A DNA stretch of 49,109 nt, from positions 1-49,109 of the forward strand of contig NZ_CANLNH010000024.1 in assembly GCF_947492535.1 (NCBI RefSeq), in the 5' to 3' direction. A program made the position numbers and the translations under genes. The stretch comes from an uncultured Dokdonia sp. (GTDB lineage Bacteria > Bacteroidota > Bacteroidia > Flavobacteriales > Flavobacteriaceae). Under the pieces are notes generated by a model, which worked only from the letters and a program-made list of their open reading frames with translations, did no database searches and was not told where the DNA came from. How positions within the stretch are numbered: the stretch's first letter is position 1; every line of letters begins with the position of its first letter. Of the stretch, positions 1 to 49,109 are shown in pieces.

Positions 1-30
1 GCAACATCGTACGCACTTTATGAAAACCAT
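1..30 (-). repeat. Partial duplicate of the 3' part of the phosphoesterase gene
   Basis: The first 30 bases match positions 214-243, inside the phosphoesterase gene, at 29 of 30 positions. Read on the minus strand they give GFHKVRTML, as the gene does. The similarity stops at base 30; downstream the reading runs into unrelated sequence. This looks like a remnant of a duplicated gene end, cut by the window edge. Confidence 0.6.
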
Positions 31-51
31 CTAAAAAAGGAGAAACGCAAA

Positions 52-95
52 GTTTTCTAAAATTTGTGCTACGCAGTCTACAAATTTTTGAAAAC
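52..95. terminator. Long imperfect hairpin downstream of the phosphoesterase gene
   Basis: Two 16-base arms (52-67 and 80-95) pair with one mismatch around a 12-base loop. The hairpin lies about 60 bases past the stop codon of the minus-strand phosphoesterase gene and may end its transcript. There is no clear T-run, so a repeat remnant is equally possible. Confidence 0.4.
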
Positions 96-154
96 AACCA
101 CCCACTCTTCCAGGTGCTTAATTTCGCTCTTTTAGAACTTATAGCGCTAACAAA

Positions 155-646
155 TCATCGATCCATCTGAATCACTTCTAGATTATCAATCTTTCCTGCA
201 TCTATAGTAAATCGCAACATCGTACGTACTTTATGAAAACCATGCTTCCCTATCGCACCTGGGTTCATGTGAAGTAATCCTAATTTTTTATCTGGCATTA
301 CTTTCAAAATATGGCTATGTCCGCAAATAAATAATTTAGGAGGATTTGCACGAATTTCTTCTCTAATGGCTGGAAAATAACGTCCTGGATATCCGCCTAT
401 ATGCGTAATCCACACATCCACACCTTCACAAACAAATCGATTATTCAACGGAAACTCTTGACGTGCTTCGGTGTCATCTATATTTCCAAAAACAGCACGT
501 AATGGCTTTATTTTTTGAAGCGCATCTGTCACTCGCAAATCTCCAATATCACCCGCATGCCACACCTCATCAGCTTGTTGTGCATGATCGAGTATATGAT
601 CATCTATATAACTATGAGTATCGCTAAGAAGAAGGATTTTTTTCAA
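155..646 (-). CDS. Metallophosphoesterase of the YfcE/MJ0936 family
   Basis: Predicted cytoplasmic metal-dependent phosphodiesterase of 163 residues. The family's metal-binding motifs are all present: DTH (D9, H11), GD (D33), GNID (N55), a His at 82 and GHSH (109-112), followed by MNPGA. The length is normal for the single-domain YfcE type. The start is a TTG; no in-frame ATG lies near it and the KKILLLSDTH start fits the family. It diverges from truA, which also starts with TTG. Family members hydrolyse model phosphodiesters, but the natural substrate is generally unknown. Residues near its end are duplicated at the window edge. Confidence 0.9.
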   Translation of the reverse strand: MKKILLLSDTHSYIDDHILDHAQQADEVWHAGDIGDLRVTDALQKIKPLRAVFGNIDDTEARQEFPLNNRFVCEGVDVWITHIGGYPGRYFPAIREEIRANPPKLFICGHSHILKVMPDKKLGLLHMNPGAIGKHGFHKVRTMLRFTIDAGKIDNLEVIQMDR

Positions 647-730
647 AATATATAGTATTTTTTTTCAAAGCATCGTTTATACATAATGTACTCATTATAC
701 TATAAACAACAACCTTATAGATTGCGTTTT

Positions 731-754
731 TATACGCTTTCGCGAAAGCGTATA
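731..754. repeat. Dispersed palindrome, copy 1 (longest perfect copy)
   Basis: A perfect 24-base palindrome built on CGCTTTCGCGAAAGCG (735-750). It lies in the divergent phosphoesterase/truA intergenic region, and its last TATA is also the start of the TATATTTG box upstream of truA. Confidence 0.95.
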
Positions 755-758
755 TTTG
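751..758 (+). promoter_or_regulatory. Probable -7 promoter box of truA
   Basis: TATATTTG fits the Bacteroidota -7 consensus TAnnTTTG exactly and sits 17 bases before the TTG start of truA. No good -33 TTTG lies at the usual spacing; that stretch is occupied by the palindrome, which shares its final TATA with this box. Confidence 0.5.
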
Positions 759-775
759 CTCAAAAATAATACACT

Positions 776-1549
776 TTGCGGTATTTTATACAACTATCTT
801 ATAACGGAACTCCATATCATGGCTGGCAACGTCAACCAAATGCTGTAACCGTGCAACAGACTATTGAAGAAGCACTTTCTACACTGTTACGCATGCCTAC
901 AACTATTATGGGCGCTGGACGGACAGATACTGGTGTACATGCACGTATGATGTATGCACATGTGAATATTGAAAATGAAGATGGTGTTGATATCGCTTTC
1001 GCGAAAGCGGACTTAACAAAACTCACCTACAAACTCAATAGTTTCTTACCACCTAGCATTGCGATTACACAAATCATTCCTGTAACACCAGAGGCACATG
1101 CCCGCTTTGATGCTACACATAGATCGTATATTTATAGAATAAGCCCCACTAAAAATCCGTTTACACAAGAACGTGCATTTTACTATAAAATTCCTTTGGA
1201 TATACAACGAATGCAAGAAGCATCAAATATTTTATTAAGGTATTCAGATTTTGAATGTTTCAGCAGGTCAAATACAGATGTCAACACGTATCTTTGTGAT
1301 ATCAAAGAAGCATCCTGGTCTCAAGTAGATGATGAGTACCATTTTAAAATCACAGCAGATCGTTTTTTACGTAATATGGTACGCGCGGTCGTAGGTACAT
1401 TAATCGAAATTGGGCAAGGTAAAAAATCTGTTTCATGGATGCATGAAGTGATTAAAGGAAAAAATAGAAGTCTCGCAGGAGCGTCTGCTCCAGCACATGG
1501 ATTATACCTAACTGATATTGGATATCCAAAACATATATTTATAAACTAA
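776..1549 (+). CDS. truA: tRNA pseudouridine(38-40) synthase TruA
   Basis: Converts uridines 38-40 of the anticodon arm of many tRNAs to pseudouridine. At 257 residues it has the normal length. The catalytic aspartate is D51 in the signature GAGRTDTGVHA; the N-terminal start (RYFIQLSYNGTPYHGWQRQP) and the FLRNMVR motif near the C terminus also fit. The start is TTG at 776, chosen because homologues start at this MRYF and no ATG is available. A copy of the dispersed palindrome (994-1009) is read in frame as AFAKA (residues 74-78), in a place where the E. coli enzyme has no obvious counterpart. The stop codon abuts the ATG of the next gene, so the two are probably cotranscribed. Confidence 0.95.
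   Translation: MRYFIQLSYNGTPYHGWQRQPNAVTVQQTIEEALSTLLRMPTTIMGAGRTDTGVHARMMYAHVNIENEDGVDIAFAKADLTKLTYKLNSFLPPSIAITQIIPVTPEAHARFDATHRSYIYRISPTKNPFTQERAFYYKIPLDIQRMQEASNILLRYSDFECFSRSNTDVNTYLCDIKEASWSQVDDEYHFKITADRFLRNMVRAVVGTLIEIGQGKKSVSWMHEVIKGKNRSLAGASAPAHGLYLTDIGYPKHIFIN
994..1009. repeat. Dispersed palindrome, copy 2, inside truA
   Basis: A perfect 16-base CGCTTTCGCGAAAGCG, read in the truA frame as AFAKA. Confidence 0.95.
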
Positions 1550-3316
1550 ATGGCAACAACCAAAGGAAAAGCATTTGATACAAAACTATTTAAAAGGCTA
1601 TTGCAATTTGCAAAACCTTATAAATCGCAATTGTATTTAGCGGGTATTGGTGCTATCTTATTATCTGTATTTGCAGCATTACGTCCTAATTTCATGGAAA
1701 AAGCCATTGATATAGGAATTAGCAATAAAGAGCCTGACAGCTTACTTTATTATATTATTTTAATGGGTATTGTTCTCTTGGGACAAGTTATTTTTAGACT
1801 TTTATTTATTTATTATTCTAACTGGATAGGACAACAAGTAATACGTGATATACGTGTAAAACTGTTTAAGCATATGCTACAGTTTAAAATGCAATATTAT
1901 GACACTTCTGCTGTGGGAAGATTGGTTACTAGAGCTGTAGGCGATATAGAAACGATTGCCAGTATTTTTAGTCAAGGATTATTTATGATCATTGCAGATT
2001 TACTTACAATGGGAGTAGTATTAGGCTTTATGTTTTGGAAAAGCTGGCAACTCACACTTATCGTACTTGCAATTTTTCCTATTATATTATATGCAACACG
2101 CGTATTTCAACGTGCAATGAAAATAGCTTTTGAAGAAGTTCGCACACAAGTATCCAATCTAAATACATTTGTACAAGAGCGTGTTACGGGTATGAAAATT
2201 GTACAAATCTTTAATCGTGAAGCGATAGAACACAAAAAATTTGGAGCTATTAATAAAAAGCACATGGATGCTTGGAATAAAACAGTATGGTATAATTCTA
2301 TCTTTTTTCCCATTGCAGAGATGTGTACCTCTATTACAATTGGACTTATTGTATGGTACGGAGGAATGCATATCGCCGAATCTGAAGCTATTACACTAGG
2401 GGTGATCACTGCATTTATAAGTTATATCCAAATGCTGTTTACACCATTACGTCAAATAGCTGATAAGTTTAACACCTTACAAATGGGAATGGTAGCCGCA
2501 GATCGTGTATTTGGCATTTTAGATACTGAGTCTCGAATTAAAGATATAGGAACGAAAGAACTCACTACAGTAAGAGGAGAAATCACTTTTGAAAATGTAC
2601 ACTTTAGTTATGTGCCAGATGAAGAGGTTTTAAAAGGAGTTACTTTTACTGCAAAGCCTGGACAAACGATTGCAATTGTAGGTTCTACGGGAGCTGGGAA
2701 ATCAACCATCATTAATTTGTTGAGTCGTTTTTATGAGATTGATAGTGGTCGTATTGCTATAGATGGAACTTCTATAGCCGATATCAAATTACAGCAACTA
2801 CGTAAAGAAATTGCCGTTGTACTTCAAGATGTATTCTTATTTGCAGATTCTATACTTAATAATATTACACTTAATGATCCTGCAATTTCTGAAGAAACGG
2901 TGATTACTTCTGCAAAAGAAATTGGTGTTCATAAGTTTATTTCTAGTCTTCCAGACGGGTATCATTATAATGTAAAAGAACGAGGCGCTATGCTCTCTAG
3001 TGGACAACGACAGCTGATTGCATTTTTACGTGCGTATGTGAGTAATCCTTCTATTTTGATTTTAGATGAAGCCACCTCATCTGTAGATTCATATAGCGAA
3101 CAACTTATTCAGAAAGCGATAGGTAAAATCACAAAAGGACGTACATCTATCGTAATTGCACACCGCCTTGCGACCATCAAAAAAGCAGATCTAATTATGG
3201 TCATGGATAATGGAAGAGTAGTCGAAAAAGGAACTCATAAAGAACTTCTTAAAAATAAAGGCGGACATTATTTAGCGCTTTATGAAGCTCAGTTTACTGA
3301 AGTAGAAACGGTATAA
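1550..3316 (+). CDS. ABC transporter, fused permease and ATPase (MsbA/LmrA type)
   Basis: Half-transporter of 588 residues, expected to work as a homodimer in the inner membrane and to export a lipid-like or hydrophobic substrate. The N-terminal half holds six predicted membrane helices (about residues 20-310). The C-terminal half is the nucleotide-binding domain: Walker A GSTGAGKS (378-385), signature LSSGQ (482-486), Walker B ILILDEA near 505 and H-loop IAHR near 535. It starts directly after the truA stop. Flavobacterial genomes carry several such genes and the substrate cannot be read from sequence; lipid A core flippase activity is only one possibility. Confidence 0.9.
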   Translation: MATTKGKAFDTKLFKRLLQFAKPYKSQLYLAGIGAILLSVFAALRPNFMEKAIDIGISNKEPDSLLYYIILMGIVLLGQVIFRLLFIYYSNWIGQQVIRDIRVKLFKHMLQFKMQYYDTSAVGRLVTRAVGDIETIASIFSQGLFMIIADLLTMGVVLGFMFWKSWQLTLIVLAIFPIILYATRVFQRAMKIAFEEVRTQVSNLNTFVQERVTGMKIVQIFNREAIEHKKFGAINKKHMDAWNKTVWYNSIFFPIAEMCTSITIGLIVWYGGMHIAESEAITLGVITAFISYIQMLFTPLRQIADKFNTLQMGMVAADRVFGILDTESRIKDIGTKELTTVRGEITFENVHFSYVPDEEVLKGVTFTAKPGQTIAIVGSTGAGKSTIINLLSRFYEIDSGRIAIDGTSIADIKLQQLRKEIAVVLQDVFLFADSILNNITLNDPAISEETVITSAKEIGVHKFISSLPDGYHYNVKERGAMLSSGQRQLIAFLRAYVSNPSILILDEATSSVDSYSEQLIQKAIGKITKGRTSIVIAHRLATIKKADLIMVMDNGRVVEKGTHKELLKNKGGHYLALYEAQFTEVETV

Positions 3317-3322
3317 AGAATA

Positions 3323-4420
3323 TTATAATTCACGATATGTCACCAACGTCATCTCTTCAGATTTCCCTCGCAATTGTACACTGCCTATCGTTTCTTTAGT
3401 AAGACCTTCTGGTAATTGATATAAAACATCTGCAAAATCACTAGAAACCAAAATATCTACATTGTTTTCATTACATCTCGCTTGAATACGAGCTGTTGTA
3501 TTAAGAACATCTCCAGAAAAAGCAATATCACGTTTAATCCTTCCAAGCTCTCCTACCATAACGGCTCCATAATGAAGTCCTATTTTAAATATTGGTAAAT
3601 ATCCATATGCCTTAGTATAATAAGCTTCTCGTTTTGTAATTGCATCTCGCATTTTATAATAACACCGTAATGCATTTCCCCTTTTAAGTCCATTCTTCAT
3701 TTTCCAAGTAACCACAACTTCATCGCCTACATATTGGTATACTTCCCCTTGTGTTTGTTGAATGGGAGAAGCTATATCATTAAAAAAATCTTTTAAAAAA
3801 TGAAAATATTTTTCCTCGCCTAATACCTCAGCAATTCCTGTTGCGTTACGTATATCTGCAAACATGAAAATACGGCGTTCTCTTTTGGGACTAAAATATT
3901 TCCCCTTAAGATAATCAGGAAACACACCCGGACCATACTTATCATTAACCATAAAAATAATTACGGTACTTAATACAATAAATAACCAAATAATAAGATT
4001 TTTTATAAAAAGCCAACTTTGAAAAAATAGCTTTACTTCAGTGATCACTTTTTTACTATGAAATGGTTCTCCTGTATAATCACTATAGTAAAAAACACTT
4101 CCTATTAAACTAATAAGAAGCGCTACTACAATGTATGTAAGTGCTATTACAATAAGTGCTTTACCAAACGCATACTTTCGAAGACTACGCTCCATAAAGT
4201 TAAGCGTAACGGTACCACCAATAAGACCGGCGATTATAGATACTAAAAGACTCGCTCGAAAAGAGATTGTAAAATCATATTCTGAAGTCAACGCATTATT
4301 TTCTACTAATGTCAAATACTCATATAGAAACAACGAATTAAAAATAAGCACCCAAGCAAAAAGCACCCAAAAAGCTCGTTTTGCATAATACCAGATTTCT
4401 TCTTTAGAAAATTTGCGCAT
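3323..4420 (-). CDS. Membrane-anchored class III adenylate/guanylate cyclase
   Basis: Four predicted membrane helices (about residues 6-36, 53-77, 87-111, 136-158) precede a class III cyclase domain. Both metal-binding aspartates are present (D189 in FADIRN, D233 in GDE), as are the transition-state residues (N307, R311 in LNTTARI) and the aspartate of the purine-specificity pair (D298). The specificity lysine, usually K in KYIGD, is Q229 (QYVGD), so whether the product is cAMP or cGMP is uncertain. I use the ATG at 4420. A GTG at 4447 would extend the protein by RFRES-containing sequence that is simply the dispersed palindrome. It is the last gene of the cdaA/DUF3667 group; the upstream stop is 30 bases away. 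Confidence 0.88.
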   Translation of the reverse strand: MRKFSKEEIWYYAKRAFWVLFAWVLIFNSLFLYEYLTLVENNALTSEYDFTISFRASLLVSIIAGLIGGTVTLNFMERSLRKYAFGKALIVIALTYIVVALLISLIGSVFYYSDYTGEPFHSKKVITEVKLFFQSWLFIKNLIIWLFIVLSTVIIFMVNDKYGPGVFPDYLKGKYFSPKRERRIFMFADIRNATGIAEVLGEEKYFHFLKDFFNDIASPIQQTQGEVYQYVGDEVVVTWKMKNGLKRGNALRCYYKMRDAITKREAYYTKAYGYLPIFKIGLHYGAVMVGELGRIKRDIAFSGDVLNTTARIQARCNENNVDILVSSDFADVLYQLPEGLTKETIGSVQLRGKSEEMTLVTYREL

Positions 4421-4429
4421 ATTTTTATT

Positions 4430-4443
4430 GCTTTCGCGAAAGC
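4430..4443. repeat. Dispersed palindrome, copy 3
   Basis: A perfect 14-base GCTTTCGCGAAAGC, with one extra G on the right, between the second DUF3667 gene and the class III cyclase gene. Confidence 0.9.
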
Positions 4444-4449
4444 GCACCC

Positions 4450-5412
4450 TTACTGAATACTATCTTTAATAAGTTCTACAGTGTGTTTAAGGGTATCTCC
4501 GTTTATAGAGTCTCTTAGAGCCTTTGCTGCTTTTTGTGCTTCAGCTTGTTTTTGTATTAATTTATAAAACTCTGTATCGTTTAATGCTCCTGTTTTGGCC
4601 ATAAAATAACCTGTAACTGCTGTGATAACAAAAAATAGCAGTAATAAGACAAAACTCAACAAGAAGAAAAGCCCTGTTTTCAGTACCAAATTCCCTGAGT
4701 CTAATTTAAATAATCGTTTCAACACATAGCCCATATAAGCAATCGTAATAAATGGCGTAATCATTCCATATAGCTGAGATGCTGTTTGATTCCATATAAA
4801 TAATAACCCTAGTACTGTGGTTATTAAAGCAATATGCGAATAACCATATAAGTAAATAACAAAATGTTCTACCAGATTGTATTTTTTATAATTCCAAAAA
4901 ACTACTTTAGAGAGTAATGCTAATACCGGAATAATCGCAAAATAGATCACTGATTGATTTTCCATGACTGTTGTAAGCCATTTAGAAGCAAAAGATTTTT
5001 GAATCTCTGCTGCGTCACCACTATAAAAGCTGGTTTGTGCTTGTATCATATCATCCATAAACCAATGCTTTATAATAAAAGCATATATCCCCGCTACCGT
5101 AAGTGCTACTGCAAAATAACTAAAGGCTGGGAGGTATTTTTTACGCATTCCCCTCATGTAGCCATCGATAACATCTTCTGGTTTTTTAAAAAGGGCAAAA
5201 AAAGTTTTTAAAAATGCGTTTTCTATATTCAAAAAACGATCTACAAAGTCTTCAAAGAGATTACGCCACGTAATTCTATTGTACATACGTTTCCCTCCAC
5301 AATTAGAACAGAAACGTTGATCTAAGGCAAGGGGTTGTTCACAATTAATGCATGTATTACTTACTTCAAGAAGTTCTTGTTTACGTTTGGATACTTTACC
5401 CATAGGGATCAT
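4450..5412 (-). CDS. DUF3667 family membrane protein, copy 2
   Basis: A zinc ribbon at the N terminus (C21, C24, C35, C38, spacing CxxC-x10-CxxC) is followed by the DUF3667 core (MYNRITWRNLFEDFVD, FLNIENAF, a KPEDVIDGYMRGMRKKY stretch) and about five hydrophobic segments. The function of the family is not known; Bacteroidota carry many copies. The ATG at 5412 is preferred over an upstream TTG at 5433. It is a clear tandem paralogue of the next gene upstream, and both end in an Ala/Lys-rich cytoplasmic-looking tail. It lies in a probable operon between cdaA and the class III cyclase. Confidence 0.85.
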   Translation of the reverse strand: MIPMGKVSKRKQELLEVSNTCINCEQPLALDQRFCSNCGGKRMYNRITWRNLFEDFVDRFLNIENAFLKTFFALFKKPEDVIDGYMRGMRKKYLPAFSYFAVALTVAGIYAFIIKHWFMDDMIQAQTSFYSGDAAEIQKSFASKWLTTVMENQSVIYFAIIPVLALLSKVVFWNYKKYNLVEHFVIYLYGYSHIALITTVLGLLFIWNQTASQLYGMITPFITIAYMGYVLKRLFKLDSGNLVLKTGLFFLLSFVLLLLFFVITAVTGYFMAKTGALNDTEFYKLIQKQAEAQKAAKALRDSINGDTLKHTVELIKDSIQ

Positions 5413-5448
5413 TTGGTCTGTTAGCAATGACAAGTTACTATAATGTTA

Positions 5449-6465
5449 CTAGCTTCCCAAAAGTAACACTGTATCCTTTACGTTTTTTGGCACTTGTTTG
5501 ATACTATCTATTTTAAGACTATCTATAATTGCCTTTCTTGCTTCTTTTGCTGCTTTTTGAGCTTCCTTCATTTGATCTATTTTTTCTATAAACGTATCAA
5601 AAACACCTAATTCATATAAAAACCAACCACTTATACCAAAAAAGAGTATACTAATGACCAGACCAACAGCAAAAAACAATAAGGTCTTTAAAATTATTTT
5701 TTCAATCGTTAAATTAAAAAGACGCATCAATACATAGGCGGTATAAATGATATATAAAAACGTTACTAAAGAACTAATCATTACTTGTATAAAGCTCGAC
5801 CACATAAAAAGGATTGATATGACAGAAGTAATAATTTGTGTGTGTGAGTATACGTATAAGTAAATCACCACATGTTCTATAAAATTGTATTTTTTATAAT
5901 TCCAGAATACCATTATTGAAATCAATGCATATAGAGGAATATTAATAAATGTAAGAATAGATTGATATTCAAATACCCAATTTACGATCTCCATAGTAGG
6001 GCCTATAGAGTTAACTACAGCTTCTCCATTGCCTTCCTTTGCAGCAGCTTCAAACATAGCTTCATTTAGAAACCATTTTCGTAAAACAAAGGTGTACAAT
6101 CCTGTAATGGTAAGAGAAATTGCAAAATAACTAAAGGCAGATAAGTAGCGCTTACGCATTCCATCTATATATCCTCCTATAACATCCTCGGGCTTTCTAA
6201 AAAGTGCAAAAAAAGTTCTAAGAAAATTATTTTCAATATTTAAAAATCGATCTACAAAATCTTCGGTAAGATTACTCCAATTTAGTCTATTGTACATTCG
6301 CTTTGCTCCACAACTTGGACAATAAGCTTGATCTAAGTTTAATAACGTATCACAGTTTTTACATCTATCGGAAATGAGACGAAGCTGTTCTCGCTTCTTT
6401 TCCTTTCCTTCTTTAGGCAGTATTATCTCTTTTTTTTCTTCTTCTGGGAGTATATCTTCTTCCAT
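5449..6465 (-). CDS. DUF3667 family membrane protein, copy 1
   Basis: 338 residues: a charged N-terminal tail rich in E and K, a zinc ribbon (C35, C38, C49, C52), the DUF3667 core (RFLNIENNFLRTFFALFRKP, GGYIDGMRKRY) and about five hydrophobic segments. Residues such as FVDRFLNIEN, KPEDVI and YKKYN-EH-VIYLY are shared with its tandem neighbour, so the pair arose by duplication. The ATG at 6465 lies 4 bases after the cdaA stop, which argues for one transcript. The molecular role is unknown; a membrane partner or sensor for the nucleotide cyclases on either side is inference from position only. Confidence 0.85.
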   Translation of the reverse strand: MEEDILPEEEKKEIILPKEGKEKKREQLRLISDRCKNCDTLLNLDQAYCPSCGAKRMYNRLNWSNLTEDFVDRFLNIENNFLRTFFALFRKPEDVIGGYIDGMRKRYLSAFSYFAISLTITGLYTFVLRKWFLNEAMFEAAAKEGNGEAVVNSIGPTMEIVNWVFEYQSILTFINIPLYALISIMVFWNYKKYNFIEHVVIYLYVYSHTQIITSVISILFMWSSFIQVMISSLVTFLYIIYTAYVLMRLFNLTIEKIILKTLLFFAVGLVISILFFGISGWFLYELGVFDTFIEKIDQMKEAQKAAKEARKAIIDSLKIDSIKQVPKNVKDTVLLLGS

Positions 6466-6469
6466 AAGA

Positions 6470-7246
6470 TTAACTTAAATCTAATGTAATTAATTCGCGT
6501 AATTCATCTATTGTTTTGTAACGTACAAACTCTCCATTCTTAACATAACTAATTTCTCCAGATTCTTCACTGACAACAAGTGCTAGTGCATCTGTTTTTT
6601 CAGTGATTCCAAATGCAGCTCTATGTCTTAGTCCGAATCGTAAAGGAATATTACGCTCTTGTGTGACTGGTAAAATCACTCTAGTAGCCGTAATTTTATT
6701 ATTTTCTATAATCATAGCTCCATCATGAAGTGTAGAGTTTTTATAAAAAACACTTTCAATAATAGGCCTATTAACTTCAATATCCATAGCATCTCCTGAT
6801 GCTTTTACAAATTCCAAACTTGTTGTTCTTCGTATCACGATGAGTGCGCCTGAGTGTATATTTCCCATATTCACACAAGCATCTAAAATGGCATTGACAT
6901 CTATTTCTAATAATGTATCATTTTTAGAAAATTGGAAATTTTTAAATACGCCTTTTCCTCTAGCTAAGTTTGTACTTCCAATCATCAGTAAAAACTTTCG
7001 TATCTCTTGCTGGAACACAACAATTAAAGCAAACATCCCAACGCCAATAAATTGCCCAAGGATTGTGCTGAGCATTTCCATCTTTAATAGCGCTGTAAGC
7101 TGCCATATGAGATAGATCACGACAATTCCAATAAATATATTTATAGCCACTGTTCCTTTCACTAGTTTATATACATAGTAAAGCAACGTAGCCACTAAAA
7201 CAATATCTATGATATCGAGAATTCTAAAATTTTCAAATATTTCCAA
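6470..7246 (-). CDS. cdaA: Diadenylate cyclase CdaA
   Basis: Makes c-di-AMP from two ATP. Three N-terminal membrane helices are followed by a DAC domain with the catalytic DGA motif (residues 175-177) and RHR (207-209), typical of the CdaA type. No ATG start exists in this frame. I chose the TTG at 7246 (258 residues) over the TTG at 7291, because the longer version would begin inside a good promoter (-33 box at 7289-7292) and 13 bases after the terminator of the upstream gene, and because CdaA proteins begin shortly before the first helix. In other Bacteroidota cdaA often follows folP; here it leads a DUF3667/cyclase group. Confidence 0.92.
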   Translation of the reverse strand: MEIFENFRILDIIDIVLVATLLYYVYKLVKGTVAINIFIGIVVIYLIWQLTALLKMEMLSTILGQFIGVGMFALIVVFQQEIRKFLLMIGSTNLARGKGVFKNFQFSKNDTLLEIDVNAILDACVNMGNIHSGALIVIRRTTSLEFVKASGDAMDIEVNRPIIESVFYKNSTLHDGAMIIENNKITATRVILPVTQERNIPLRFGLRHRAAFGITEKTDALALVVSEESGEISYVKNGEFVRYKTIDELRELITLDLS

Positions 7247-7262
7247 AAAAAATGCTTTGTAG

Positions 7263-7292
7263 TAAAAGTAAAGGAAAAAATGACATTCCAAA
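7263..7292 (-). promoter_or_regulatory. Probable promoter of the cdaA operon
   Basis: On the minus strand TTTG (7289-7292) is followed after 18 bases by TACTTTTA (7263-7270), close to the Bacteroidota pattern TTTG-N19-TAnnTTTG. It lies between the upstream terminator and the TTG start at 7246, leaving a short leader. Confidence 0.55.
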
Positions 7293-7303
7293 ACTTGCTA
7301 CAT

Positions 7304-7334
7304 AAAAAAACCATTTTTAGGAGTCTAAAAACGG
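7304..7334 (-). terminator. Rho-independent terminator of the lanthipeptide precursor gene
   Basis: Arms 7311-7320 and 7325-7334 form a 10-bp stem (one G-U) with a 4-base loop, followed on the minus strand by seven T (7304-7310). It closes the transcript of the small precursor gene and separates it from cdaA. Confidence 0.8.
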
Positions 7335-7391
7335 TTTAATGTATACGGTTATATTATATATCTATTAAAATAAAATTTAATAATAGATATT

Positions 7392-7601
7392 TTAACAATT
7401 AGCACATGTATGCTTAACTGGACCGTCGTACACTGTAGAAATGCACGTATCGGTGAGGCACACCTCATTACTCAAATCTGTTATAAACTCTATCATAGGC
7501 GTAAGCATATGAGATTCAATACCACCATTGATTTGATTTTGTTGCAAACGTGAAATGGTCATTTTATTAAGACTTAAAGACTTTAGATTCTTTTTTTTCA
7601 T
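7392..7601 (-). CDS. Orphan class I lanthipeptide-like precursor peptide
   Basis: 69 residues. The leader KKKNLKSLSLNKMTISRLQQ is the type seen in Bacteroidota class I lanthipeptide precursors (pinensin-like leaders), and it ends in a double glycine (G26-G27). The predicted core (28-69) has four Cys (48, 53, 66, 69) and nine Ser/Thr that could form (methyl)lanthionine rings, with a terminal CANC. The start is an ATG. No LanB, LanC, LanM, radical-SAM enzyme or peptidase/ABC exporter is adjacent or anywhere in the window, so modification would have to come from elsewhere in the genome. It has its own terminator. The family call rests on the leader; the modification is inferred. Confidence 0.75.
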   Translation of the reverse strand: MKKKNLKSLSLNKMTISRLQQNQINGGIESHMLTPMIEFITDLSNEVCLTDTCISTVYDGPVKHTCANC

Positions 7602-7716
7602 TGTAACTTATATTTATATTATTAAATAGGTCTTTCCTATTTTACAACCAATAGTTCCTTATTGATTATTTTTGTTACCCTTAGGTAATAACTTAATAAA
7701 TATAAGAGTGTAACAA

Positions 7717-8271
7717 TCACTTCCACTTAATACCACATCCCACACTTGGCTTCTGAATCATCGTTTGTGGTCTACTATTAAATACATTGTCTAAAGCTTC
7801 CCTTAAGTCACGTCCATTTACAGGGATTCCATTACCTGGACGAGAAGCATCTAGTTGTCCTCGGTATACCAATCTTTCATCGGCTCCAAAAAGATAAAAA
7901 TCAGGCGTACATGCAGCATCATATGCTTTTGCTACTTCTTGAGTTTCATCAAACAGATACGGAAATGTAAAATTATTTTTACGTGCATTATCCCACATAG
8001 CAGCAGGTCCATCTTGTGGATATGTTACGATATCATTACTACTTATGGCTACAAATCCAAACCCTAATACACGATAATCATTTGCAACACGTACTATTTC
8101 GTCTATCACATGAACAACAAAAGGGCAATGGTTACAAATAAACATCACGACAGTCCCACGTTTTCCGCTTATATCTGCATAGCTACATTGTTGATTTGTA
8201 ATGCTATCTATAAGTTTAAAATCGGGAGCTTTTGTACCTAGCTCAATCATATTTGAAGGTGTAAGTGCCAT
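7717..8271 (-). CDS. Thioredoxin-family (AhpC/TSA-like) protein
   Basis: 184 residues with a thioredoxin fold of the redoxin type: a GTKAPDFKL start, GTVVMFICNHCPFVVHV with the pair Cys-Asn-His-Cys in the CxxC position, AISSNDIVTYPQDGPAAM, and the TPDFYLFGADERLVYRGQLD segment. No signal peptide is visible, so it is probably cytoplasmic. Proteins of this group are common in Bacteroidota and are presumed thiol oxidoreductases or peroxidases; the partner is unknown. It stands alone between the precursor peptide and htpG. Confidence 0.85.
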   Translation of the reverse strand: MALTPSNMIELGTKAPDFKLIDSITNQQCSYADISGKRGTVVMFICNHCPFVVHVIDEIVRVANDYRVLGFGFVAISSNDIVTYPQDGPAAMWDNARKNNFTFPYLFDETQEVAKAYDAACTPDFYLFGADERLVYRGQLDASRPGNGIPVNGRDLREALDNVFNSRPQTMIQKPSVGCGIKWK

Positions 8272-8411
8272 AGTTTATAGTATAAATTATAGATTAATAG
8301 TATCTCATTAAAGATACATACTAATTGGACGCAAAAAACAGTGGTTTGTTACGTATTGAGTTGCTCTTTTATAATGTTATCGGCTACTCTTGTAATAGTC
8401 TTTTTAATGTG

Positions 8412-8431
8412 TACGCTTTCGCGAAAGCGTA
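8412..8431. repeat. Dispersed palindrome, copy 4
   Basis: A perfect 20-base palindrome (TACGCTTTCGCGAAAGCGTA) directly next to the T-run of the htpG terminator. Confidence 0.95.
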
Positions 8432-8465
8432 AAAAAAACCACTTCCAAAAATATAGAAAGTGGTT
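8431..8465 (-). terminator. Rho-independent terminator downstream of htpG
   Basis: Arms 8437-8446 and 8456-8465 pair over 10 bp (one G-U), followed on the minus strand by a run of eight T (8431-8438). It lies beyond the REP-like hairpin that follows the htpG stop. Confidence 0.75.
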
Positions 8466-8493
8466 CTTCTTATATGTACTTAAGTTTTAATAT

Positions 8494-8569
8494 GTCAAAC
8501 TGAACTTGTTTCAGTTTCTCATCCCAATACATCTGACTCAGTGGGATTCTGAAATAAATTCAGAATGAC
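8494..8569. repeat. REP-like inverted repeat downstream of htpG
   Basis: The left part begins GTCAAACTGAACTTGTTTCA and the right part is an imperfect reverse complement ending TTCAGAATGAC. This GTCATTCTGAA...TTCAGAATCCC type of hairpin is familiar between genes of many Flavobacteriaceae. It fills most of the gap after htpG; the other elements in this gap of about 318 bases are the palindrome and the terminator. Confidence 0.75.
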
Positions 8570-8589
8570 GAAAATCTTGCTTTTACATT

Positions 8590-10479
8590 TTATTTTATCA
8601 TGCTATATGAACGCTTGATAAAATCAGTAAGTTCTTCTCCTTTTAAAAGGTTCTGAGAAAGTTTAGCAAGATCGAAAGATTGCTTAATTAAGCGCTCTTT
8701 CTTCTTAGCTGTTTTGGTGTTCATGATTTCAGAAACTAACTCATGATTTGCATTGACTACTAGGTTGTACATATCTGGCATATTCCCCATACCAAACATG
8801 CCGCCACCGCCACCAGATTGCTGCATCTCTTTCATACGACGCATAAATTCTGGTTGTGTAATAATAAATGGCGCTGCATTACTATCCATCGCTTCCATTT
8901 GCACTGTATACGATGTATCTCCTATAGACTCTGTAATAACGGTTTTAAGCGCTTCTTTTTCTTCATCAGAAAGCTTACTAATTTGTTCTTCTTCTTTCTT
9001 GATTAAGTTATCCACATGATCGCCATCTACACGTACAAAAGAAACATTTTCTTTACTTGTTTCTAACTTCTGGATTAAGTGACTTACAATAGGAGAATCT
9101 AATAGTAACACTTCATATCCTTTGTCTTTTGCACTTTGGATATATGCATGTTGTTCATCCTTATTACTTGCATATAATATGACAAGCTTATTGTCTTTAT
9201 CTGTTTGTGAATCTTTGATTTTTGCTTCTAATTCTTCCCAAGTAAGGTAGGTGTCATCTACTGTTGGATATAAAGCGAACTGGTCTGCTTTTTCAAAGAA
9301 TTTATCTTCAGAAAGCATTCCATACTCGATTACTACTTTAATATCATTCCATTTTTTTTCAAAGTCTGCACGATCATTATTAAATAATGACTTCAGTTTA
9401 TCTGCCACTTTGCGTGTAATATATCCTGAGATTTTCTTTACAGCACCATCTGCCTGTAAATAACTACGAGATACATTAAGAGGAATATCTGGCGAGTCAA
9501 TAACTCCGCGTAGCATTGTTAAAAAATCAGGTACAATTCCTTCTACATTATCAGTAACAAATACTTGATTTTGGTATAATTGGATACGATCTTTTTGAGC
9601 ATTCATATCCTGTCCTAGCTTAGGGAAATATAATATTCCTGTAAGGTTAAATGGATAATCTACATTAAGATGTATATTAAACAGCGGCTCTTCAAACTGC
9701 ATCGGATATAACTCACGGTAAAAGCCTTTGTAATCTGCTTCTTCAAGATCAGACGGTTGTTTTGTCCAAGCTGGATTAGGGTTATTAATGATATTATCTA
9801 CTTCCTGAGTTGGTGCTGGATCTTCTTCTTTAGCGTCTTCTGGCTTTGGAAGTGTTTCTGTTTTCATACCAAATTTAATCGGTACTGGCATGAACTTATT
9901 GTACTTTGTCAACAGCTCTGTAATACGTGCATCTTCAAGAAATTCTGTACTATCTTCGGCTATATGAAGAATAATTTCTGATCCTCGCTCTGTTTTATCT
10001 GCTTCTACAAGGGTAAATTCTGGAGATCCATCACATGTCCAGTGTGCTGCTGGCTCATCTTTGTGAGATTTTGTAATGATTTCAACTTTTTCTGCAACCA
10101 TAAACGCAGAATAAAATCCTAAACCAAAATGACCTATGATTCCAGCATCTTTAGCAGAATCTTCATATTTATTTAAAAACTCTTCTGCTCCAGAAAATGC
10201 CACTTGATTAATGTACTTTTCTACTTCATCTGCGGTCATACCAAGACCTTGATCTATGATATGAAGTTTTTTTCCTTCTTTATCTACTTTTACTTCAATA
10301 ATAGGATCTCCATATTCTACTTTAGATTCTCCTATACTAGTAAGATGCTTTAGTTTAAGCGTGGCATCTGTTGCATTAGAAATTAGTTCTCTGAGAAATA
10401 TTTCGTGATCACTATATAAGAACTTTTTAATAAGTGGGAAGATATTCTCTACCGACACATTAATTTTTCCTGTTGACAT
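8590..10479 (-). CDS. htpG: Molecular chaperone HtpG (Hsp90)
   Basis: ATP-dependent cytosolic chaperone of 629 residues. The N-terminal GHKL ATPase carries ELISNATDA (with the catalytic Glu and the Asn), DQGLGM, and GHFGLGFYSAFMVA. The middle domain follows (GILYFPKLGQD, RVQLYQNQVFVTD-like stretch, LNVSRSYLQ), and the C-terminal dimerisation domain includes a Gly-rich GGGGGMFGMG insertion before NMPDMYNLVVN. The length is typical. It is a single-gene unit: a terminator lies downstream, and upstream a bidirectional terminator separates it from the DUF3467 gene. Confidence 0.97.
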   Translation of the reverse strand: MSTGKINVSVENIFPLIKKFLYSDHEIFLRELISNATDATLKLKHLTSIGESKVEYGDPIIEVKVDKEGKKLHIIDQGLGMTADEVEKYINQVAFSGAEEFLNKYEDSAKDAGIIGHFGLGFYSAFMVAEKVEIITKSHKDEPAAHWTCDGSPEFTLVEADKTERGSEIILHIAEDSTEFLEDARITELLTKYNKFMPVPIKFGMKTETLPKPEDAKEEDPAPTQEVDNIINNPNPAWTKQPSDLEEADYKGFYRELYPMQFEEPLFNIHLNVDYPFNLTGILYFPKLGQDMNAQKDRIQLYQNQVFVTDNVEGIVPDFLTMLRGVIDSPDIPLNVSRSYLQADGAVKKISGYITRKVADKLKSLFNNDRADFEKKWNDIKVVIEYGMLSEDKFFEKADQFALYPTVDDTYLTWEELEAKIKDSQTDKDNKLVILYASNKDEQHAYIQSAKDKGYEVLLLDSPIVSHLIQKLETSKENVSFVRVDGDHVDNLIKKEEEQISKLSDEEKEALKTVITESIGDTSYTVQMEAMDSNAAPFIITQPEFMRRMKEMQQSGGGGGMFGMGNMPDMYNLVVNANHELVSEIMNTKTAKKKERLIKQSFDLAKLSQNLLKGEELTDFIKRSYSMIK

Positions 10480-10576
10480 ATTTTTATTTTTTGATAATTT
10501 GTTGTTTTACTCTGGGAATGCTTAGACAAAAAAAATACCAACTTTAGGAATATGACAAGATGGCATTGCAGTAAAT

Positions 10577-10615
10577 AAAAAAAGCCAAGAACAATGAAAT
10601 ATTCTTGGCTTTTTT
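10577..10615. terminator. Bidirectional terminator between the DUF3467 gene and htpG
   Basis: A 14-bp stem AAAAAAGCCAAGAA / TTCTTGGCTTTTTT with a 10-base loop and T-runs on either strand. It most likely ends the rpoBC-DUF3467 transcript on the minus strand. Confidence 0.85.
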
Positions 10616-10652
10616 ATTCATAGTCAAAAGGTTAAACACCCTTTAAATACTA

Positions 10653-10973
10653 TTATGCTTGTCCAGTCGGTCCAAAATTTAATGGAATCGGTTGTTTCTC
10701 ATAATCTTTGATTTCGCCGTGTGCTTTCTCAAAACGCTTGATATTTTCTGCCAATGCTTTTGTCAATCTCTTTGCATGTTGAGGCGTAAGTATAATTCTA
10801 GATTTTACTTTACTTTTTGGTGTTCCAGGCATAATATTGACAAAGTCAACCACAAATTCGGATACAGAATGATTGATAATTGCCAAGTTAGAATACGTTC
10901 CTTGTGCAATCGCTTCATCTAATTCTATATTGATTTGTCCTTTTTTCTTTTGAGTACTCTTATCGTCTGCCAT
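10653..10973 (-). CDS. DUF3467 family protein
   Basis: 106 residues beginning MADDKSTQKKKGQINIELDE, then TYSNLAIINHSVSEFVVDF, a Pro/Lys loop and RIILTPQHAKRLTKALAENI. These are the hallmarks of DUF3467, a small Bacteroidota/bacterial family without an assigned biochemical role. The ATG at 10973 is preferred over an upstream start that adds six residues. It lies 165 bases after rpoC on the same strand, an arrangement often kept in Bacteroidota, although the rpoC terminator lies between them. A palindromic repeat (10983-11000) sits just upstream. Confidence 0.85.
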   Translation of the reverse strand: MADDKSTQKKKGQINIELDEAIAQGTYSNLAIINHSVSEFVVDFVNIMPGTPKSKVKSRIILTPQHAKRLTKALAENIKRFEKAHGEIKDYEKQPIPLNFGPTGQA

Positions 10974-10982
10974 AATTCTATA

Positions 10983-11000
10983 TTTCCGCAAAGGCGGAAA
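10983..11000. repeat. Small palindrome of the TTCCCGC-GCGGGAA type
   Basis: TTTCCGCAAAGGCGGAAA, an 18-base hairpin with a 4-base loop, followed by TCTT. It resembles the arms of the REP-like pair at 43.9 kb and is probably a diverged copy of that family. Confidence 0.6.
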
Positions 11001-11068
11001 TCTTATTCAGCCTAGAGCGATTGTTACTTAATTTATAATACTTCCACCTTCAAAGAAGGCTTTCATTT

Positions 11069-11103
11069 AAAAAATCCCATCTCACAAAATGCAAGATGGG
11101 ATT
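11069..11103 (-). terminator. Rho-independent terminator of rpoC
   Basis: A perfect 10-bp stem AATCCCATCT / AGATGGGATT (arms 11073-11082 and 11094-11103) followed on the minus strand by a T-run. It lies 34 bases past the rpoC stop. Confidence 0.85.
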
Positions 11104-11137
11104 GTTATTATGAATTAGTCTGCTTTAAAAAAGCGTA

Positions 11138-14100
11138 CTAGTTATAATTTACTTCTTGCTTTTCAGCCATCATATTCTGCAAGTCTTCTTTGCTCCCTAC
11201 GATAATATTATCGTAACGACGCATTCCTGTTCCTGCTGGTATTTTATGTCCAACAATTACATTCTCCTTAAGACCTTCTAATGTATCTACTTTACCACTT
11301 ACAGCAGCTTCGTTTAATACTTTCGTTGTCTCTTGGAAAGAAGCCGCAGAGATAAATGATTTTGTTTGAAGTGATGCTCTTGTAATACCTTGAAGAATTG
11401 GCGATGCAGTTGCTGGAGTTACTCCTCTAGCAACAACAAGGTTTTTATCTTCTCTTCTTAGTATTGAATTCTCATCTCTAAGTTCACGAGGTGAAACAAT
11501 CTGACCTGGTTTAAGGTTTTCTGATTCTCCTGCATCTTCAACTACTTTCATTCCGAAAATAGCATCATTCTCTTCAATAAAATCATCTTTATGTACTAAT
11601 TGATTTTCTAGGAAGATAGTATCTCCCGGATCTTCAATACGTACTTTACGCATCATTTGACGTACAACTACTTCGAAGTGCTTATCATTAATCTTCACCC
11701 CTTGTAAACGATATACTTCTTGTACTTCATTTACTAAGTATTGCTGTACAGCCGATGGGCCTTTTATATTTAAGATGTCATTTGGTGTTACAGAACCATC
11801 AGAAAGCGGCATACCTGCACGTACATAATCATTTTCTTGTACAAGAATCTGATTAGATAACTTCACTAAGTATTTCTTTATCTCTCCTAATTTAGACTCA
11901 ACGATAATCTCACGATTACCACGCTTAATCTTACCAAAAGAAACAACACCATCTATAGCTGAAACTACTGCTGGGTTAGAAGGGTTACGTGCTTCAAACA
12001 ATTCTGTTACACGTGGAAGACCTCCTGTAATATCGCCTGCTTTTGCAGATTTACGCGGTATCTTAACAAGAATCTTTCCTTCTTTTACTTTATCACCATC
12101 ATCTATCATTAAGTGAGCGCCTACAGGAAGGTTATATGAACGTAATGCATTACCTGCAGTATCTTCTATAATTAACGTAGGGATCTTCTTTTTATCTCTA
12201 GATTCAGAAATTACTTTCTCTTGGAATCCTGTTTGTTCATCAGTTTCAACTCGGTATGTAATACCTTGTTCAATACTTTCGAATTTAATTTTTCCTGAGA
12301 ATTCTGAGATTACAACTCCATTAAATGGATCCCACTTACAAATAACATCTCCTTGTTTTACTGTAGCTCCAGACTCTATAAAAAGTTGAGAACCGTAAGG
12401 AATTGGATTTGTACTTAACGTGATACCTGTCTTAGGGTCTGTAATTTTAGCCTCAGAAGTACGAGAAATAACAATAAGCGCTTCATTACCCTCATTATCT
12501 TCTCCTTTTACTGTCTTAAGATCTTCTATTTCTAATTTACCTGGAAATTTTACTGCTACATTACTATCTTCAGATACCCCTCCAGCAACTCCTCCTACGT
12601 GGAACGTACGAAGTGTAAGCTGTGTACCAGGTTCTCCAATAGACTGTGCTGCAACAACTCCTACAGCCTCTCCCATTTGTACTGTCTTACCAGTAGCTAG
12701 GTTACGACCATAACATTTTACACAGATACCTTTCTTAGCTTCACAAGTAAGAGCCGATCTTACTTCTACGCTTTCAATAGGTGCAGCGCCAATAGCATCT
12801 GCCATATCTTGTGTAATTTCTTCTCCAGAATGAACAAGAATCTCATTGTTTAATGGATTTATAACATCATTTAATGATGTTCTACCTACAACGCGATCTG
12901 CTAGTTTTTCTACAATCTCTTCATTCTTCTTAAGCGCAGATACTTCAACTCCTCGTAACGTACCACAATCTGTACTGTTTATAATAACATCTTGTGATAC
13001 ATCTACTAGACGACGTGTTAAGTATCCTGCATCTGCTGTTTTAAGAGCGGTATCTGCAAGTCCTTTACGAGCACCGTGCGTAGAGATAAAGTATTCAAGA
13101 ATTGAAAGTCCTTCTTTAAAGTTAGAAAGAATTGGGTTTTCAATAATAGCTCCTCCTCCATCATTAGATTTCTTAGGTTTTGCCATCAGACCACGCATAC
13201 CTGTAAGCTGACGAATCTGTTCTTTAGATCCACGAGCTCCAGAATCAAGCATCATATACACCGAGTTAAATCCTTGCTGATCTTCACGAATACGCTTCAT
13301 AGATAATTCTGTAAGCGTAGCATTGGTAGATGTCCAAACATCAATTACTTGATTATAACGCTCAGTATTTGTAATAAGACCCATATTATAAGATCCTGTA
13401 ATACCATCTACTTCAGAATTTGCCTCAGCAATCATCGTATGCTTCTCTGCTGGAATAATGATATCTCCAAGTGAGAATGATAATCCTCCACGGAATGCAT
13501 ATCCATAACCCATCGTCTTGATACGATCTAAGAATTCTGCCGTTTGTGGTACACTTGTAACTTTTAATATGTTACCAATAATATCACGTAATGACTTCTT
13601 AGTTAATACTTCATTAATATATCCTGCAACTTCTGGTACAGCTTCATTAAATAATACACGACCTACAGTAGTATCTATCACTTGATATGAAAGATTTCCT
13701 TCTTCGTTATAATCTAAAGCACGTACTTTGATCATCGCGTTAATATCAACACGCTTTTCATTGTATGCTATTGTTACTTCCTCAGCAGAGTAGAATGTAA
13801 TCCCTTCTCCTTTCACATGGAATTCAGGCGTCGATTTTCTGGCCTTTGTCATATAGTAAAGACCTAATACCATATCCTGAGATGGTACCGTTACTGGTGC
13901 TCCATTTGCAGGATTTAAGATATTATGTGAAGCAAGCATTAATAATTGTGCTTCAAGAATCGCTTCTGGTCCTAATGGTAAGTGTACCGCCATTTGATCT
14001 CCATCAAAATCGGCGTTAAATGCTGTACAAACCAATGGGTGTAACTGTATTGCTTTTCCTTCAATAAGTTTAGGTTGGAATGCTTGTATCCCTAAACGGT

Positions 14101-15439
14101 GAAGTGTAGGAGCACGGTTTAGAAGTACTGGATGTCCTTTAAGAACATTTTCAAGTATATCCCAAACTACTGGCTCTTTTTTGTCTATAATTTTCTTTGC
14201 AGATTTTACAGTCTTTACAATTCCTCTTTCAATCAATTTACGGATTACAAAAGGCTTATAAAGCTCTGCTGCCATTCCTTTAGGAAGACCACACTCAAAT
14301 AATTTAAGTTCTGGACCTACAACAATTACAGAACGTGCAGAATAATCAACACGCTTTCCAAGTAAGTTTTGACGGAAACGTCCTTGCTTACCTTTTAAGG
14401 AATCAGAAAGTGATTTAAGTGGTCTGTTACTATCTGTTTTTACTGCAGATGACTTACGTGTGTTATCAAAAAGTGAATCTACAGATTCCTGTAGCATACG
14501 CTTTTCATTACGTAAAATTACTTCTGGTGCTTTGATTTCCATCAAACGCTTCAGACGGTTGTTACGTATAATTACACGACGATATAAGTCATTTAAATCT
14601 GATGTTGCAAAACGACCTCCATCAAGTGGTACTAATGGACGTAATTCTGGTGGAATCACCGGAACTACTTTCATAATCATCCATTCTGGAAGGTTTTCAC
14701 GATTTTTATTTGCGTCACGTAACGCTTGTACAACTTGAAGACGCTTAAGAGCCTCTGTTTTACGTTGCTTAGACGTTTCGTTATTTGCTTTGTGACGTAA
14801 TTCGTATGAAAGCGCATCAAGATCAATACGTCTTAATAGTTCAATAAGACACTCAGCCCCCATCTTTGCGATGAATTTATTAGGGTCTGTATCATCAAGA
14901 TATAAATTCTCTTGAGGTAATGCGTCTAATATATTAAGGTATTCTTCTTCTGTAAGGAAATCCATTTTCTGTAATGGCTCTCCTTCTTCGTTTGTTGCAA
15001 TACCAGGTTGGATTACTACATAACGCTCATAATAGATAATCATATCAAGCTTCTTAGAAGGAAGCCCTAATAAATATCCTATTTTATTTGGTAAACTTCT
15101 GAAGTACCATATGTGAGCTACAGGCACTACAAGACTAATGTGTCCTACGCGATCACGGCGTACTTTCTTTTCTGTTACCTCTACACCACAACGGTCACAT
15201 ACGATTCCTTTGTAACGTATTCTTTTATATTTTCCACAAGCACACTCATAGTCTTTTACAGGACCAAAAATACGCTCACAGAACAACCCGTCACGCTCTG
15301 GTTTGTGCGTACGATAGTTGATAGTTTCTGGCTTTAAAACTTCACCTTTAGAAGCTCCCAGAATAGATTCTGGAGAAGCAAGACCTATAGAGATCTTGTT
15401 AAAGCGCTTTTGTGTTGCATTATCATTATTTCTTGCCAT
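11138..15439 (-). CDS. rpoC: RNA polymerase subunit beta'
   Basis: 1433 residues. The N-terminal zinc site is C66, C68, C81, C84. The catalytic NADFDGDQM holds the three Mg-binding aspartates D477, D479 and D481. The trigger-loop region ([16 protein letters not shown]) and the second zinc site ([13 protein letters not shown]) are intact. The C terminus includes the [20 protein letters not shown] segment with RRYDNIIVG, as expected. It follows rpoB after 100 bases that contain a perfect palindrome and a half copy, and its own terminator follows. It is the catalytic core partner of RpoB. Confidence 0.98.
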
Positions 15440-15484
15440 AATTCAATGTATGCGAATTAATTAAAATTGTGTTGTTTGATCGTC

Positions 15485-15500
15485 CGCTTTCGCGAAAGCG
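15485..15500. repeat. Dispersed palindrome, copy 5, between rpoB and rpoC
   Basis: A perfect CGCTTTCGCGAAAGCG in the rpoB-rpoC spacer. A half copy, TACGCTTTCGC (15513-15523), lies 12 bases further on. Confidence 0.95.
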
Positions 15501-15539
15501 TACTCAGAAAAATACGCTTTCGCTATAGGGTATATCAAA

Positions 15540-18500
15540 CTACTCTTCCAGACGAATGTCTAGTCCTAGTCCTTTAAGTTCGTGCATCAATACGTTGAAA
15601 GATTCTGGTAAGCCTGGCTCTGGCATAGGCTCTCCTTTTACAATACTTTCGTATGTTTTTGCTCTACCAATTACATCATCAGACTTTACCGTTAGGATTT
15701 CACGTAGGGTACTTGATGCTCCATAAGCCTCAAGAGCCCATACTTCCATCTCTCCAAAACGCTGACCTCCAAACTGCGCTTTACCTCCAAGAGGTTGTTG
15801 CGTAATTAAAGAGTATGGTCCGATAGAACGCGCGTGCATCTTATCATCTACCATATGTCCTAGTTTTAACATATAAATCACACCTACGGTTGCCGGTTGA
15901 TCAAAACGATCTCCTGTACCACCATCATATAAGTATGTATGTCCAAAACGAGGAATTCCAGCTTCATCTGTCAAAGCATTAATCTCATCTAGTGTTGCTC
16001 CATCAAAAATAGGGGTCGCATAAGTCTTACCTAATTTTTGACCTGCCCATCCAAGAACCGTCTCATATATCTGTCCGATATTCATACGAGAAGGTACCCC
16101 TAGTGGGTTCAATACAATATCTACTGGAGTTCCATCTTCTAAGAAAGGCATATCCTCTTGACGAACGATACGTGCAACAATACCTTTGTTACCGTGACGT
16201 CCTGCCATCTTATCTCCTACTTTAAGTTTACGTTTCTTAGCGATATAAACTTTAGCAAGTTTGATAATTCCTGAAGGAAGCTCATCTCCTACTGAGATTG
16301 TAAATTTCTCACGACGAAGATTTCCTTGAAGATCATTTTCTTTAATCTTATAATTGTGAAGTAAATCTGCAACAAGAACATTTGTATCTGCATCAGTAGT
16401 CCACGTTCCTTGTGTAAGGTGCGTGTAATCTTCTACAGAGTTTAACATCTTAAGTGTATATTTCTTTCCTTTTGGAAGTACTTCTTCCCCAAGGTCATTC
16501 ATAACACCTTGTGCAGTTTTCCCATTTACAAGCTTGAATAATTTTTCAATTAATGTTGCTTGTAATTCGTCAAACTTCACATCGTATTGAGCTTCAAGTA
16601 TAGCAATATCTTCTTTGTCTTTTGCTCTCTTACGTTTATCTTTTATAGCTCTTGCAAATAACTTCTTGTTAATTACAACTCCATGAAGAGATGGTGATGC
16701 TTTTAATGAAGCATCTTTCACGTCTCCTGCTTTATCTCCAAAGATTGCACGAAGTAATTTTTCTTCTGGTGTAGGATCAGATTCTCCTTTTGGTGTAATC
16801 TTACCTATAAGTATATCTCCAGGTTTTACTTCTGCACCTATACGAATCATTCCATGTTCATCAAGGTCTTTTGTTGCCTCTTCAGAAACGTTAGGAATAT
16901 CATTAGTTAATTCTTCATTACCTAATTTTGTATCACGTACATCTAAAGAATACTCATCAATATGGATAGATGTAAAGATATCGTCACGTACCACTTTTTC
17001 TGAAATTACAATCGCATCCTCAAAGTTATACCCTTTCCAAGGCATGAAGGCTACTTTCATATTTCGTCCAAGTGCTAACTCTCCATTTTCAGTTGCATAT
17101 CCTTGTGATAATACTTGTCCTTTATATACACGATCACCTTTTCTAACAATAGGTTTAAGGTTGATACTTGTACTTTGGTTGGTCTTACGGAATTTGATAA
17201 GGTTGTATGATTTGATATCATCATCAAAACTTACTAATACTTCATCTTCTGTACGATCATATCGTATATCAATTCTGTTTGCATCTACATACTCAACAGT
17301 TCCATCTCCTTCTGCATTAATTAATACACGAGAATCTGTAGCGACTTGTCTTTCTAATCCTGTTCCAACAATAGGAGCATCTGCTCTTAATAATGGTACT
17401 GCCTGACGCATCATGTTTGATCCCATCAGTGCACGGTTTGCATCATCATGCTCCAAGAAAGGAATTAATGATGCTGAAATTGATGCAATTTGATTAGGAG
17501 ATACATCGGCATAATGTACTTCAGATTTTTCCACCACTGGGAAATCTCCTTCCATACGAGCAATTACCTTATCTAATTCAATAGTACCATCATCAGTCAT
17601 AGGATTGTTTGCTTGCGCAATTAACATTCCTTCTTCTTCTTCAGCACTTAAGTATCTTGGTTCAGTTGATAAATCTATTTTACCATTTTCTACTTTACGG
17701 TATGGTGTTTCAATGAATCCCATACTATTCACTTTTGCATATACAGAAAGTGAAGAAATAAGACCAATGTTTGGTCCTTCTGGTGTTTCAATAGGACATA
17801 AACGACCGTAATGTGTATAGTGAACATCACGTACCTCAAATCCTGCACGCTCACGGGATAAACCTCCTGGTCCAAGTGCAGATAAACGACGTTTGTGTGT
17901 AATTTCAGCTAGTGGATTGGTTTGATCCATAAACTGAGATAACTGGTTAGTTCCAAAGAAAGAATTAATAACAGAAGACAATGTCTTTGCGTTAATCAAA
18001 TCTATAGGAGTAAATACCTCGTTATCACGCACGTTCATACGCTCTCTAATGGTACGAGCCATACGAGCAAGACCTACACCAAATTGTGCGGATAATTGCT
18101 CACCTACGGTACGTACACGTCTATTAGAAAGGTGATCAATATCATCAATCTCTGCTTTTGAGTTAATTAACTCAATAAGATATTTGATGATCGTAATAAT
18201 ATCAAGTTTGGTAAGTACTTGCTTATCCATCTCAATATCAAGACCTAATTTTTTATTCATTCTATAACGACCAACTTCACCTAAGTTATAACGTTGATCT
18301 GAGAAGAATAATTTGTCAATAATACCACGTGCAGTTTCCTCATCTGGCGGCTCTGCATTACGTAATTGACGGTATATATGTTCTACAGCTTCTTTTTCAG
18401 AGTTTGTAGGATCTTTTTGAAGCGTATTATGTATGATTGCATAATCTGCTTGCTGATTATCTTCTTTATGTAAGAGAATTGTTTTTGCTCCTGCTTCAAC

Positions 18501-19358
18501 AATTTCTTCTACGTGTTCTTTCTCTAGTATCGTATCACGATCTAAAACGATCTCATTACGCTCTATAGATACAACCTCTCCTGTATCTTCATCAACGAAA
18601 TCTTCATGCCATGTATTTAATACACGTGCAGCAAGCTTTCGTCCTAAATATTTTTTAAGTCCAGTTTTAGAAACTTTAACCTCTTCTGCAAGATCAAATA
18701 TTTCAAGGATATCTTTATCCCTTTCAAAACCAATAGCACGGAAAAGCGTTGTTACAGGTAACTTTTTCTTACGATCAATATATGCGTACATTACGCTATT
18801 GATATCTGTAGCAAATTCTATCCAAGAACCTTTAAAAGGAATTACTCTGGCAGAATAAAGCTTTGTTCCATTAGCATGGAAAGATTGTCCAAAAAATACA
18901 CCTGGCGAACGGTGTAATTGAGAAACTACTACACGTTCTGCTCCATTTATAACAAATGTACCACTAGGAGTCATGTATGGAATTGTACCTAAGTATACAT
19001 CTTGTACGATGGTTTCAAAATCTTCATGCTCTTCATCTGTACAGTATAATTTTAGACGTGCTTTTAAAGGCACACTATACGTAAGTCCTCTTTCTATACA
19101 TTCTTGTATAGAATATCTTGGTGGATCTACGAAATAATCTAAAAATTCGAGTACAAAGTTATTACGGGTATCTGTAATAGGGAAGTTCTCAAGGAAAGTG
19201 TTGTAGAGTCCTTCATCACCTCTTTCATCTGGTTTTGTTTCCAGTTGGAAGAAATCTTGGAAGGATTTTACTTGAATATCCAAGAAATCTGGATAATCAG
19301 GTCTATTCTTTACCGATGAGAAACTAATTCTTTCTGCTTGTTTTGCATCTTGCATCAT
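15540..19358 (-). CDS. rpoB: RNA polymerase subunit beta
   Basis: 1272 residues from the ATG at 19358 (a TTG just upstream adds one residue). The rifampicin pocket is wild type at the positions best known from E. coli: D478, H488 and S493, matching D516, H526 and S531 in [20 protein letters not shown] and the following LSALGPGG. The C-terminal [20 protein letters not shown] motif that contacts beta' is intact. It lies in the ribosomal protein/RNA polymerase operon after rplL, with a long hairpin in the 198-base spacer. Confidence 0.98.
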
Positions 19359-19487
19359 CAACGAACGGAATTTGATTAGAAACTAGATTTACTGTTGGGG
19401 TAAATCGATTATTGATTTTAATTTTTAAGACATTAAAATCAAGAAAATGTCTTTGTTACCTTATAGTAACCTTTATATACGACAAAT

Positions 19488-19534
19488 GGTTTAGGTCAAA
19501 TTATGCTTTTATATAAGCATAACAGACCTAAACC
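19488..19534 (-). promoter_or_regulatory. Long two-part hairpin between rplL and rpoB
   Basis: A 10-bp outer stem (GGTTTAGGTC / GACCTAAACC, 19488-19497 and 19525-19534) and an 8-bp inner stem (TTATGCTT / AAGCATAA), joined by a small internal loop. No T-run follows on the minus strand, so full termination is unlikely. Position suggests an attenuator or RNase processing site that sets the rplL to rpoB ratio, as known at the same place in E. coli. Confidence 0.6.
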
Positions 19535-19556
19535 TTTATGTCTTTATTATGAGAGC

Positions 19557-19934
19557 TTACTTAAGCTCAACTTCAGCTCCTGCCTCTTCTAATTGAGCTT
19601 TAAGTGCTTCAGCTTCATCTTTAGAAACACCTTCTTTAATTGGAGATGGTGCGTTATCAACTAATCCTTTTGCATCTTTAAGACCAGCACCAGTTAATTC
19701 TTTAACTAGTTTTACTACTGCTAATTTAGAAGCACCAGCTGCTGTAAGGATTACGTCAAATTCAGTTTGCTCATCTGCAGCGTCTCCACCACCAGCACCA
19801 CCACCAGCAGCAACAGCAACAGCTGCAGCAGCAGGCTCAATACCATACTCATCTTTTAATATACCAGCTAACTCATTTACTTCTTTTACTGTAAGGTTAA
19901 CTAATTGTTCTGCGAATTCTTTTAAATCTGCCAT
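19557..19934 (-). CDS. rplL: Ribosomal protein bL12 (L7/L12)
   Basis: 125 residues: an N-terminal dimerisation helix ([21 protein letters not shown]), a flexible Ala/Gly hinge around residues 35-55, and the C-terminal factor-binding domain ([40 protein letters not shown]). It forms the ribosomal stalk with L10 and recruits translation factors. It follows rplJ after 59 bases and precedes rpoB. Confidence 0.97.
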
Positions 19935-19993
19935 TTTTCTATCGTTTTAAAAAAAATAATCTTAATTATATAATTGTTAATAGTGCGTACTGC

Positions 19994-20515
19994 TTAACCT
20001 TCCTTTTCAGAAAGGGTTTTGATAATACCAGCGATTGTACTTCCTCCAGATTTAAGAGCGCTAACAACGTTCTTAGCAGGAGACTGAAGTAATCCAATGA
20101 TTTCTCCAATAAGTTCTTCTTTCGACTTGATATCTACCAGTGCATCTAGTTGGTCATCTCCAACATAGATAGCTTCTTCTATAAATGCTCCTTTTAACAA
20201 AGGTCTGTCAGCTTTCTTACGAAACTCTTTGATCACTTTTGCAGGGGCATTACCTGTCTCAGATAACATTATTGCAGTGTTTCCTTTTAATACTTCAGGA
20301 AGTTCTGCAAAATCTTTATCTGATGCTTCCATTGCTTTTGCAAGCAATGTGTTTTTAACTACAGCTAATTTGATACCTTGCTTGAAACAAGCACGACGTA
20401 ACTTAGATGTATTATCTGCATTCAATCCAGATATATCAGCTAAATAAATATTAGTGTTGTCTGCTAATTGTGTAGTTAAATTTTTTATTACTTGTGATTT
20501 CTCTTCTCTTGTCAT
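19994..20515 (-). CDS. rplJ: Ribosomal protein uL10
   Basis: 173 residues, the base of the stalk that binds 23S rRNA and the L12 dimers. The N-terminal MTREEKSQVIKNLTTQL and the LRRACFKQGIKLAVVKNTLL segment are typical. The C-terminal helix (LKSGGSTIAGIIKTLSEKEG) is where L12 docks. It lies 10 bases after rplA on the same strand. An autoregulatory leader like that of E. coli is not visible in so short a spacer. Confidence 0.96.
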   Translation of the reverse strand: MTREEKSQVIKNLTTQLADNTNIYLADISGLNADNTSKLRRACFKQGIKLAVVKNTLLAKAMEASDKDFAELPEVLKGNTAIMLSETGNAPAKVIKEFRKKADRPLLKGAFIEEAIYVGDDQLDALVDIKSKEELIGEIIGLLQSPAKNVVSALKSGGSTIAGIIKTLSEKEG

Positions 20516-20525
20516 AATTTCTAAT

Positions 20526-21224
20526 TTAACTAGTAGCGTAACTTTTAGAATCTACCTCAATCCCAGGACTCATTGTACTAGACATGAAGATACTTTTAAT
20601 GTATACTCCTTTTGCTGTGGTAGGTTTCAATTTCACTAATGTACTAAGTAATTCTTTTGCGTTACCTGCAATTTTATCTGCATCAAAAGATGCTTTTCCT
20701 ACAGATGCATGTACAATACCAGTTTTATCGACTTTAAAATCAATTTTACCAGCTTTTACATCTGAAACTGCTTTAGATATATCCATAGTTACAGTACCAG
20801 TCTTTGGATTAGGCATTAAACCACGTGGTCCAAGAACACGTCCTAATGGTCCTAATTTACCCATTACACTTGGCATTGTAATAATTACATCTACATCTGT
20901 CCAACCACCTTTGATTTTATCAAGGTACTCATCAAGACCAACATAATCTGCACCAGCTGCTTTTGCATCTGCCTCTTTATCAGGAGTAACAAGTGCAAGC
21001 ACCTTTACATCCTTACCAGTACCATGTGGTAGTGTTACTACACCACGAACCATCTGGTTTGCTTTACGAGGATCTACGTTAAGACGTACAGCAATATCTA
21101 CGGAAGCATCGAAATTTACGTTGCTTACTTCTTTTATTAAAGCAGAAGCATCATCAATACTGTAAGCTTTACCAGCTTCAATCTTGCTTTGATTCTCTTT
21201 TTGCTTTTTTGTTAATTTTGCCAT
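20526..21224 (-). CDS. rplA: Ribosomal protein uL1
   Basis: 232 residues. It binds 23S rRNA at the exit-side stalk and usually represses its own operon. Signature stretches are [32 protein letters not shown], and [20 protein letters not shown]. It sits 20 bases after rplK. The length and the ATG start fit the family. Confidence 0.97.
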
Positions 21225-21244
21225 TTTAATTTTCTTTTTGGATG

Positions 21245-21685
21245 TTAAGCTGGAGCATCTCCACCTTTAACCGTAATACCCATTGATCTTGCAGTACCAG
21301 CTACCATTTTCATAGCGCTTTCAATTGTAAATGCATTTAAATCAGGCATTTTATCTTCTGCAATAGTTCTTACTTGATCCCAAGTTACTTTTGCTACTTT
21401 TCTACGGTTAGGCTCACCTGAACCACCTTTTACTTTAGCTGCTTCCATTAATTGAACTGCTGCTGGTGGAGTTTTAATTACAAAGTCAAAAGACTTATCT
21501 CCATAAACAGTAATAACAACAGGAAGTACTTTGCCAGCTTTATCTTGTGTTCTTGCATTAAATTGCTTACAGAACTCCATGATATTAACTCCGGCCGCAC
21601 CTAAAGCAGGTCCTACTGGTGGAGAAGGGTTTGCGGCACCTCCTCGTACTTGCAACTTTACAACCTTACTTACTTCTTTTGCCAT
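21245..21685 (-). CDS. rplK: Ribosomal protein uL11
   Basis: 146 residues. The Pro-rich N-terminal motif ([20 protein letters not shown]) and the C-terminal rRNA-binding part ([31 protein letters not shown]) are complete. It is part of the GTPase-associated centre and lies between nusG and rplA. Confidence 0.97.
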
Positions 21686-21767
21686 TTTTCAAAATTTAAC
21701 TTTGACTTGTTCTTAGAGTTGGAAGCAATAGAACAAAATCCAAAATATTAGTGTAACACTTAATTAT

Positions 21768-22322
21768 TTATACTTTTTCTACTTGCATGTAGCTTAACTC
21801 TAGCGGTGTCTTTCTACCAAATATCTTCACCATCACCTCTAGCTTACGTTTTTCTTCATTTACTTTTTCAACAGTTCCATTAAACCCGTTAAAAGGACCA
21901 TCAATTACCTTAATAGTTTCTCCAACCGTATAAGGTATTGCTACATTGTCTTGTTTTACAGAAAGCTCATCTACCTTACCTAGCATACGATTTACTTCTG
22001 CTTTACGAAGTGGCACAGGATCCCCTCCTTTTACCTCTCCTAAAAATCCAATCACTCCATTTATCGATTTGATAATATGAGGAATCTCTCCTCCTAAATG
22101 AGCTTTAACCATAATATATCCAGGAAAATAAACTCTTTCTTTGTTTATTTTCTTACCATTACGGATTTGAATTACTTTTTCAGTAGGAACTAAAACCTCT
22201 TCTATATAGTCCTCAAGATTAAGTCTAGTAATCTCTTGTTCTATATAAGCTTTGATCTTATTTTCTTGACCACTAACAGCCCTTACTACATACCAATGTC
22301 TGGTGTTGTTTGTTTTAGCCAT
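21768..22322 (-). CDS. nusG: Transcription termination/antitermination factor NusG
   Basis: 184 residues. The NGN domain (RHWYVVRAVSGQENKIKAYI, YFPGYIMVKAHL) binds RNA polymerase. The C-terminal KOW domain (GETIKVIDGPFNGFNGTVEK) binds Rho or ribosomal S10. It lies 9 bases after secE, the usual pair. Confidence 0.96.
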   Translation of the reverse strand: MAKTNNTRHWYVVRAVSGQENKIKAYIEQEITRLNLEDYIEEVLVPTEKVIQIRNGKKINKERVYFPGYIMVKAHLGGEIPHIIKSINGVIGFLGEVKGGDPVPLRKAEVNRMLGKVDELSVKQDNVAIPYTVGETIKVIDGPFNGFNGTVEKVNEEKRKLEVMVKIFGRKTPLELSYMQVEKV

Positions 22323-22331
22323 AGTTAAAAA

Positions 22332-22532
22332 TTAAGCACCTACTACTTTTTCAAAGTATAGCTTGATCACATTACTAAATACAGAATCAACACCCCAAAC
22401 TGCCAAAGAGAATATAATTGAAAAAACAGCAACTACTACCATAAGACGTTGAGCTTCCGCTAGCGGTGTCCATGTCACATGATTCTTTAACTCGTTGTAC
22501 GATTCTTGTACGTAATTTATAAATCCAGCCAT
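22332..22532 (-). CDS. secE: Preprotein translocase subunit SecE
   Basis: 66 residues with a short amphipathic N-terminal part (FINYVQESYNELKNHVTWTP) and a single membrane helix (LMVVVAVFSIIFSLAVWGVD). This is the short single-helix form of SecE. It clamps SecY in the inner membrane. It is encoded between tRNA-Trp and nusG. Confidence 0.93.
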   Translation of the reverse strand: MAGFINYVQESYNELKNHVTWTPLAEAQRLMVVVAVFSIIFSLAVWGVDSVFSNVIKLYFEKVVGA

Positions 22533-22582
22533 AATTTTATTCTTATTTAGAAAATGATAAACACTTCCATCATTTTACTTAG

Positions 22583-22655
22583 CACGGGTTGAGAGACTCG
22601 AACTCACGACACCTGGTTTTGGAGACCAGTGCTCTACCAACTGAGCTAAACCCGT
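22583..22655 (-). tRNA. tRNA-Trp (anticodon CCA)
   Basis: 73 nt with a full cloverleaf: acceptor stem ACGGGTT/AACCCGT, anticodon stem CTGGT/ACCAG with loop CTCCAAA, and T-loop GTTCGAGTC. The CCA end is not encoded. It lies between tuf and secE, its usual place. Confidence 0.95.
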
Positions 22656-22694
22656 ATGTTTAAAAGGCCTTTACATATAAACCCCTTTTAAACA

Positions 22695-22728
22695 AAAGTC
22701 AAGGCGTTCCGAATAATCGGAACACCTT
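22695..22728 (-). terminator. Hairpin after tuf
   Basis: A 12-bp stem (22701-22712 with 22717-22728, one G-U) with loop ATAA, followed on the minus strand by GACTTTTGTTT. It is a probable terminator or processing site between tuf and tRNA-Trp. Confidence 0.65.
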
Positions 22729-22753
22729 TACTTTTATAAATTCATTTTTATTC

Positions 22754-23941
22754 TTAGTCTAGGATTTCAGTAACCTGACCAGCTCCTACAGTTCTACCTC
22801 CTTCACGAACAGCAAAACGAAGACCTAAATTTAATGCGATAGGTTGGATAAGCTCAACAGTAATTGTTAAGTTATCTCCAGGCATTACCATTTCAACTCC
22901 ATCAGGAAGTGCAATATTTCCTGTTACATCAGTTGTACGTACGTAGAACTGAGGACGGTAGTTATTATGGAATGGAGTGTGACGCCCACCTTCTTCTTTT
23001 TTAAGGATATAAACCTCAGCTTTGAATTTAGCATGTGGTGTTACAGATCCTGGCTTAACGATTACCATACCTCTAGAGATTTGAGTTTTCTCAATACCTC
23101 TTAATAGGATACCTGCATTATCTCCAGCCTCACCTCTATCAAGGATTTGACGGAACATCTCAATACCAGTAATAGTAGAAGTTAATTTCTCAGCTCCCAT
23201 ACCGATAATCTCTACAGGATCTCCAGTGTTTGCGATACCAGTTTCAATACGACCAGTTGCAACAGTTCCACGACCTGTAATAGAGAATACATCTTCTATT
23301 AGCATTAGGAAATCTTTTTCAGTTTCACGTAATGGCTCTTCAATCCAAGTATCAACAGCATTCATAAGCTCTAATACAGTATCAACCCACTTTTGCTCAC
23401 CGTTAAGTGCACCTAAAGCAGATCCAGCAACTACAGGACCATTATCCCCATCGTACTCATAGAAAGAAAGAAGCTCTCTAATTTCCATTTCAACAAGCTC
23501 AAGTAATTCTTCATCATCAACCATATCCACTTTATTCATGAATACAACGATACGAGGAATACCTACCTGACGACCAAGAAGGATATGCTCACGTGTTTGT
23601 GGCATAGGACCATCTGTAGCAGCAACTACAAGAATAGCACCGTCCATTTGAGCAGCACCAGTTACCATGTTCTTTACGTAATCGGCGTGACCTGGACAAT
23701 CAACGTGTGCGTAGTGACGTGTTTCAGTCGCATACTCAACGTGAGAAGAGTTAATAGTAATACCTCTTTCTTTTTCTTCAGGAGCATTATCAATTTGATC
23801 AAAAGCAGAAGCTTCTGAATAACCAGCATCTGCTAATACTTTCGTGATAGCAGCAGTTAAAGTTGTTTTACCGTGATCTACGTGCCCGATAGTACCAACA
23901 TTTAAATGGGGTTTCGAACGATCATATGTTTCCTTTGCCAT
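22754..23941 (-). CDS. tuf: Elongation factor Tu
   Basis: 395 residues. It delivers aminoacyl-tRNA to the ribosome as a GTP complex. The G1 motif is GHVDHGKT (19-26). The G2 region ([12 protein letters not shown]), G3 DCPGH, G4 NKVD and the TRETEKD-type switch segments are present. Domains 2 and 3 ([29 protein letters not shown]) are complete. It lies between tRNA-Thr(GGT) and tRNA-Trp. Confidence 0.98.
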
Positions 23942-24063
23942 AATGTAATTATTTAATCTTTAGTCTTAGTTATTATTAGTGTACTAATTTCTTTTCGATC
24001 GACCCCCTCTTCATCTAAACACAAAAGGCTAGTACGACCTATACTTAATTATTCATTTTTTTG

Positions 24064-24135
24064 AGCCAACGACGGGATTTGAACCCGTGGCCTCTTCCTT
24101 ACCAAGGAAACGCTCTACCCCTGAGCTACGTCGGC
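24064..24135 (-). tRNA. tRNA-Thr (anticodon GGT)
   Basis: 72 nt: acceptor stem GCCGACG/CGTTGGC (one G-U), anticodon stem TTTCC/GGAAG with loop TTGGTAA, and a T-arm with GGTTCAAATCC. It lies directly upstream of tuf on the same strand, probably on the same primary transcript. Confidence 0.93.
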
Positions 24136-24142
24136 TAGTTTA

Positions 24143-24157
24143 CGCTTTCGCGAAAGC
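24143..24157. repeat. Dispersed palindrome, copy 6, between two tRNA genes
   Basis: CGCTTTCGCGAAAGC (14 of the 16 bases paired) in the 45-base spacer between tRNA-Gly and tRNA-Thr(GGT), 8 bases before the 5' end of the latter. Confidence 0.9.
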
Positions 24158-24180
24158 TCAATACCCAAAGGCATTTATAG

Positions 24181-24253
24181 AGCGGGAGACCGGGTTCGAA
24201 CCGGCGACATTCAGCTTGGAAGGCTGACGCTCTACCAACTGAGCTACTCCCGC
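24181..24253 (-). tRNA. tRNA-Gly (anticodon TCC)
   Basis: 73 nt: acceptor GCGGGAG/CTCCCGC, anticodon stem TCAGC/GCTGA with loop CTTCCAA, T-arm GGTTCGAACCC. It is the third gene of the four-tRNA cluster. Confidence 0.95.
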
Positions 24254-24335
24254 TTTTATTAACACTATATATTATAGTATCAAAAGGTGATTTCAATATT
24301 TCAAAACAGACCACAAACAATGCAGTCATACAAAA

Positions 24336-24374
24336 ATTTTCAAGTGAAAACCTATTAAGTTTTCACTTGAAAAT
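24336..24374 (-). terminator. Perfect 15-bp hairpin between tRNA-Tyr and tRNA-Gly
   Basis: Arms 24336-24350 and 24360-24374 are exact reverse complements (ATTTTCAAGTGAAAA) around a 9-base loop. On the minus strand a short T-run follows. It could terminate part of the transcripts or guide processing of the tRNA precursor. Confidence 0.6.
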
Positions 24375-24382
24375 AATTAGCG

Positions 24383-24464
24383 TGGGGAGAGCAGGATTCG
24401 AACCTGCGAAGTTAAAAACAACGGAGTTACAGTCCGTCCTCGTTGGCCGCTTGAGTATCTCCCC
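24383..24464 (-). tRNA. tRNA-Tyr (anticodon GTA)
   Basis: 82 nt with the long variable arm of a class II tRNA. Acceptor GGGGAGA/TCTCCCC, anticodon stem ACGGA/TCCGT with loop CTGTAAC. Confidence 0.95.
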
Positions 24465-24667
24465 TTTCATCAATTTTTCAGGATGCAAAAGTATGCATTT
24501 TAAATCGATAAACAACAATAATTTTAAAGAACTTTTTTAATCTTTTTTTCGAACTGAGGGAGGGACTTATTTCAACTACGTTTAACGCAGACTTTTTACC
24601 CAATAAATCTAAATAAATTACCCAAAAAAGCAATTCGTTTAAAGTATTCCAACATTTCAAATTAAAG

Positions 24668-24741
24668 AGCCGATGGAGGGACTCGAACCCACGACCTGCT
24701 GATTACAAATCAGCTGCTCTAGCCAGCTGAGCTACATCGGC
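24668..24741 (-). tRNA. tRNA-Thr (anticodon TGT)
   Basis: 74 nt: acceptor GCCGATG/CATCGGC, anticodon stem GCTGA/TCAGC with loop TTTGTAA, T-arm GGTTCGAGTCC. First of the tRNA cluster. The 203 bases between it and tRNA-Tyr show no gene. Confidence 0.95.
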
Positions 24742-24773
24742 TTTTTTACTTTTAAAAGTCTCAAAAGAGACAT

Positions 24774-24801
24774 AAAAAAAGTCCGTTATTTCTAACGGAC
24801 T
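24774..24801 (-). terminator. Rho-independent terminator of raiA
   Basis: An 8-bp stem AGTCCGTT / AACGGACT with a 6-base loop, followed on the minus strand by seven T. It lies about 50 bases after the raiA stop and separates it from the tRNA cluster. Confidence 0.85.
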
Positions 24802-24851
24802 GCAAATGTAGACATTTTTAATATCTAACAAAACATTTTATTTATTTTTTT

Positions 24852-25157
24852 TTATGCAATGTGTGCTCTTAACTTTTCTTTTCTTTTTTTAAGCACTCTT
24901 TCAAGGGATTGCACGCATACATCGATACCTTCTTCAAATGACTTTGCACTCTTCTTTACAATAAACTCATCTCCAGGAACACTTATTAATACTTCTACAA
25001 TCTTATTTTCTGGTTTATTATTAGGCTCAAGCTTTAAAAACACATCTGCGTGTATTATCTTATCATAAAACTGCTCTAACTTATTTAACTTCTTCTGGAT
25101 AAATTCAATCAATTTTACATCTGGGTCAAATTGTGGTGCTTCAACAGTTACTTTCAT
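24852..25157 (-). CDS. Ribosome hibernation promoting factor, short form (RaiA/HPF)
   Basis: 101 residues starting MKVTVEAPQFDPDVKLIEFI, then KLEQFYDKIIHADVFLKLE, and VEVLISVPGDEFIVKKSAKSFEEGIDVC, ending in a basic tail (LKKRKEKLRAHIA). This is the short HPF/YfiA fold that binds the decoding site of idle ribosomes. The ATG at 25157 fits the family; upstream in-frame sequence is not related. It follows the XerC-like gene and is followed by a strong terminator. Confidence 0.92.
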   Translation of the reverse strand: MKVTVEAPQFDPDVKLIEFIQKKLNKLEQFYDKIIHADVFLKLEPNNKPENKIVEVLISVPGDEFIVKKSAKSFEEGIDVCVQSLERVLKKRKEKLRAHIA

Positions 25158-25221
25158 ATGCCACGATATTTTAAGGGTTAGAACTTTGGCAGCACTACTG
25201 CCATACTTTAACAAACAATCA

Positions 25222-26112
25222 TCATTTTTTATTACGAGGATGGGCATTATTATAAACATTACGCAGTGTTTTTATACTATTATGAGTATATACTTGCGTA
25301 GAAGCTAAACTTGCATGACCTAACAGATCTTTTAATGTATTTAAATCTGCCCCTTGGTTAAGCAAATGAGTAGCAAAAGAATGTCTAATAATATGCGGAC
25401 TCTTTTTGATTTTGTTTGACGTCTTACTAAAATAATGATTTATTATTCTATAAACAAGTGTATCATATAATTTAACGCCTTTCTTAGTAATAAGCAGTGG
25501 CGCATCATATTCATTTAAAGAAACCTCATTTCTCTTCTCCAAATATTTAGAAATCGTAACACACACATTGGGCAACAAAGGCATCAAACGCTCTTTATTA
25601 CGCTTCCCGATAACGCGTATTGTTTTTTGAGACACATCTACACTGCCTATGGTAAGACCAATAAGCTCTGCCCTTCTCATCCCTGTTCCGTACAATAACT
25701 CCAATAACAAAAGATCTCGTATAGATTCAAAATCATTTGAAATAGATAATAAATCAAATACCTCAGACACTTCATTCTCTGAAAAAGGAATCTGAAGCCT
25801 TTTAGATGTTTTTAATGCCTTATGCTTTACCAAGGGTGAAACTTTAATTGCTTCCATCTTTACAAGGAACTTATAAAACGATTTTAACGAAGAGACTTTT
25901 CGATTAATACTTCTATTTGAAATACCCTCATCCACAAGCGATACGATCCAACTTCGTATTTGACTGTAATGCACTTCCTGAAGTTCTATTTGATCATAGT
26001 TCGCTTTCGCGAAAGCGTAAAAAGCCTCAATATCTTTCTCATAAGCAAGCACTGTATGAGAACTATACTTCTTTTCTAAGGAGAGGTAATCTATAAAAGA
26101 TTGTAAGAACAT
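25222..26112 (-). CDS. xerC: Tyrosine recombinase, XerC/XerD-like
   Basis: 296 residues. The N-terminal SAM-like DNA-binding domain (SFIDYLSLEKKYSSHTVLAY) is followed by the catalytic domain with GTGMRRAEL (first Arg), HIIRHSFATHL (His and second Arg), LLGHASLASTQVYTH (second His and Tyr nucleophile, Y275). It probably resolves chromosome dimers, but one of several Xer paralogues cannot be told from another here. The ATG at 26112 is preferred to an upstream TTG. A perfect palindrome (26002-26017) is read as AFAKA just after the first helix. It lies next to raiA and rpsU, a neighbourhood often seen in Flavobacteriaceae. Confidence 0.9.
   Translation of the reverse strand: MFLQSFIDYLSLEKKYSSHTVLAYEKDIEAFYAFAKANYDQIELQEVHYSQIRSWIVSLVDEGISNRSINRKVSSLKSFYKFLVKMEAIKVSPLVKHKALKTSKRLQIPFSENEVSEVFDLLSISNDFESIRDLLLLELLYGTGMRRAELIGLTIGSVDVSQKTIRVIGKRNKERLMPLLPNVCVTISKYLEKRNEVSLNEYDAPLLITKKGVKLYDTLVYRIINHYFSKTSNKIKKSPHIIRHSFATHLLNQGADLNTLKDLLGHASLASTQVYTHNSIKTLRNVYNNAHPRNKK
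26002..26017. repeat. Dispersed palindrome, copy 7, inside the xerC-like gene
   Basis: A perfect 16-base CGCTTTCGCGAAAGCG, read on the minus strand as AFAKA in the N-terminal domain. Confidence 0.95.
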
Positions 26113-26193
26113 TTCAACGTAGTGGTTTTTAGCGTGCAACAGTCACCCTGAAGAGAGGTCTCAACTTTCGTGGAGATATATCACTAAAACGCA

Positions 26194-26240
26194 ATAAAAA
26201 ACCGTTACTCTACAAAGATATACTTTATAAAGTAACGGTT
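26194..26240 (-). terminator. Terminator of rpsU
   Basis: A perfect 10-bp stem AACCGTTACT / AGTAACGGTT (26200-26209 and 26231-26240) with a 21-base loop, followed on the minus strand by a T-rich run. Confidence 0.75.
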
Positions 26241-26314
26241 ATATATTTTGAAAGAGGTATTCTCTTCCTATATATCCAGACTTCTCATGTAATATGAGTG
26301 ACGGATACTCTTTT

Positions 26315-26509
26315 TTAGATATTTTCTTTATCTCTAAGACCTTGGATATATGCAGCCTTTTGGATTTCACGCCTTCTACTTACAGAAGGTTTTGTGAACT
26401 GCTTACGCTCTCTAAGGTTACGCATAGTCTTTGTACGATCAAATTTACGCTTGAAACGTTTAAGCGCTCTATCTATATTTTCTCCGTCTTTTACTGGTAT
26501 AATTAACAT
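26315..26509 (-). CDS. rpsU: Ribosomal protein bS21
   Basis: 64 residues: MLIIPVKDGENIDRALKRFK, then RKFDRTKTMRNLRERKQFTK and a basic C terminus. bS21 lies next to the 3' end of 16S rRNA on the small subunit. In Flavobacteriia structures it helps to hide the anti-Shine-Dalgarno sequence, which explains the general lack of SD sites. Its own gene has an extremely strong SD (26516-26526), the pattern reported for bS21 autoregulation in that class. It has its own promoter and terminator. Confidence 0.96.
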   Translation of the reverse strand: MLIIPVKDGENIDRALKRFKRKFDRTKTMRNLRERKQFTKPSVSRRREIQKAAYIQGLRDKENI

Positions 26510-26515
26510 AGTGGG

Positions 26516-26526
26516 ACCTCCTTTCT
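26516..26526 (-). promoter_or_regulatory. Very strong Shine-Dalgarno of rpsU
   Basis: On the minus strand AGAAAGGAGGT ends six bases before the ATG. It can pair over 11 nt with the usual 16S rRNA 3' end (ACCTCCTTTCT). No other gene in the window has a comparable site. In Flavobacteriia this serves to sense free bS21: ribosomes lacking it expose the anti-SD and translate rpsU. Confidence 0.85.
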
Positions 26527-26553
26527 TTAAATTCTTATTCTGTTTTCAGGCTG

Positions 26554-26583
26554 CAAATATACTACTATTAGTTATTCCTGCAA
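26554..26583 (-). promoter_or_regulatory. Promoter of rpsU
   Basis: On the minus strand TTG (26581-26583) and, after 19 bases, TATATTTG (26554-26561), an exact match to the -7 consensus TAnnTTTG. The start codon follows after about 45 bases. Confidence 0.65.
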
Positions 26584-26600
26584 CCTTGTATTGAATTATT

Positions 26601-27779
26601 TTATGCTTTTGTTTCAGTTTGCACCTTATATTCTTTTTTATCGATGATCATCTTTGCTATAATCTCTCTAAGAATATCTGAAGTACCTCCGCCTATAGGG
26701 CCTAACCTACTATCTCTTAACAATCTAGCCATTGGATACTCTTCCATATACCCATACCCTCCAAGCATTTGAAGACAATCGTAGATTACTTCATCAGCTA
26801 TTTTGGTTGCTGTTAATTTTGACATGGTCGCTTCTTTTACCACATATTCCCCTTTATCAAGGCGATACGCAATCGCGTAATTAAATGTTTTTGACATCTC
26901 CACTTCTGCTTTACGTTCTGCAATTTTATGACGTAATGCTTGGAAACGGTCTATGGTTTGCCCAAAGGCCATACGGTCTTTCATATAGTCTAATGCATAA
27001 TCTATAGCATACTCTGCTCTTGCATGTGCATTAATTCCCATAATTAAACGTTCTGTAGCAAAATGCTGCATAATATAACCAAAACCTTTATTTTCTTCAC
27101 CCATTAGGTTAGCCACAGGAATACGAACATTGTCAAATGCAATCTCCCCTGTATCTGAAGCTCTCCACCCTAATTTATCTAGCTTGGTTGCAGATACACC
27201 TGGTGTATCACGATCTACTAGAAAAATACTCATCCCCTTTCCTCCTAATTCAGGAGCTGTTTTTGCTGCAACTACTAGGTAGTCTGAGTAGACTCCATTT
27301 GTTATAAATGTTTTTGACCCATTTAAAACATAATGATCTCCATCTTTTACAGCTGTTGTCCTCATACCAGCCACATCACTTCCTCCAAAAGGCTCTGTAA
27401 TACACAAACAGCCTATTTTTTCTCCTGTAATACTCGGTGCAAGGTATTCTGATTTTATACGTGCGTCACCTTCAGCATTAAGATGTGTCATAGCAAGGTA
27501 TGCATGTGCCCATATAGCCGCTGCAAAACCACCAGAATTTATTTTTTGAAGTTCTTCAAGAAGAATAACCGTATAAAAGAAATCTAATCCCATACCTCCA
27601 TATTCTTCAGGGTATGCAATTCCAAAAAAGCCCATTTCTCCAAATTTCTCCCAGATAAAACGATCAATCTTTCCAGTTTCCTCCCATTTATCTATATGAG
27701 GAACCACCTCTTTTTGAAGAAAATCCTGTAAGCTTTTTCTAAAAAGATTATGTTCTTCTGTAAAATATAATTCGTTCAT
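26601..27779 (-). CDS. Acyl-CoA dehydrogenase (long-chain/isovaleryl-like subgroup)
   Basis: 392 residues, FAD-dependent alpha,beta-dehydrogenation of an acyl-CoA. Conserved stretches: CITEPFGGSDVAGMRTTAV (FAD contact), the LNGSKTFITNG motif, GWRASDTGEIAFDNVRIP, and QMLGGYGYMEEYPMARLLRD. The usual catalytic Glu in YEGTSE is absent (GGGTSDI); instead E243 in ATERL sits where isovaleryl- and long-chain enzymes carry their base. The substrate is therefore probably long or branched, but this is inference. The ATG at 27779 fits the family start (MNELYFTEEHNLFRKSLQDF); the longer frame overlaps the neighbouring gene. Confidence 0.9.
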   Translation of the reverse strand: MNELYFTEEHNLFRKSLQDFLQKEVVPHIDKWEETGKIDRFIWEKFGEMGFFGIAYPEEYGGMGLDFFYTVILLEELQKINSGGFAAAIWAHAYLAMTHLNAEGDARIKSEYLAPSITGEKIGCLCITEPFGGSDVAGMRTTAVKDGDHYVLNGSKTFITNGVYSDYLVVAAKTAPELGGKGMSIFLVDRDTPGVSATKLDKLGWRASDTGEIAFDNVRIPVANLMGEENKGFGYIMQHFATERLIMGINAHARAEYAIDYALDYMKDRMAFGQTIDRFQALRHKIAERKAEVEMSKTFNYAIAYRLDKGEYVVKEATMSKLTATKIADEVIYDCLQMLGGYGYMEEYPMARLLRDSRLGPIGGGTSDILREIIAKMIIDKKEYKVQTETKA

Positions 27780-27837
27780 CTTTATTCTTAAATTTAGGCT
27801 TAAAATCGTGTGATTGTTAAACAGATTTGCAGTAGTT

Positions 27838-28713
27838 CTATTCAATAGACAAATATAACTTAATTCTAGCAAATTTGTAGTCTGTCATACCATCTAGTCC
27901 TGACAATTCTTCTAAAGATTTTATTCCTTCATGTAGTATTCTATAATCCACGATCTCTTTAGCAAGATCAAAATTAAGAAGTGGAATTGTAGACAAATCT
28001 GATGCAGAAGCTGTATTTACATTTATAAATTTTACTACAGGTTTTTCTTTTACTGTGTATTCATTAAGTACTGCTCGCTTTTGTTTTGTAGTAACCCCAT
28101 ACACATCATACAATTGGGCATCTACTTGATAGCCGCCTATTTTTTGAATATTCCGTAGTATCTTATCAGCAGCTACTTCACCTAAACCTTCAATAGCCAT
28201 CAAAGCTTCCAAAGTTATTTTATTGAGATCTTTCTTTTGATCGTATGTTTTCCATTTTGGTTTAGCAGTATATTTTTTCTTAGGTTTTGGGTTTGTGATC
28301 CAATCTGGAAATTTAAAGTATGGAGATATAGTTGCTAATAACGAGTCGGACACTTTGGTTACCTTCTTGAAGTCTGAAACGGAATTGATCCATTGTCCGC
28401 TTTCGCGAAAGCGGTGCAAGCGATCCACCTCTTCTACACTCATTCCTAACATATACCCTTTATAATCTGTAATGTAGTTTGGATTAAAAGGATATCGTTT
28501 AGGTTTCTTGTTTTCTAACGCAACGACTTTAAGGGAATCTATTTGTTTTTGAAACGCAAGAACCTCTACATGTTCTTCTTCAGATATCGCAATATCTTGC
28601 GTAGGCTCATACCAAAATGAAACACTCATAAGAACACAAATGAGTCCTATAAATACCAAAATCCCACTTCTTTTTTGTCTATCGTAAAAGAAGTGGGATT
28701 TTAAGTTATTCAT
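27838..28713 (-). CDS. ComEA-like helix-hairpin-helix protein
   Basis: 291 residues. An N-terminal KSHFFYDRQKRSGILVF start is followed by one membrane helix (about 17-35), so most of the protein faces the periplasm. Three helix-hairpin-helix units follow (about residues 70-130, 150-205, 225-290), the last two with GLGEVAADKILRNI and INVNTASASDLSTIP motifs typical of ComEA. Such proteins bind DNA and may serve in DNA uptake; this is family knowledge, not shown here. It carries a palindrome copy read as RFRES (28397-28414), and its first codons contain a perfect 17-bp hairpin. Confidence 0.85.
   Translation of the reverse strand: MNNLKSHFFYDRQKRSGILVFIGLICVLMSVSFWYEPTQDIAISEEEHVEVLAFQKQIDSLKVVALENKKPKRYPFNPNYITDYKGYMLGMSVEEVDRLHRFRESGQWINSVSDFKKVTKVSDSLLATISPYFKFPDWITNPKPKKKYTAKPKWKTYDQKKDLNKITLEALMAIEGLGEVAADKILRNIQKIGGYQVDAQLYDVYGVTTKQKRAVLNEYTVKEKPVVKFINVNTASASDLSTIPLLNFDLAKEIVDYRILHEGIKSLEELSGLDGMTDYKFARIKLYLSIE
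28397..28414. repeat. Dispersed palindrome, copy 8, inside the ComEA-like gene
   Basis: A perfect 18-base CCGCTTTCGCGAAAGCGG, read as RFRES at residues 101-105, between helix-hairpin-helix elements. Confidence 0.95.
28658..28702 (-). terminator. Perfect 17-bp hairpin overlapping the start of the ComEA-like gene
   Basis: Arms 28658-28674 and 28686-28702 (AAAATCCCACTTCTTTT and its exact complement) flank an 11-base loop. It starts about 30 bases after the symporter stop and lies inside codons 4-19 of the next gene. It has the shape of a terminator for the symporter transcript while also coding for KSHFFYDRQKRSGI. Confidence 0.75.
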
Positions 28714-28731
28714 TATAGAATGCTTTATTTA

Positions 28732-30345
28732 TTAACTATTATCTGCTTTTATTGCATCTAAGAATCTTCTAAGTTGTTTTTTCACAACTGGGAATAAGAA
28801 GTACAATCCTACCATATTCGGGAATACCATTGCAAAGATCATTGCGTCTGAGAAGTCCCATATAGATTGCATACTCGCAGAAGCTCCAACAACTACAAAT
28901 GCTAAGAATAAAAATTTATACACTAAATCAGCCGTCTTACCACGTCCAAATAAGAACTTCCAAGACTGAAGACCATAGTATGACCAAGAGATCATCGTAG
29001 ACACAGCAAATAATACTACTGCTATAGTTAAGAACACATTAGAGTAAGGTATATATTCAGCAAATGCTTTTGAAGTAATTCCTGCTCCTTCATAAGATAC
29101 TCCATCTATAAGTACAGCTCCTGAGCCATCTCCTCCATATTCAAAGAATCCACCAAAATTAAAGATTACAATTACAAGTGCTGTCATTGTACATATTACT
29201 ACCGTATCAATAAAAGGTTCTAATAAAGCAACAAGACCTTCACTAGCAGAATATTTTGTTTTTACTGCTGAATGCGCAATAGATGCAGATCCTGCCCCAG
29301 CTTCATTTGAGAATGCAGCACGTTTAAATCCTACCAACAACACTCCAATAACACCTCCAACACCAAAAGCAGTTGGATTAAATGCTTCTTTTACAATGAG
29401 ACCAATAGCATCATCTAACAATGAGAAATTACTTAATATGATGTACAAACAAGCTACAATATACATTACAGCCATAAGCGGCACTACTTTCTCCGTTACA
29501 GAAGCAATACGCTTGATACCTCCAATGATAATAACCCCTACTAAAACAGCTAAGACTACTCCTATCCAGAAACCAGCTCCAGTACTCTCTAGGTTGAAAA
29601 TTTCTTTTAAAACAATCGTAGCCTGATTAGATTGAGCAGCATTACCTCCTCCAAAAGAACCTCCAATACAGAATATTGCAAAAAGAACAGCAGCTATCTT
29701 ACCTAGCACCGCAAATCCTTTTTCTTTAAGGCCTTTACTTATATAATACATAGGCCCTCCATAAACAGTCCCATCTTCACCAACATCACGATATTGAACT
29801 CCTAATGTACACTCTACAAATTTTGTAGACATTCCTAACAAACCACAGATGATCATCCAAAATGTAGCTCCAGGACCACCTAAAGCGATAGCCAATGCGA
29901 CCCCTGCTATATTACCATTACCTACAGTTCCAGATACTGCGGTTGCCAGTGCCTGAAAATGACTTACTTCTCCATCTTGACTCTCATCTCTAATCGTATC
30001 TGGAATATCTCCATCTACCCCCGCTCTCTCATCACCTAAAGAATGTCCTCCTTCAATTTCATCATACTTACCACGAACTACATTAATCGCTTTTCCAAAA
30101 TATCTGATATTAGGGAATCCAAAATAAATAGTAAAAAATAAAGCACTTGCTACTAGAAGAACTAATACAAATGGAATATCTGGATCCTTCCATACAAGAA
30201 AAAATATTGTATCACTAAAAAAATCAGAAACTGGTTTAAAGGCTTGATCTATTTTTTGATCTATACCTACTTCTTGAGTTTCTTGAGCAAAAATCAAAAA
30301 GGGAGTTAAAATGGCTAAAAGTGAAAGAAGATATTTCTTCATCAT
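28732..30345 (-). CDS. Alanine or glycine:cation symporter (AGCS family)
   Basis: 537 residues with about ten to eleven membrane helices and an N-terminal signal-like helix (MMKKYLLSLLAILTPFLIFA). The AGCS signature is present: HFQALATAVSGTVGNGNIAG, GGPGATFWMIICGLLGMSTK, and GPMYYISKGLK. A later stretch FKRAAFSNEAGAGSASIAHS is also family-typical. It probably imports alanine or glycine with Na+ across the inner membrane. The ComEA-like gene starts 18 bases downstream. Confidence 0.92.
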   Translation of the reverse strand: MMKKYLLSLLAILTPFLIFAQETQEVGIDQKIDQAFKPVSDFFSDTIFFLVWKDPDIPFVLVLLVASALFFTIYFGFPNIRYFGKAINVVRGKYDEIEGGHSLGDERAGVDGDIPDTIRDESQDGEVSHFQALATAVSGTVGNGNIAGVALAIALGGPGATFWMIICGLLGMSTKFVECTLGVQYRDVGEDGTVYGGPMYYISKGLKEKGFAVLGKIAAVLFAIFCIGGSFGGGNAAQSNQATIVLKEIFNLESTGAGFWIGVVLAVLVGVIIIGGIKRIASVTEKVVPLMAVMYIVACLYIILSNFSLLDDAIGLIVKEAFNPTAFGVGGVIGVLLVGFKRAAFSNEAGAGSASIAHSAVKTKYSASEGLVALLEPFIDTVVICTMTALVIVIFNFGGFFEYGGDGSGAVLIDGVSYEGAGITSKAFAEYIPYSNVFLTIAVVLFAVSTMISWSYYGLQSWKFLFGRGKTADLVYKFLFLAFVVVGASASMQSIWDFSDAMIFAMVFPNMVGLYFLFPVVKKQLRRFLDAIKADNS

Positions 30346-30388
30346 TTAATGTATGTTAGGTTATTATTAAATTCAGCTAGCAATATGC

Positions 30389-30425
30389 AAAAAAAAGCTC
30401 CTTAATCAAAGGAATGACTCTTAAA
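30389..30425 (-). terminator. Probable terminator of the K+ channel gene
   Basis: A short bulged stem around TCCTT/AAGGA followed on the minus strand by eight T (30389-30396). The stem is weak but the T-run is clear and it lies just after the channel stop codon. Confidence 0.5.
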
Positions 30426-30439
30426 ATCAGTGATAATTA

Positions 30440-31450
30440 TTAAATTTCAAAAATATGATGTAGGTTAATAATTTGTTCTGGACGCCCTATCACGACCAGT
30501 TTAGAGCCTTTTTTTAAAATAAAATCTGCACTAGGATTTACGGTATACTTTCCTTCTGGAGATTTATACCCTATAATAGTACAACCCGTTTTATAACGCA
30601 AGTCTATATCTTTAATACTTACTTCTTCACCTGAAGGACAAAATTTTTCAAAACCAATTTCTTCTACATTAATAGAGTCTTCTTCTCCTACTACAGAAAG
30701 ATTGTCTAAAAACTCTATCAAATCAGGCACCACAACAAGTGAAGCCATATGATCGCCTCCTATTCTATTAGGCATAATAACATTATCTGCGCCTGCAAGT
30801 TTTAATTTCTTTTGAGAAGTTTCATACTCTGCCCTACTTATGATTTTAAGTTTTTGATTCAATTGTCGTGCACTTAAAACAACAAAAAGATTATCTGCAT
30901 CGTCAGGTAGTGCTGAAATAAGCGTACTTGCGCGTTCTACACCTGCATTTAATAATATCTCATCTTCATTTGCATTTCCTTTTACAAATAATGTAGTCGC
31001 ATCTTCATAACGCTCTATAACATCTTCTTCTTTATCTATGATAACAAAAGACTTGTTATAGGCTCGAAGTTTTTCTACCGCTTGTTTTCCATTACGACCA
31101 TAGCCACATACAATAATATGGCCTGAAAGTTTGTCTATTTGTTTTTGCACTTTTTTATGTTTTATAGTATCATAAGCACTTCTACTTATAATATATTCAG
31201 TAATTACAGAAATAGCATATCCTACTATTACAACACTACACAATATAAGAATAACCGTAAAAATTTTGGCTTCAGGAGTGAGCGGGTTTACCTCTCCAAA
31301 CCCAACTGTAGTTACCGTAATGACAGTCATATACAGGGCATCTACCCATCCATAACCCGCAATTGCTTTATACCCTAACACTCCAATAAGTAGTGTTACC
31401 AGCACTAATGCGATAGCTACATATATTTTAGATCTAAAAAATTCAAACAT
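30440..31450 (-). CDS. Potassium channel with RCK (TrkA-N/TrkA-C) domain
   Basis: 336 residues. Two membrane helices enclose a pore with the filter TTVGFGE (47-53), GFG instead of GYG. A Rossmann RCK domain follows (HIIVCGYGRNGKQAVEKLRA, NAD-type GxGxxG), then a C-terminal TrkA-C domain (about 245-336). Conduction is presumably gated by a ligand on the RCK part. RCK-C domains of some K+ systems bind c-di-AMP, and cdaA is encoded in this window, but a link is only a suggestion. The gene lies 3 bases after the PspC-like gene. Confidence 0.92.
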   Translation of the reverse strand: MFEFFRSKIYVAIALVLVTLLIGVLGYKAIAGYGWVDALYMTVITVTTVGFGEVNPLTPEAKIFTVILILCSVVIVGYAISVITEYIISRSAYDTIKHKKVQKQIDKLSGHIIVCGYGRNGKQAVEKLRAYNKSFVIIDKEEDVIERYEDATTLFVKGNANEDEILLNAGVERASTLISALPDDADNLFVVLSARQLNQKLKIISRAEYETSQKKLKLAGADNVIMPNRIGGDHMASLVVVPDLIEFLDNLSVVGEEDSINVEEIGFEKFCPSGEEVSIKDIDLRYKTGCTIIGYKSPEGKYTVNPSADFILKKGSKLVVIGRPEQIINLHHIFEI

Positions 31451-31453
31451 ACG

Positions 31454-31684
31454 CTATAGATCAAAAACAGAAGTTCGTTTTGTATACACTAAATCTTTAA
31501 GTCTTAATAAAAAAGCTGAAGTAAGATATAATGCAAAACCAACACCCAATGTTGCAAAAGATATATATATAAAAAACAGACGCACATTTTTAGCACGCAT
31601 TCCTAGTCGATCTGCTAGTCGAGAAGAAACATAAAATCCATGTTTCTCAAAATAATGCCTGATATTATATATAAGTTTTAACAT
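31454..31684 (-). CDS. PspC-domain family small membrane protein
   Basis: 76 residues: MLKLIYNIRHYFEKHGFYVS, SRLADRLGMRAKNVRLFFIY and a membrane segment ISFATLGVGFALYLTSAFLL. This is the short form of the PspC domain that Bacteroidota often encode. The ATG at 31684 is used; the 97 residues that the frame offers upstream are antisense to a real gene on the plus strand. It is 3 bases from the K+ channel gene and probably cotranscribed. Confidence 0.8.
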   Translation of the reverse strand: MLKLIYNIRHYFEKHGFYVSSRLADRLGMRAKNVRLFFIYISFATLGVGFALYLTSAFLLRLKDLVYTKRTSVFDL

Positions 31685-31781
31685 TACTGCAAAATACAAA
31701 AGTATATGTACATAACTTGTAGTTTTTTTGATTGATACTGCTATAAATACTGTAGAATGATGTATTTTTAAATAAAAAACT

Positions 31782-31955
31782 ATGTTTGGACTTTTTGGAA
31801 AAAAATCACCCCTAGAAAAATTACAGAAACAGCATAAAAAAATACTTGAAGATGCATTTAAACTTTCAAAGAGTAATCGATCAGAAAGTGATGCATTATA
31901 TGCTAAAGCTGCCGAAATAGAAAAAGAGATTGCTGCACTTTCTGTTAATAAATAA
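31782..31955 (+). CDS. Lacal_2735/DUF6435-type small protein
   Basis: 57 residues beginning MFGLFGKKSPLEKLQKQ, followed by a predicted coiled-coil helix (HKKILEDAFKLSKSNRSE, AAEIEKEIAALSVNK). This small family, usually annotated as Lacal_2735, is common in Flavobacteriia and has no known function. It is below the usual ORF size cut-off and lies opposite to the discarded extension of the PspC-like frame. It is 58 bases upstream of dnaX on the same strand. Confidence 0.75.
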   Translation: MFGLFGKKSPLEKLQKQHKKILEDAFKLSKSNRSESDALYAKAAEIEKEIAALSVNK

Positions 31956-32000
31956 ATTAGAAATCTTTCTAGCAATAGGCCGATATTGAAATCCCTATTT

Positions 32001-32008
32001 TATATTTG
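32001..32008 (+). promoter_or_regulatory. TATATTTG box just upstream of dnaX
   Basis: An exact TAnnTTTG match that ends only five bases before the dnaX ATG. If it is used, the transcript would start at or next to the start codon (leaderless). No clear -33 element is at the proper distance, so the call is weak. Confidence 0.35.
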
Positions 32009-32013
32009 TAGCC

Positions 32014-33810
32014 ATGGAACATTTCATCGTATCTGCCAGAAAATACCGCCCTCAGACATTTAAAGATGTTGTGGGTCAACAGGCTATCACAAATACGCTT
32101 GAAAATGCCATTGCAAATAATCACCTTGCGCAAGCACTTCTTTTCTGTGGACCCCGTGGTGTCGGAAAGACCAGTTGTGCACGTATTTTAGCAAAACGTA
32201 TTAATCAAGATGAAAATACGCGTCCTGACGAAGATTTTGCTTTTAATATTTTTGAATTAGATGCCGCTTCTAATAACTCTGTAGATGATATTAGAAATCT
32301 TATAGATCAGGTACGAATTCCACCACAAGTTGGCACGTATAAAGTGTATATTATTGACGAGGTTCATATGCTGTCACAAGCGGCTTTTAATGCATTCCTT
32401 AAGACATTAGAAGAGCCTCCTAAGCATGCTATTTTCATACTAGCGACCACAGAAAAACACAAAATCATACCAACGATATTATCACGTTGTCAAATATTTG
32501 ATTTCAAAAGAATCACAGTAGCTGATGCGAGAAAACATCTTGTTCAAATTGCGAAAGAAGAAGGGATAGATGCAGATGAAGAAGCATTACATATTATTGC
32601 TCAAAAGGCAGATGGTGCAATGCGAGATGCCTTATCTATATTTGATAGAGTTGTAAGTTTTAGTGGTAAAACGCTTTCGCGAAAAGCGGTAACAGAAAAC
32701 TTAAATGTTTTAGACTATGATACCTACTTTACAGCGACTGACCATATTCTAAAGAACAATATCCCGCAATTACTATTACAGTTTAACGATATACTATCTA
32801 GAGGATTTGATGGACATCATTTTATTGCAGGGCTCGCTTCTCACTTTAGAGATTTAATGGTATGTAAAAATCCACCAACCATACATCTATTAGAAGTTGG
32901 CGATGGAACAAAAAAGAAATACTACGAACAGTCACAACAAACCGAACTCGCTTTTCTATTAAAAGCGATTGATATGGCAAACAGTTGTGATCTCACTTAT
33001 AAAACAAGCCGCAACCAAAGACTACTTGTAGAACTTTGCCTGATGCAACTTGCCTCTATCACCTATGATGGAGAAAAAAAAAATGACCAACCTTTCATAA
33101 TTCCACCGTCATTTTATAAACTATCTCCAGAAAATGCTCAAAAGGTAGATAGAACATTAAAAGCAACTGCTACTATTGAAAAAGAAGTAACTCCAGTTAC
33201 CAAAACTGTTACAGCACCTACCCAACCATTAGTACTCACTGAGAACTCAGTACAACCTCAAATTGAAAAAACTCATACAGACGTACTTCCTAAAGTTGCT
33301 AAAACCGAAAGTAAACCAGAAGTTACCCAACCTAAACTAGCTATTACTAAAGAACGAATATCCGGTTTATCATTAAAGGGATTACAGCGTAAAAAAGAGC
33401 TAGAAGAAAAACGTAAAGAACAAAAAGTAGATATCACCAATCTACCTAAAGAGCCTTTTACAGAAATAGCCATGCAAGCTGCATGGAAAGAATATGTTAC
33501 TAAATTATCTAATCGAGGAGAAAAAATCATAGCTTCCAATTTAGAAGCTGATACACCAAAGCTACAGGGTACGGTCATACAATTAGAATATCCGAATGCG
33601 ACGATGAAGGTAGAGGTAGAAAGAGCCCAAGGACCTTTACTAGAATTTCTTAAAAGAAAATTGAATAACTATGATATCACCCTTGATATTATTGTAAATG
33701 AGGAAGTACAACGCAAATATGCCTATACACCTCAAGAAAAATATGATAAATTAAAGGAACAAAACCCTGATTTAGAAATTCTTAAACGTGCATTTGATTT
33801 AGAATTATAA
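32014..33810 (+). CDS. dnaX: DNA polymerase III subunit gamma/tau
   Basis: 598 residues, clamp-loader ATPase of the replisome. Walker A is GPRGVGKT (46-53), Walker B VYIIDEVHML near 119 and sensor 1 ATTE near 150. The four-cysteine zinc module found in E. coli DnaX after Walker A is not present: the segment NQDENTRPDEDFAFNIF has no Cys, as usual in Bacteroidota. The C-terminal tau-like part (about 370-598) is Lys/Glu/Thr-rich and variable. An imperfect palindrome (32672-32688) is read as LSRKA at residues 221-225. miaE starts 3 bases after the stop. Confidence 0.95.
   Translation: MEHFIVSARKYRPQTFKDVVGQQAITNTLENAIANNHLAQALLFCGPRGVGKTSCARILAKRINQDENTRPDEDFAFNIFELDAASNNSVDDIRNLIDQVRIPPQVGTYKVYIIDEVHMLSQAAFNAFLKTLEEPPKHAIFILATTEKHKIIPTILSRCQIFDFKRITVADARKHLVQIAKEEGIDADEEALHIIAQKADGAMRDALSIFDRVVSFSGKTLSRKAVTENLNVLDYDTYFTATDHILKNNIPQLLLQFNDILSRGFDGHHFIAGLASHFRDLMVCKNPPTIHLLEVGDGTKKKYYEQSQQTELAFLLKAIDMANSCDLTYKTSRNQRLLVELCLMQLASITYDGEKKNDQPFIIPPSFYKLSPENAQKVDRTLKATATIEKEVTPVTKTVTAPTQPLVLTENSVQPQIEKTHTDVLPKVAKTESKPEVTQPKLAITKERISGLSLKGLQRKKELEEKRKEQKVDITNLPKEPFTEIAMQAAWKEYVTKLSNRGEKIIASNLEADTPKLQGTVIQLEYPNATMKVEVERAQGPLLEFLKRKLNNYDITLDIIVNEEVQRKYAYTPQEKYDKLKEQNPDLEILKRAFDLEL
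32672..32688. repeat. Dispersed palindrome, copy 9, imperfect, inside dnaX
   Basis: CGCTTTCGCGAAAAGCG, the 16-base unit with one extra A, read as LSRKA. The added base would keep a third frame open. Confidence 0.85.
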
Positions 33811-33813
33811 CCT

Positions 33814-34419
33814 ATGGAAGAGAAAGAACCTATACAGATGCTACATCTCAAATTACCTACAGATCCAAGATGGGTAAATATTGTAGAAAAAAACATTGAC
33901 GAAATCCTTACAGATCATGCGTATTGTGAGCAAAAAGCAGCCTCTTCTGCCATCTCATTTATTATTGGATTTCCTGAGTATTCAGATCTTGTAGCAGAAA
34001 TGAGTGATCTTGCTCAAGAAGAAATGAGTCATTTTAAAATGGTCCATGATATTATGGTAGAACGCGGACTATCATTAGGTCGTGAACGCAAGGATGCCTA
34101 TGTGCATAAACTGCGTTTTTATTTCCCAAAAGGAGGTAGTCGGGTAGAAAGTCTTATTAATAGGTTACTCGTTGCGGGTCTTATAGAAGCTAGAAGTTGT
34201 GAACGCTTCCGTTTACTTTCTGAAGAATTACAAGATAAAAAGTTAGCAAGATTTTATAAGAAGTTAATGATTAGCGAAGCAGGTCATTATGCTATGTTTT
34301 TAAGATTTGCACGTCAATACGGAGAACGTGAAGTTGTAGATAAAAAATGGCAAGAGCTTCTCGATTTTGAAGCACAGGTTATGAAAGAACTTAGCACATC
34401 TGAAACAATACATGGATAA
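33814..34419 (+). CDS. miaE: tRNA-(2-methylthio-N6-(hydroxy)isopentenyl)adenosine hydroxylase MiaE
   Basis: 201 residues, ferritin-like non-heme diiron enzyme that hydroxylates the isopentenyl group at tRNA position 37. Candidate iron ligands are E39 (YCEQKAA), E70 and H73 (QEEMSHF), with later LIEARSCERF and SEAGHYAMF segments. The start LKLPTDPRWVNIVEKN is typical. An ATG at 33838 is also possible, but 33814 keeps the 3-base spacing to dnaX. Bidirectional terminator downstream. Confidence 0.93.
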   Translation: MEEKEPIQMLHLKLPTDPRWVNIVEKNIDEILTDHAYCEQKAASSAISFIIGFPEYSDLVAEMSDLAQEEMSHFKMVHDIMVERGLSLGRERKDAYVHKLRFYFPKGGSRVESLINRLLVAGLIEARSCERFRLLSEELQDKKLARFYKKLMISEAGHYAMFLRFARQYGEREVVDKKWQELLDFEAQVMKELSTSETIHG

Positions 34420-34443
34420 AAAATTCAATATATATAAATAACA

Positions 34444-34474
34444 AAAAAACCTAATCGTAATGATTAGGTTTTTT
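34444..34474. terminator. Bidirectional terminator between miaE and the outer-membrane protein gene
   Basis: A 13-bp stem AAAAAACCTAATC / GATTAGGTTTTTT with a 5-base loop and T-runs on either strand, between two converging genes. Confidence 0.88.
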
Positions 34475-34497
34475 CTATTATTTTATGATATGCACTC

Positions 34498-35136
34498 TTA
34501 TAATCGGTATCCGATACTAATTGTAACGTAGCTATTCTTTCCCGAAAGATTCGTGAGAACGTTATCTACATTGGTTTCATTACTACCACTTATAAATTTA
34601 GGTAATTCAATAACAGCATCATCTTCAAATACCTCTGAAAATCCTATGGTATAACGTACTTCTGCAAAAATATTATCTGTAAATTGGTATCCAAGACCTC
34701 CAAATCCTGAAAATTCAAAACTCTTAAAATCATCCGATTGTTCAAAAGCAGATACTTTTAATCCCGCTTGAGGTCCAAGGTTAATAAAAAATTTATTCAA
34801 ATTAACCTTTAGTGCTAATGGCAATTGAAGGTATTCATATCGCAATCCTTCAAATTTATTTCCTTGAGAAGAAAACATAAATTCTGGTTGAAAAGCAAGA
34901 CGCTCACTAATTGGAATTTCAGCAAAAAAAGTAATAGCAAATCCAAGGTTACTGTTTTCTAATATATCAAAAGCTTCTCGAGGGGTGTCACCCGCAGTAT
35001 TAACAATATCAAAAGAGAAGCTATTAATCTGACTCACATTAGCTCCTAATTTAAAACCATACCCTATACCTTGCCCATGGGATAATGAACAACATAGAGC
35101 TATTAAAATGCTAGATAACAATGTAATTTTTTTCAT
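34498..35136 (-). CDS. Outer-membrane beta-barrel protein (PorT-like)
   Basis: 212 residues with a signal peptide (MKKITLLSSILIALCCSLSH, cleavage after about 21) and a barrel-like pattern of alternating strands: IGYGFKLGANVSQI, FQPEFMFSSQG, YLQLPLALKVNL, FFINLGPQAGLKVS, and a final SYVTISIGYRL that ends in the aromatic/hydrophobic pattern of outer-membrane barrels. It is the usual small barrel of Bacteroidota; function unknown. The 214 bases upstream, to ppx, show no gene or clear hairpin. Confidence 0.85.
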   Translation of the reverse strand: MKKITLLSSILIALCCSLSHGQGIGYGFKLGANVSQINSFSFDIVNTAGDTPREAFDILENSNLGFAITFFAEIPISERLAFQPEFMFSSQGNKFEGLRYEYLQLPLALKVNLNKFFINLGPQAGLKVSAFEQSDDFKSFEFSGFGGLGYQFTDNIFAEVRYTIGFSEVFEDDAVIELPKFISGSNETNVDNVLTNLSGKNSYVTISIGYRL

Positions 35137-35350
35137 AATGTATAAGTGTTATATACTATAAAAGTGTTGTCATACTATAGCTAGTAAACTGTCACCCTTT
35201 ATAGTTCAAGTATTTATCTTCCGAGCGAAAGATACATCCTTTTACGGGTTTTATAAAAAAAAACAAAAAAAGGATTCCTATTAATCTTTGAATGTTAAAA
35301 AAACATCGACTAATGACCAATATTCATTAAAAGTTGAACGATAAAAGCTT

Positions 35351-36238
35351 CTATTTCCTCTTATACAAGGTCTTTATAATACCGTCAGACAGCCCTATAC
35401 TAGGCACAATAACATGCTCGGCGTTTGCCCATTTCATGGCTCTTAAATAGATTGTAAGCGCAGGAATAATTACATCAGCTCTATCTGGATTTAGCCCTAA
35501 TTTAACAACACGTTCTTCATAACTCAAATCTTCCAACATTTTGTAAAAGTTGAGCATATTTAAATACGAAAGTGATTTTCTAGATTTCTTCCCATTCATT
35601 TTAATAATCTTATTGATATTCCCTCCAGAACCAATCACCGTTATTTTTGAATAGCTTTTTGTCTGTTCTTTGATCCAAATAGAAATTGCTTCCCATTTAG
35701 ATTCATCTACAAGATTTTTTAGAATACGTACAGTTCCTACCTTAAACGATTTTGAGGCCTTTACTTTTCCTTGATCATACAAAGTACATTCTGTACTCCC
35801 TCCTCCTACATCAACATATAGGTATACTTTATCTTTTTCTATTACACTATGTAAATCTGTTGCTGCAATGATCGCCGCTTCTTCTTTTCCATCGATGACT
35901 TCGATCGCAATAGATGTTTTTTCTTTGACTAATTGCACTACCTCATCACCATTTGAAGCTTCTCGCATGGCAGAAGTGGCACAAGCTCTGTAATATTTTA
36001 CTTGATGTGCATTCATAAGCAATCTAAATGCTTGCATAGCATCTAACATCCTTTGAATATTTTTTTCTGAAATTTTTCCTACAGAAAAAACATCTTCCCC
36101 TAAACGAATAGGCACCCTAATTAACTCATTTTTTCTAAACAGAGTAGGCTTGTTCTCCTGTTCTATAACATTAGCAACCAGAAGCCTAATCGCATTAGAA
36201 CCTATATCAATAGCAGCATATTTTTCAATAGTTAACAT
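35351..36238 (-). CDS. ppx: Exopolyphosphatase/guanosine pentaphosphatase family protein (Ppx/GppA)
   Basis: 295 residues, the short ASKHA-fold form. ATPase-like motifs: AAIDIGSNAIRLLVANV (9-18 in the core), YVDVGGGSTECTL and VIGSGGNINKI. It hydrolyses polyphosphate or pppGpp from the end. The start codon overlaps the ppk1 stop by one base (TAATG), so the two are translationally coupled. Together they make and degrade polyphosphate. Confidence 0.92.
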   Translation of the reverse strand: MLTIEKYAAIDIGSNAIRLLVANVIEQENKPTLFRKNELIRVPIRLGEDVFSVGKISEKNIQRMLDAMQAFRLLMNAHQVKYYRACATSAMREASNGDEVVQLVKEKTSIAIEVIDGKEEAAIIAATDLHSVIEKDKVYLYVDVGGGSTECTLYDQGKVKASKSFKVGTVRILKNLVDESKWEAISIWIKEQTKSYSKITVIGSGGNINKIIKMNGKKSRKSLSYLNMLNFYKMLEDLSYEERVVKLGLNPDRADVIIPALTIYLRAMKWANAEHVIVPSIGLSDGIIKTLYKRK

Positions 36239-38301
36239 TAATTATTCACTGCATTTAAGTAATACTCATAGGTAGCAAATTGAGATCTTACTTTAGGTTT
36301 ATCATTTTCTACATATGCATTATCTTGTCTTTCGTTCAGTTTTCTTGCTTTCACATTATCATTCCAGCATATATCTAAGGTCTCTAAGATTTCTCTCTTC
36401 ACATCTTGATCATAAATAGGACAACTCACCTCTACTCTATTATCCAAATTACGAGACATCCAATCTGAAGAAGATATATAGACTTTTGAATCCTCTCCTT
36501 TTCCAAAAACATACACTCTTGGATGTTCTAAAAATCGATCTATAACACTAATCCCACGTATATTATCACTCAATCCAGGTACGCCAGGAATTAAACAACA
36601 AATACCTCTTACAATTAAATCTACTTTTACACCCGCTTGACTAGCTTCATATAACTTATCGATAATTGCATAATTAGAAAGACTATTCAATTTAAGGCGA
36701 ATATACCCTTTGCCACCTTCCTCTACTTTTTCTATTTCCTCATCTATCAATCTATAAAATGTATTCCTACTATAATGAGGAGAGACTACTAGATGCTTAT
36801 ATTTATTAACGATATAATTCGTATCAAAAAACACAAACAGCTTTGATAGATCTTTCAATATTTTCTGATCTGCAGTAAATAAGGTATAATCTGTATAAAT
36901 ATTGGCTGTCTTATGATTAAAATTACCTGTACTTATAAAACCATATCTTACTATTTTTTCCTGTTCTTCTCTCTCAATTACACATACTTTACTATGTACT
37001 TTTAAACCAGGCACACCAAAAATAAGCTTCACCCCTTGGTTTTCCATTTGTTTCGCATACATCATATTTGACTCTTCATCAAAACGCGCTCGTAATTCTA
37101 TCTGAACAGTTACCTCTTTTCCATTTTGAGCCGCATTAATTAAAGCACTCGCAATGTGAGATATTTTTGCAAGTCTATAGATTGTAATTTTAACCGACTT
37201 TACCTTTGGATCTAAAGCTGCTTCACGTAAAAATTTAATAGTATACGCAAATGTGTGATAAGGCGCATATTGTAAATAGTCTTTTTGAGCTATTTTTTCA
37301 AACATGCTACAATCTAATGTGATTCCTTTTATAGGAAGTGGTTTTTGTTTTGGATACAGTAAATCTTTACGTCCCAAACTAGGGAATCCCATATAATCTT
37401 TTCGATTGTGATATCGCCCCCCAGGAATGATACTATCATCATTTTCTATATCCAGCTTATTCAATAAAAAATCTAAGGTCTCTTTCTCTATGGTTTTATC
37501 AAATACAAAACGTACAGGCGCTCCATCTTCTCTCCCTTGCACAGATTTTGATAATTTTTCAATAAAGCTTTTCCCTAAATCAGATTCTATATCCAACTCA
37601 GCATCACGTGTAATCTTAATCATATGAGCAGAAATAGACTCATAATCAAAAATATTAAAGATACTATCCAGATTATACCGTATCACATCATCAATCATAA
37701 TGATACGATCTTGATCATCTATCTTAGGAAGCACAATAAAACGATCAATACTACTAGGTATTTCAAGCAATGCATACATAGGAGCTTCTTCTCCTTTCAT
37801 GACCATTTTAATCGTAAGATAGGCGTCTAGATCCTGAATACGTGGTAACTCTACATCTTCTCTCAAGATGATCGTTTCAATAGCAGGACTCACTTCTTCT
37901 GTAAAAAAGTCTTTCACAAACCGTTCATGCTCTTCATGTTCAATCTCTGTTTCTTTAATAACATGAATTCCCTCAGCCTCAAGCTTTTTATAAATATCTT
38001 GTAGAATATGTAAACTTTCTGCCTGTTGATCAATTACTATATCTGTAATCATAGGTAGTAATTCCTCTGCAGTATATACCCCTAATGCTTTTCTACCTTT
38101 TCGTCCTGCTCTTACAATACGACGTACTGTCGCATAACGAACTTTAAAAAACTCATCGAGATTATTAGAAAAAATACCTAAAAAACGGAGTCGTTCTATT
38201 AGAGGGACCGTCTCATCGGCAGCTTCTTGTAATACACGACCATTAAACTGTAACCAACTTAACTCTCTATTTATATACTTACTCTTCTGGAGTTCATTCA
38301 T
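36238..38301 (-). CDS. ppk1: Polyphosphate kinase 1
   Basis: 687 residues. It makes polyphosphate from ATP. The active histidine is H436 in GLKVHSKVCVIE (H435 in E. coli); the RARFDEESN and STGNFNHKTA motifs and the second HxK-type region (DWMSRNLDNRVEVSCPI) are present. The length is typical. Its ATG is 3 bases after the sixA stop, and its TAA overlaps the ppx ATG by one base. Confidence 0.97.
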   Translation of the reverse strand: MNELQKSKYINRELSWLQFNGRVLQEAADETVPLIERLRFLGIFSNNLDEFFKVRYATVRRIVRAGRKGRKALGVYTAEELLPMITDIVIDQQAESLHILQDIYKKLEAEGIHVIKETEIEHEEHERFVKDFFTEEVSPAIETIILREDVELPRIQDLDAYLTIKMVMKGEEAPMYALLEIPSSIDRFIVLPKIDDQDRIIMIDDVIRYNLDSIFNIFDYESISAHMIKITRDAELDIESDLGKSFIEKLSKSVQGREDGAPVRFVFDKTIEKETLDFLLNKLDIENDDSIIPGGRYHNRKDYMGFPSLGRKDLLYPKQKPLPIKGITLDCSMFEKIAQKDYLQYAPYHTFAYTIKFLREAALDPKVKSVKITIYRLAKISHIASALINAAQNGKEVTVQIELRARFDEESNMMYAKQMENQGVKLIFGVPGLKVHSKVCVIEREEQEKIVRYGFISTGNFNHKTANIYTDYTLFTADQKILKDLSKLFVFFDTNYIVNKYKHLVVSPHYSRNTFYRLIDEEIEKVEEGGKGYIRLKLNSLSNYAIIDKLYEASQAGVKVDLIVRGICCLIPGVPGLSDNIRGISVIDRFLEHPRVYVFGKGEDSKVYISSSDWMSRNLDNRVEVSCPIYDQDVKREILETLDICWNDNVKARKLNERQDNAYVENDKPKVRSQFATYEYYLNAVNN

Positions 38302-38304
38302 ATT

Positions 38305-38787
38305 TTATAATTCTTTAGGTATGCACGTAAAAATAGTCTCTCCCTGACTCATATCCTTCCAATGATCTATATTAAATGTAATAGCAGTAAATCCACAAGT
38401 AGGTACATTATCTACATATAAGCTCCCATAGGTATTCACAAAATTAGTCATTGCATTATTATGTCCAAAAACCATGAGGCAATCAATTCCATCATCACAA
38501 TTTCGAATCACATCCACCAAATCTCTCCCGTCAAAATCATACAGTTTATGATCTAATATGATTTCTTCTTCTGGTATTTGGTACGCTTTCGCGAAAAAAA
38601 ACGACGTTGTCTTCGCACGCATCGCATCACTACTCATCATCAAGTCTGGCTTTGGCATCTTACTTGCCACATGAGCAGCTACTCTAGGCGCATCATTGAG
38701 TCCTCTATCATTTAAAGGACGCTCATGATCTATCACATCAAATTTCCAACTAGACTTCGCATGGCGAACTACATACAGTGTTTTCAT
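38305..38787 (-). CDS. sixA: SixA-type phosphohistidine phosphatase
   Basis: 160 residues of the histidine phosphatase superfamily. RHAKSSW (R8, H9) carries the phosphohistidine; a second His comes in VFGHNNAMT, and ERPLNDRGLNDAPRVA is the usual SixA stretch. It may remove phosphate from phosphohistidine proteins. The location next to ppk1, whose mechanism uses a phosphohistidine, is suggestive. An imperfect palindrome is read as AFFFAKAY (residue 69). Spacing to both neighbours is 3 bases. Confidence 0.88.
   Translation of the reverse strand: MKTLYVVRHAKSSWKFDVIDHERPLNDRGLNDAPRVAAHVASKMPKPDLMMSSDAMRAKTTSFFFAKAYQIPEEEIILDHKLYDFDGRDLVDVIRNCDDGIDCLMVFGHNNAMTNFVNTYGSLYVDNVPTCGFTAITFNIDHWKDMSQGETIFTCIPKEL
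38587..38596. repeat. Dispersed palindrome, copy 10, half-eroded, inside sixA
   Basis: The core TTTCGCGAAA is intact and the left arm TACGC is kept; the right arm is a run of A. Read as FAKA. Confidence 0.7.
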
Positions 38788-38790
38788 ATA

Positions 38791-39435
38791 TCAAGGTGCT
38801 AAACGTTCTTTGATCCATTGTTCTCCATCCAATCTATATCGAATTCTATCATGGAGTCTACTCGGCCTTCCTTGCCAAAACTCGACAGAAACAGGTGTTA
38901 CTAAATAACCACCCCAATGTGATGGTCTTGTAATCGTTTCATTGGCATATTTCGCTTTAAGCGCATTCATTCTATCCTCTAAAACTTCACGATTTTCAAT
39001 CACCGTACTCTGATTTGAAACCAAAGCCCCTAACTGACTACCTTTAGGACGGGCATTAAAATAACGATCCGATCGCTCTGGAGTTACTTTTCGTACAGTG
39101 CCTTTTATTATAACTTGACGCTCCATACTTGGCCAGAAAAAAGATAATCCAATTTGCGGATGCTTTGCCATACTGATCCCTTTCTCACTTTCATAATTTG
39201 TATAAAACACAAACCCTTCCTGATCATATTCTTTTAGTAACACAATGCGTGACTTAGGAAAACCATCTTCCCCTAGAGTTGCTAGTGTCATGGCATTGGG
39301 TTCTTTTACACCTCCATCTTCTTCAATTTCTTGATACCACGTAGCAAATTGCGCTATAGGGTTGTCACTCATATCAGCTATAAGCAATGCCCCTTTTTCA
39401 TAATTTTGTCTAAACGCATGTAAGTCTCTATTCAT
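38791..39435 (-). CDS. pdxH: Pyridoxamine 5'-phosphate oxidase
   Basis: 214 residues. It oxidises pyridoxamine or pyridoxine 5'-phosphate to PLP with FMN and O2. The split-barrel FMN site is clear (NAMTLATLGEDGFPKSRIVL, LSFFWPSMERQVIIKGTV), as are SNQSTVI and the C-terminal EFWQGRPSRLHDRIRY. It leads the pdxH-sixA-ppk1-ppx operon (spacers 3, 3 and -1 bases). The 153-base region upstream, shared with the divergent lipoprotein gene, has no gene. Confidence 0.96.
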   Translation of the reverse strand: MNRDLHAFRQNYEKGALLIADMSDNPIAQFATWYQEIEEDGGVKEPNAMTLATLGEDGFPKSRIVLLKEYDQEGFVFYTNYESEKGISMAKHPQIGLSFFWPSMERQVIIKGTVRKVTPERSDRYFNARPKGSQLGALVSNQSTVIENREVLEDRMNALKAKYANETITRPSHWGGYLVTPVSVEFWQGRPSRLHDRIRYRLDGEQWIKERLAP

Positions 39436-39588
39436 ACCTGCTAAGGTACGAGAAAGCTAACGAAGTTAAAAGTAGTCATATACGGTTTCACATAGAATTA
39501 ACCTTCCACAACGATCCCGCAAATAGGGGCATTCACCCCTTGTTATACCATACTGACTTTTATAACTTTACAAGTAAACCATTCTCAC

Positions 39589-39960
39589 ATGAAATCACAA
39601 AGATATCTACAGCGCTACTTATACGTAATTTGTACGCTATTTTTTCTAAGTAATCTCACTTCTTGCGTTAGTACGCGTGTAGAAGCAAATCCCTATCAAG
39701 ACGGAGCGGTAAACATTCCATGTCAAGAAAAAAGTAGCTGGAGTTACTTCTGGGGATTAAAACAAAAAACCGTAAGTGCAAACCCTGAAATAGAAGGCAC
39801 CGAATGCCCGTGTAGAAACAAAGCAATGACTTGGGTAGAAACCAAATCTTCCTTAGGAGATTTCTTATTAAGCTTAATAACGGTAGGCACTGTAAACCAC
39901 AGAACCGTCACCTATGGTTGTGCAAGAGATCAAGAGGGAGATGGCGGATTAGACGATTAA
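39589..39960 (+). CDS. Hypothetical lipoprotein
   Basis: 123 residues. A hydrophobic signal (LYVICTLFFLSNLTSC) ends in the lipobox LTSC with C26, so the mature protein is lipid-anchored. The mature part has CQEKSSWSYFWGLKQKTVSA, EGTECPCRNKAMTW and a short hydrophobic stretch (GDFLLSLITVGTVNHRTVTY), ending acidic (EGDGGLDD). I do not recognise the family. It precedes the FAD oxidase gene by 11 bases on the same strand and is probably cotranscribed with it. Confidence 0.75.
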   Translation: MKSQRYLQRYLYVICTLFFLSNLTSCVSTRVEANPYQDGAVNIPCQEKSSWSYFWGLKQKTVSANPEIEGTECPCRNKAMTWVETKSSLGDFLLSLITVGTVNHRTVTYGCARDQEGDGGLDD

Positions 39961-39971
39961 TACTACATATT

Positions 39972-41549
39972 ATGATACCAGAAGGACTAGAGAAATTACC
40001 CATTCAAGAATGGACCAATAAGCACGAAAATTTCACACATGATCTCGTACCAGATACTTCCTTTAAAGTATTCAATCCTACAGGAAAAAATCGTAGGGAT
40101 CGTTATCAAAAAACCACCAAAAACTTTCAGTGGCTCATCAAACACGGCATTGACAATGACATCAGACTTCGCGCTATGGGAAGCGGTTGGTCGTTTACCA
40201 AAGTAGGCGTTACCGAAGGAGGATTGATCGATACAGCCTCTTTAAATTTTTCATTTCCGCTTACGCGAAAATATGTAGCGACCGACTACCCGAAACAACC
40301 ACAAGATTTGTACTTCTTACAATGTGGAAGTATTATCTACGAAATCAATAATCGGTTAGCGACCAAAAATCCTGCACGATCTATCAAAGCATCTGGAGCG
40401 AGTAATGGTCAGACGATTGCTGGAGCCTTATCCACTGGTACGCATGGTGCGGCTTTTGAAGTAGGTGCTATTCAAGATTTTGTGGTAGGATTACATCTCA
40501 TTACAGGCCCTAACGAACATGTATGGTTGGAGCGAGCTTCCTATCCCGTTGCGGCACCAACATTTGTTGATTGGTTAGATGCCAAAATCATTAAAGATGA
40601 TGCATTATTTGAAGCAGCTTTAGTCAGTTTTGGGAGCTTTGGTTTTATACACGGCGTCATGATAGAAACCGAACCTATCTTCCTATTAGAAGAACATCGT
40701 AAAGGAGATATCCCATACAACGCCGATCTAAAAAAGGCGATGACACAACTAGATTTCTCTGGTCTTAATTTACCCGGAGCTGGTCCTAACAAAGAATTAT
40801 ACCATTTTGAAGTCCTCTTTAATCTACACAAGTTTGAAAAGAACAATCCAAATAAAGGCGCCTTCTTAAAGTACATGTATAAGAAACCGTATCAACTTCC
40901 TTATACACCTGTAGTACGTGATAATAACTTTACCTATGGAGATGACTTACTAGGGATTATGTCTTCTACCCTCGATCGATTGGGCGTTATTTCAGATTTA
41001 TTAATTCCTCCCATGGTGAATACCATGTTTGGACTCGCATTTGCGCCACAACCACCACAAACAGGAACGATACGCGAACTCTTTAACTACACCAAATTCA
41101 GAGGAAAAGTAGCGAGTGCCGCGATAGGTATTGATATCGCCAATTCTGCAAAAGTCGTAGAAGAAATCATAGACGTTAACAAGAAATGTCCATTCCCTGG
41201 CGGGCTTTCTTTACGGTATGTAAAAGGTACCAAAGCGACCTTAGGGTTTACAAGATTCACACATACCTGTGTCCTAGAAATGGATGGTGTAGACAGTAAA
41301 GCGGCACGTACATTTTATGAAGCCGTCTGGAACCGACTGGAAGAAAAGAATATTCCATACACATTACATTGGGGTAAAATTAATTTTAACCTCAACAAAA
41401 CGCGTGTTAAAAACATGTACGGCACTACCCATGTAAATGCATGGATTGATGCTCGTAATACATTACTCACAAATGATGCAGCAAAAGTATTTACCAATAA
41501 ATTCATAGAACGCTGCGGGTTGGATATGCTTTTAGGGCCAATTGTTTAA
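39972..41549 (+). CDS. FAD-linked oxidase of the ALO/GULO (VAO) family
   Basis: 525 residues from the ATG at 39972; a longer frame overlaps the preceding gene. The FAD-binding PCMH domain is in the N-terminal half (IRLRAMGSGWSF, IKASGASNGQTIAGALSTGT, HGAAFEVGAIQDFVVGLHLI). The C terminus has the HWGK motif (TLHWGKINF) of aldonolactone oxidases. In that family the GSGHS histidine carries FAD covalently; here it is Trp (GSGWS), so FAD should be non-covalent. No signal peptide is visible. The substrate is probably a sugar lactone or alditol; this is inference. Confidence 0.85.
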   Translation: MIPEGLEKLPIQEWTNKHENFTHDLVPDTSFKVFNPTGKNRRDRYQKTTKNFQWLIKHGIDNDIRLRAMGSGWSFTKVGVTEGGLIDTASLNFSFPLTRKYVATDYPKQPQDLYFLQCGSIIYEINNRLATKNPARSIKASGASNGQTIAGALSTGTHGAAFEVGAIQDFVVGLHLITGPNEHVWLERASYPVAAPTFVDWLDAKIIKDDALFEAALVSFGSFGFIHGVMIETEPIFLLEEHRKGDIPYNADLKKAMTQLDFSGLNLPGAGPNKELYHFEVLFNLHKFEKNNPNKGAFLKYMYKKPYQLPYTPVVRDNNFTYGDDLLGIMSSTLDRLGVISDLLIPPMVNTMFGLAFAPQPPQTGTIRELFNYTKFRGKVASAAIGIDIANSAKVVEEIIDVNKKCPFPGGLSLRYVKGTKATLGFTRFTHTCVLEMDGVDSKAARTFYEAVWNRLEEKNIPYTLHWGKINFNLNKTRVKNMYGTTHVNAWIDARNTLLTNDAAKVFTNKFIERCGLDMLLGPIV

Positions 41550-41615
41550 AAGCCCCCTACCCCCGAAGGGGGAACTTTAGCTACTTCTCTTGAAATCAAA
41601 ATAGAGTAACACTCT

Positions 41616-41638
41616 AAAATAGAGTAGTACTCTATTTT
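41616..41638. repeat. Perfect 23-base palindrome
   Basis: AAAATAGAGTA-G-TACTCTATTTT with 11-base arms. Just before it (41598-41615) is a direct near-copy, so this is a doubled AAAATAGAGTA unit. Confidence 0.8.
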
Positions 41639-41773
41639 GTGTTGCTATACATACACACCCCTTACTCCCTCTTTCTAGAGGGGAAACTGTTCTGTATTAA
41701 AAAATCTTCATTTTGAGTAGTACTAGGTACACTTTTACGCGCCTCTCTGCTGACAGACAGGAGCACAAAAAAA

Positions 41774-41834
41774 GCTCATCCCCTTAACGAGGGGAGGTGG
41801 ATGAATCGAAGCATGAGATTCAGACGGAGGGGAG
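41774..41834 (+). repeat. Repeat family B, copy 1
   Basis: Begins GCTCATCCCC and ends CAGACGGAGGGGAG, with GAGGGGAGGTGGATGAA in the middle. The same unit, with a few changes, occurs at 46020-46080. Outer ends pair, so it folds. Confidence 0.75.
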
Positions 41835-42062
41835 TTTAAAGTATGTACCAATCAGTATCTTCATAAAAAAAGGAAACTGTTCTGTTTTATAAAATCTTCA
41901 TTTGAGTGTTCCCTTCTAAGAAGGCGATGTGCTGAGTATGTAGAAGTAAGGGTTAGGGAGGTGTTATTGTTTCATCTGTAAAAGATCATACCAAAATATA
42001 GCGTGTTGCTCTATTTCTGATGTGGGTTATTGAATATGCTTTTATGCAAGATTGTATAAGCT

Positions 42063-42124
42063 CTCCCTTCCGTCTATATCTCGTTCCTCGCTATAGCCAC
42101 CTTCCCTCGCTGAGGGAAGGAGCT
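42063..42124 (-). repeat. Repeat family C, copy 1 (inverted)
   Basis: A 62-base unit that is nearly the exact reverse complement of 45911-45973 (only a few differences). It carries a CTTCCCTC / GAGGGAAG hairpin and a TATAGACGGAAGGGAG end. Confidence 0.8.
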
Positions 42125-42170
42125 TTTTTCTGATTTCACAAAACAAAGAAATCTATATGCTATATTCTTT

Positions 42171-42194
42171 TATATGCTTTTGCGAAAGCGTATA
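42171..42194. repeat. Dispersed palindrome, degenerate copy
   Basis: 24 bases that differ at two positions from the perfect 24-base copy at 731-754. Confidence 0.75.
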
Positions 42195-42305
42195 ATAAAT
42201 CATAAAACTACAATAGTTGCACACCTCTCTACCCCTCCTTCTTAGGAGAGAATACTCAGATGAAAGCATAACTAGGTACACTACTTCAACAGACTCGGAA
42301 TGATA

Positions 42306-42318
42306 TTTCGCGAAAGCG
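42306..42318. repeat. Dispersed palindrome, half copy
   Basis: TTTCGCGAAAGCG: core and right arm are intact, the left arm is lost. Confidence 0.75.
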
Positions 42319-42436
42319 GAAATAAAATATTTGTAGATATGAGTTTCCCCTCTAAGAAGAGGGGACTAAGGGGTGTGTTATTCAAAACAAAGAAATCTAT
42401 GTTCTATGAGCGAAGCGGTCTATGTTCTTTATTCTT

Positions 42437-42850
42437 TTACTTATTTTTTTTCTTCTTCCCTTTTACAAATCCTTTTTGGATAAGGAGATCACGTACGGCT
42501 TTATTATGCTTAACGATACGCATATGCTCTTCATAAGATAGTTCTTCATCATCATACAGCGCTTCGTAGTTTTCGAGTAATTCTACTTGATCTGTCGCCA
42601 TAAAATAACGTCTGTGTTCGGTATAACCATCGGCATCGAGGAAATACTCGCAGATATAGCCATTGTCTTCTATGATTTTAAAAGCAATGGTAATATTATT
42701 TTTTATCGCAGTAGATCCTGCAATGCGATATACGCGATCAGGATAGGTATCTTGTTTTACCAAAAAAAGATTACGTGGTATTAATTGATCAAAGTGCTCT
42801 TGCAGTTGGGCAGCAGCGGCTTTGGATATTTTTTTCTTTTCTTCCATCAT
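42437..42850 (-). CDS. Conserved hypothetical protein downstream of rnz
   Basis: 137 residues: a basic start (MMEEKKKISKAAAAQLQEHF), then RNLFLVKQDTYPDRVYRIAG, mixed alpha/beta segments with FKIIEDNGYICEYFLDADGY, an acidic patch (YDDEELSYEEHMRIV) and a Lys-rich end (GFVKGKKKKNK). No membrane segment, signal or known motif is visible. It starts 17 bases after the rnz stop and is probably in the same operon. I do not recognise a function. Confidence 0.75.
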   Translation of the reverse strand: MMEEKKKISKAAAAQLQEHFDQLIPRNLFLVKQDTYPDRVYRIAGSTAIKNNITIAFKIIEDNGYICEYFLDADGYTEHRRYFMATDQVELLENYEALYDDEELSYEEHMRIVKHNKAVRDLLIQKGFVKGKKKKNK

Positions 42851-42867
42851 CTTTTTTCGGGTCTCTT

Positions 42868-43785
42868 TTAAAACGTGAATACTTTCCCATCATCGGCAAG
42901 ATGAACATCTGGAAATATAGTTTCTGCTTCTTCTTTAAATTCGTTTAAGTCATTATATCGGGTAGAATAATGTCCTAAGATAAGATTTTCTACTTCGGCT
43001 TGTTTGGCGATACTCGCGGCTTGTTTGGCCGTACTATGACCTGTCGGTTTGCACAAATGCTCATGACTCTCTAGAAATGTAGATTCGTGGTATAATGCGG
43101 TTGCCTTTTGGATCTGATCAGCAATGGCAGGTTTGTACTTTGTATCACTACAATAGGCATAGCTTTTTGGTTTTGGTGGATCAAAGGTGAGTTCGCTATT
43201 AGGAACTATAGTCCCATCGTCTAAGGTCACATCACCGCCTTGTTTGATTTTATTGAAATAAGCTTTATCAATCTCAAGGTTAAGCGCTGCATTGATATTT
43301 AATTTACGTTGTCCTACTTTTTCTTGAAAGTAATAGCCATTGGCATAAATACGATGTTGCAGCGGAATCGTTATCACCGTCACTGCATCATCTTCATACA
43401 CCAATTCAGGTTCTTTGCTACTCAATTCTTTAAAATGTAACGGATAGCTTGTAAAACTCTGTGTAAGTTTCAGCTGTAACAGTACTATTTCTTTTATACC
43501 TACAGGACCATAAATGGTAAGCGGTGCGGTACGTTTTAAAAGACTAAAGGTCGAGATAACCCCCATGAGTCCGAAGAAATGATCTCCGTGTAAATGTGAA
43601 ATAAAAATATGCTTGATGCGTACAAACTTTATTTTATTTCGCCGTAAGGCAACCTGTGTTCCTTCTCCACAATCTATTAGAAATACATGATTCCGCATCT
43701 CAAGTACTTGTGACGTCGGATTTTTAAATGCGCCTGGAGCAGCGGCATAACAGCCTAAAATGGATACGGTAAATGTACTGCTCAT
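42868..43785 (-). CDS. rnz: Ribonuclease Z
   Basis: 305 residues, metallo-beta-lactamase fold, trims the 3' ends of tRNA precursors. The zinc motif is HLHGDH (H64, H66, D68, H69); further ligands lie in YCSDTKYK and LGHYSTRY, and the HSTAKQAA stretch is typical. The Ala-Ala-Pro-Gly motif near the start fits the short RNase Z form. The tRNAs of this window do not encode CCA, so 3' trimming and CCA addition are needed. Confidence 0.95.
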   Translation of the reverse strand: MSSTFTVSILGCYAAAPGAFKNPTSQVLEMRNHVFLIDCGEGTQVALRRNKIKFVRIKHIFISHLHGDHFFGLMGVISTFSLLKRTAPLTIYGPVGIKEIVLLQLKLTQSFTSYPLHFKELSSKEPELVYEDDAVTVITIPLQHRIYANGYYFQEKVGQRKLNINAALNLEIDKAYFNKIKQGGDVTLDDGTIVPNSELTFDPPKPKSYAYCSDTKYKPAIADQIQKATALYHESTFLESHEHLCKPTGHSTAKQAASIAKQAEVENLILGHYSTRYNDLNEFKEEAETIFPDVHLADDGKVFTF

Positions 43786-43864
43786 GAATGTTTCTTGTTT
43801 ATGAAATAAGAATGCGAAAATAAATATAAGTTTATAGAATTGAATTCGAATCCTAATATTTCTT

Positions 43865-43964
43865 CATTCCCGCGAAGGCGGGAATCTCATACTCTCTTAC
43901 TTAATCTTGAAAAGAATGTATGATTCTGGAAAACGATATTGAGATTCCCGCCTTCGCGGGAATG
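43865..43964. repeat. REP-like pair: two 25-base palindromic arms in inverted orientation
   Basis: The arm at 43865-43889 is the exact reverse complement of the one at 43940-43964, 50 bases apart. Each arm is itself a hairpin (CCCGC-GAAG-GCGGG). It fills most of the spacer between the STAS-like gene and rnz. Confidence 0.85.
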
Positions 43965-43967
43965 AAA

Positions 43968-44303
43968 TTAAAAGCCTAGATCACGCTCGATTTCCTCCAT
44001 TTGGATGATATCTTCGGCTTCTTGTAGCGTTGGTACGACAATCATTTCGTCAGGAATGATGTCATAATCAATCCCTGTATTGACAATCACAAAAGACTTT
44101 TTATCGGCGCGTTGGTAGTTTGAAAGTTTGATGAAACCAACGAGTTGTTCTAAGGTGAGTTCGGTATATTGTAAAAGATCAATCACGAGATTAAGATCTT
44201 CATATTTTTCAGGAACCACACGTTCTAAATACGATGCAAAATCAAGTACATCGTCACGTTCATCTTCTAGAATTGTATACGTATCTGTTTGTGTAATCTT
44301 CAT
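43968..44303 (-). CDS. Small STAS-like conserved protein
   Basis: 111 residues: MKITQTDTYTILEDERDDVL, LNLVIDLLQYTELTLEQLVG, KKSFVIVNTGIDYDIIPDEM, and an acidic end (EAEDIIQMEEIERDLGF). The alternating beta/alpha pattern resembles a STAS domain, but no phospho-acceptor motif is certain. Similar proteins of Flavobacteriia are sometimes annotated as RNase Z by gene neighbourhood. Its ATG overlaps the pyrB stop by one base (TAATG). Confidence 0.7.
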   Translation of the reverse strand: MKITQTDTYTILEDERDDVLDFASYLERVVPEKYEDLNLVIDLLQYTELTLEQLVGFIKLSNYQRADKKSFVIVNTGIDYDIIPDEMIVVPTLQEAEDIIQMEEIERDLGF

Positions 44304-45232
44304 TACTGTTTGATTTTTGAAGCTAATAAATAAAGAACTGCCATACGCACGGCAACTCCGTTTTCTACTTGATTCAAGATAATCGCCTGATCAGAATCGG
44401 CGACATCACTGGTGATTTCCACACCTCGGTTAATCGGACCTGGGTGCATAATCACAATCTCTTTATCTAACGAATTCAATAAGGCCTTATCTACTCCATA
44501 TTGCTGGGTATATTCTCGCGTACTTGGGAAATAACTGATATCCATACGCTCATTCTGTACACGTAGCATATTTGCCACATCACACCATTCAAGGGCTTTG
44601 CGTAAATCTAGTTCTACTTCAACGCCAAGACTTTCGATATACTTTGGCATTAAGGTTTTAGGACCACATACTTTGACATTAGCGCCTTGTAATTTTAGCG
44701 CATAAATATTAGACAATGCTACTCGGCTATGTAGAATATCACCTACAATCACCACATTCTTCCCTCCTACATCGCCTAGACGTTCGCGTATGGAGTAACT
44801 ATCCAATAATGCCTGTGTAGGGTGCTCATGCGCTCCATCACCAGCATTAACGATACTGGCATCGATATGTTTCGATAAAAACACACCCGCTCCTGGATTT
44901 GGATGACGCATCACCACCATATCTACTTTCATAGACAGGATATTATTTACCGTATCAATAAGCGTCTCTCCTTTCTTTACGGATGAAGCTGCTGCCGAAA
45001 AGTTAATCACATCAGCGCTGAGTCTTTTTTCAGCAAGTTCAAACGAGAGTTTGGTACGCGTACTATTTTCAAAAAATAGATTGGCGATGGTAATATCACG
45101 TAGGGAAGGTACTTTTTTGATCGGTCTGTTGATCACCTCCTTAAAGTTATCGGCGGTTTGGAAGATCAGTTCAATATCTTCTTTGGTGATGTATTTTATT
45201 CCTAGTAAATGTTTTACACTTAATTCACTCAT
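44303..45232 (-). CDS. pyrB: Aspartate carbamoyltransferase, catalytic subunit
   Basis: 309 residues, second step of pyrimidine synthesis. The carbamoyl-phosphate motif is FENSTRT (S57, T58, R59, T60). HPTQALLD and MHPGPINRGVEI, the aspartate-side loops, are present. It begins 2 bases after the pyrR stop and its stop overlaps the next start, so the three genes are coupled. No pyrI is nearby. Confidence 0.96.
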   Translation of the reverse strand: MSELSVKHLLGIKYITKEDIELIFQTADNFKEVINRPIKKVPSLRDITIANLFFENSTRTKLSFELAEKRLSADVINFSAAASSVKKGETLIDTVNNILSMKVDMVVMRHPNPGAGVFLSKHIDASIVNAGDGAHEHPTQALLDSYSIRERLGDVGGKNVVIVGDILHSRVALSNIYALKLQGANVKVCGPKTLMPKYIESLGVEVELDLRKALEWCDVANMLRVQNERMDISYFPSTREYTQQYGVDKALLNSLDKEIVIMHPGPINRGVEITSDVADSDQAIILNQVENGVAVRMAVLYLLASKIKQ

Positions 45233-45234
45233 GG

Positions 45235-45774
45235 CTACTTATTAATGACATACACGGTGTCTTCACCTTCATTTTCTACCCAACTCACTTTTACCTTTTC
45301 TTCATTGATGGCATCTACTTGGCGTCCTCGGTAATCAGGTTGTATAGGGAGGTGTCTGCTAAAACGTCTGTCTATCAAACACAATAATTCTACTTCTTTG
45401 GGTCGCCCAAAACTCTGTACGGCAGTTAATGCCGCATTGATACTACGTCCTGTATAGAGTACATCATCTATAAAGACGACTTTTTTATTTTCGACTACAA
45501 AATCGATCTGCGTTTTATTGGCTGCTAATATTTTTTCGCTTCTGCGAAAATCATCACGGAAGAACGTAATATCCAAATACCCTAATTCTACATTTTCAAT
45601 CTTATAAGTATCGGTGAGTAATTTCTTGATACGCTCCGCTAGAAATACCCCACGTGGTTGAATTCCTATAAGTACAGTATCGGTAAAGTCTTCGTGATTT
45701 TCAATGAGTTGACAAGCTAGTCTATTGAGGATAATATGTACCTCGGTCGCATTAAGTAATACTTTTTGACTCAT
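45235..45774 (-). CDS. pyrR: Bifunctional pyr operon regulator / uracil phosphoribosyltransferase PyrR
   Basis: 179 residues from the ATG at 45774; a TTG at 45786 is also open but less likely. The PRPP-binding loop is VVFIDDVLYTGRSINAA; IGIQPRGVFLAERI and the PDYRGRQVDAINEEKVKVS end fit PyrR. In Bacillus it is an RNA-binding attenuator; no PyrR-binding leader is apparent upstream here, so in Flavobacteriia it may act mainly as the enzyme or bind pyr mRNA elsewhere. A TAnnTTTG-type box lies upstream at 45803-45810. Confidence 0.93.
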   Translation of the reverse strand: MSQKVLLNATEVHIILNRLACQLIENHEDFTDTVLIGIQPRGVFLAERIKKLLTDTYKIENVELGYLDITFFRDDFRRSEKILAANKTQIDFVVENKKVVFIDDVLYTGRSINAALTAVQSFGRPKEVELLCLIDRRFSRHLPIQPDYRGRQVDAINEEKVKVSWVENEGEDTVYVINK

Positions 45775-45802
45775 AGATGATTCCAAAACAATGTTCGGAG
45801 AG

Positions 45803-45810
45803 CAAAGATA
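45803..45810 (-). promoter_or_regulatory. Probable -7 box of pyrR-pyrB
   Basis: TATCTTTG on the minus strand matches TAnnTTTG and lies about 29 bases before the pyrR start. No clear -33 TTTG is present; a degenerate palindrome (45828-45840) occupies that place, as at truA. Confidence 0.45.
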
Positions 45811-45910
45811 GGGAGATTTTTTCTATTCGCTTGCGCGAAAATGGAAACAGGACTCAAAAGCCCCCTAACCCCTAAAGGGGGAACAGAAAGTAATCTTCAA
45901 TAATAATTAA

Positions 45911-45973
45911 AGCTCCTTCCCTCAGCGAGGGAAGGTGGCTATATCGAGGCACGAGATATAGACGGAAGGGAGG
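45911..45973 (+). repeat. Repeat family C, copy 2
   Basis: Near-identical reverse complement of 42063-42124. Confidence 0.8.
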
Positions 45974-46019
45974 CATACACAAAACTTGCTCAAATATGAC
46001 TTATAACACAAAAATAAAA

Positions 46020-46080
46020 GCTCCTCACCTCTTTGAGGGGAGGTGGATGAATTGAAGAATGAAATTCAGACGGAGGGGAG
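46020..46080 (+). repeat. Repeat family B, copy 2
   Basis: A near copy of 41774-41834, with GAGGGGAGGTGGATGAA and CAGACGGAGGGGAG at the same places. Confidence 0.75.
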
Positions 46081-46140
46081 TTATGTATGTAGCTAACTTA
46101 AATGTGACTTAGAAAATAAATTCACTCTTATTAGGACTTC

Positions 46141-46206
46141 CATCCTACAATAAAGTCTCTTTTTCACTTCACATACGGGAAACCGTAAAGAAGTGTAGTT
46201 AGGATG
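46141..46206. other. Nested stem-loop with a GAAA tetraloop
   Basis: Three nested stems: CATCCTA/TAGGATG (46141-46147, 46200-46206), CACTTC/GAAGTG (46165-46170, 46190-46195) and ACGG-GAAA-CCGT (46175-46186). The GNRA-type tip suggests folded RNA. It lies upstream of the small membrane protein gene. Confidence 0.5.
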
Positions 46207-46418
46207 TGGTAAGTTTCGTAACAGTTACAAACGTTTACAAATAATTATAGTCGTTTGCACATGATATCATCCATATTACCACAAAACAAAAACGCCTATA
46301 AAACAATTAGTTACAATGCTATTTTTTTTTAAAAATTATGTTACATTTGGGAAGAAACACCTTAGTATAGAATTATTATATGGGTAATGATATACACTAG
46401 TTGTACCTAATATGAAAA

Positions 46419-46892
46419 ATGAAAATATTTCCAACTAAAGAATTAAAGTTTAAATTAATTGATAGCCAATCTGAGACTCTAAATAGACTTAATCGAAGAA
46501 CTGAAAAGTCAGAAAGCTTGACATCGCAACATACAGATAAGTCTTTTCGTGGAGTTATAAGTGAAAACAATTTTAAATTGATTTCATCTGTAATTGGAAA
46601 AGGTGCATTTTGTGTAATGATTGGAGAAATTGGGTCAAATAAAGGAAATGTCCGAGTGGAAATACATAAAGTGTTTCGAATTTTATTGAGCATTATACTT
46701 TGTTTTCCTGCAATAGCAATTTTAGTTGCGATTCTAACTGGAAATGAAGAGCCTAATCCAATCTTTATTTTAGTAGTGATTGGACAAATTTTAATGATAA
46801 GATATGCCTTTATTGGTTTAGCTTTTAGGTTTATATCTAAAAATAGCCTTGACAGGTTAAGAGATGTTCTTGATATTGAGTGGATAAAGTGA
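46419..46892 (+). CDS. Small membrane protein, unknown function
   Basis: 157 residues. A polar N-terminal half (KELKFKLIDSQSETLNRLNR, GVISENNFKLISSVIGKGAF) is followed by two predicted membrane helices (about 84-107 and 112-138) and a short polar tail ending EWIK. The plus-strand reading is favoured over an overlapping minus-strand frame by codon pattern and by the polar-then-membrane layout. I do not recognise the family. It may be transcribed with the broken gene 29 bases downstream. Confidence 0.65.
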   Translation: MKIFPTKELKFKLIDSQSETLNRLNRRTEKSESLTSQHTDKSFRGVISENNFKLISSVIGKGAFCVMIGEIGSNKGNVRVEIHKVFRILLSIILCFPAIAILVAILTGNEEPNPIFILVVIGQILMIRYAFIGLAFRFISKNSLDRLRDVLDIEWIK

Positions 46893-46921
46893 TTATACTC
46901 TAAATAAATATTAAAAAATAA

Positions 46922-47251
46922 ATGGGACATAAAGCAGTTTGCTTAGAATGCTATAGAGTTGAGAACCTAGGAAGTAATTTAACTAATATTAATATTGGAA
47001 AATGTCCTTTATGTACTAATCAAATGATTTTTATAAATCATAAATTTAGACCACCTAAAAAGACTGATACTAAAAAATAGGACCTTGTTAAGTTTCTAGT
47101 TTCAGAAGGTTTTCCATTTCAACATATTTATCAAGAAGGAAAATCGGAATATTATAAAACGAAATCTGAAAATTATGTAGAGTATCCTAAAACTATCGAA
47201 GAAGCAAAAGAATTTGTAATAAAATATAAAGACCAAAAAGTAAAAAACTAG
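46922..47251 (+). pseudogene. Zinc-ribbon protein gene broken by a single TAG
   Basis: An ATG at 46922 opens 52 codons with two CxxC pairs (AVCLECYRV and KCPLCTNQM), HKFRPPKKTDTKK, and then TAG (47078-47080). The same frame stays open for 56 more codons with DLVKFLVSEGFPFQHIYQEG and EYPKTIEEAKEFVIKYKDQK before the next stop. The two halves read as one protein of 108 residues plus the missing one. In flavobacterial relatives I recall, a Trp stands here, so TGG to TAG is the likely change. A read-through or a truncated functional zinc ribbon cannot be excluded. Confidence 0.7.
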
Positions 47252-47442
47252 GCACAACACGGTGTATAAAACATAGCTAAAAAGTGCTTAACCGAAAGGT
47301 TTGTGTATATTTAGAAAGTCCGCCAAAATTTTTAATTTGGCTTTTAAAAAGAGAAAAATTAAAAACAAAATATAAAAATTCGGCTCTGTGTTAATTCGAA
47401 AAACTAGTGTCTTTTTACACGCTACGTTTCATACACAAGTCC

Positions 47443-47456
47443 GTTACCACCAATTA
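47443..47456. repeat. Left arm of an inverted repeat flanking the monooxygenase/DUF3995 pair
   Basis: GTTACCACCAATTA matches the reverse complement of 49025-49038 at 13 of 14 bases. CACAAGTCC lies next to both (47434-47442 and 49053-49061), in the same orientation. Confidence 0.55.
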
Positions 47457-47468
47457 GAAAAAACATTT

Positions 47469-48602
47469 ATGAACATAGATATTATAGGAGCTGGAATAGG
47501 AGGGTTAACTACCGCTATTGCACTTGAACAAAAAGGAATCAAAACAAGAATTTTTGAACAAGCCGAACAAATAAAACCAGTTGGAGCGGGAATTATTTTG
47601 GCTAATAATGCAATGCAAGTTTATGAAAAGTTAGGCTTGCGAAAACTAATTGAGGAAAATGGAAATCCAATTTCTTCAATGAATATTACCAAATCAAGTC
47701 TTAAACCTCTTTCTAAAATCGACTTGTCATATTTTGAACAAAAACATAACACCAAAAACATTGCAATTCATAGAGGAACTTTACAACAGATATTAATTGA
47801 TAAATTAAAATCGACCAAAATTAATCTTGACCATAAACTAACTTCAATAGTTGAAAACACAAATGGATATTCGTTAGAATTTGAAAATGGAGAACGAATA
47901 CAATCCTCAACGGTTTTGGGTGCTGATGGACTAAATTCAGTAGTTAGACAAAATTTATTCCCGAATAATAACATCCGAAATGCTAATCAAATATGTTGGA
48001 GAGGAATTACGGAATACGAATTACCGATAAAATTCAGAAACGAACTAAACGAGGCTTGGGGAAAATCAGAACGTTTTGGATTTGTTCAAATTGCAAAAAA
48101 TAAAGTTTATTGGTATGCTTTAAAATCGTTCAAAAAAAATAAAAAAGAGTTTTCTATCCACTATTTAGAACAGTATTTCAGCGATTACAATTCAGTAATT
48201 AAAGGCATTATAAAATCAACTAAAAAAGAACAAATTAATACTGCCGAAATTTCTGATTTAAAACCAACAAATATTTGGTATAAAGAAAATGTCTGCTTAA
48301 TCGGAGATTCTGCACACGCAACAACCCCAAATATGGGACAAGGTGCTTGTCAAGCCATAGAAGATGCTTATGTTCTTTCAGAATGTTTGAGCAAATATAA
48401 AACTACTAAAGCATTTTCCGAATATCAAAATTTAAGATTGCCTAAAGCACATCAAGTGGTGAAAGCGAGTTGGCTTGTTGGAAAAATGGCACATCTTTCA
48501 AACCCTATATTAATTGGTCTTCGTAATCAAATGTTGAGATTAACACCTTCGTCTGTTAATAGAAAACAGAATGAACAAATTTTTCAATTGGTAAAAATAT
48601 GA
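47469..48602 (+). CDS. FAD-dependent monooxygenase
   Basis: 377 residues of the UbiH/salicylate hydroxylase-like class A group. The dinucleotide motif GAGIGG is at residues 7-12 (IDIIGAGIGGLTTAIALE), DG in LGADGLNSVVRQ is the second motif, and VCLIGDSAHATTPNMGQGAC is the FAD ribityl motif. TetX-type drug enzymes belong to the same family, but nothing here points to a specific substrate. The ATG at 47469 is used; a GTG 27 codons upstream adds unrelated sequence. The stop overlaps the next gene (ATGA). The gene is AT-rich and lacks the palindrome, in line with later acquisition. Confidence 0.85.
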   Translation: MNIDIIGAGIGGLTTAIALEQKGIKTRIFEQAEQIKPVGAGIILANNAMQVYEKLGLRKLIEENGNPISSMNITKSSLKPLSKIDLSYFEQKHNTKNIAIHRGTLQQILIDKLKSTKINLDHKLTSIVENTNGYSLEFENGERIQSSTVLGADGLNSVVRQNLFPNNNIRNANQICWRGITEYELPIKFRNELNEAWGKSERFGFVQIAKNKVYWYALKSFKKNKKEFSIHYLEQYFSDYNSVIKGIIKSTKKEQINTAEISDLKPTNIWYKENVCLIGDSAHATTPNMGQGACQAIEDAYVLSECLSKYKTTKAFSEYQNLRLPKAHQVVKASWLVGKMAHLSNPILIGLRNQMLRLTPSSVNRKQNEQIFQLVKI

Positions 48603-49027
48603 TAACAGTATTATCCATAATTTTATTTGCTGTTTTTTCTTCACTAGGTTTTATCCATTTTTATTGGATTTTGGGCGGAAAATGGGGACTTGAAAAAGCT
48701 CTACCTACAAAAGAAGCTGGACAAAAAGCAATGGAACCACCAAAAATCGCTACTGTAATTGTTGGTATAGGCTTAATTTCATTTGGTTTAATCTATTTGA
48801 TAAAAACAGGCATAATCAATTTTCAAATTCCGAATTGGATAATTACCTATGGAAGTTGGATAATTCCTTCCATTTTTATTTTACGAGCAATTGGTGATTT
48901 TAAGTATATTGGGTTATTTAAAAAAATAAAGAATACTGAATTTGCGAAAGCTGATTCAAAATGGTTTATCCCTTTGTGTTTGACAATCGGAATATTAGGA
49001 ATACTTATACAACTTATGAATAAATAA
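48599..49027 (+). CDS. DUF3995 family membrane protein
   Basis: 142 residues with four predicted membrane helices (about 1-22, 47-69, 78-98 and 119-140) and the LGFIHFYWILGGKWGLEKAL and LRAIGDFKYIGLFKKIKNTE stretches of DUF3995. Function unknown. It is translationally coupled to the monooxygenase by a 4-base ATGA overlap; the stop codon lies inside the right arm of the flanking inverted repeat. Confidence 0.85.
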   Translation: MITVLSIILFAVFSSLGFIHFYWILGGKWGLEKALPTKEAGQKAMEPPKIATVIVGIGLISFGLIYLIKTGIINFQIPNWIITYGSWIIPSIFILRAIGDFKYIGLFKKIKNTEFAKADSKWFIPLCLTIGILGILIQLMNK

Positions 49028-49038
49028 CTGGTGGTAAC
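49025..49038. repeat. Right arm of the inverted repeat flanking the monooxygenase/DUF3995 pair
   Basis: TAACTGGTGGTAAC, reverse complement of 47443-47456 with one mismatch. Its first three bases are the stop codon of the DUF3995 gene. Confidence 0.55.
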
Positions 49039-49109
49039 AATGGTAATCGTTGCACAAGTCCATAATTCTGATAAAAACAACTCATTCTAAGCCTCTTTCC
49101 TGAGGCTTT

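Follow-up and report, generated by a model that had tools for sequence, protein, structure and literature searches.

Why does a GC-rich palindrome of 16 bases recur along AT-rich Dokdonia DNA, and what might read it? The window, i.e., the whole stretch of 49,109 nt that was analyzed, has a GC content of 0.33-0.39 (5 kb blocks). Searching it for CGCTTTCGCGAAAGCG with up to three mismatches yielded 14 matches, six exact and two with one mismatch; the rest comprise one match with two mismatches (42175) and five with three (15515, 32672, 38584, 42303 and 45828). In 100 dinucleotide shuffles the mean number of matches was 0.06 and the maximum 1. The copy positions given in a preliminary description of this DNA were borne out, with coordinates correct to within 3 bases; for a "trace" placed at 40260, the word does lie nearby, at 40258, but with four mismatches. 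No copy occurs beyond 46.4 kb, as that description also stated, but this carries no weight as evidence, because the stretch measures 2.7 kb and the mean spacing in the host genome is 5.6 kb. The copies are as follows, none being assigned a strand:

735..750: exact palindrome, intergenic, with no open frame of at least 80 codons across it; the tRNA pseudouridine synthase gene lies downstream
994..1009: exact palindrome within the tRNA pseudouridine synthase gene, frame reading ...IAFAKAD...
4429..4444: one-mismatch copy, position 1 being T; lies on the 5' edge of the cyclase-domain ORF 3323-4447(-)
8414..8429: exact palindrome separating the AhpC/TSA-family gene from the HSP90-family gene
15485..15500: exact palindrome in the rpoB-rpoC spacer
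15515..15530: degenerate copy with three mismatches in the rpoB-rpoC spacer, present in genome G200 too
24143..24158: one-mismatch copy in the tRNA-Thr/tRNA-Gly interval
26002..26017: exact palindrome within the tyrosine-recombinase-family gene, frame reading ...YAFAKAN...
28398..28413: exact palindrome within the helix-hairpin-helix (HHH_3) protein gene, frame reading RFRES
32672..32687: one-armed copy, CGCTTTCGCGAAA plus a changed right arm, within the DNA polymerase III gamma/tau-type gene
38584..38599: one-armed copy within the histidine-phosphatase-family ORF
42175..42190: two-mismatch copy, intergenic
42303..42318: one-armed copy, left arm changed, inside a putative 86-codon open frame
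45828..45843: weak copy with three mismatches, intergenic

Abundance across genomes

The host genome (4.86 Mb) contains 861 CGCTTTCGCGAAAGCG sites at up to one mismatch and none of the reversed word, which, together with the window shuffles, confirms that the palindrome occurs far beyond chance. All 18 Dokdonia genomes carry it at 333-939 copies per genome, as do all 23 genomes of a second genus, inferred to be Nonlabens (362-897 copies), and one further genus has 377 copies. Dokdonia and Nonlabens are both marine flavobacteria. The remaining 196 of the 199 family genomes examined hold 0-21 copies each; G144, a near relative, has only 12. Sixty control palindromes with shuffled halves gave at most one copy in each sample at up to one mismatch. 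The palindrome is thus over-represented genome-wide far beyond composition, as is the HIP class, and it combines high copy number throughout a clade (18/18 and 23/23 genomes) with a sharp consensus, as DNA uptake sequences do. The earlier proposal of a genome-wide mark like these two systems therefore holds, the counts being far over chance and genus-specific. No printed occurrence of the 16-base word was found in the literature searched.

Among genomes at least 90% complete, site number did not correlate significantly with genome size (r 0.33 for 13 of the 18 genomes, 0.24 for 20 of the 23). A scan of 100 non-carrier loci (20 + 80, each at least 9 kb) for other 12-mers or palindromes dispersed at least three times returned AT-rich palindromes and scattered words, a weak test with one locus per genome; CGCTTTCGCGAAAGCG itself was present in a few of the first 20 loci.

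The branching order of the genera was not settled by RpoB alone. With RpoB, ParB and ComEC together (G221 without ParB), a single clade of the 10 carriers was rejected (AU p 0.0003), and a group of Dokdonia, G190, G144 and Nonlabens was not rejected (p 0.10). On these trees the trait may therefore have been gained once and lost in G144, or gained twice.

A strict core with biased shoulders

Three samples together contained 203 exact and 86 one-off copies. Deviations cluster at the outer positions, as in the HIP class: 66 of the 86 one-off copies deviate at the outermost pair (23/30, 15/21 and 28/35 by sample), and in an additional set 23 of 24 deviate at position 1 or 16. A bias extends over some 18 bases to either side, T/G-rich 5' and A/C-rich 3'. 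The shoulder arms show no excess agreement and no pairing, and no T-tract follows the core on its 3' side. The motif acts as a DNA-level signal.

Strictness, outer-position deviations and a palindromic extension are also features of HIP1 (PMC4390886), and a mark of the HIP type that DNA methylation creates or maintains, through methyl-directed mismatch repair as proposed for HIP1, would share them. However, TCGCGA is not enriched outside the sites, with 31, 46 and 21 observed against about 28, 55 and 27 expected in the three samples (one-strand halves of two-strand figures). Neither PF00145 nor PF01555 methyltransferases gave a match in the host genome (G000) or in G206, and PF00145 gave none in G190. 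The idea that TCGCGA is a methylation target thus found no support in the counts or in the two families covered, and we consider a methylation-kept mark quite improbable.

Placement along the chromosome

Sites occur about once per 4-8 kb. In three samples spacers were enriched in copies 4.7-7.9 times, and about half of the copies fell inside open frames, where the word mostly encodes Ala-Phe-Ala-Lys-Ala. The spacer preference is missing in G190, with 35 of 38 sites within genes. Pairs of exact copies closer than 1 kb are rare: 2 of 75 (13.4 expected), 2 of 82 (14.1) and 1 of 60 (5.9). Site counts per 20 kb stretch were under-dispersed in the three samples, with variance/mean ratios of 0.66, 0.44 and 0.53 (lower-tail p 0.14, 0.017 and 0.047; pooled 0.0018). 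The longest exact-site gaps of G199 and G216 coincide with giant or repeated open frames, and five of these stretches hold six one- or two-mismatch copies.

The even counts and scarce close pairs are consistent with a chromosome organiser, i.e., with sites bound all round the chromosome by a putative dimeric nucleoid or segregation protein, each serving its few kilobases. Such a system would resemble Noc, MatP or SlmA in its working, but with a tenfold larger number of sites. Core and flanks are two-fold symmetric with unpaired arms, single sites near rpoB are strongly conserved and some phage contigs carry sites (both below); these observations point the same way. However, the spread of exact-site spacings was below random in G000 only (fraction 0.001) and not in G199 (0.44) or G216 (0.18), and no origin-terminus trend was apparent by eye in 20 stretches taken at even intervals from two chromosomes. 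Including the ParB and parS results given below, we regard the organiser as possible, if doubtful.

Conservation and origin of individual sites

Near rpoB the sites are constrained at the DNA level, the rate of change in the inner 14 bases being about 5-6 times lower than that in flank bases 4-20. Change per site was 0.024 against 0.14-0.16 in Dokdonia and 0.039 against 0.19-0.21 in Nonlabens; flank bases 21-60, a range that takes in genes and tRNAs, are closer to the core (0.08-0.10 and 0.08-0.13, respectively). The comparison covers 16 genomes over about 20 kb surrounding rpoB; an uncounted number of pairs was left out because bracketing matches were lacking or flank identity was below 0.5. 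Some copies occupy the same place in both genera. The rpoB-rpoC spacer site (15485) is at the same place in 9/9 Dokdonia and 7/7 Nonlabens genomes aligned (one mismatch in G208), with a one-mismatch copy in G190 and a three-mismatch copy in G144; the tRNA-Thr/tRNA-Gly site (24143) is shared by 9/9 Dokdonia and 3/7 Nonlabens genomes.

At the two gene loci compared (ComEC and DUF5683) and at one spacer, the word arose by substitution in place, and no gap was found at its codons against 14 ComEC and 13 DUF5683 orthologues. Gaps at the site do occur in 20 of 206 Dokdonia pairs (none in 186), and 25 of 87 Nonlabens pairs have them as well. Among the latter 25, 16 have gaps of 9-16 bases, and those listed come from two spacers of differing length. 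These gaps, the enrichment in spacers and the position of the word at the tip of a pre-existing hairpin in the rpoB-L7/L12 spacer of two species could be explained if the word were a selfish palindromic insertion, an RNA hairpin or a terminator of transcription. Unlike an intrinsic terminator, with a GC stem followed by a T-run at gene ends, the copies have an A/C-rich 3' side and about half of them lie in open frames. The unpaired arms, the copies inside genes and the ungapped orthologues also speak against this group of explanations, which we judge highly improbable. The selfish element of the preliminary description accordingly finds little support, yet insertion may hold for some spacer copies because of the gapped Nonlabens pairs.

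Candidate readers, phages and apparently transferred DNA

ParB_N matches were found in 20/20 genomes, with a single match in 9 of the 10 carriers; the second ParB-type match of G221 is of a 616-codon type found in non-carriers too. A dedicated ParB/Noc paralogue as reader was therefore rejected, none being special to carriers among these 20 genomes, which counts against the organiser. So does the canonical parS word, in its commonly known form, present in one Nonlabens stretch; the palindrome is therefore no parS substitute there. A ComEC-family protein is encoded in 20/20 genomes, i.e., in 10 carriers and 10 genomes treated as non-carriers. Judged on ComEC alone, the uptake machinery does not track the trait, because the family is equally present in non-carriers. 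Among ParB/Noc, parS, ComEC, PF01555 and PF00145, no gene tracking the trait was found.

Two related named Nonlabens phages have no site in 70.7 kb, and their annotation includes recombination proteins of their own; other phage contigs contain the word. In G101, G078, G087 and G012, copies cluster in and near a gene pair encoding an outer-membrane efflux protein and an AcrB-type pump (family assignment taken from the G078 and G101 copies), which has apparently been transferred. With these clusters placed at the efflux pair, the idea that clusters in other genera mark origin-proximal sites was dropped. The absence of the word from acquired DNA, as first put, is not borne out: it applies to the two Nonlabens phages, but other phage contigs and the efflux pair carry copies.

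The phages also bear on a recombination or repair signal, i.e., a symmetric Chi-like site that would turn helicase-nuclease break processing into strand exchange in both directions. The two Nonlabens phages with their own annotated recombination proteins lack sites, other phage contigs carry them, and the density resembles that of Chi in E. coli. RecA prefers G/T-rich DNA, and a recombinase would load readily on the strand 5' of each copy, which is rich in G and T. However, Chi is a short, one-stranded, oriented octamer; 14 strict base pairs are far longer, and we know of no Chi site near that length. We consider this reading unlikely.

A putative self-DNA signal

We tentatively read the copies as binding sites of a putative symmetric DNA-binding protein, most likely a self-DNA signal for uptake or recombination, with the organiser nearly as likely. 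The palindrome would be the core of a motif of about 50 bases, with 16 fixed bases (inner 14 strict) and about 18 T/G-biased bases 5' on each strand. Its reader, a protein whose existence and role we infer, would be dimeric or two-fold symmetric and act on double-stranded DNA. Site-bearing fragments would be favored in transformation or recombination among close relatives, a single site per fragment being sufficient. Recombination would both spread and repair the sites, which would come to rest in permissive places such as spacers, signal peptides and loops.

Several observations support a self-DNA signal: hundreds of copies in every genome searched of two genera, the slow change of the inner 14 bases, the scarcity of close exact pairs, the site-free Nonlabens phages and the presence of ComEC in all 20 genomes tested. 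In PMC3630211, a Neisseriaceae genome is given 5918 exact and 7153 one-change copies, with which our ratio of exact to one-off copies may be compared, and Neisseria DUS are said to occupy permissive regions, as the spacer enrichment would suggest here. The weak extended flanks recall the AT-tracts of the H. influenzae uptake motif, as described in PMC7811141. Against this reading stand the equal frequency of ComEC in non-carriers, the lost spacer preference of G190, the smaller contrast of flank bases 21-60 with the core and an 8.7 kb Nonlabens locus without a copy at up to two mismatches; in addition, no receptor came to light. Other phage contigs have the word, though injected DNA requires no uptake signal. 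To our knowledge, no known uptake sequence is palindromic.

More broadly, we think it about as likely as not that the copies form a Bacteroidota address system, with a strict symmetric core and 18-base shoulders at hundreds of places and a putative dimeric reader outside ParB/Noc and the two methyltransferase families. It would govern either self-DNA exchange or whole-chromosome folding, and certain phages and mobile cassettes would pick it up.

Comparison with known systems

HIP1 (GCGATCGC) and the alternative HIPs of cyanobacteria are likewise genome-wide GC-rich palindromes in genes and spacers, with variable outer positions, palindromic extensions and an unexplained function. In contrast, HIP1 has 8 bases and 1000-2000 copies per million bases (PMC4390886), whereas 14-16 bases are strict here and the density is far lower. 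In addition, the core 6-mer is not enriched alone here, neither of the two methyltransferase families examined could be linked to it, and the phylum is another.

The DNA uptake sequences of Neisseriaceae and Pasteurellaceae share very high copy number, a sharp consensus, weak extra flanks, permissive siting and clade-wide presence. However, they are directional, whereas the palindrome is symmetric, sparser and scarce in close pairs, and its part in uptake is putative. The sites of parS, Noc, matS and SlmA are strict palindromes of 12-16 bp that serve dimeric chromosome proteins; they number tens rather than hundreds, and carriers have no extra ParB-type protein. Chi sites are comparably spaced in genes and spacers, but are oriented octamers, unlike a palindrome with a long extended motif.

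As an uptake signal, the word would be unusual in being palindromic and in belonging to the phylum Bacteroidota, for which we know of none; as a chromosome organiser, it would exceed in density those known to us. For D. donghaensis, a PacBio genome has been announced (PMC4974333). HIP1 raised the question why bacteria maintain a short palindrome hundreds of times. The same question now arises in genera, named here by inference, with cultured members and complete genomes, where individually conserved sites, a near relative with few copies (G144), phages with and without sites and an extended motif make it testable.

Iteration and distribution of the palindrome

The window carries 14 copies of CGCTTTCGCGAAAGCG at up to three mismatches, six of them exact, compared to a mean of 0.06 copies at the same threshold in the dinucleotide-shuffled window. 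The genome-wide iteration proposed in the preliminary description was confirmed by 861 copies at up to one mismatch in the host genome (G000; 4,863,283 bases in 73 contigs), where the reversed word gave 0. Exact and one-mismatch copies numbered 71 and 30 in a 400 kb Dokdonia-genus sample (G203), 86 and 21 in a 400 kb Nonlabens-genus sample (G221) and 46 and 35 in 449 kb of G000. As a control, 60 palindromes with one half shuffled yielded at most 1 copy (up to one mismatch) in each of these three samples.

In a survey of 199 family genomes, one per genus and the host genome among them, any copy was found in 48, and only three exceeded 21 copies: the host genome (861), G010 of the Nonlabens genus (629) and G190 of a further genus (377; reversed word, 2). 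Incomplete genomes counted too, 18/18 genomes of the host's genus hold 333-939 copies and 23/23 of G010's genus hold 362-897; G190 is the sole genome of its genus in the set. In the class survey, 30 of 395 genomes showed any copy, and none except the host genome had more than 7.

The names Dokdonia and Nonlabens for the carrier groups are our inference. The sodium-pump rhodopsin of G203 is near-identical to chains of 7q36 and 4xtl, presumably the Dokdonia eikasta sodium pump. Over 272 residues, the chloride-pump rhodopsin of G221 shows no difference from 5fjg; we presume this entry to be the protein that PMC4999514 describes from Nonlabens marinus. In an RpoB tree, G010's genus clusters with L067, a record titled Nonlabens, whose 8.7 kb contain 0 copies at up to two mismatches. 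In a tree of RpoB, ParB and ComEC, G190 joins the Dokdonia genus (89/88), the near relative G144 adjoins both, and Nonlabens lies elsewhere with weak support.

Anatomy of the motif

One-mismatch copies are altered mostly at the outermost pair (see Table), and the strict part of the motif is therefore GCTTTCGCGAAAGC. Outside the sites of G203, G221 and G000, the core TCGCGA occurs near expectation, and TTTCGCGAAA is rare (3, 0 and 4 copies). Both Dokdonia samples also contain one-armed copies, in which CGCTTTCGCGAAA runs into other bases; the window has such copies at 32672 and 38584.

Table. Copies of the palindrome in the four samples; genes are open frames picked by length, not curated.
Measure: G203; G221; G000; G190
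One-mismatch copies altered at the outermost pair: 23/30; 15/21; 28/35; 23/24
Sampled copies in spacers: 56/101; 44/107; 39/81; 3/38
Gene copies in the Ala-Phe-Ala-Lys-Ala frame: 26/45; 35/63; 28/42; 24/35
AFAKA-frame copies located in residues 1-40: 8/24; 12/35; 3/27; 5/23
Expected within the first 40 residues: 2.9; 4.2; 3.0; 3.0

The core is preceded on either strand by about 18 T/G-rich, C-poor bases, the 3' side being the mirror; this bias is alike in 137 spacer and 150 gene copies and weaker in G190. A T-tract on the 3' side of the core is absent. Agreement between mirrored flank positions is about what base frequencies predict, so the shoulders are a property of the DNA or a protein contact and not an RNA stem.

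At several sites in the host genome, and also in another genus (G176), TTTCGCGAAA is bordered on one side by another short repeat (tctcg...ctcga or its complement), as if two repeats shared a border:
L236:17820, tctcg...ctcga or its complement beside TTTCGCGAAA
L237:13144, the same
L237:15242, the same
L241:4972, the same
L242:2946, the same
L046:17776 (G176), the same

Placement in genes, in spacers and along the chromosome

Copies are 4.7-7.9 times denser in spacers than in genes in G203, G221 and G000; G190 differs, with 35/38 sampled copies in open frames (L332-L346). Gene copies prefer the frame that encodes AFAKA. Open frames of the four samples encode this peptide 149 times, in 141 cases through the palindrome's codons, compared to 2 occurrences altogether for five permuted peptides, and it is absent from 44 named loci (L057-L100). 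Enrichment near the N-terminus shows in two samples and faintly in a third; G000 lacks it. Judged by eye, many N-terminal copies resemble signal-peptide ends, e.g., ...FAFAKAQ.

Close neighbours are scarce. Among the matches listed, exact copies less than 1 kb apart number 2/75 in G199 (13.4 expected), 2/82 in G216 (14.1 expected) and 1/60 in G000 (5.9 expected), and the window has one close pair, at 735 and 994. Site counts per 20 kb scatter less than random (pooled p 0.0018), whereas the overall spacing spread, among the matches listed, is below random in G000 only and not in G199 or G216. By eye, no origin-terminus trend is apparent. The scarcity of close neighbours and the symmetry of the palindrome speak as well for a chromosome organiser, i.e., a palindrome bound by a chromosome-binding protein, a reading we consider only slightly less likely than an uptake signal.

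In G199, two giant open frames lie in tandem (L327:5430-18722, 4431 codons, and L328:3128-18283, 5052 codons), each next to the same two smaller frames (653 and 318 codons); they occupy the largest listed exact-site gap there. In the window, an exact copy lies inside a helix-hairpin-helix (HHH_3) protein gene (27838-28713, minus strand). This fold also occurs in ComEA-type DNA-binding proteins.

Conservation of shared sites

Orthologous sites were compared over about 20 kb around rpoB. The rpoC-rpoB spacer, whose two gene families were confirmed, holds a copy in 9/9 Dokdonia-genus and 7/7 Nonlabens-genus genomes at nearly equal distance from rpoC, with one mismatch in one of them, G208; G190 has one mismatch and G144 three, and the spacers of G076, G078 and G101 have no copy. 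A tRNA-Thr/tRNA-Gly spacer copy is shared by 9/9 Dokdonia and 3/7 Nonlabens genomes. The third common place, a spacer beside EF-Tu and tRNA-Trp, is intact in some species of both genera, and in the remainder the copy has up to three mismatches or is missing. Most other copies around rpoB are not common to both genera, and those associated with comEC and parB differ in position between them.

Orthologous pairs, each built on an exact or one-mismatch copy, comprised 206 ordered, hence not independent, Dokdonia pairs and 87 Nonlabens pairs. Change per site was 0.024 and 0.039, respectively, in the inner 14 bases, 0.14-0.16 and 0.19-0.21 in flank bases 4-20, and 0.08-0.10 and 0.08-0.13 in flank bases 21-60, a stretch that takes in genes and tRNAs. 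Positions 1/16 changed at 0.12/0.24 in Dokdonia and 0.06/0.01 in Nonlabens. The 16 site columns were gap-free in 186/206 and 62/87 pairs.

In ComEC, the word occupies one codon position in 5/5 Dokdonia genomes and G190; the 14 other rows of the alignment have no gap in its five columns, and 9/14 are gap-free across the 42 columns shown. In the DUF5683 gene after parB, AFAKA ends a signal-peptide-like start in 5/5 Dokdonia genomes and G190 (there with two DNA mismatches), and 13 other rows are gap-free at AFAKA. This lack of gaps in orthologues indicates that the copies at these loci arose by substitution and then stayed.

Two further observations concern this region. The rpoC-rpoB spacer of G144 (L296) holds, as a single case, the degenerate copy CGCTTCCGCAGAAGCG, with outer arms changed yet still complementary. 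By eye, a hairpin in the rpoB-L7/L12 spacer (window 19362-19556 and orthologues) keeps its base and varies at its tip among species, the tip being the palindrome in two.

Phages and apparently transferred genes

No copy at up to three mismatches is present in two related Nonlabens phages totalling 70.7 kb. In the viral collection, 41 stretches, several of them GC-rich, contain an exact copy. One 37 kb viral contig has 7 copies at up to one mismatch within the 27.9 kb examined and encodes terminase, portal, tail sheath, baseplate and DNA-transposition families; across several copy-bearing viral contigs, 15/20 proteins scanned matched phage families. Presence on phage DNA, too, speaks as well for a chromosome-binding protein.

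In some other genera an efflux gene pair holds a cluster of a few exact copies; in G101, G078, G087 and G160, two copies lie 933 bases apart (in G160, one with a mismatch). The pair looks to have been transferred from a carrier. It consists of a 405- to 432-codon and a ~1250-codon gene, with exact palindromes at matching places in several genera (L031, L033, L035, L037, L039).

Candidate readers and function

Twenty genomes were screened for a reader: 10 carriers and, taken as non-carriers, 10 genomes with 1-21 copies. All 20 have members of the ParB_N and ComEC families, and no carrier-specific paralogue was found. PF01555 had no match in four carriers (in G203, a weak partial match only) and PF00145 none in three; the host genome and genome G206 have neither. 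A second ParB-family protein, in a frame of ~600-616 codons, is encoded in G221, G144, G101, G012, G172 and G036; its gene perhaps belongs to an integrative element. In G012 and G172, copies of the palindrome lie a few kb away from this frame.

In the mainly open-access literature covered, no publication was found on the 16-base word or its 11- to 14-base cores. Titles and abstract openings of publications printing the 10-mer core alone made no genome repeat evident, and those of related work on such repeats gave no report of CGCTTTCGCGAAAGCG.

We are much surer that the palindrome is a functional DNA mark read by a putative protein than of either the uptake or the organiser reading. An uptake or self-DNA signal is the likeliest role, albeit at less than even odds; the palindrome resembles uptake sequences in its sharp consensus and weak shoulders, its permissive placement and its clade-wide presence.
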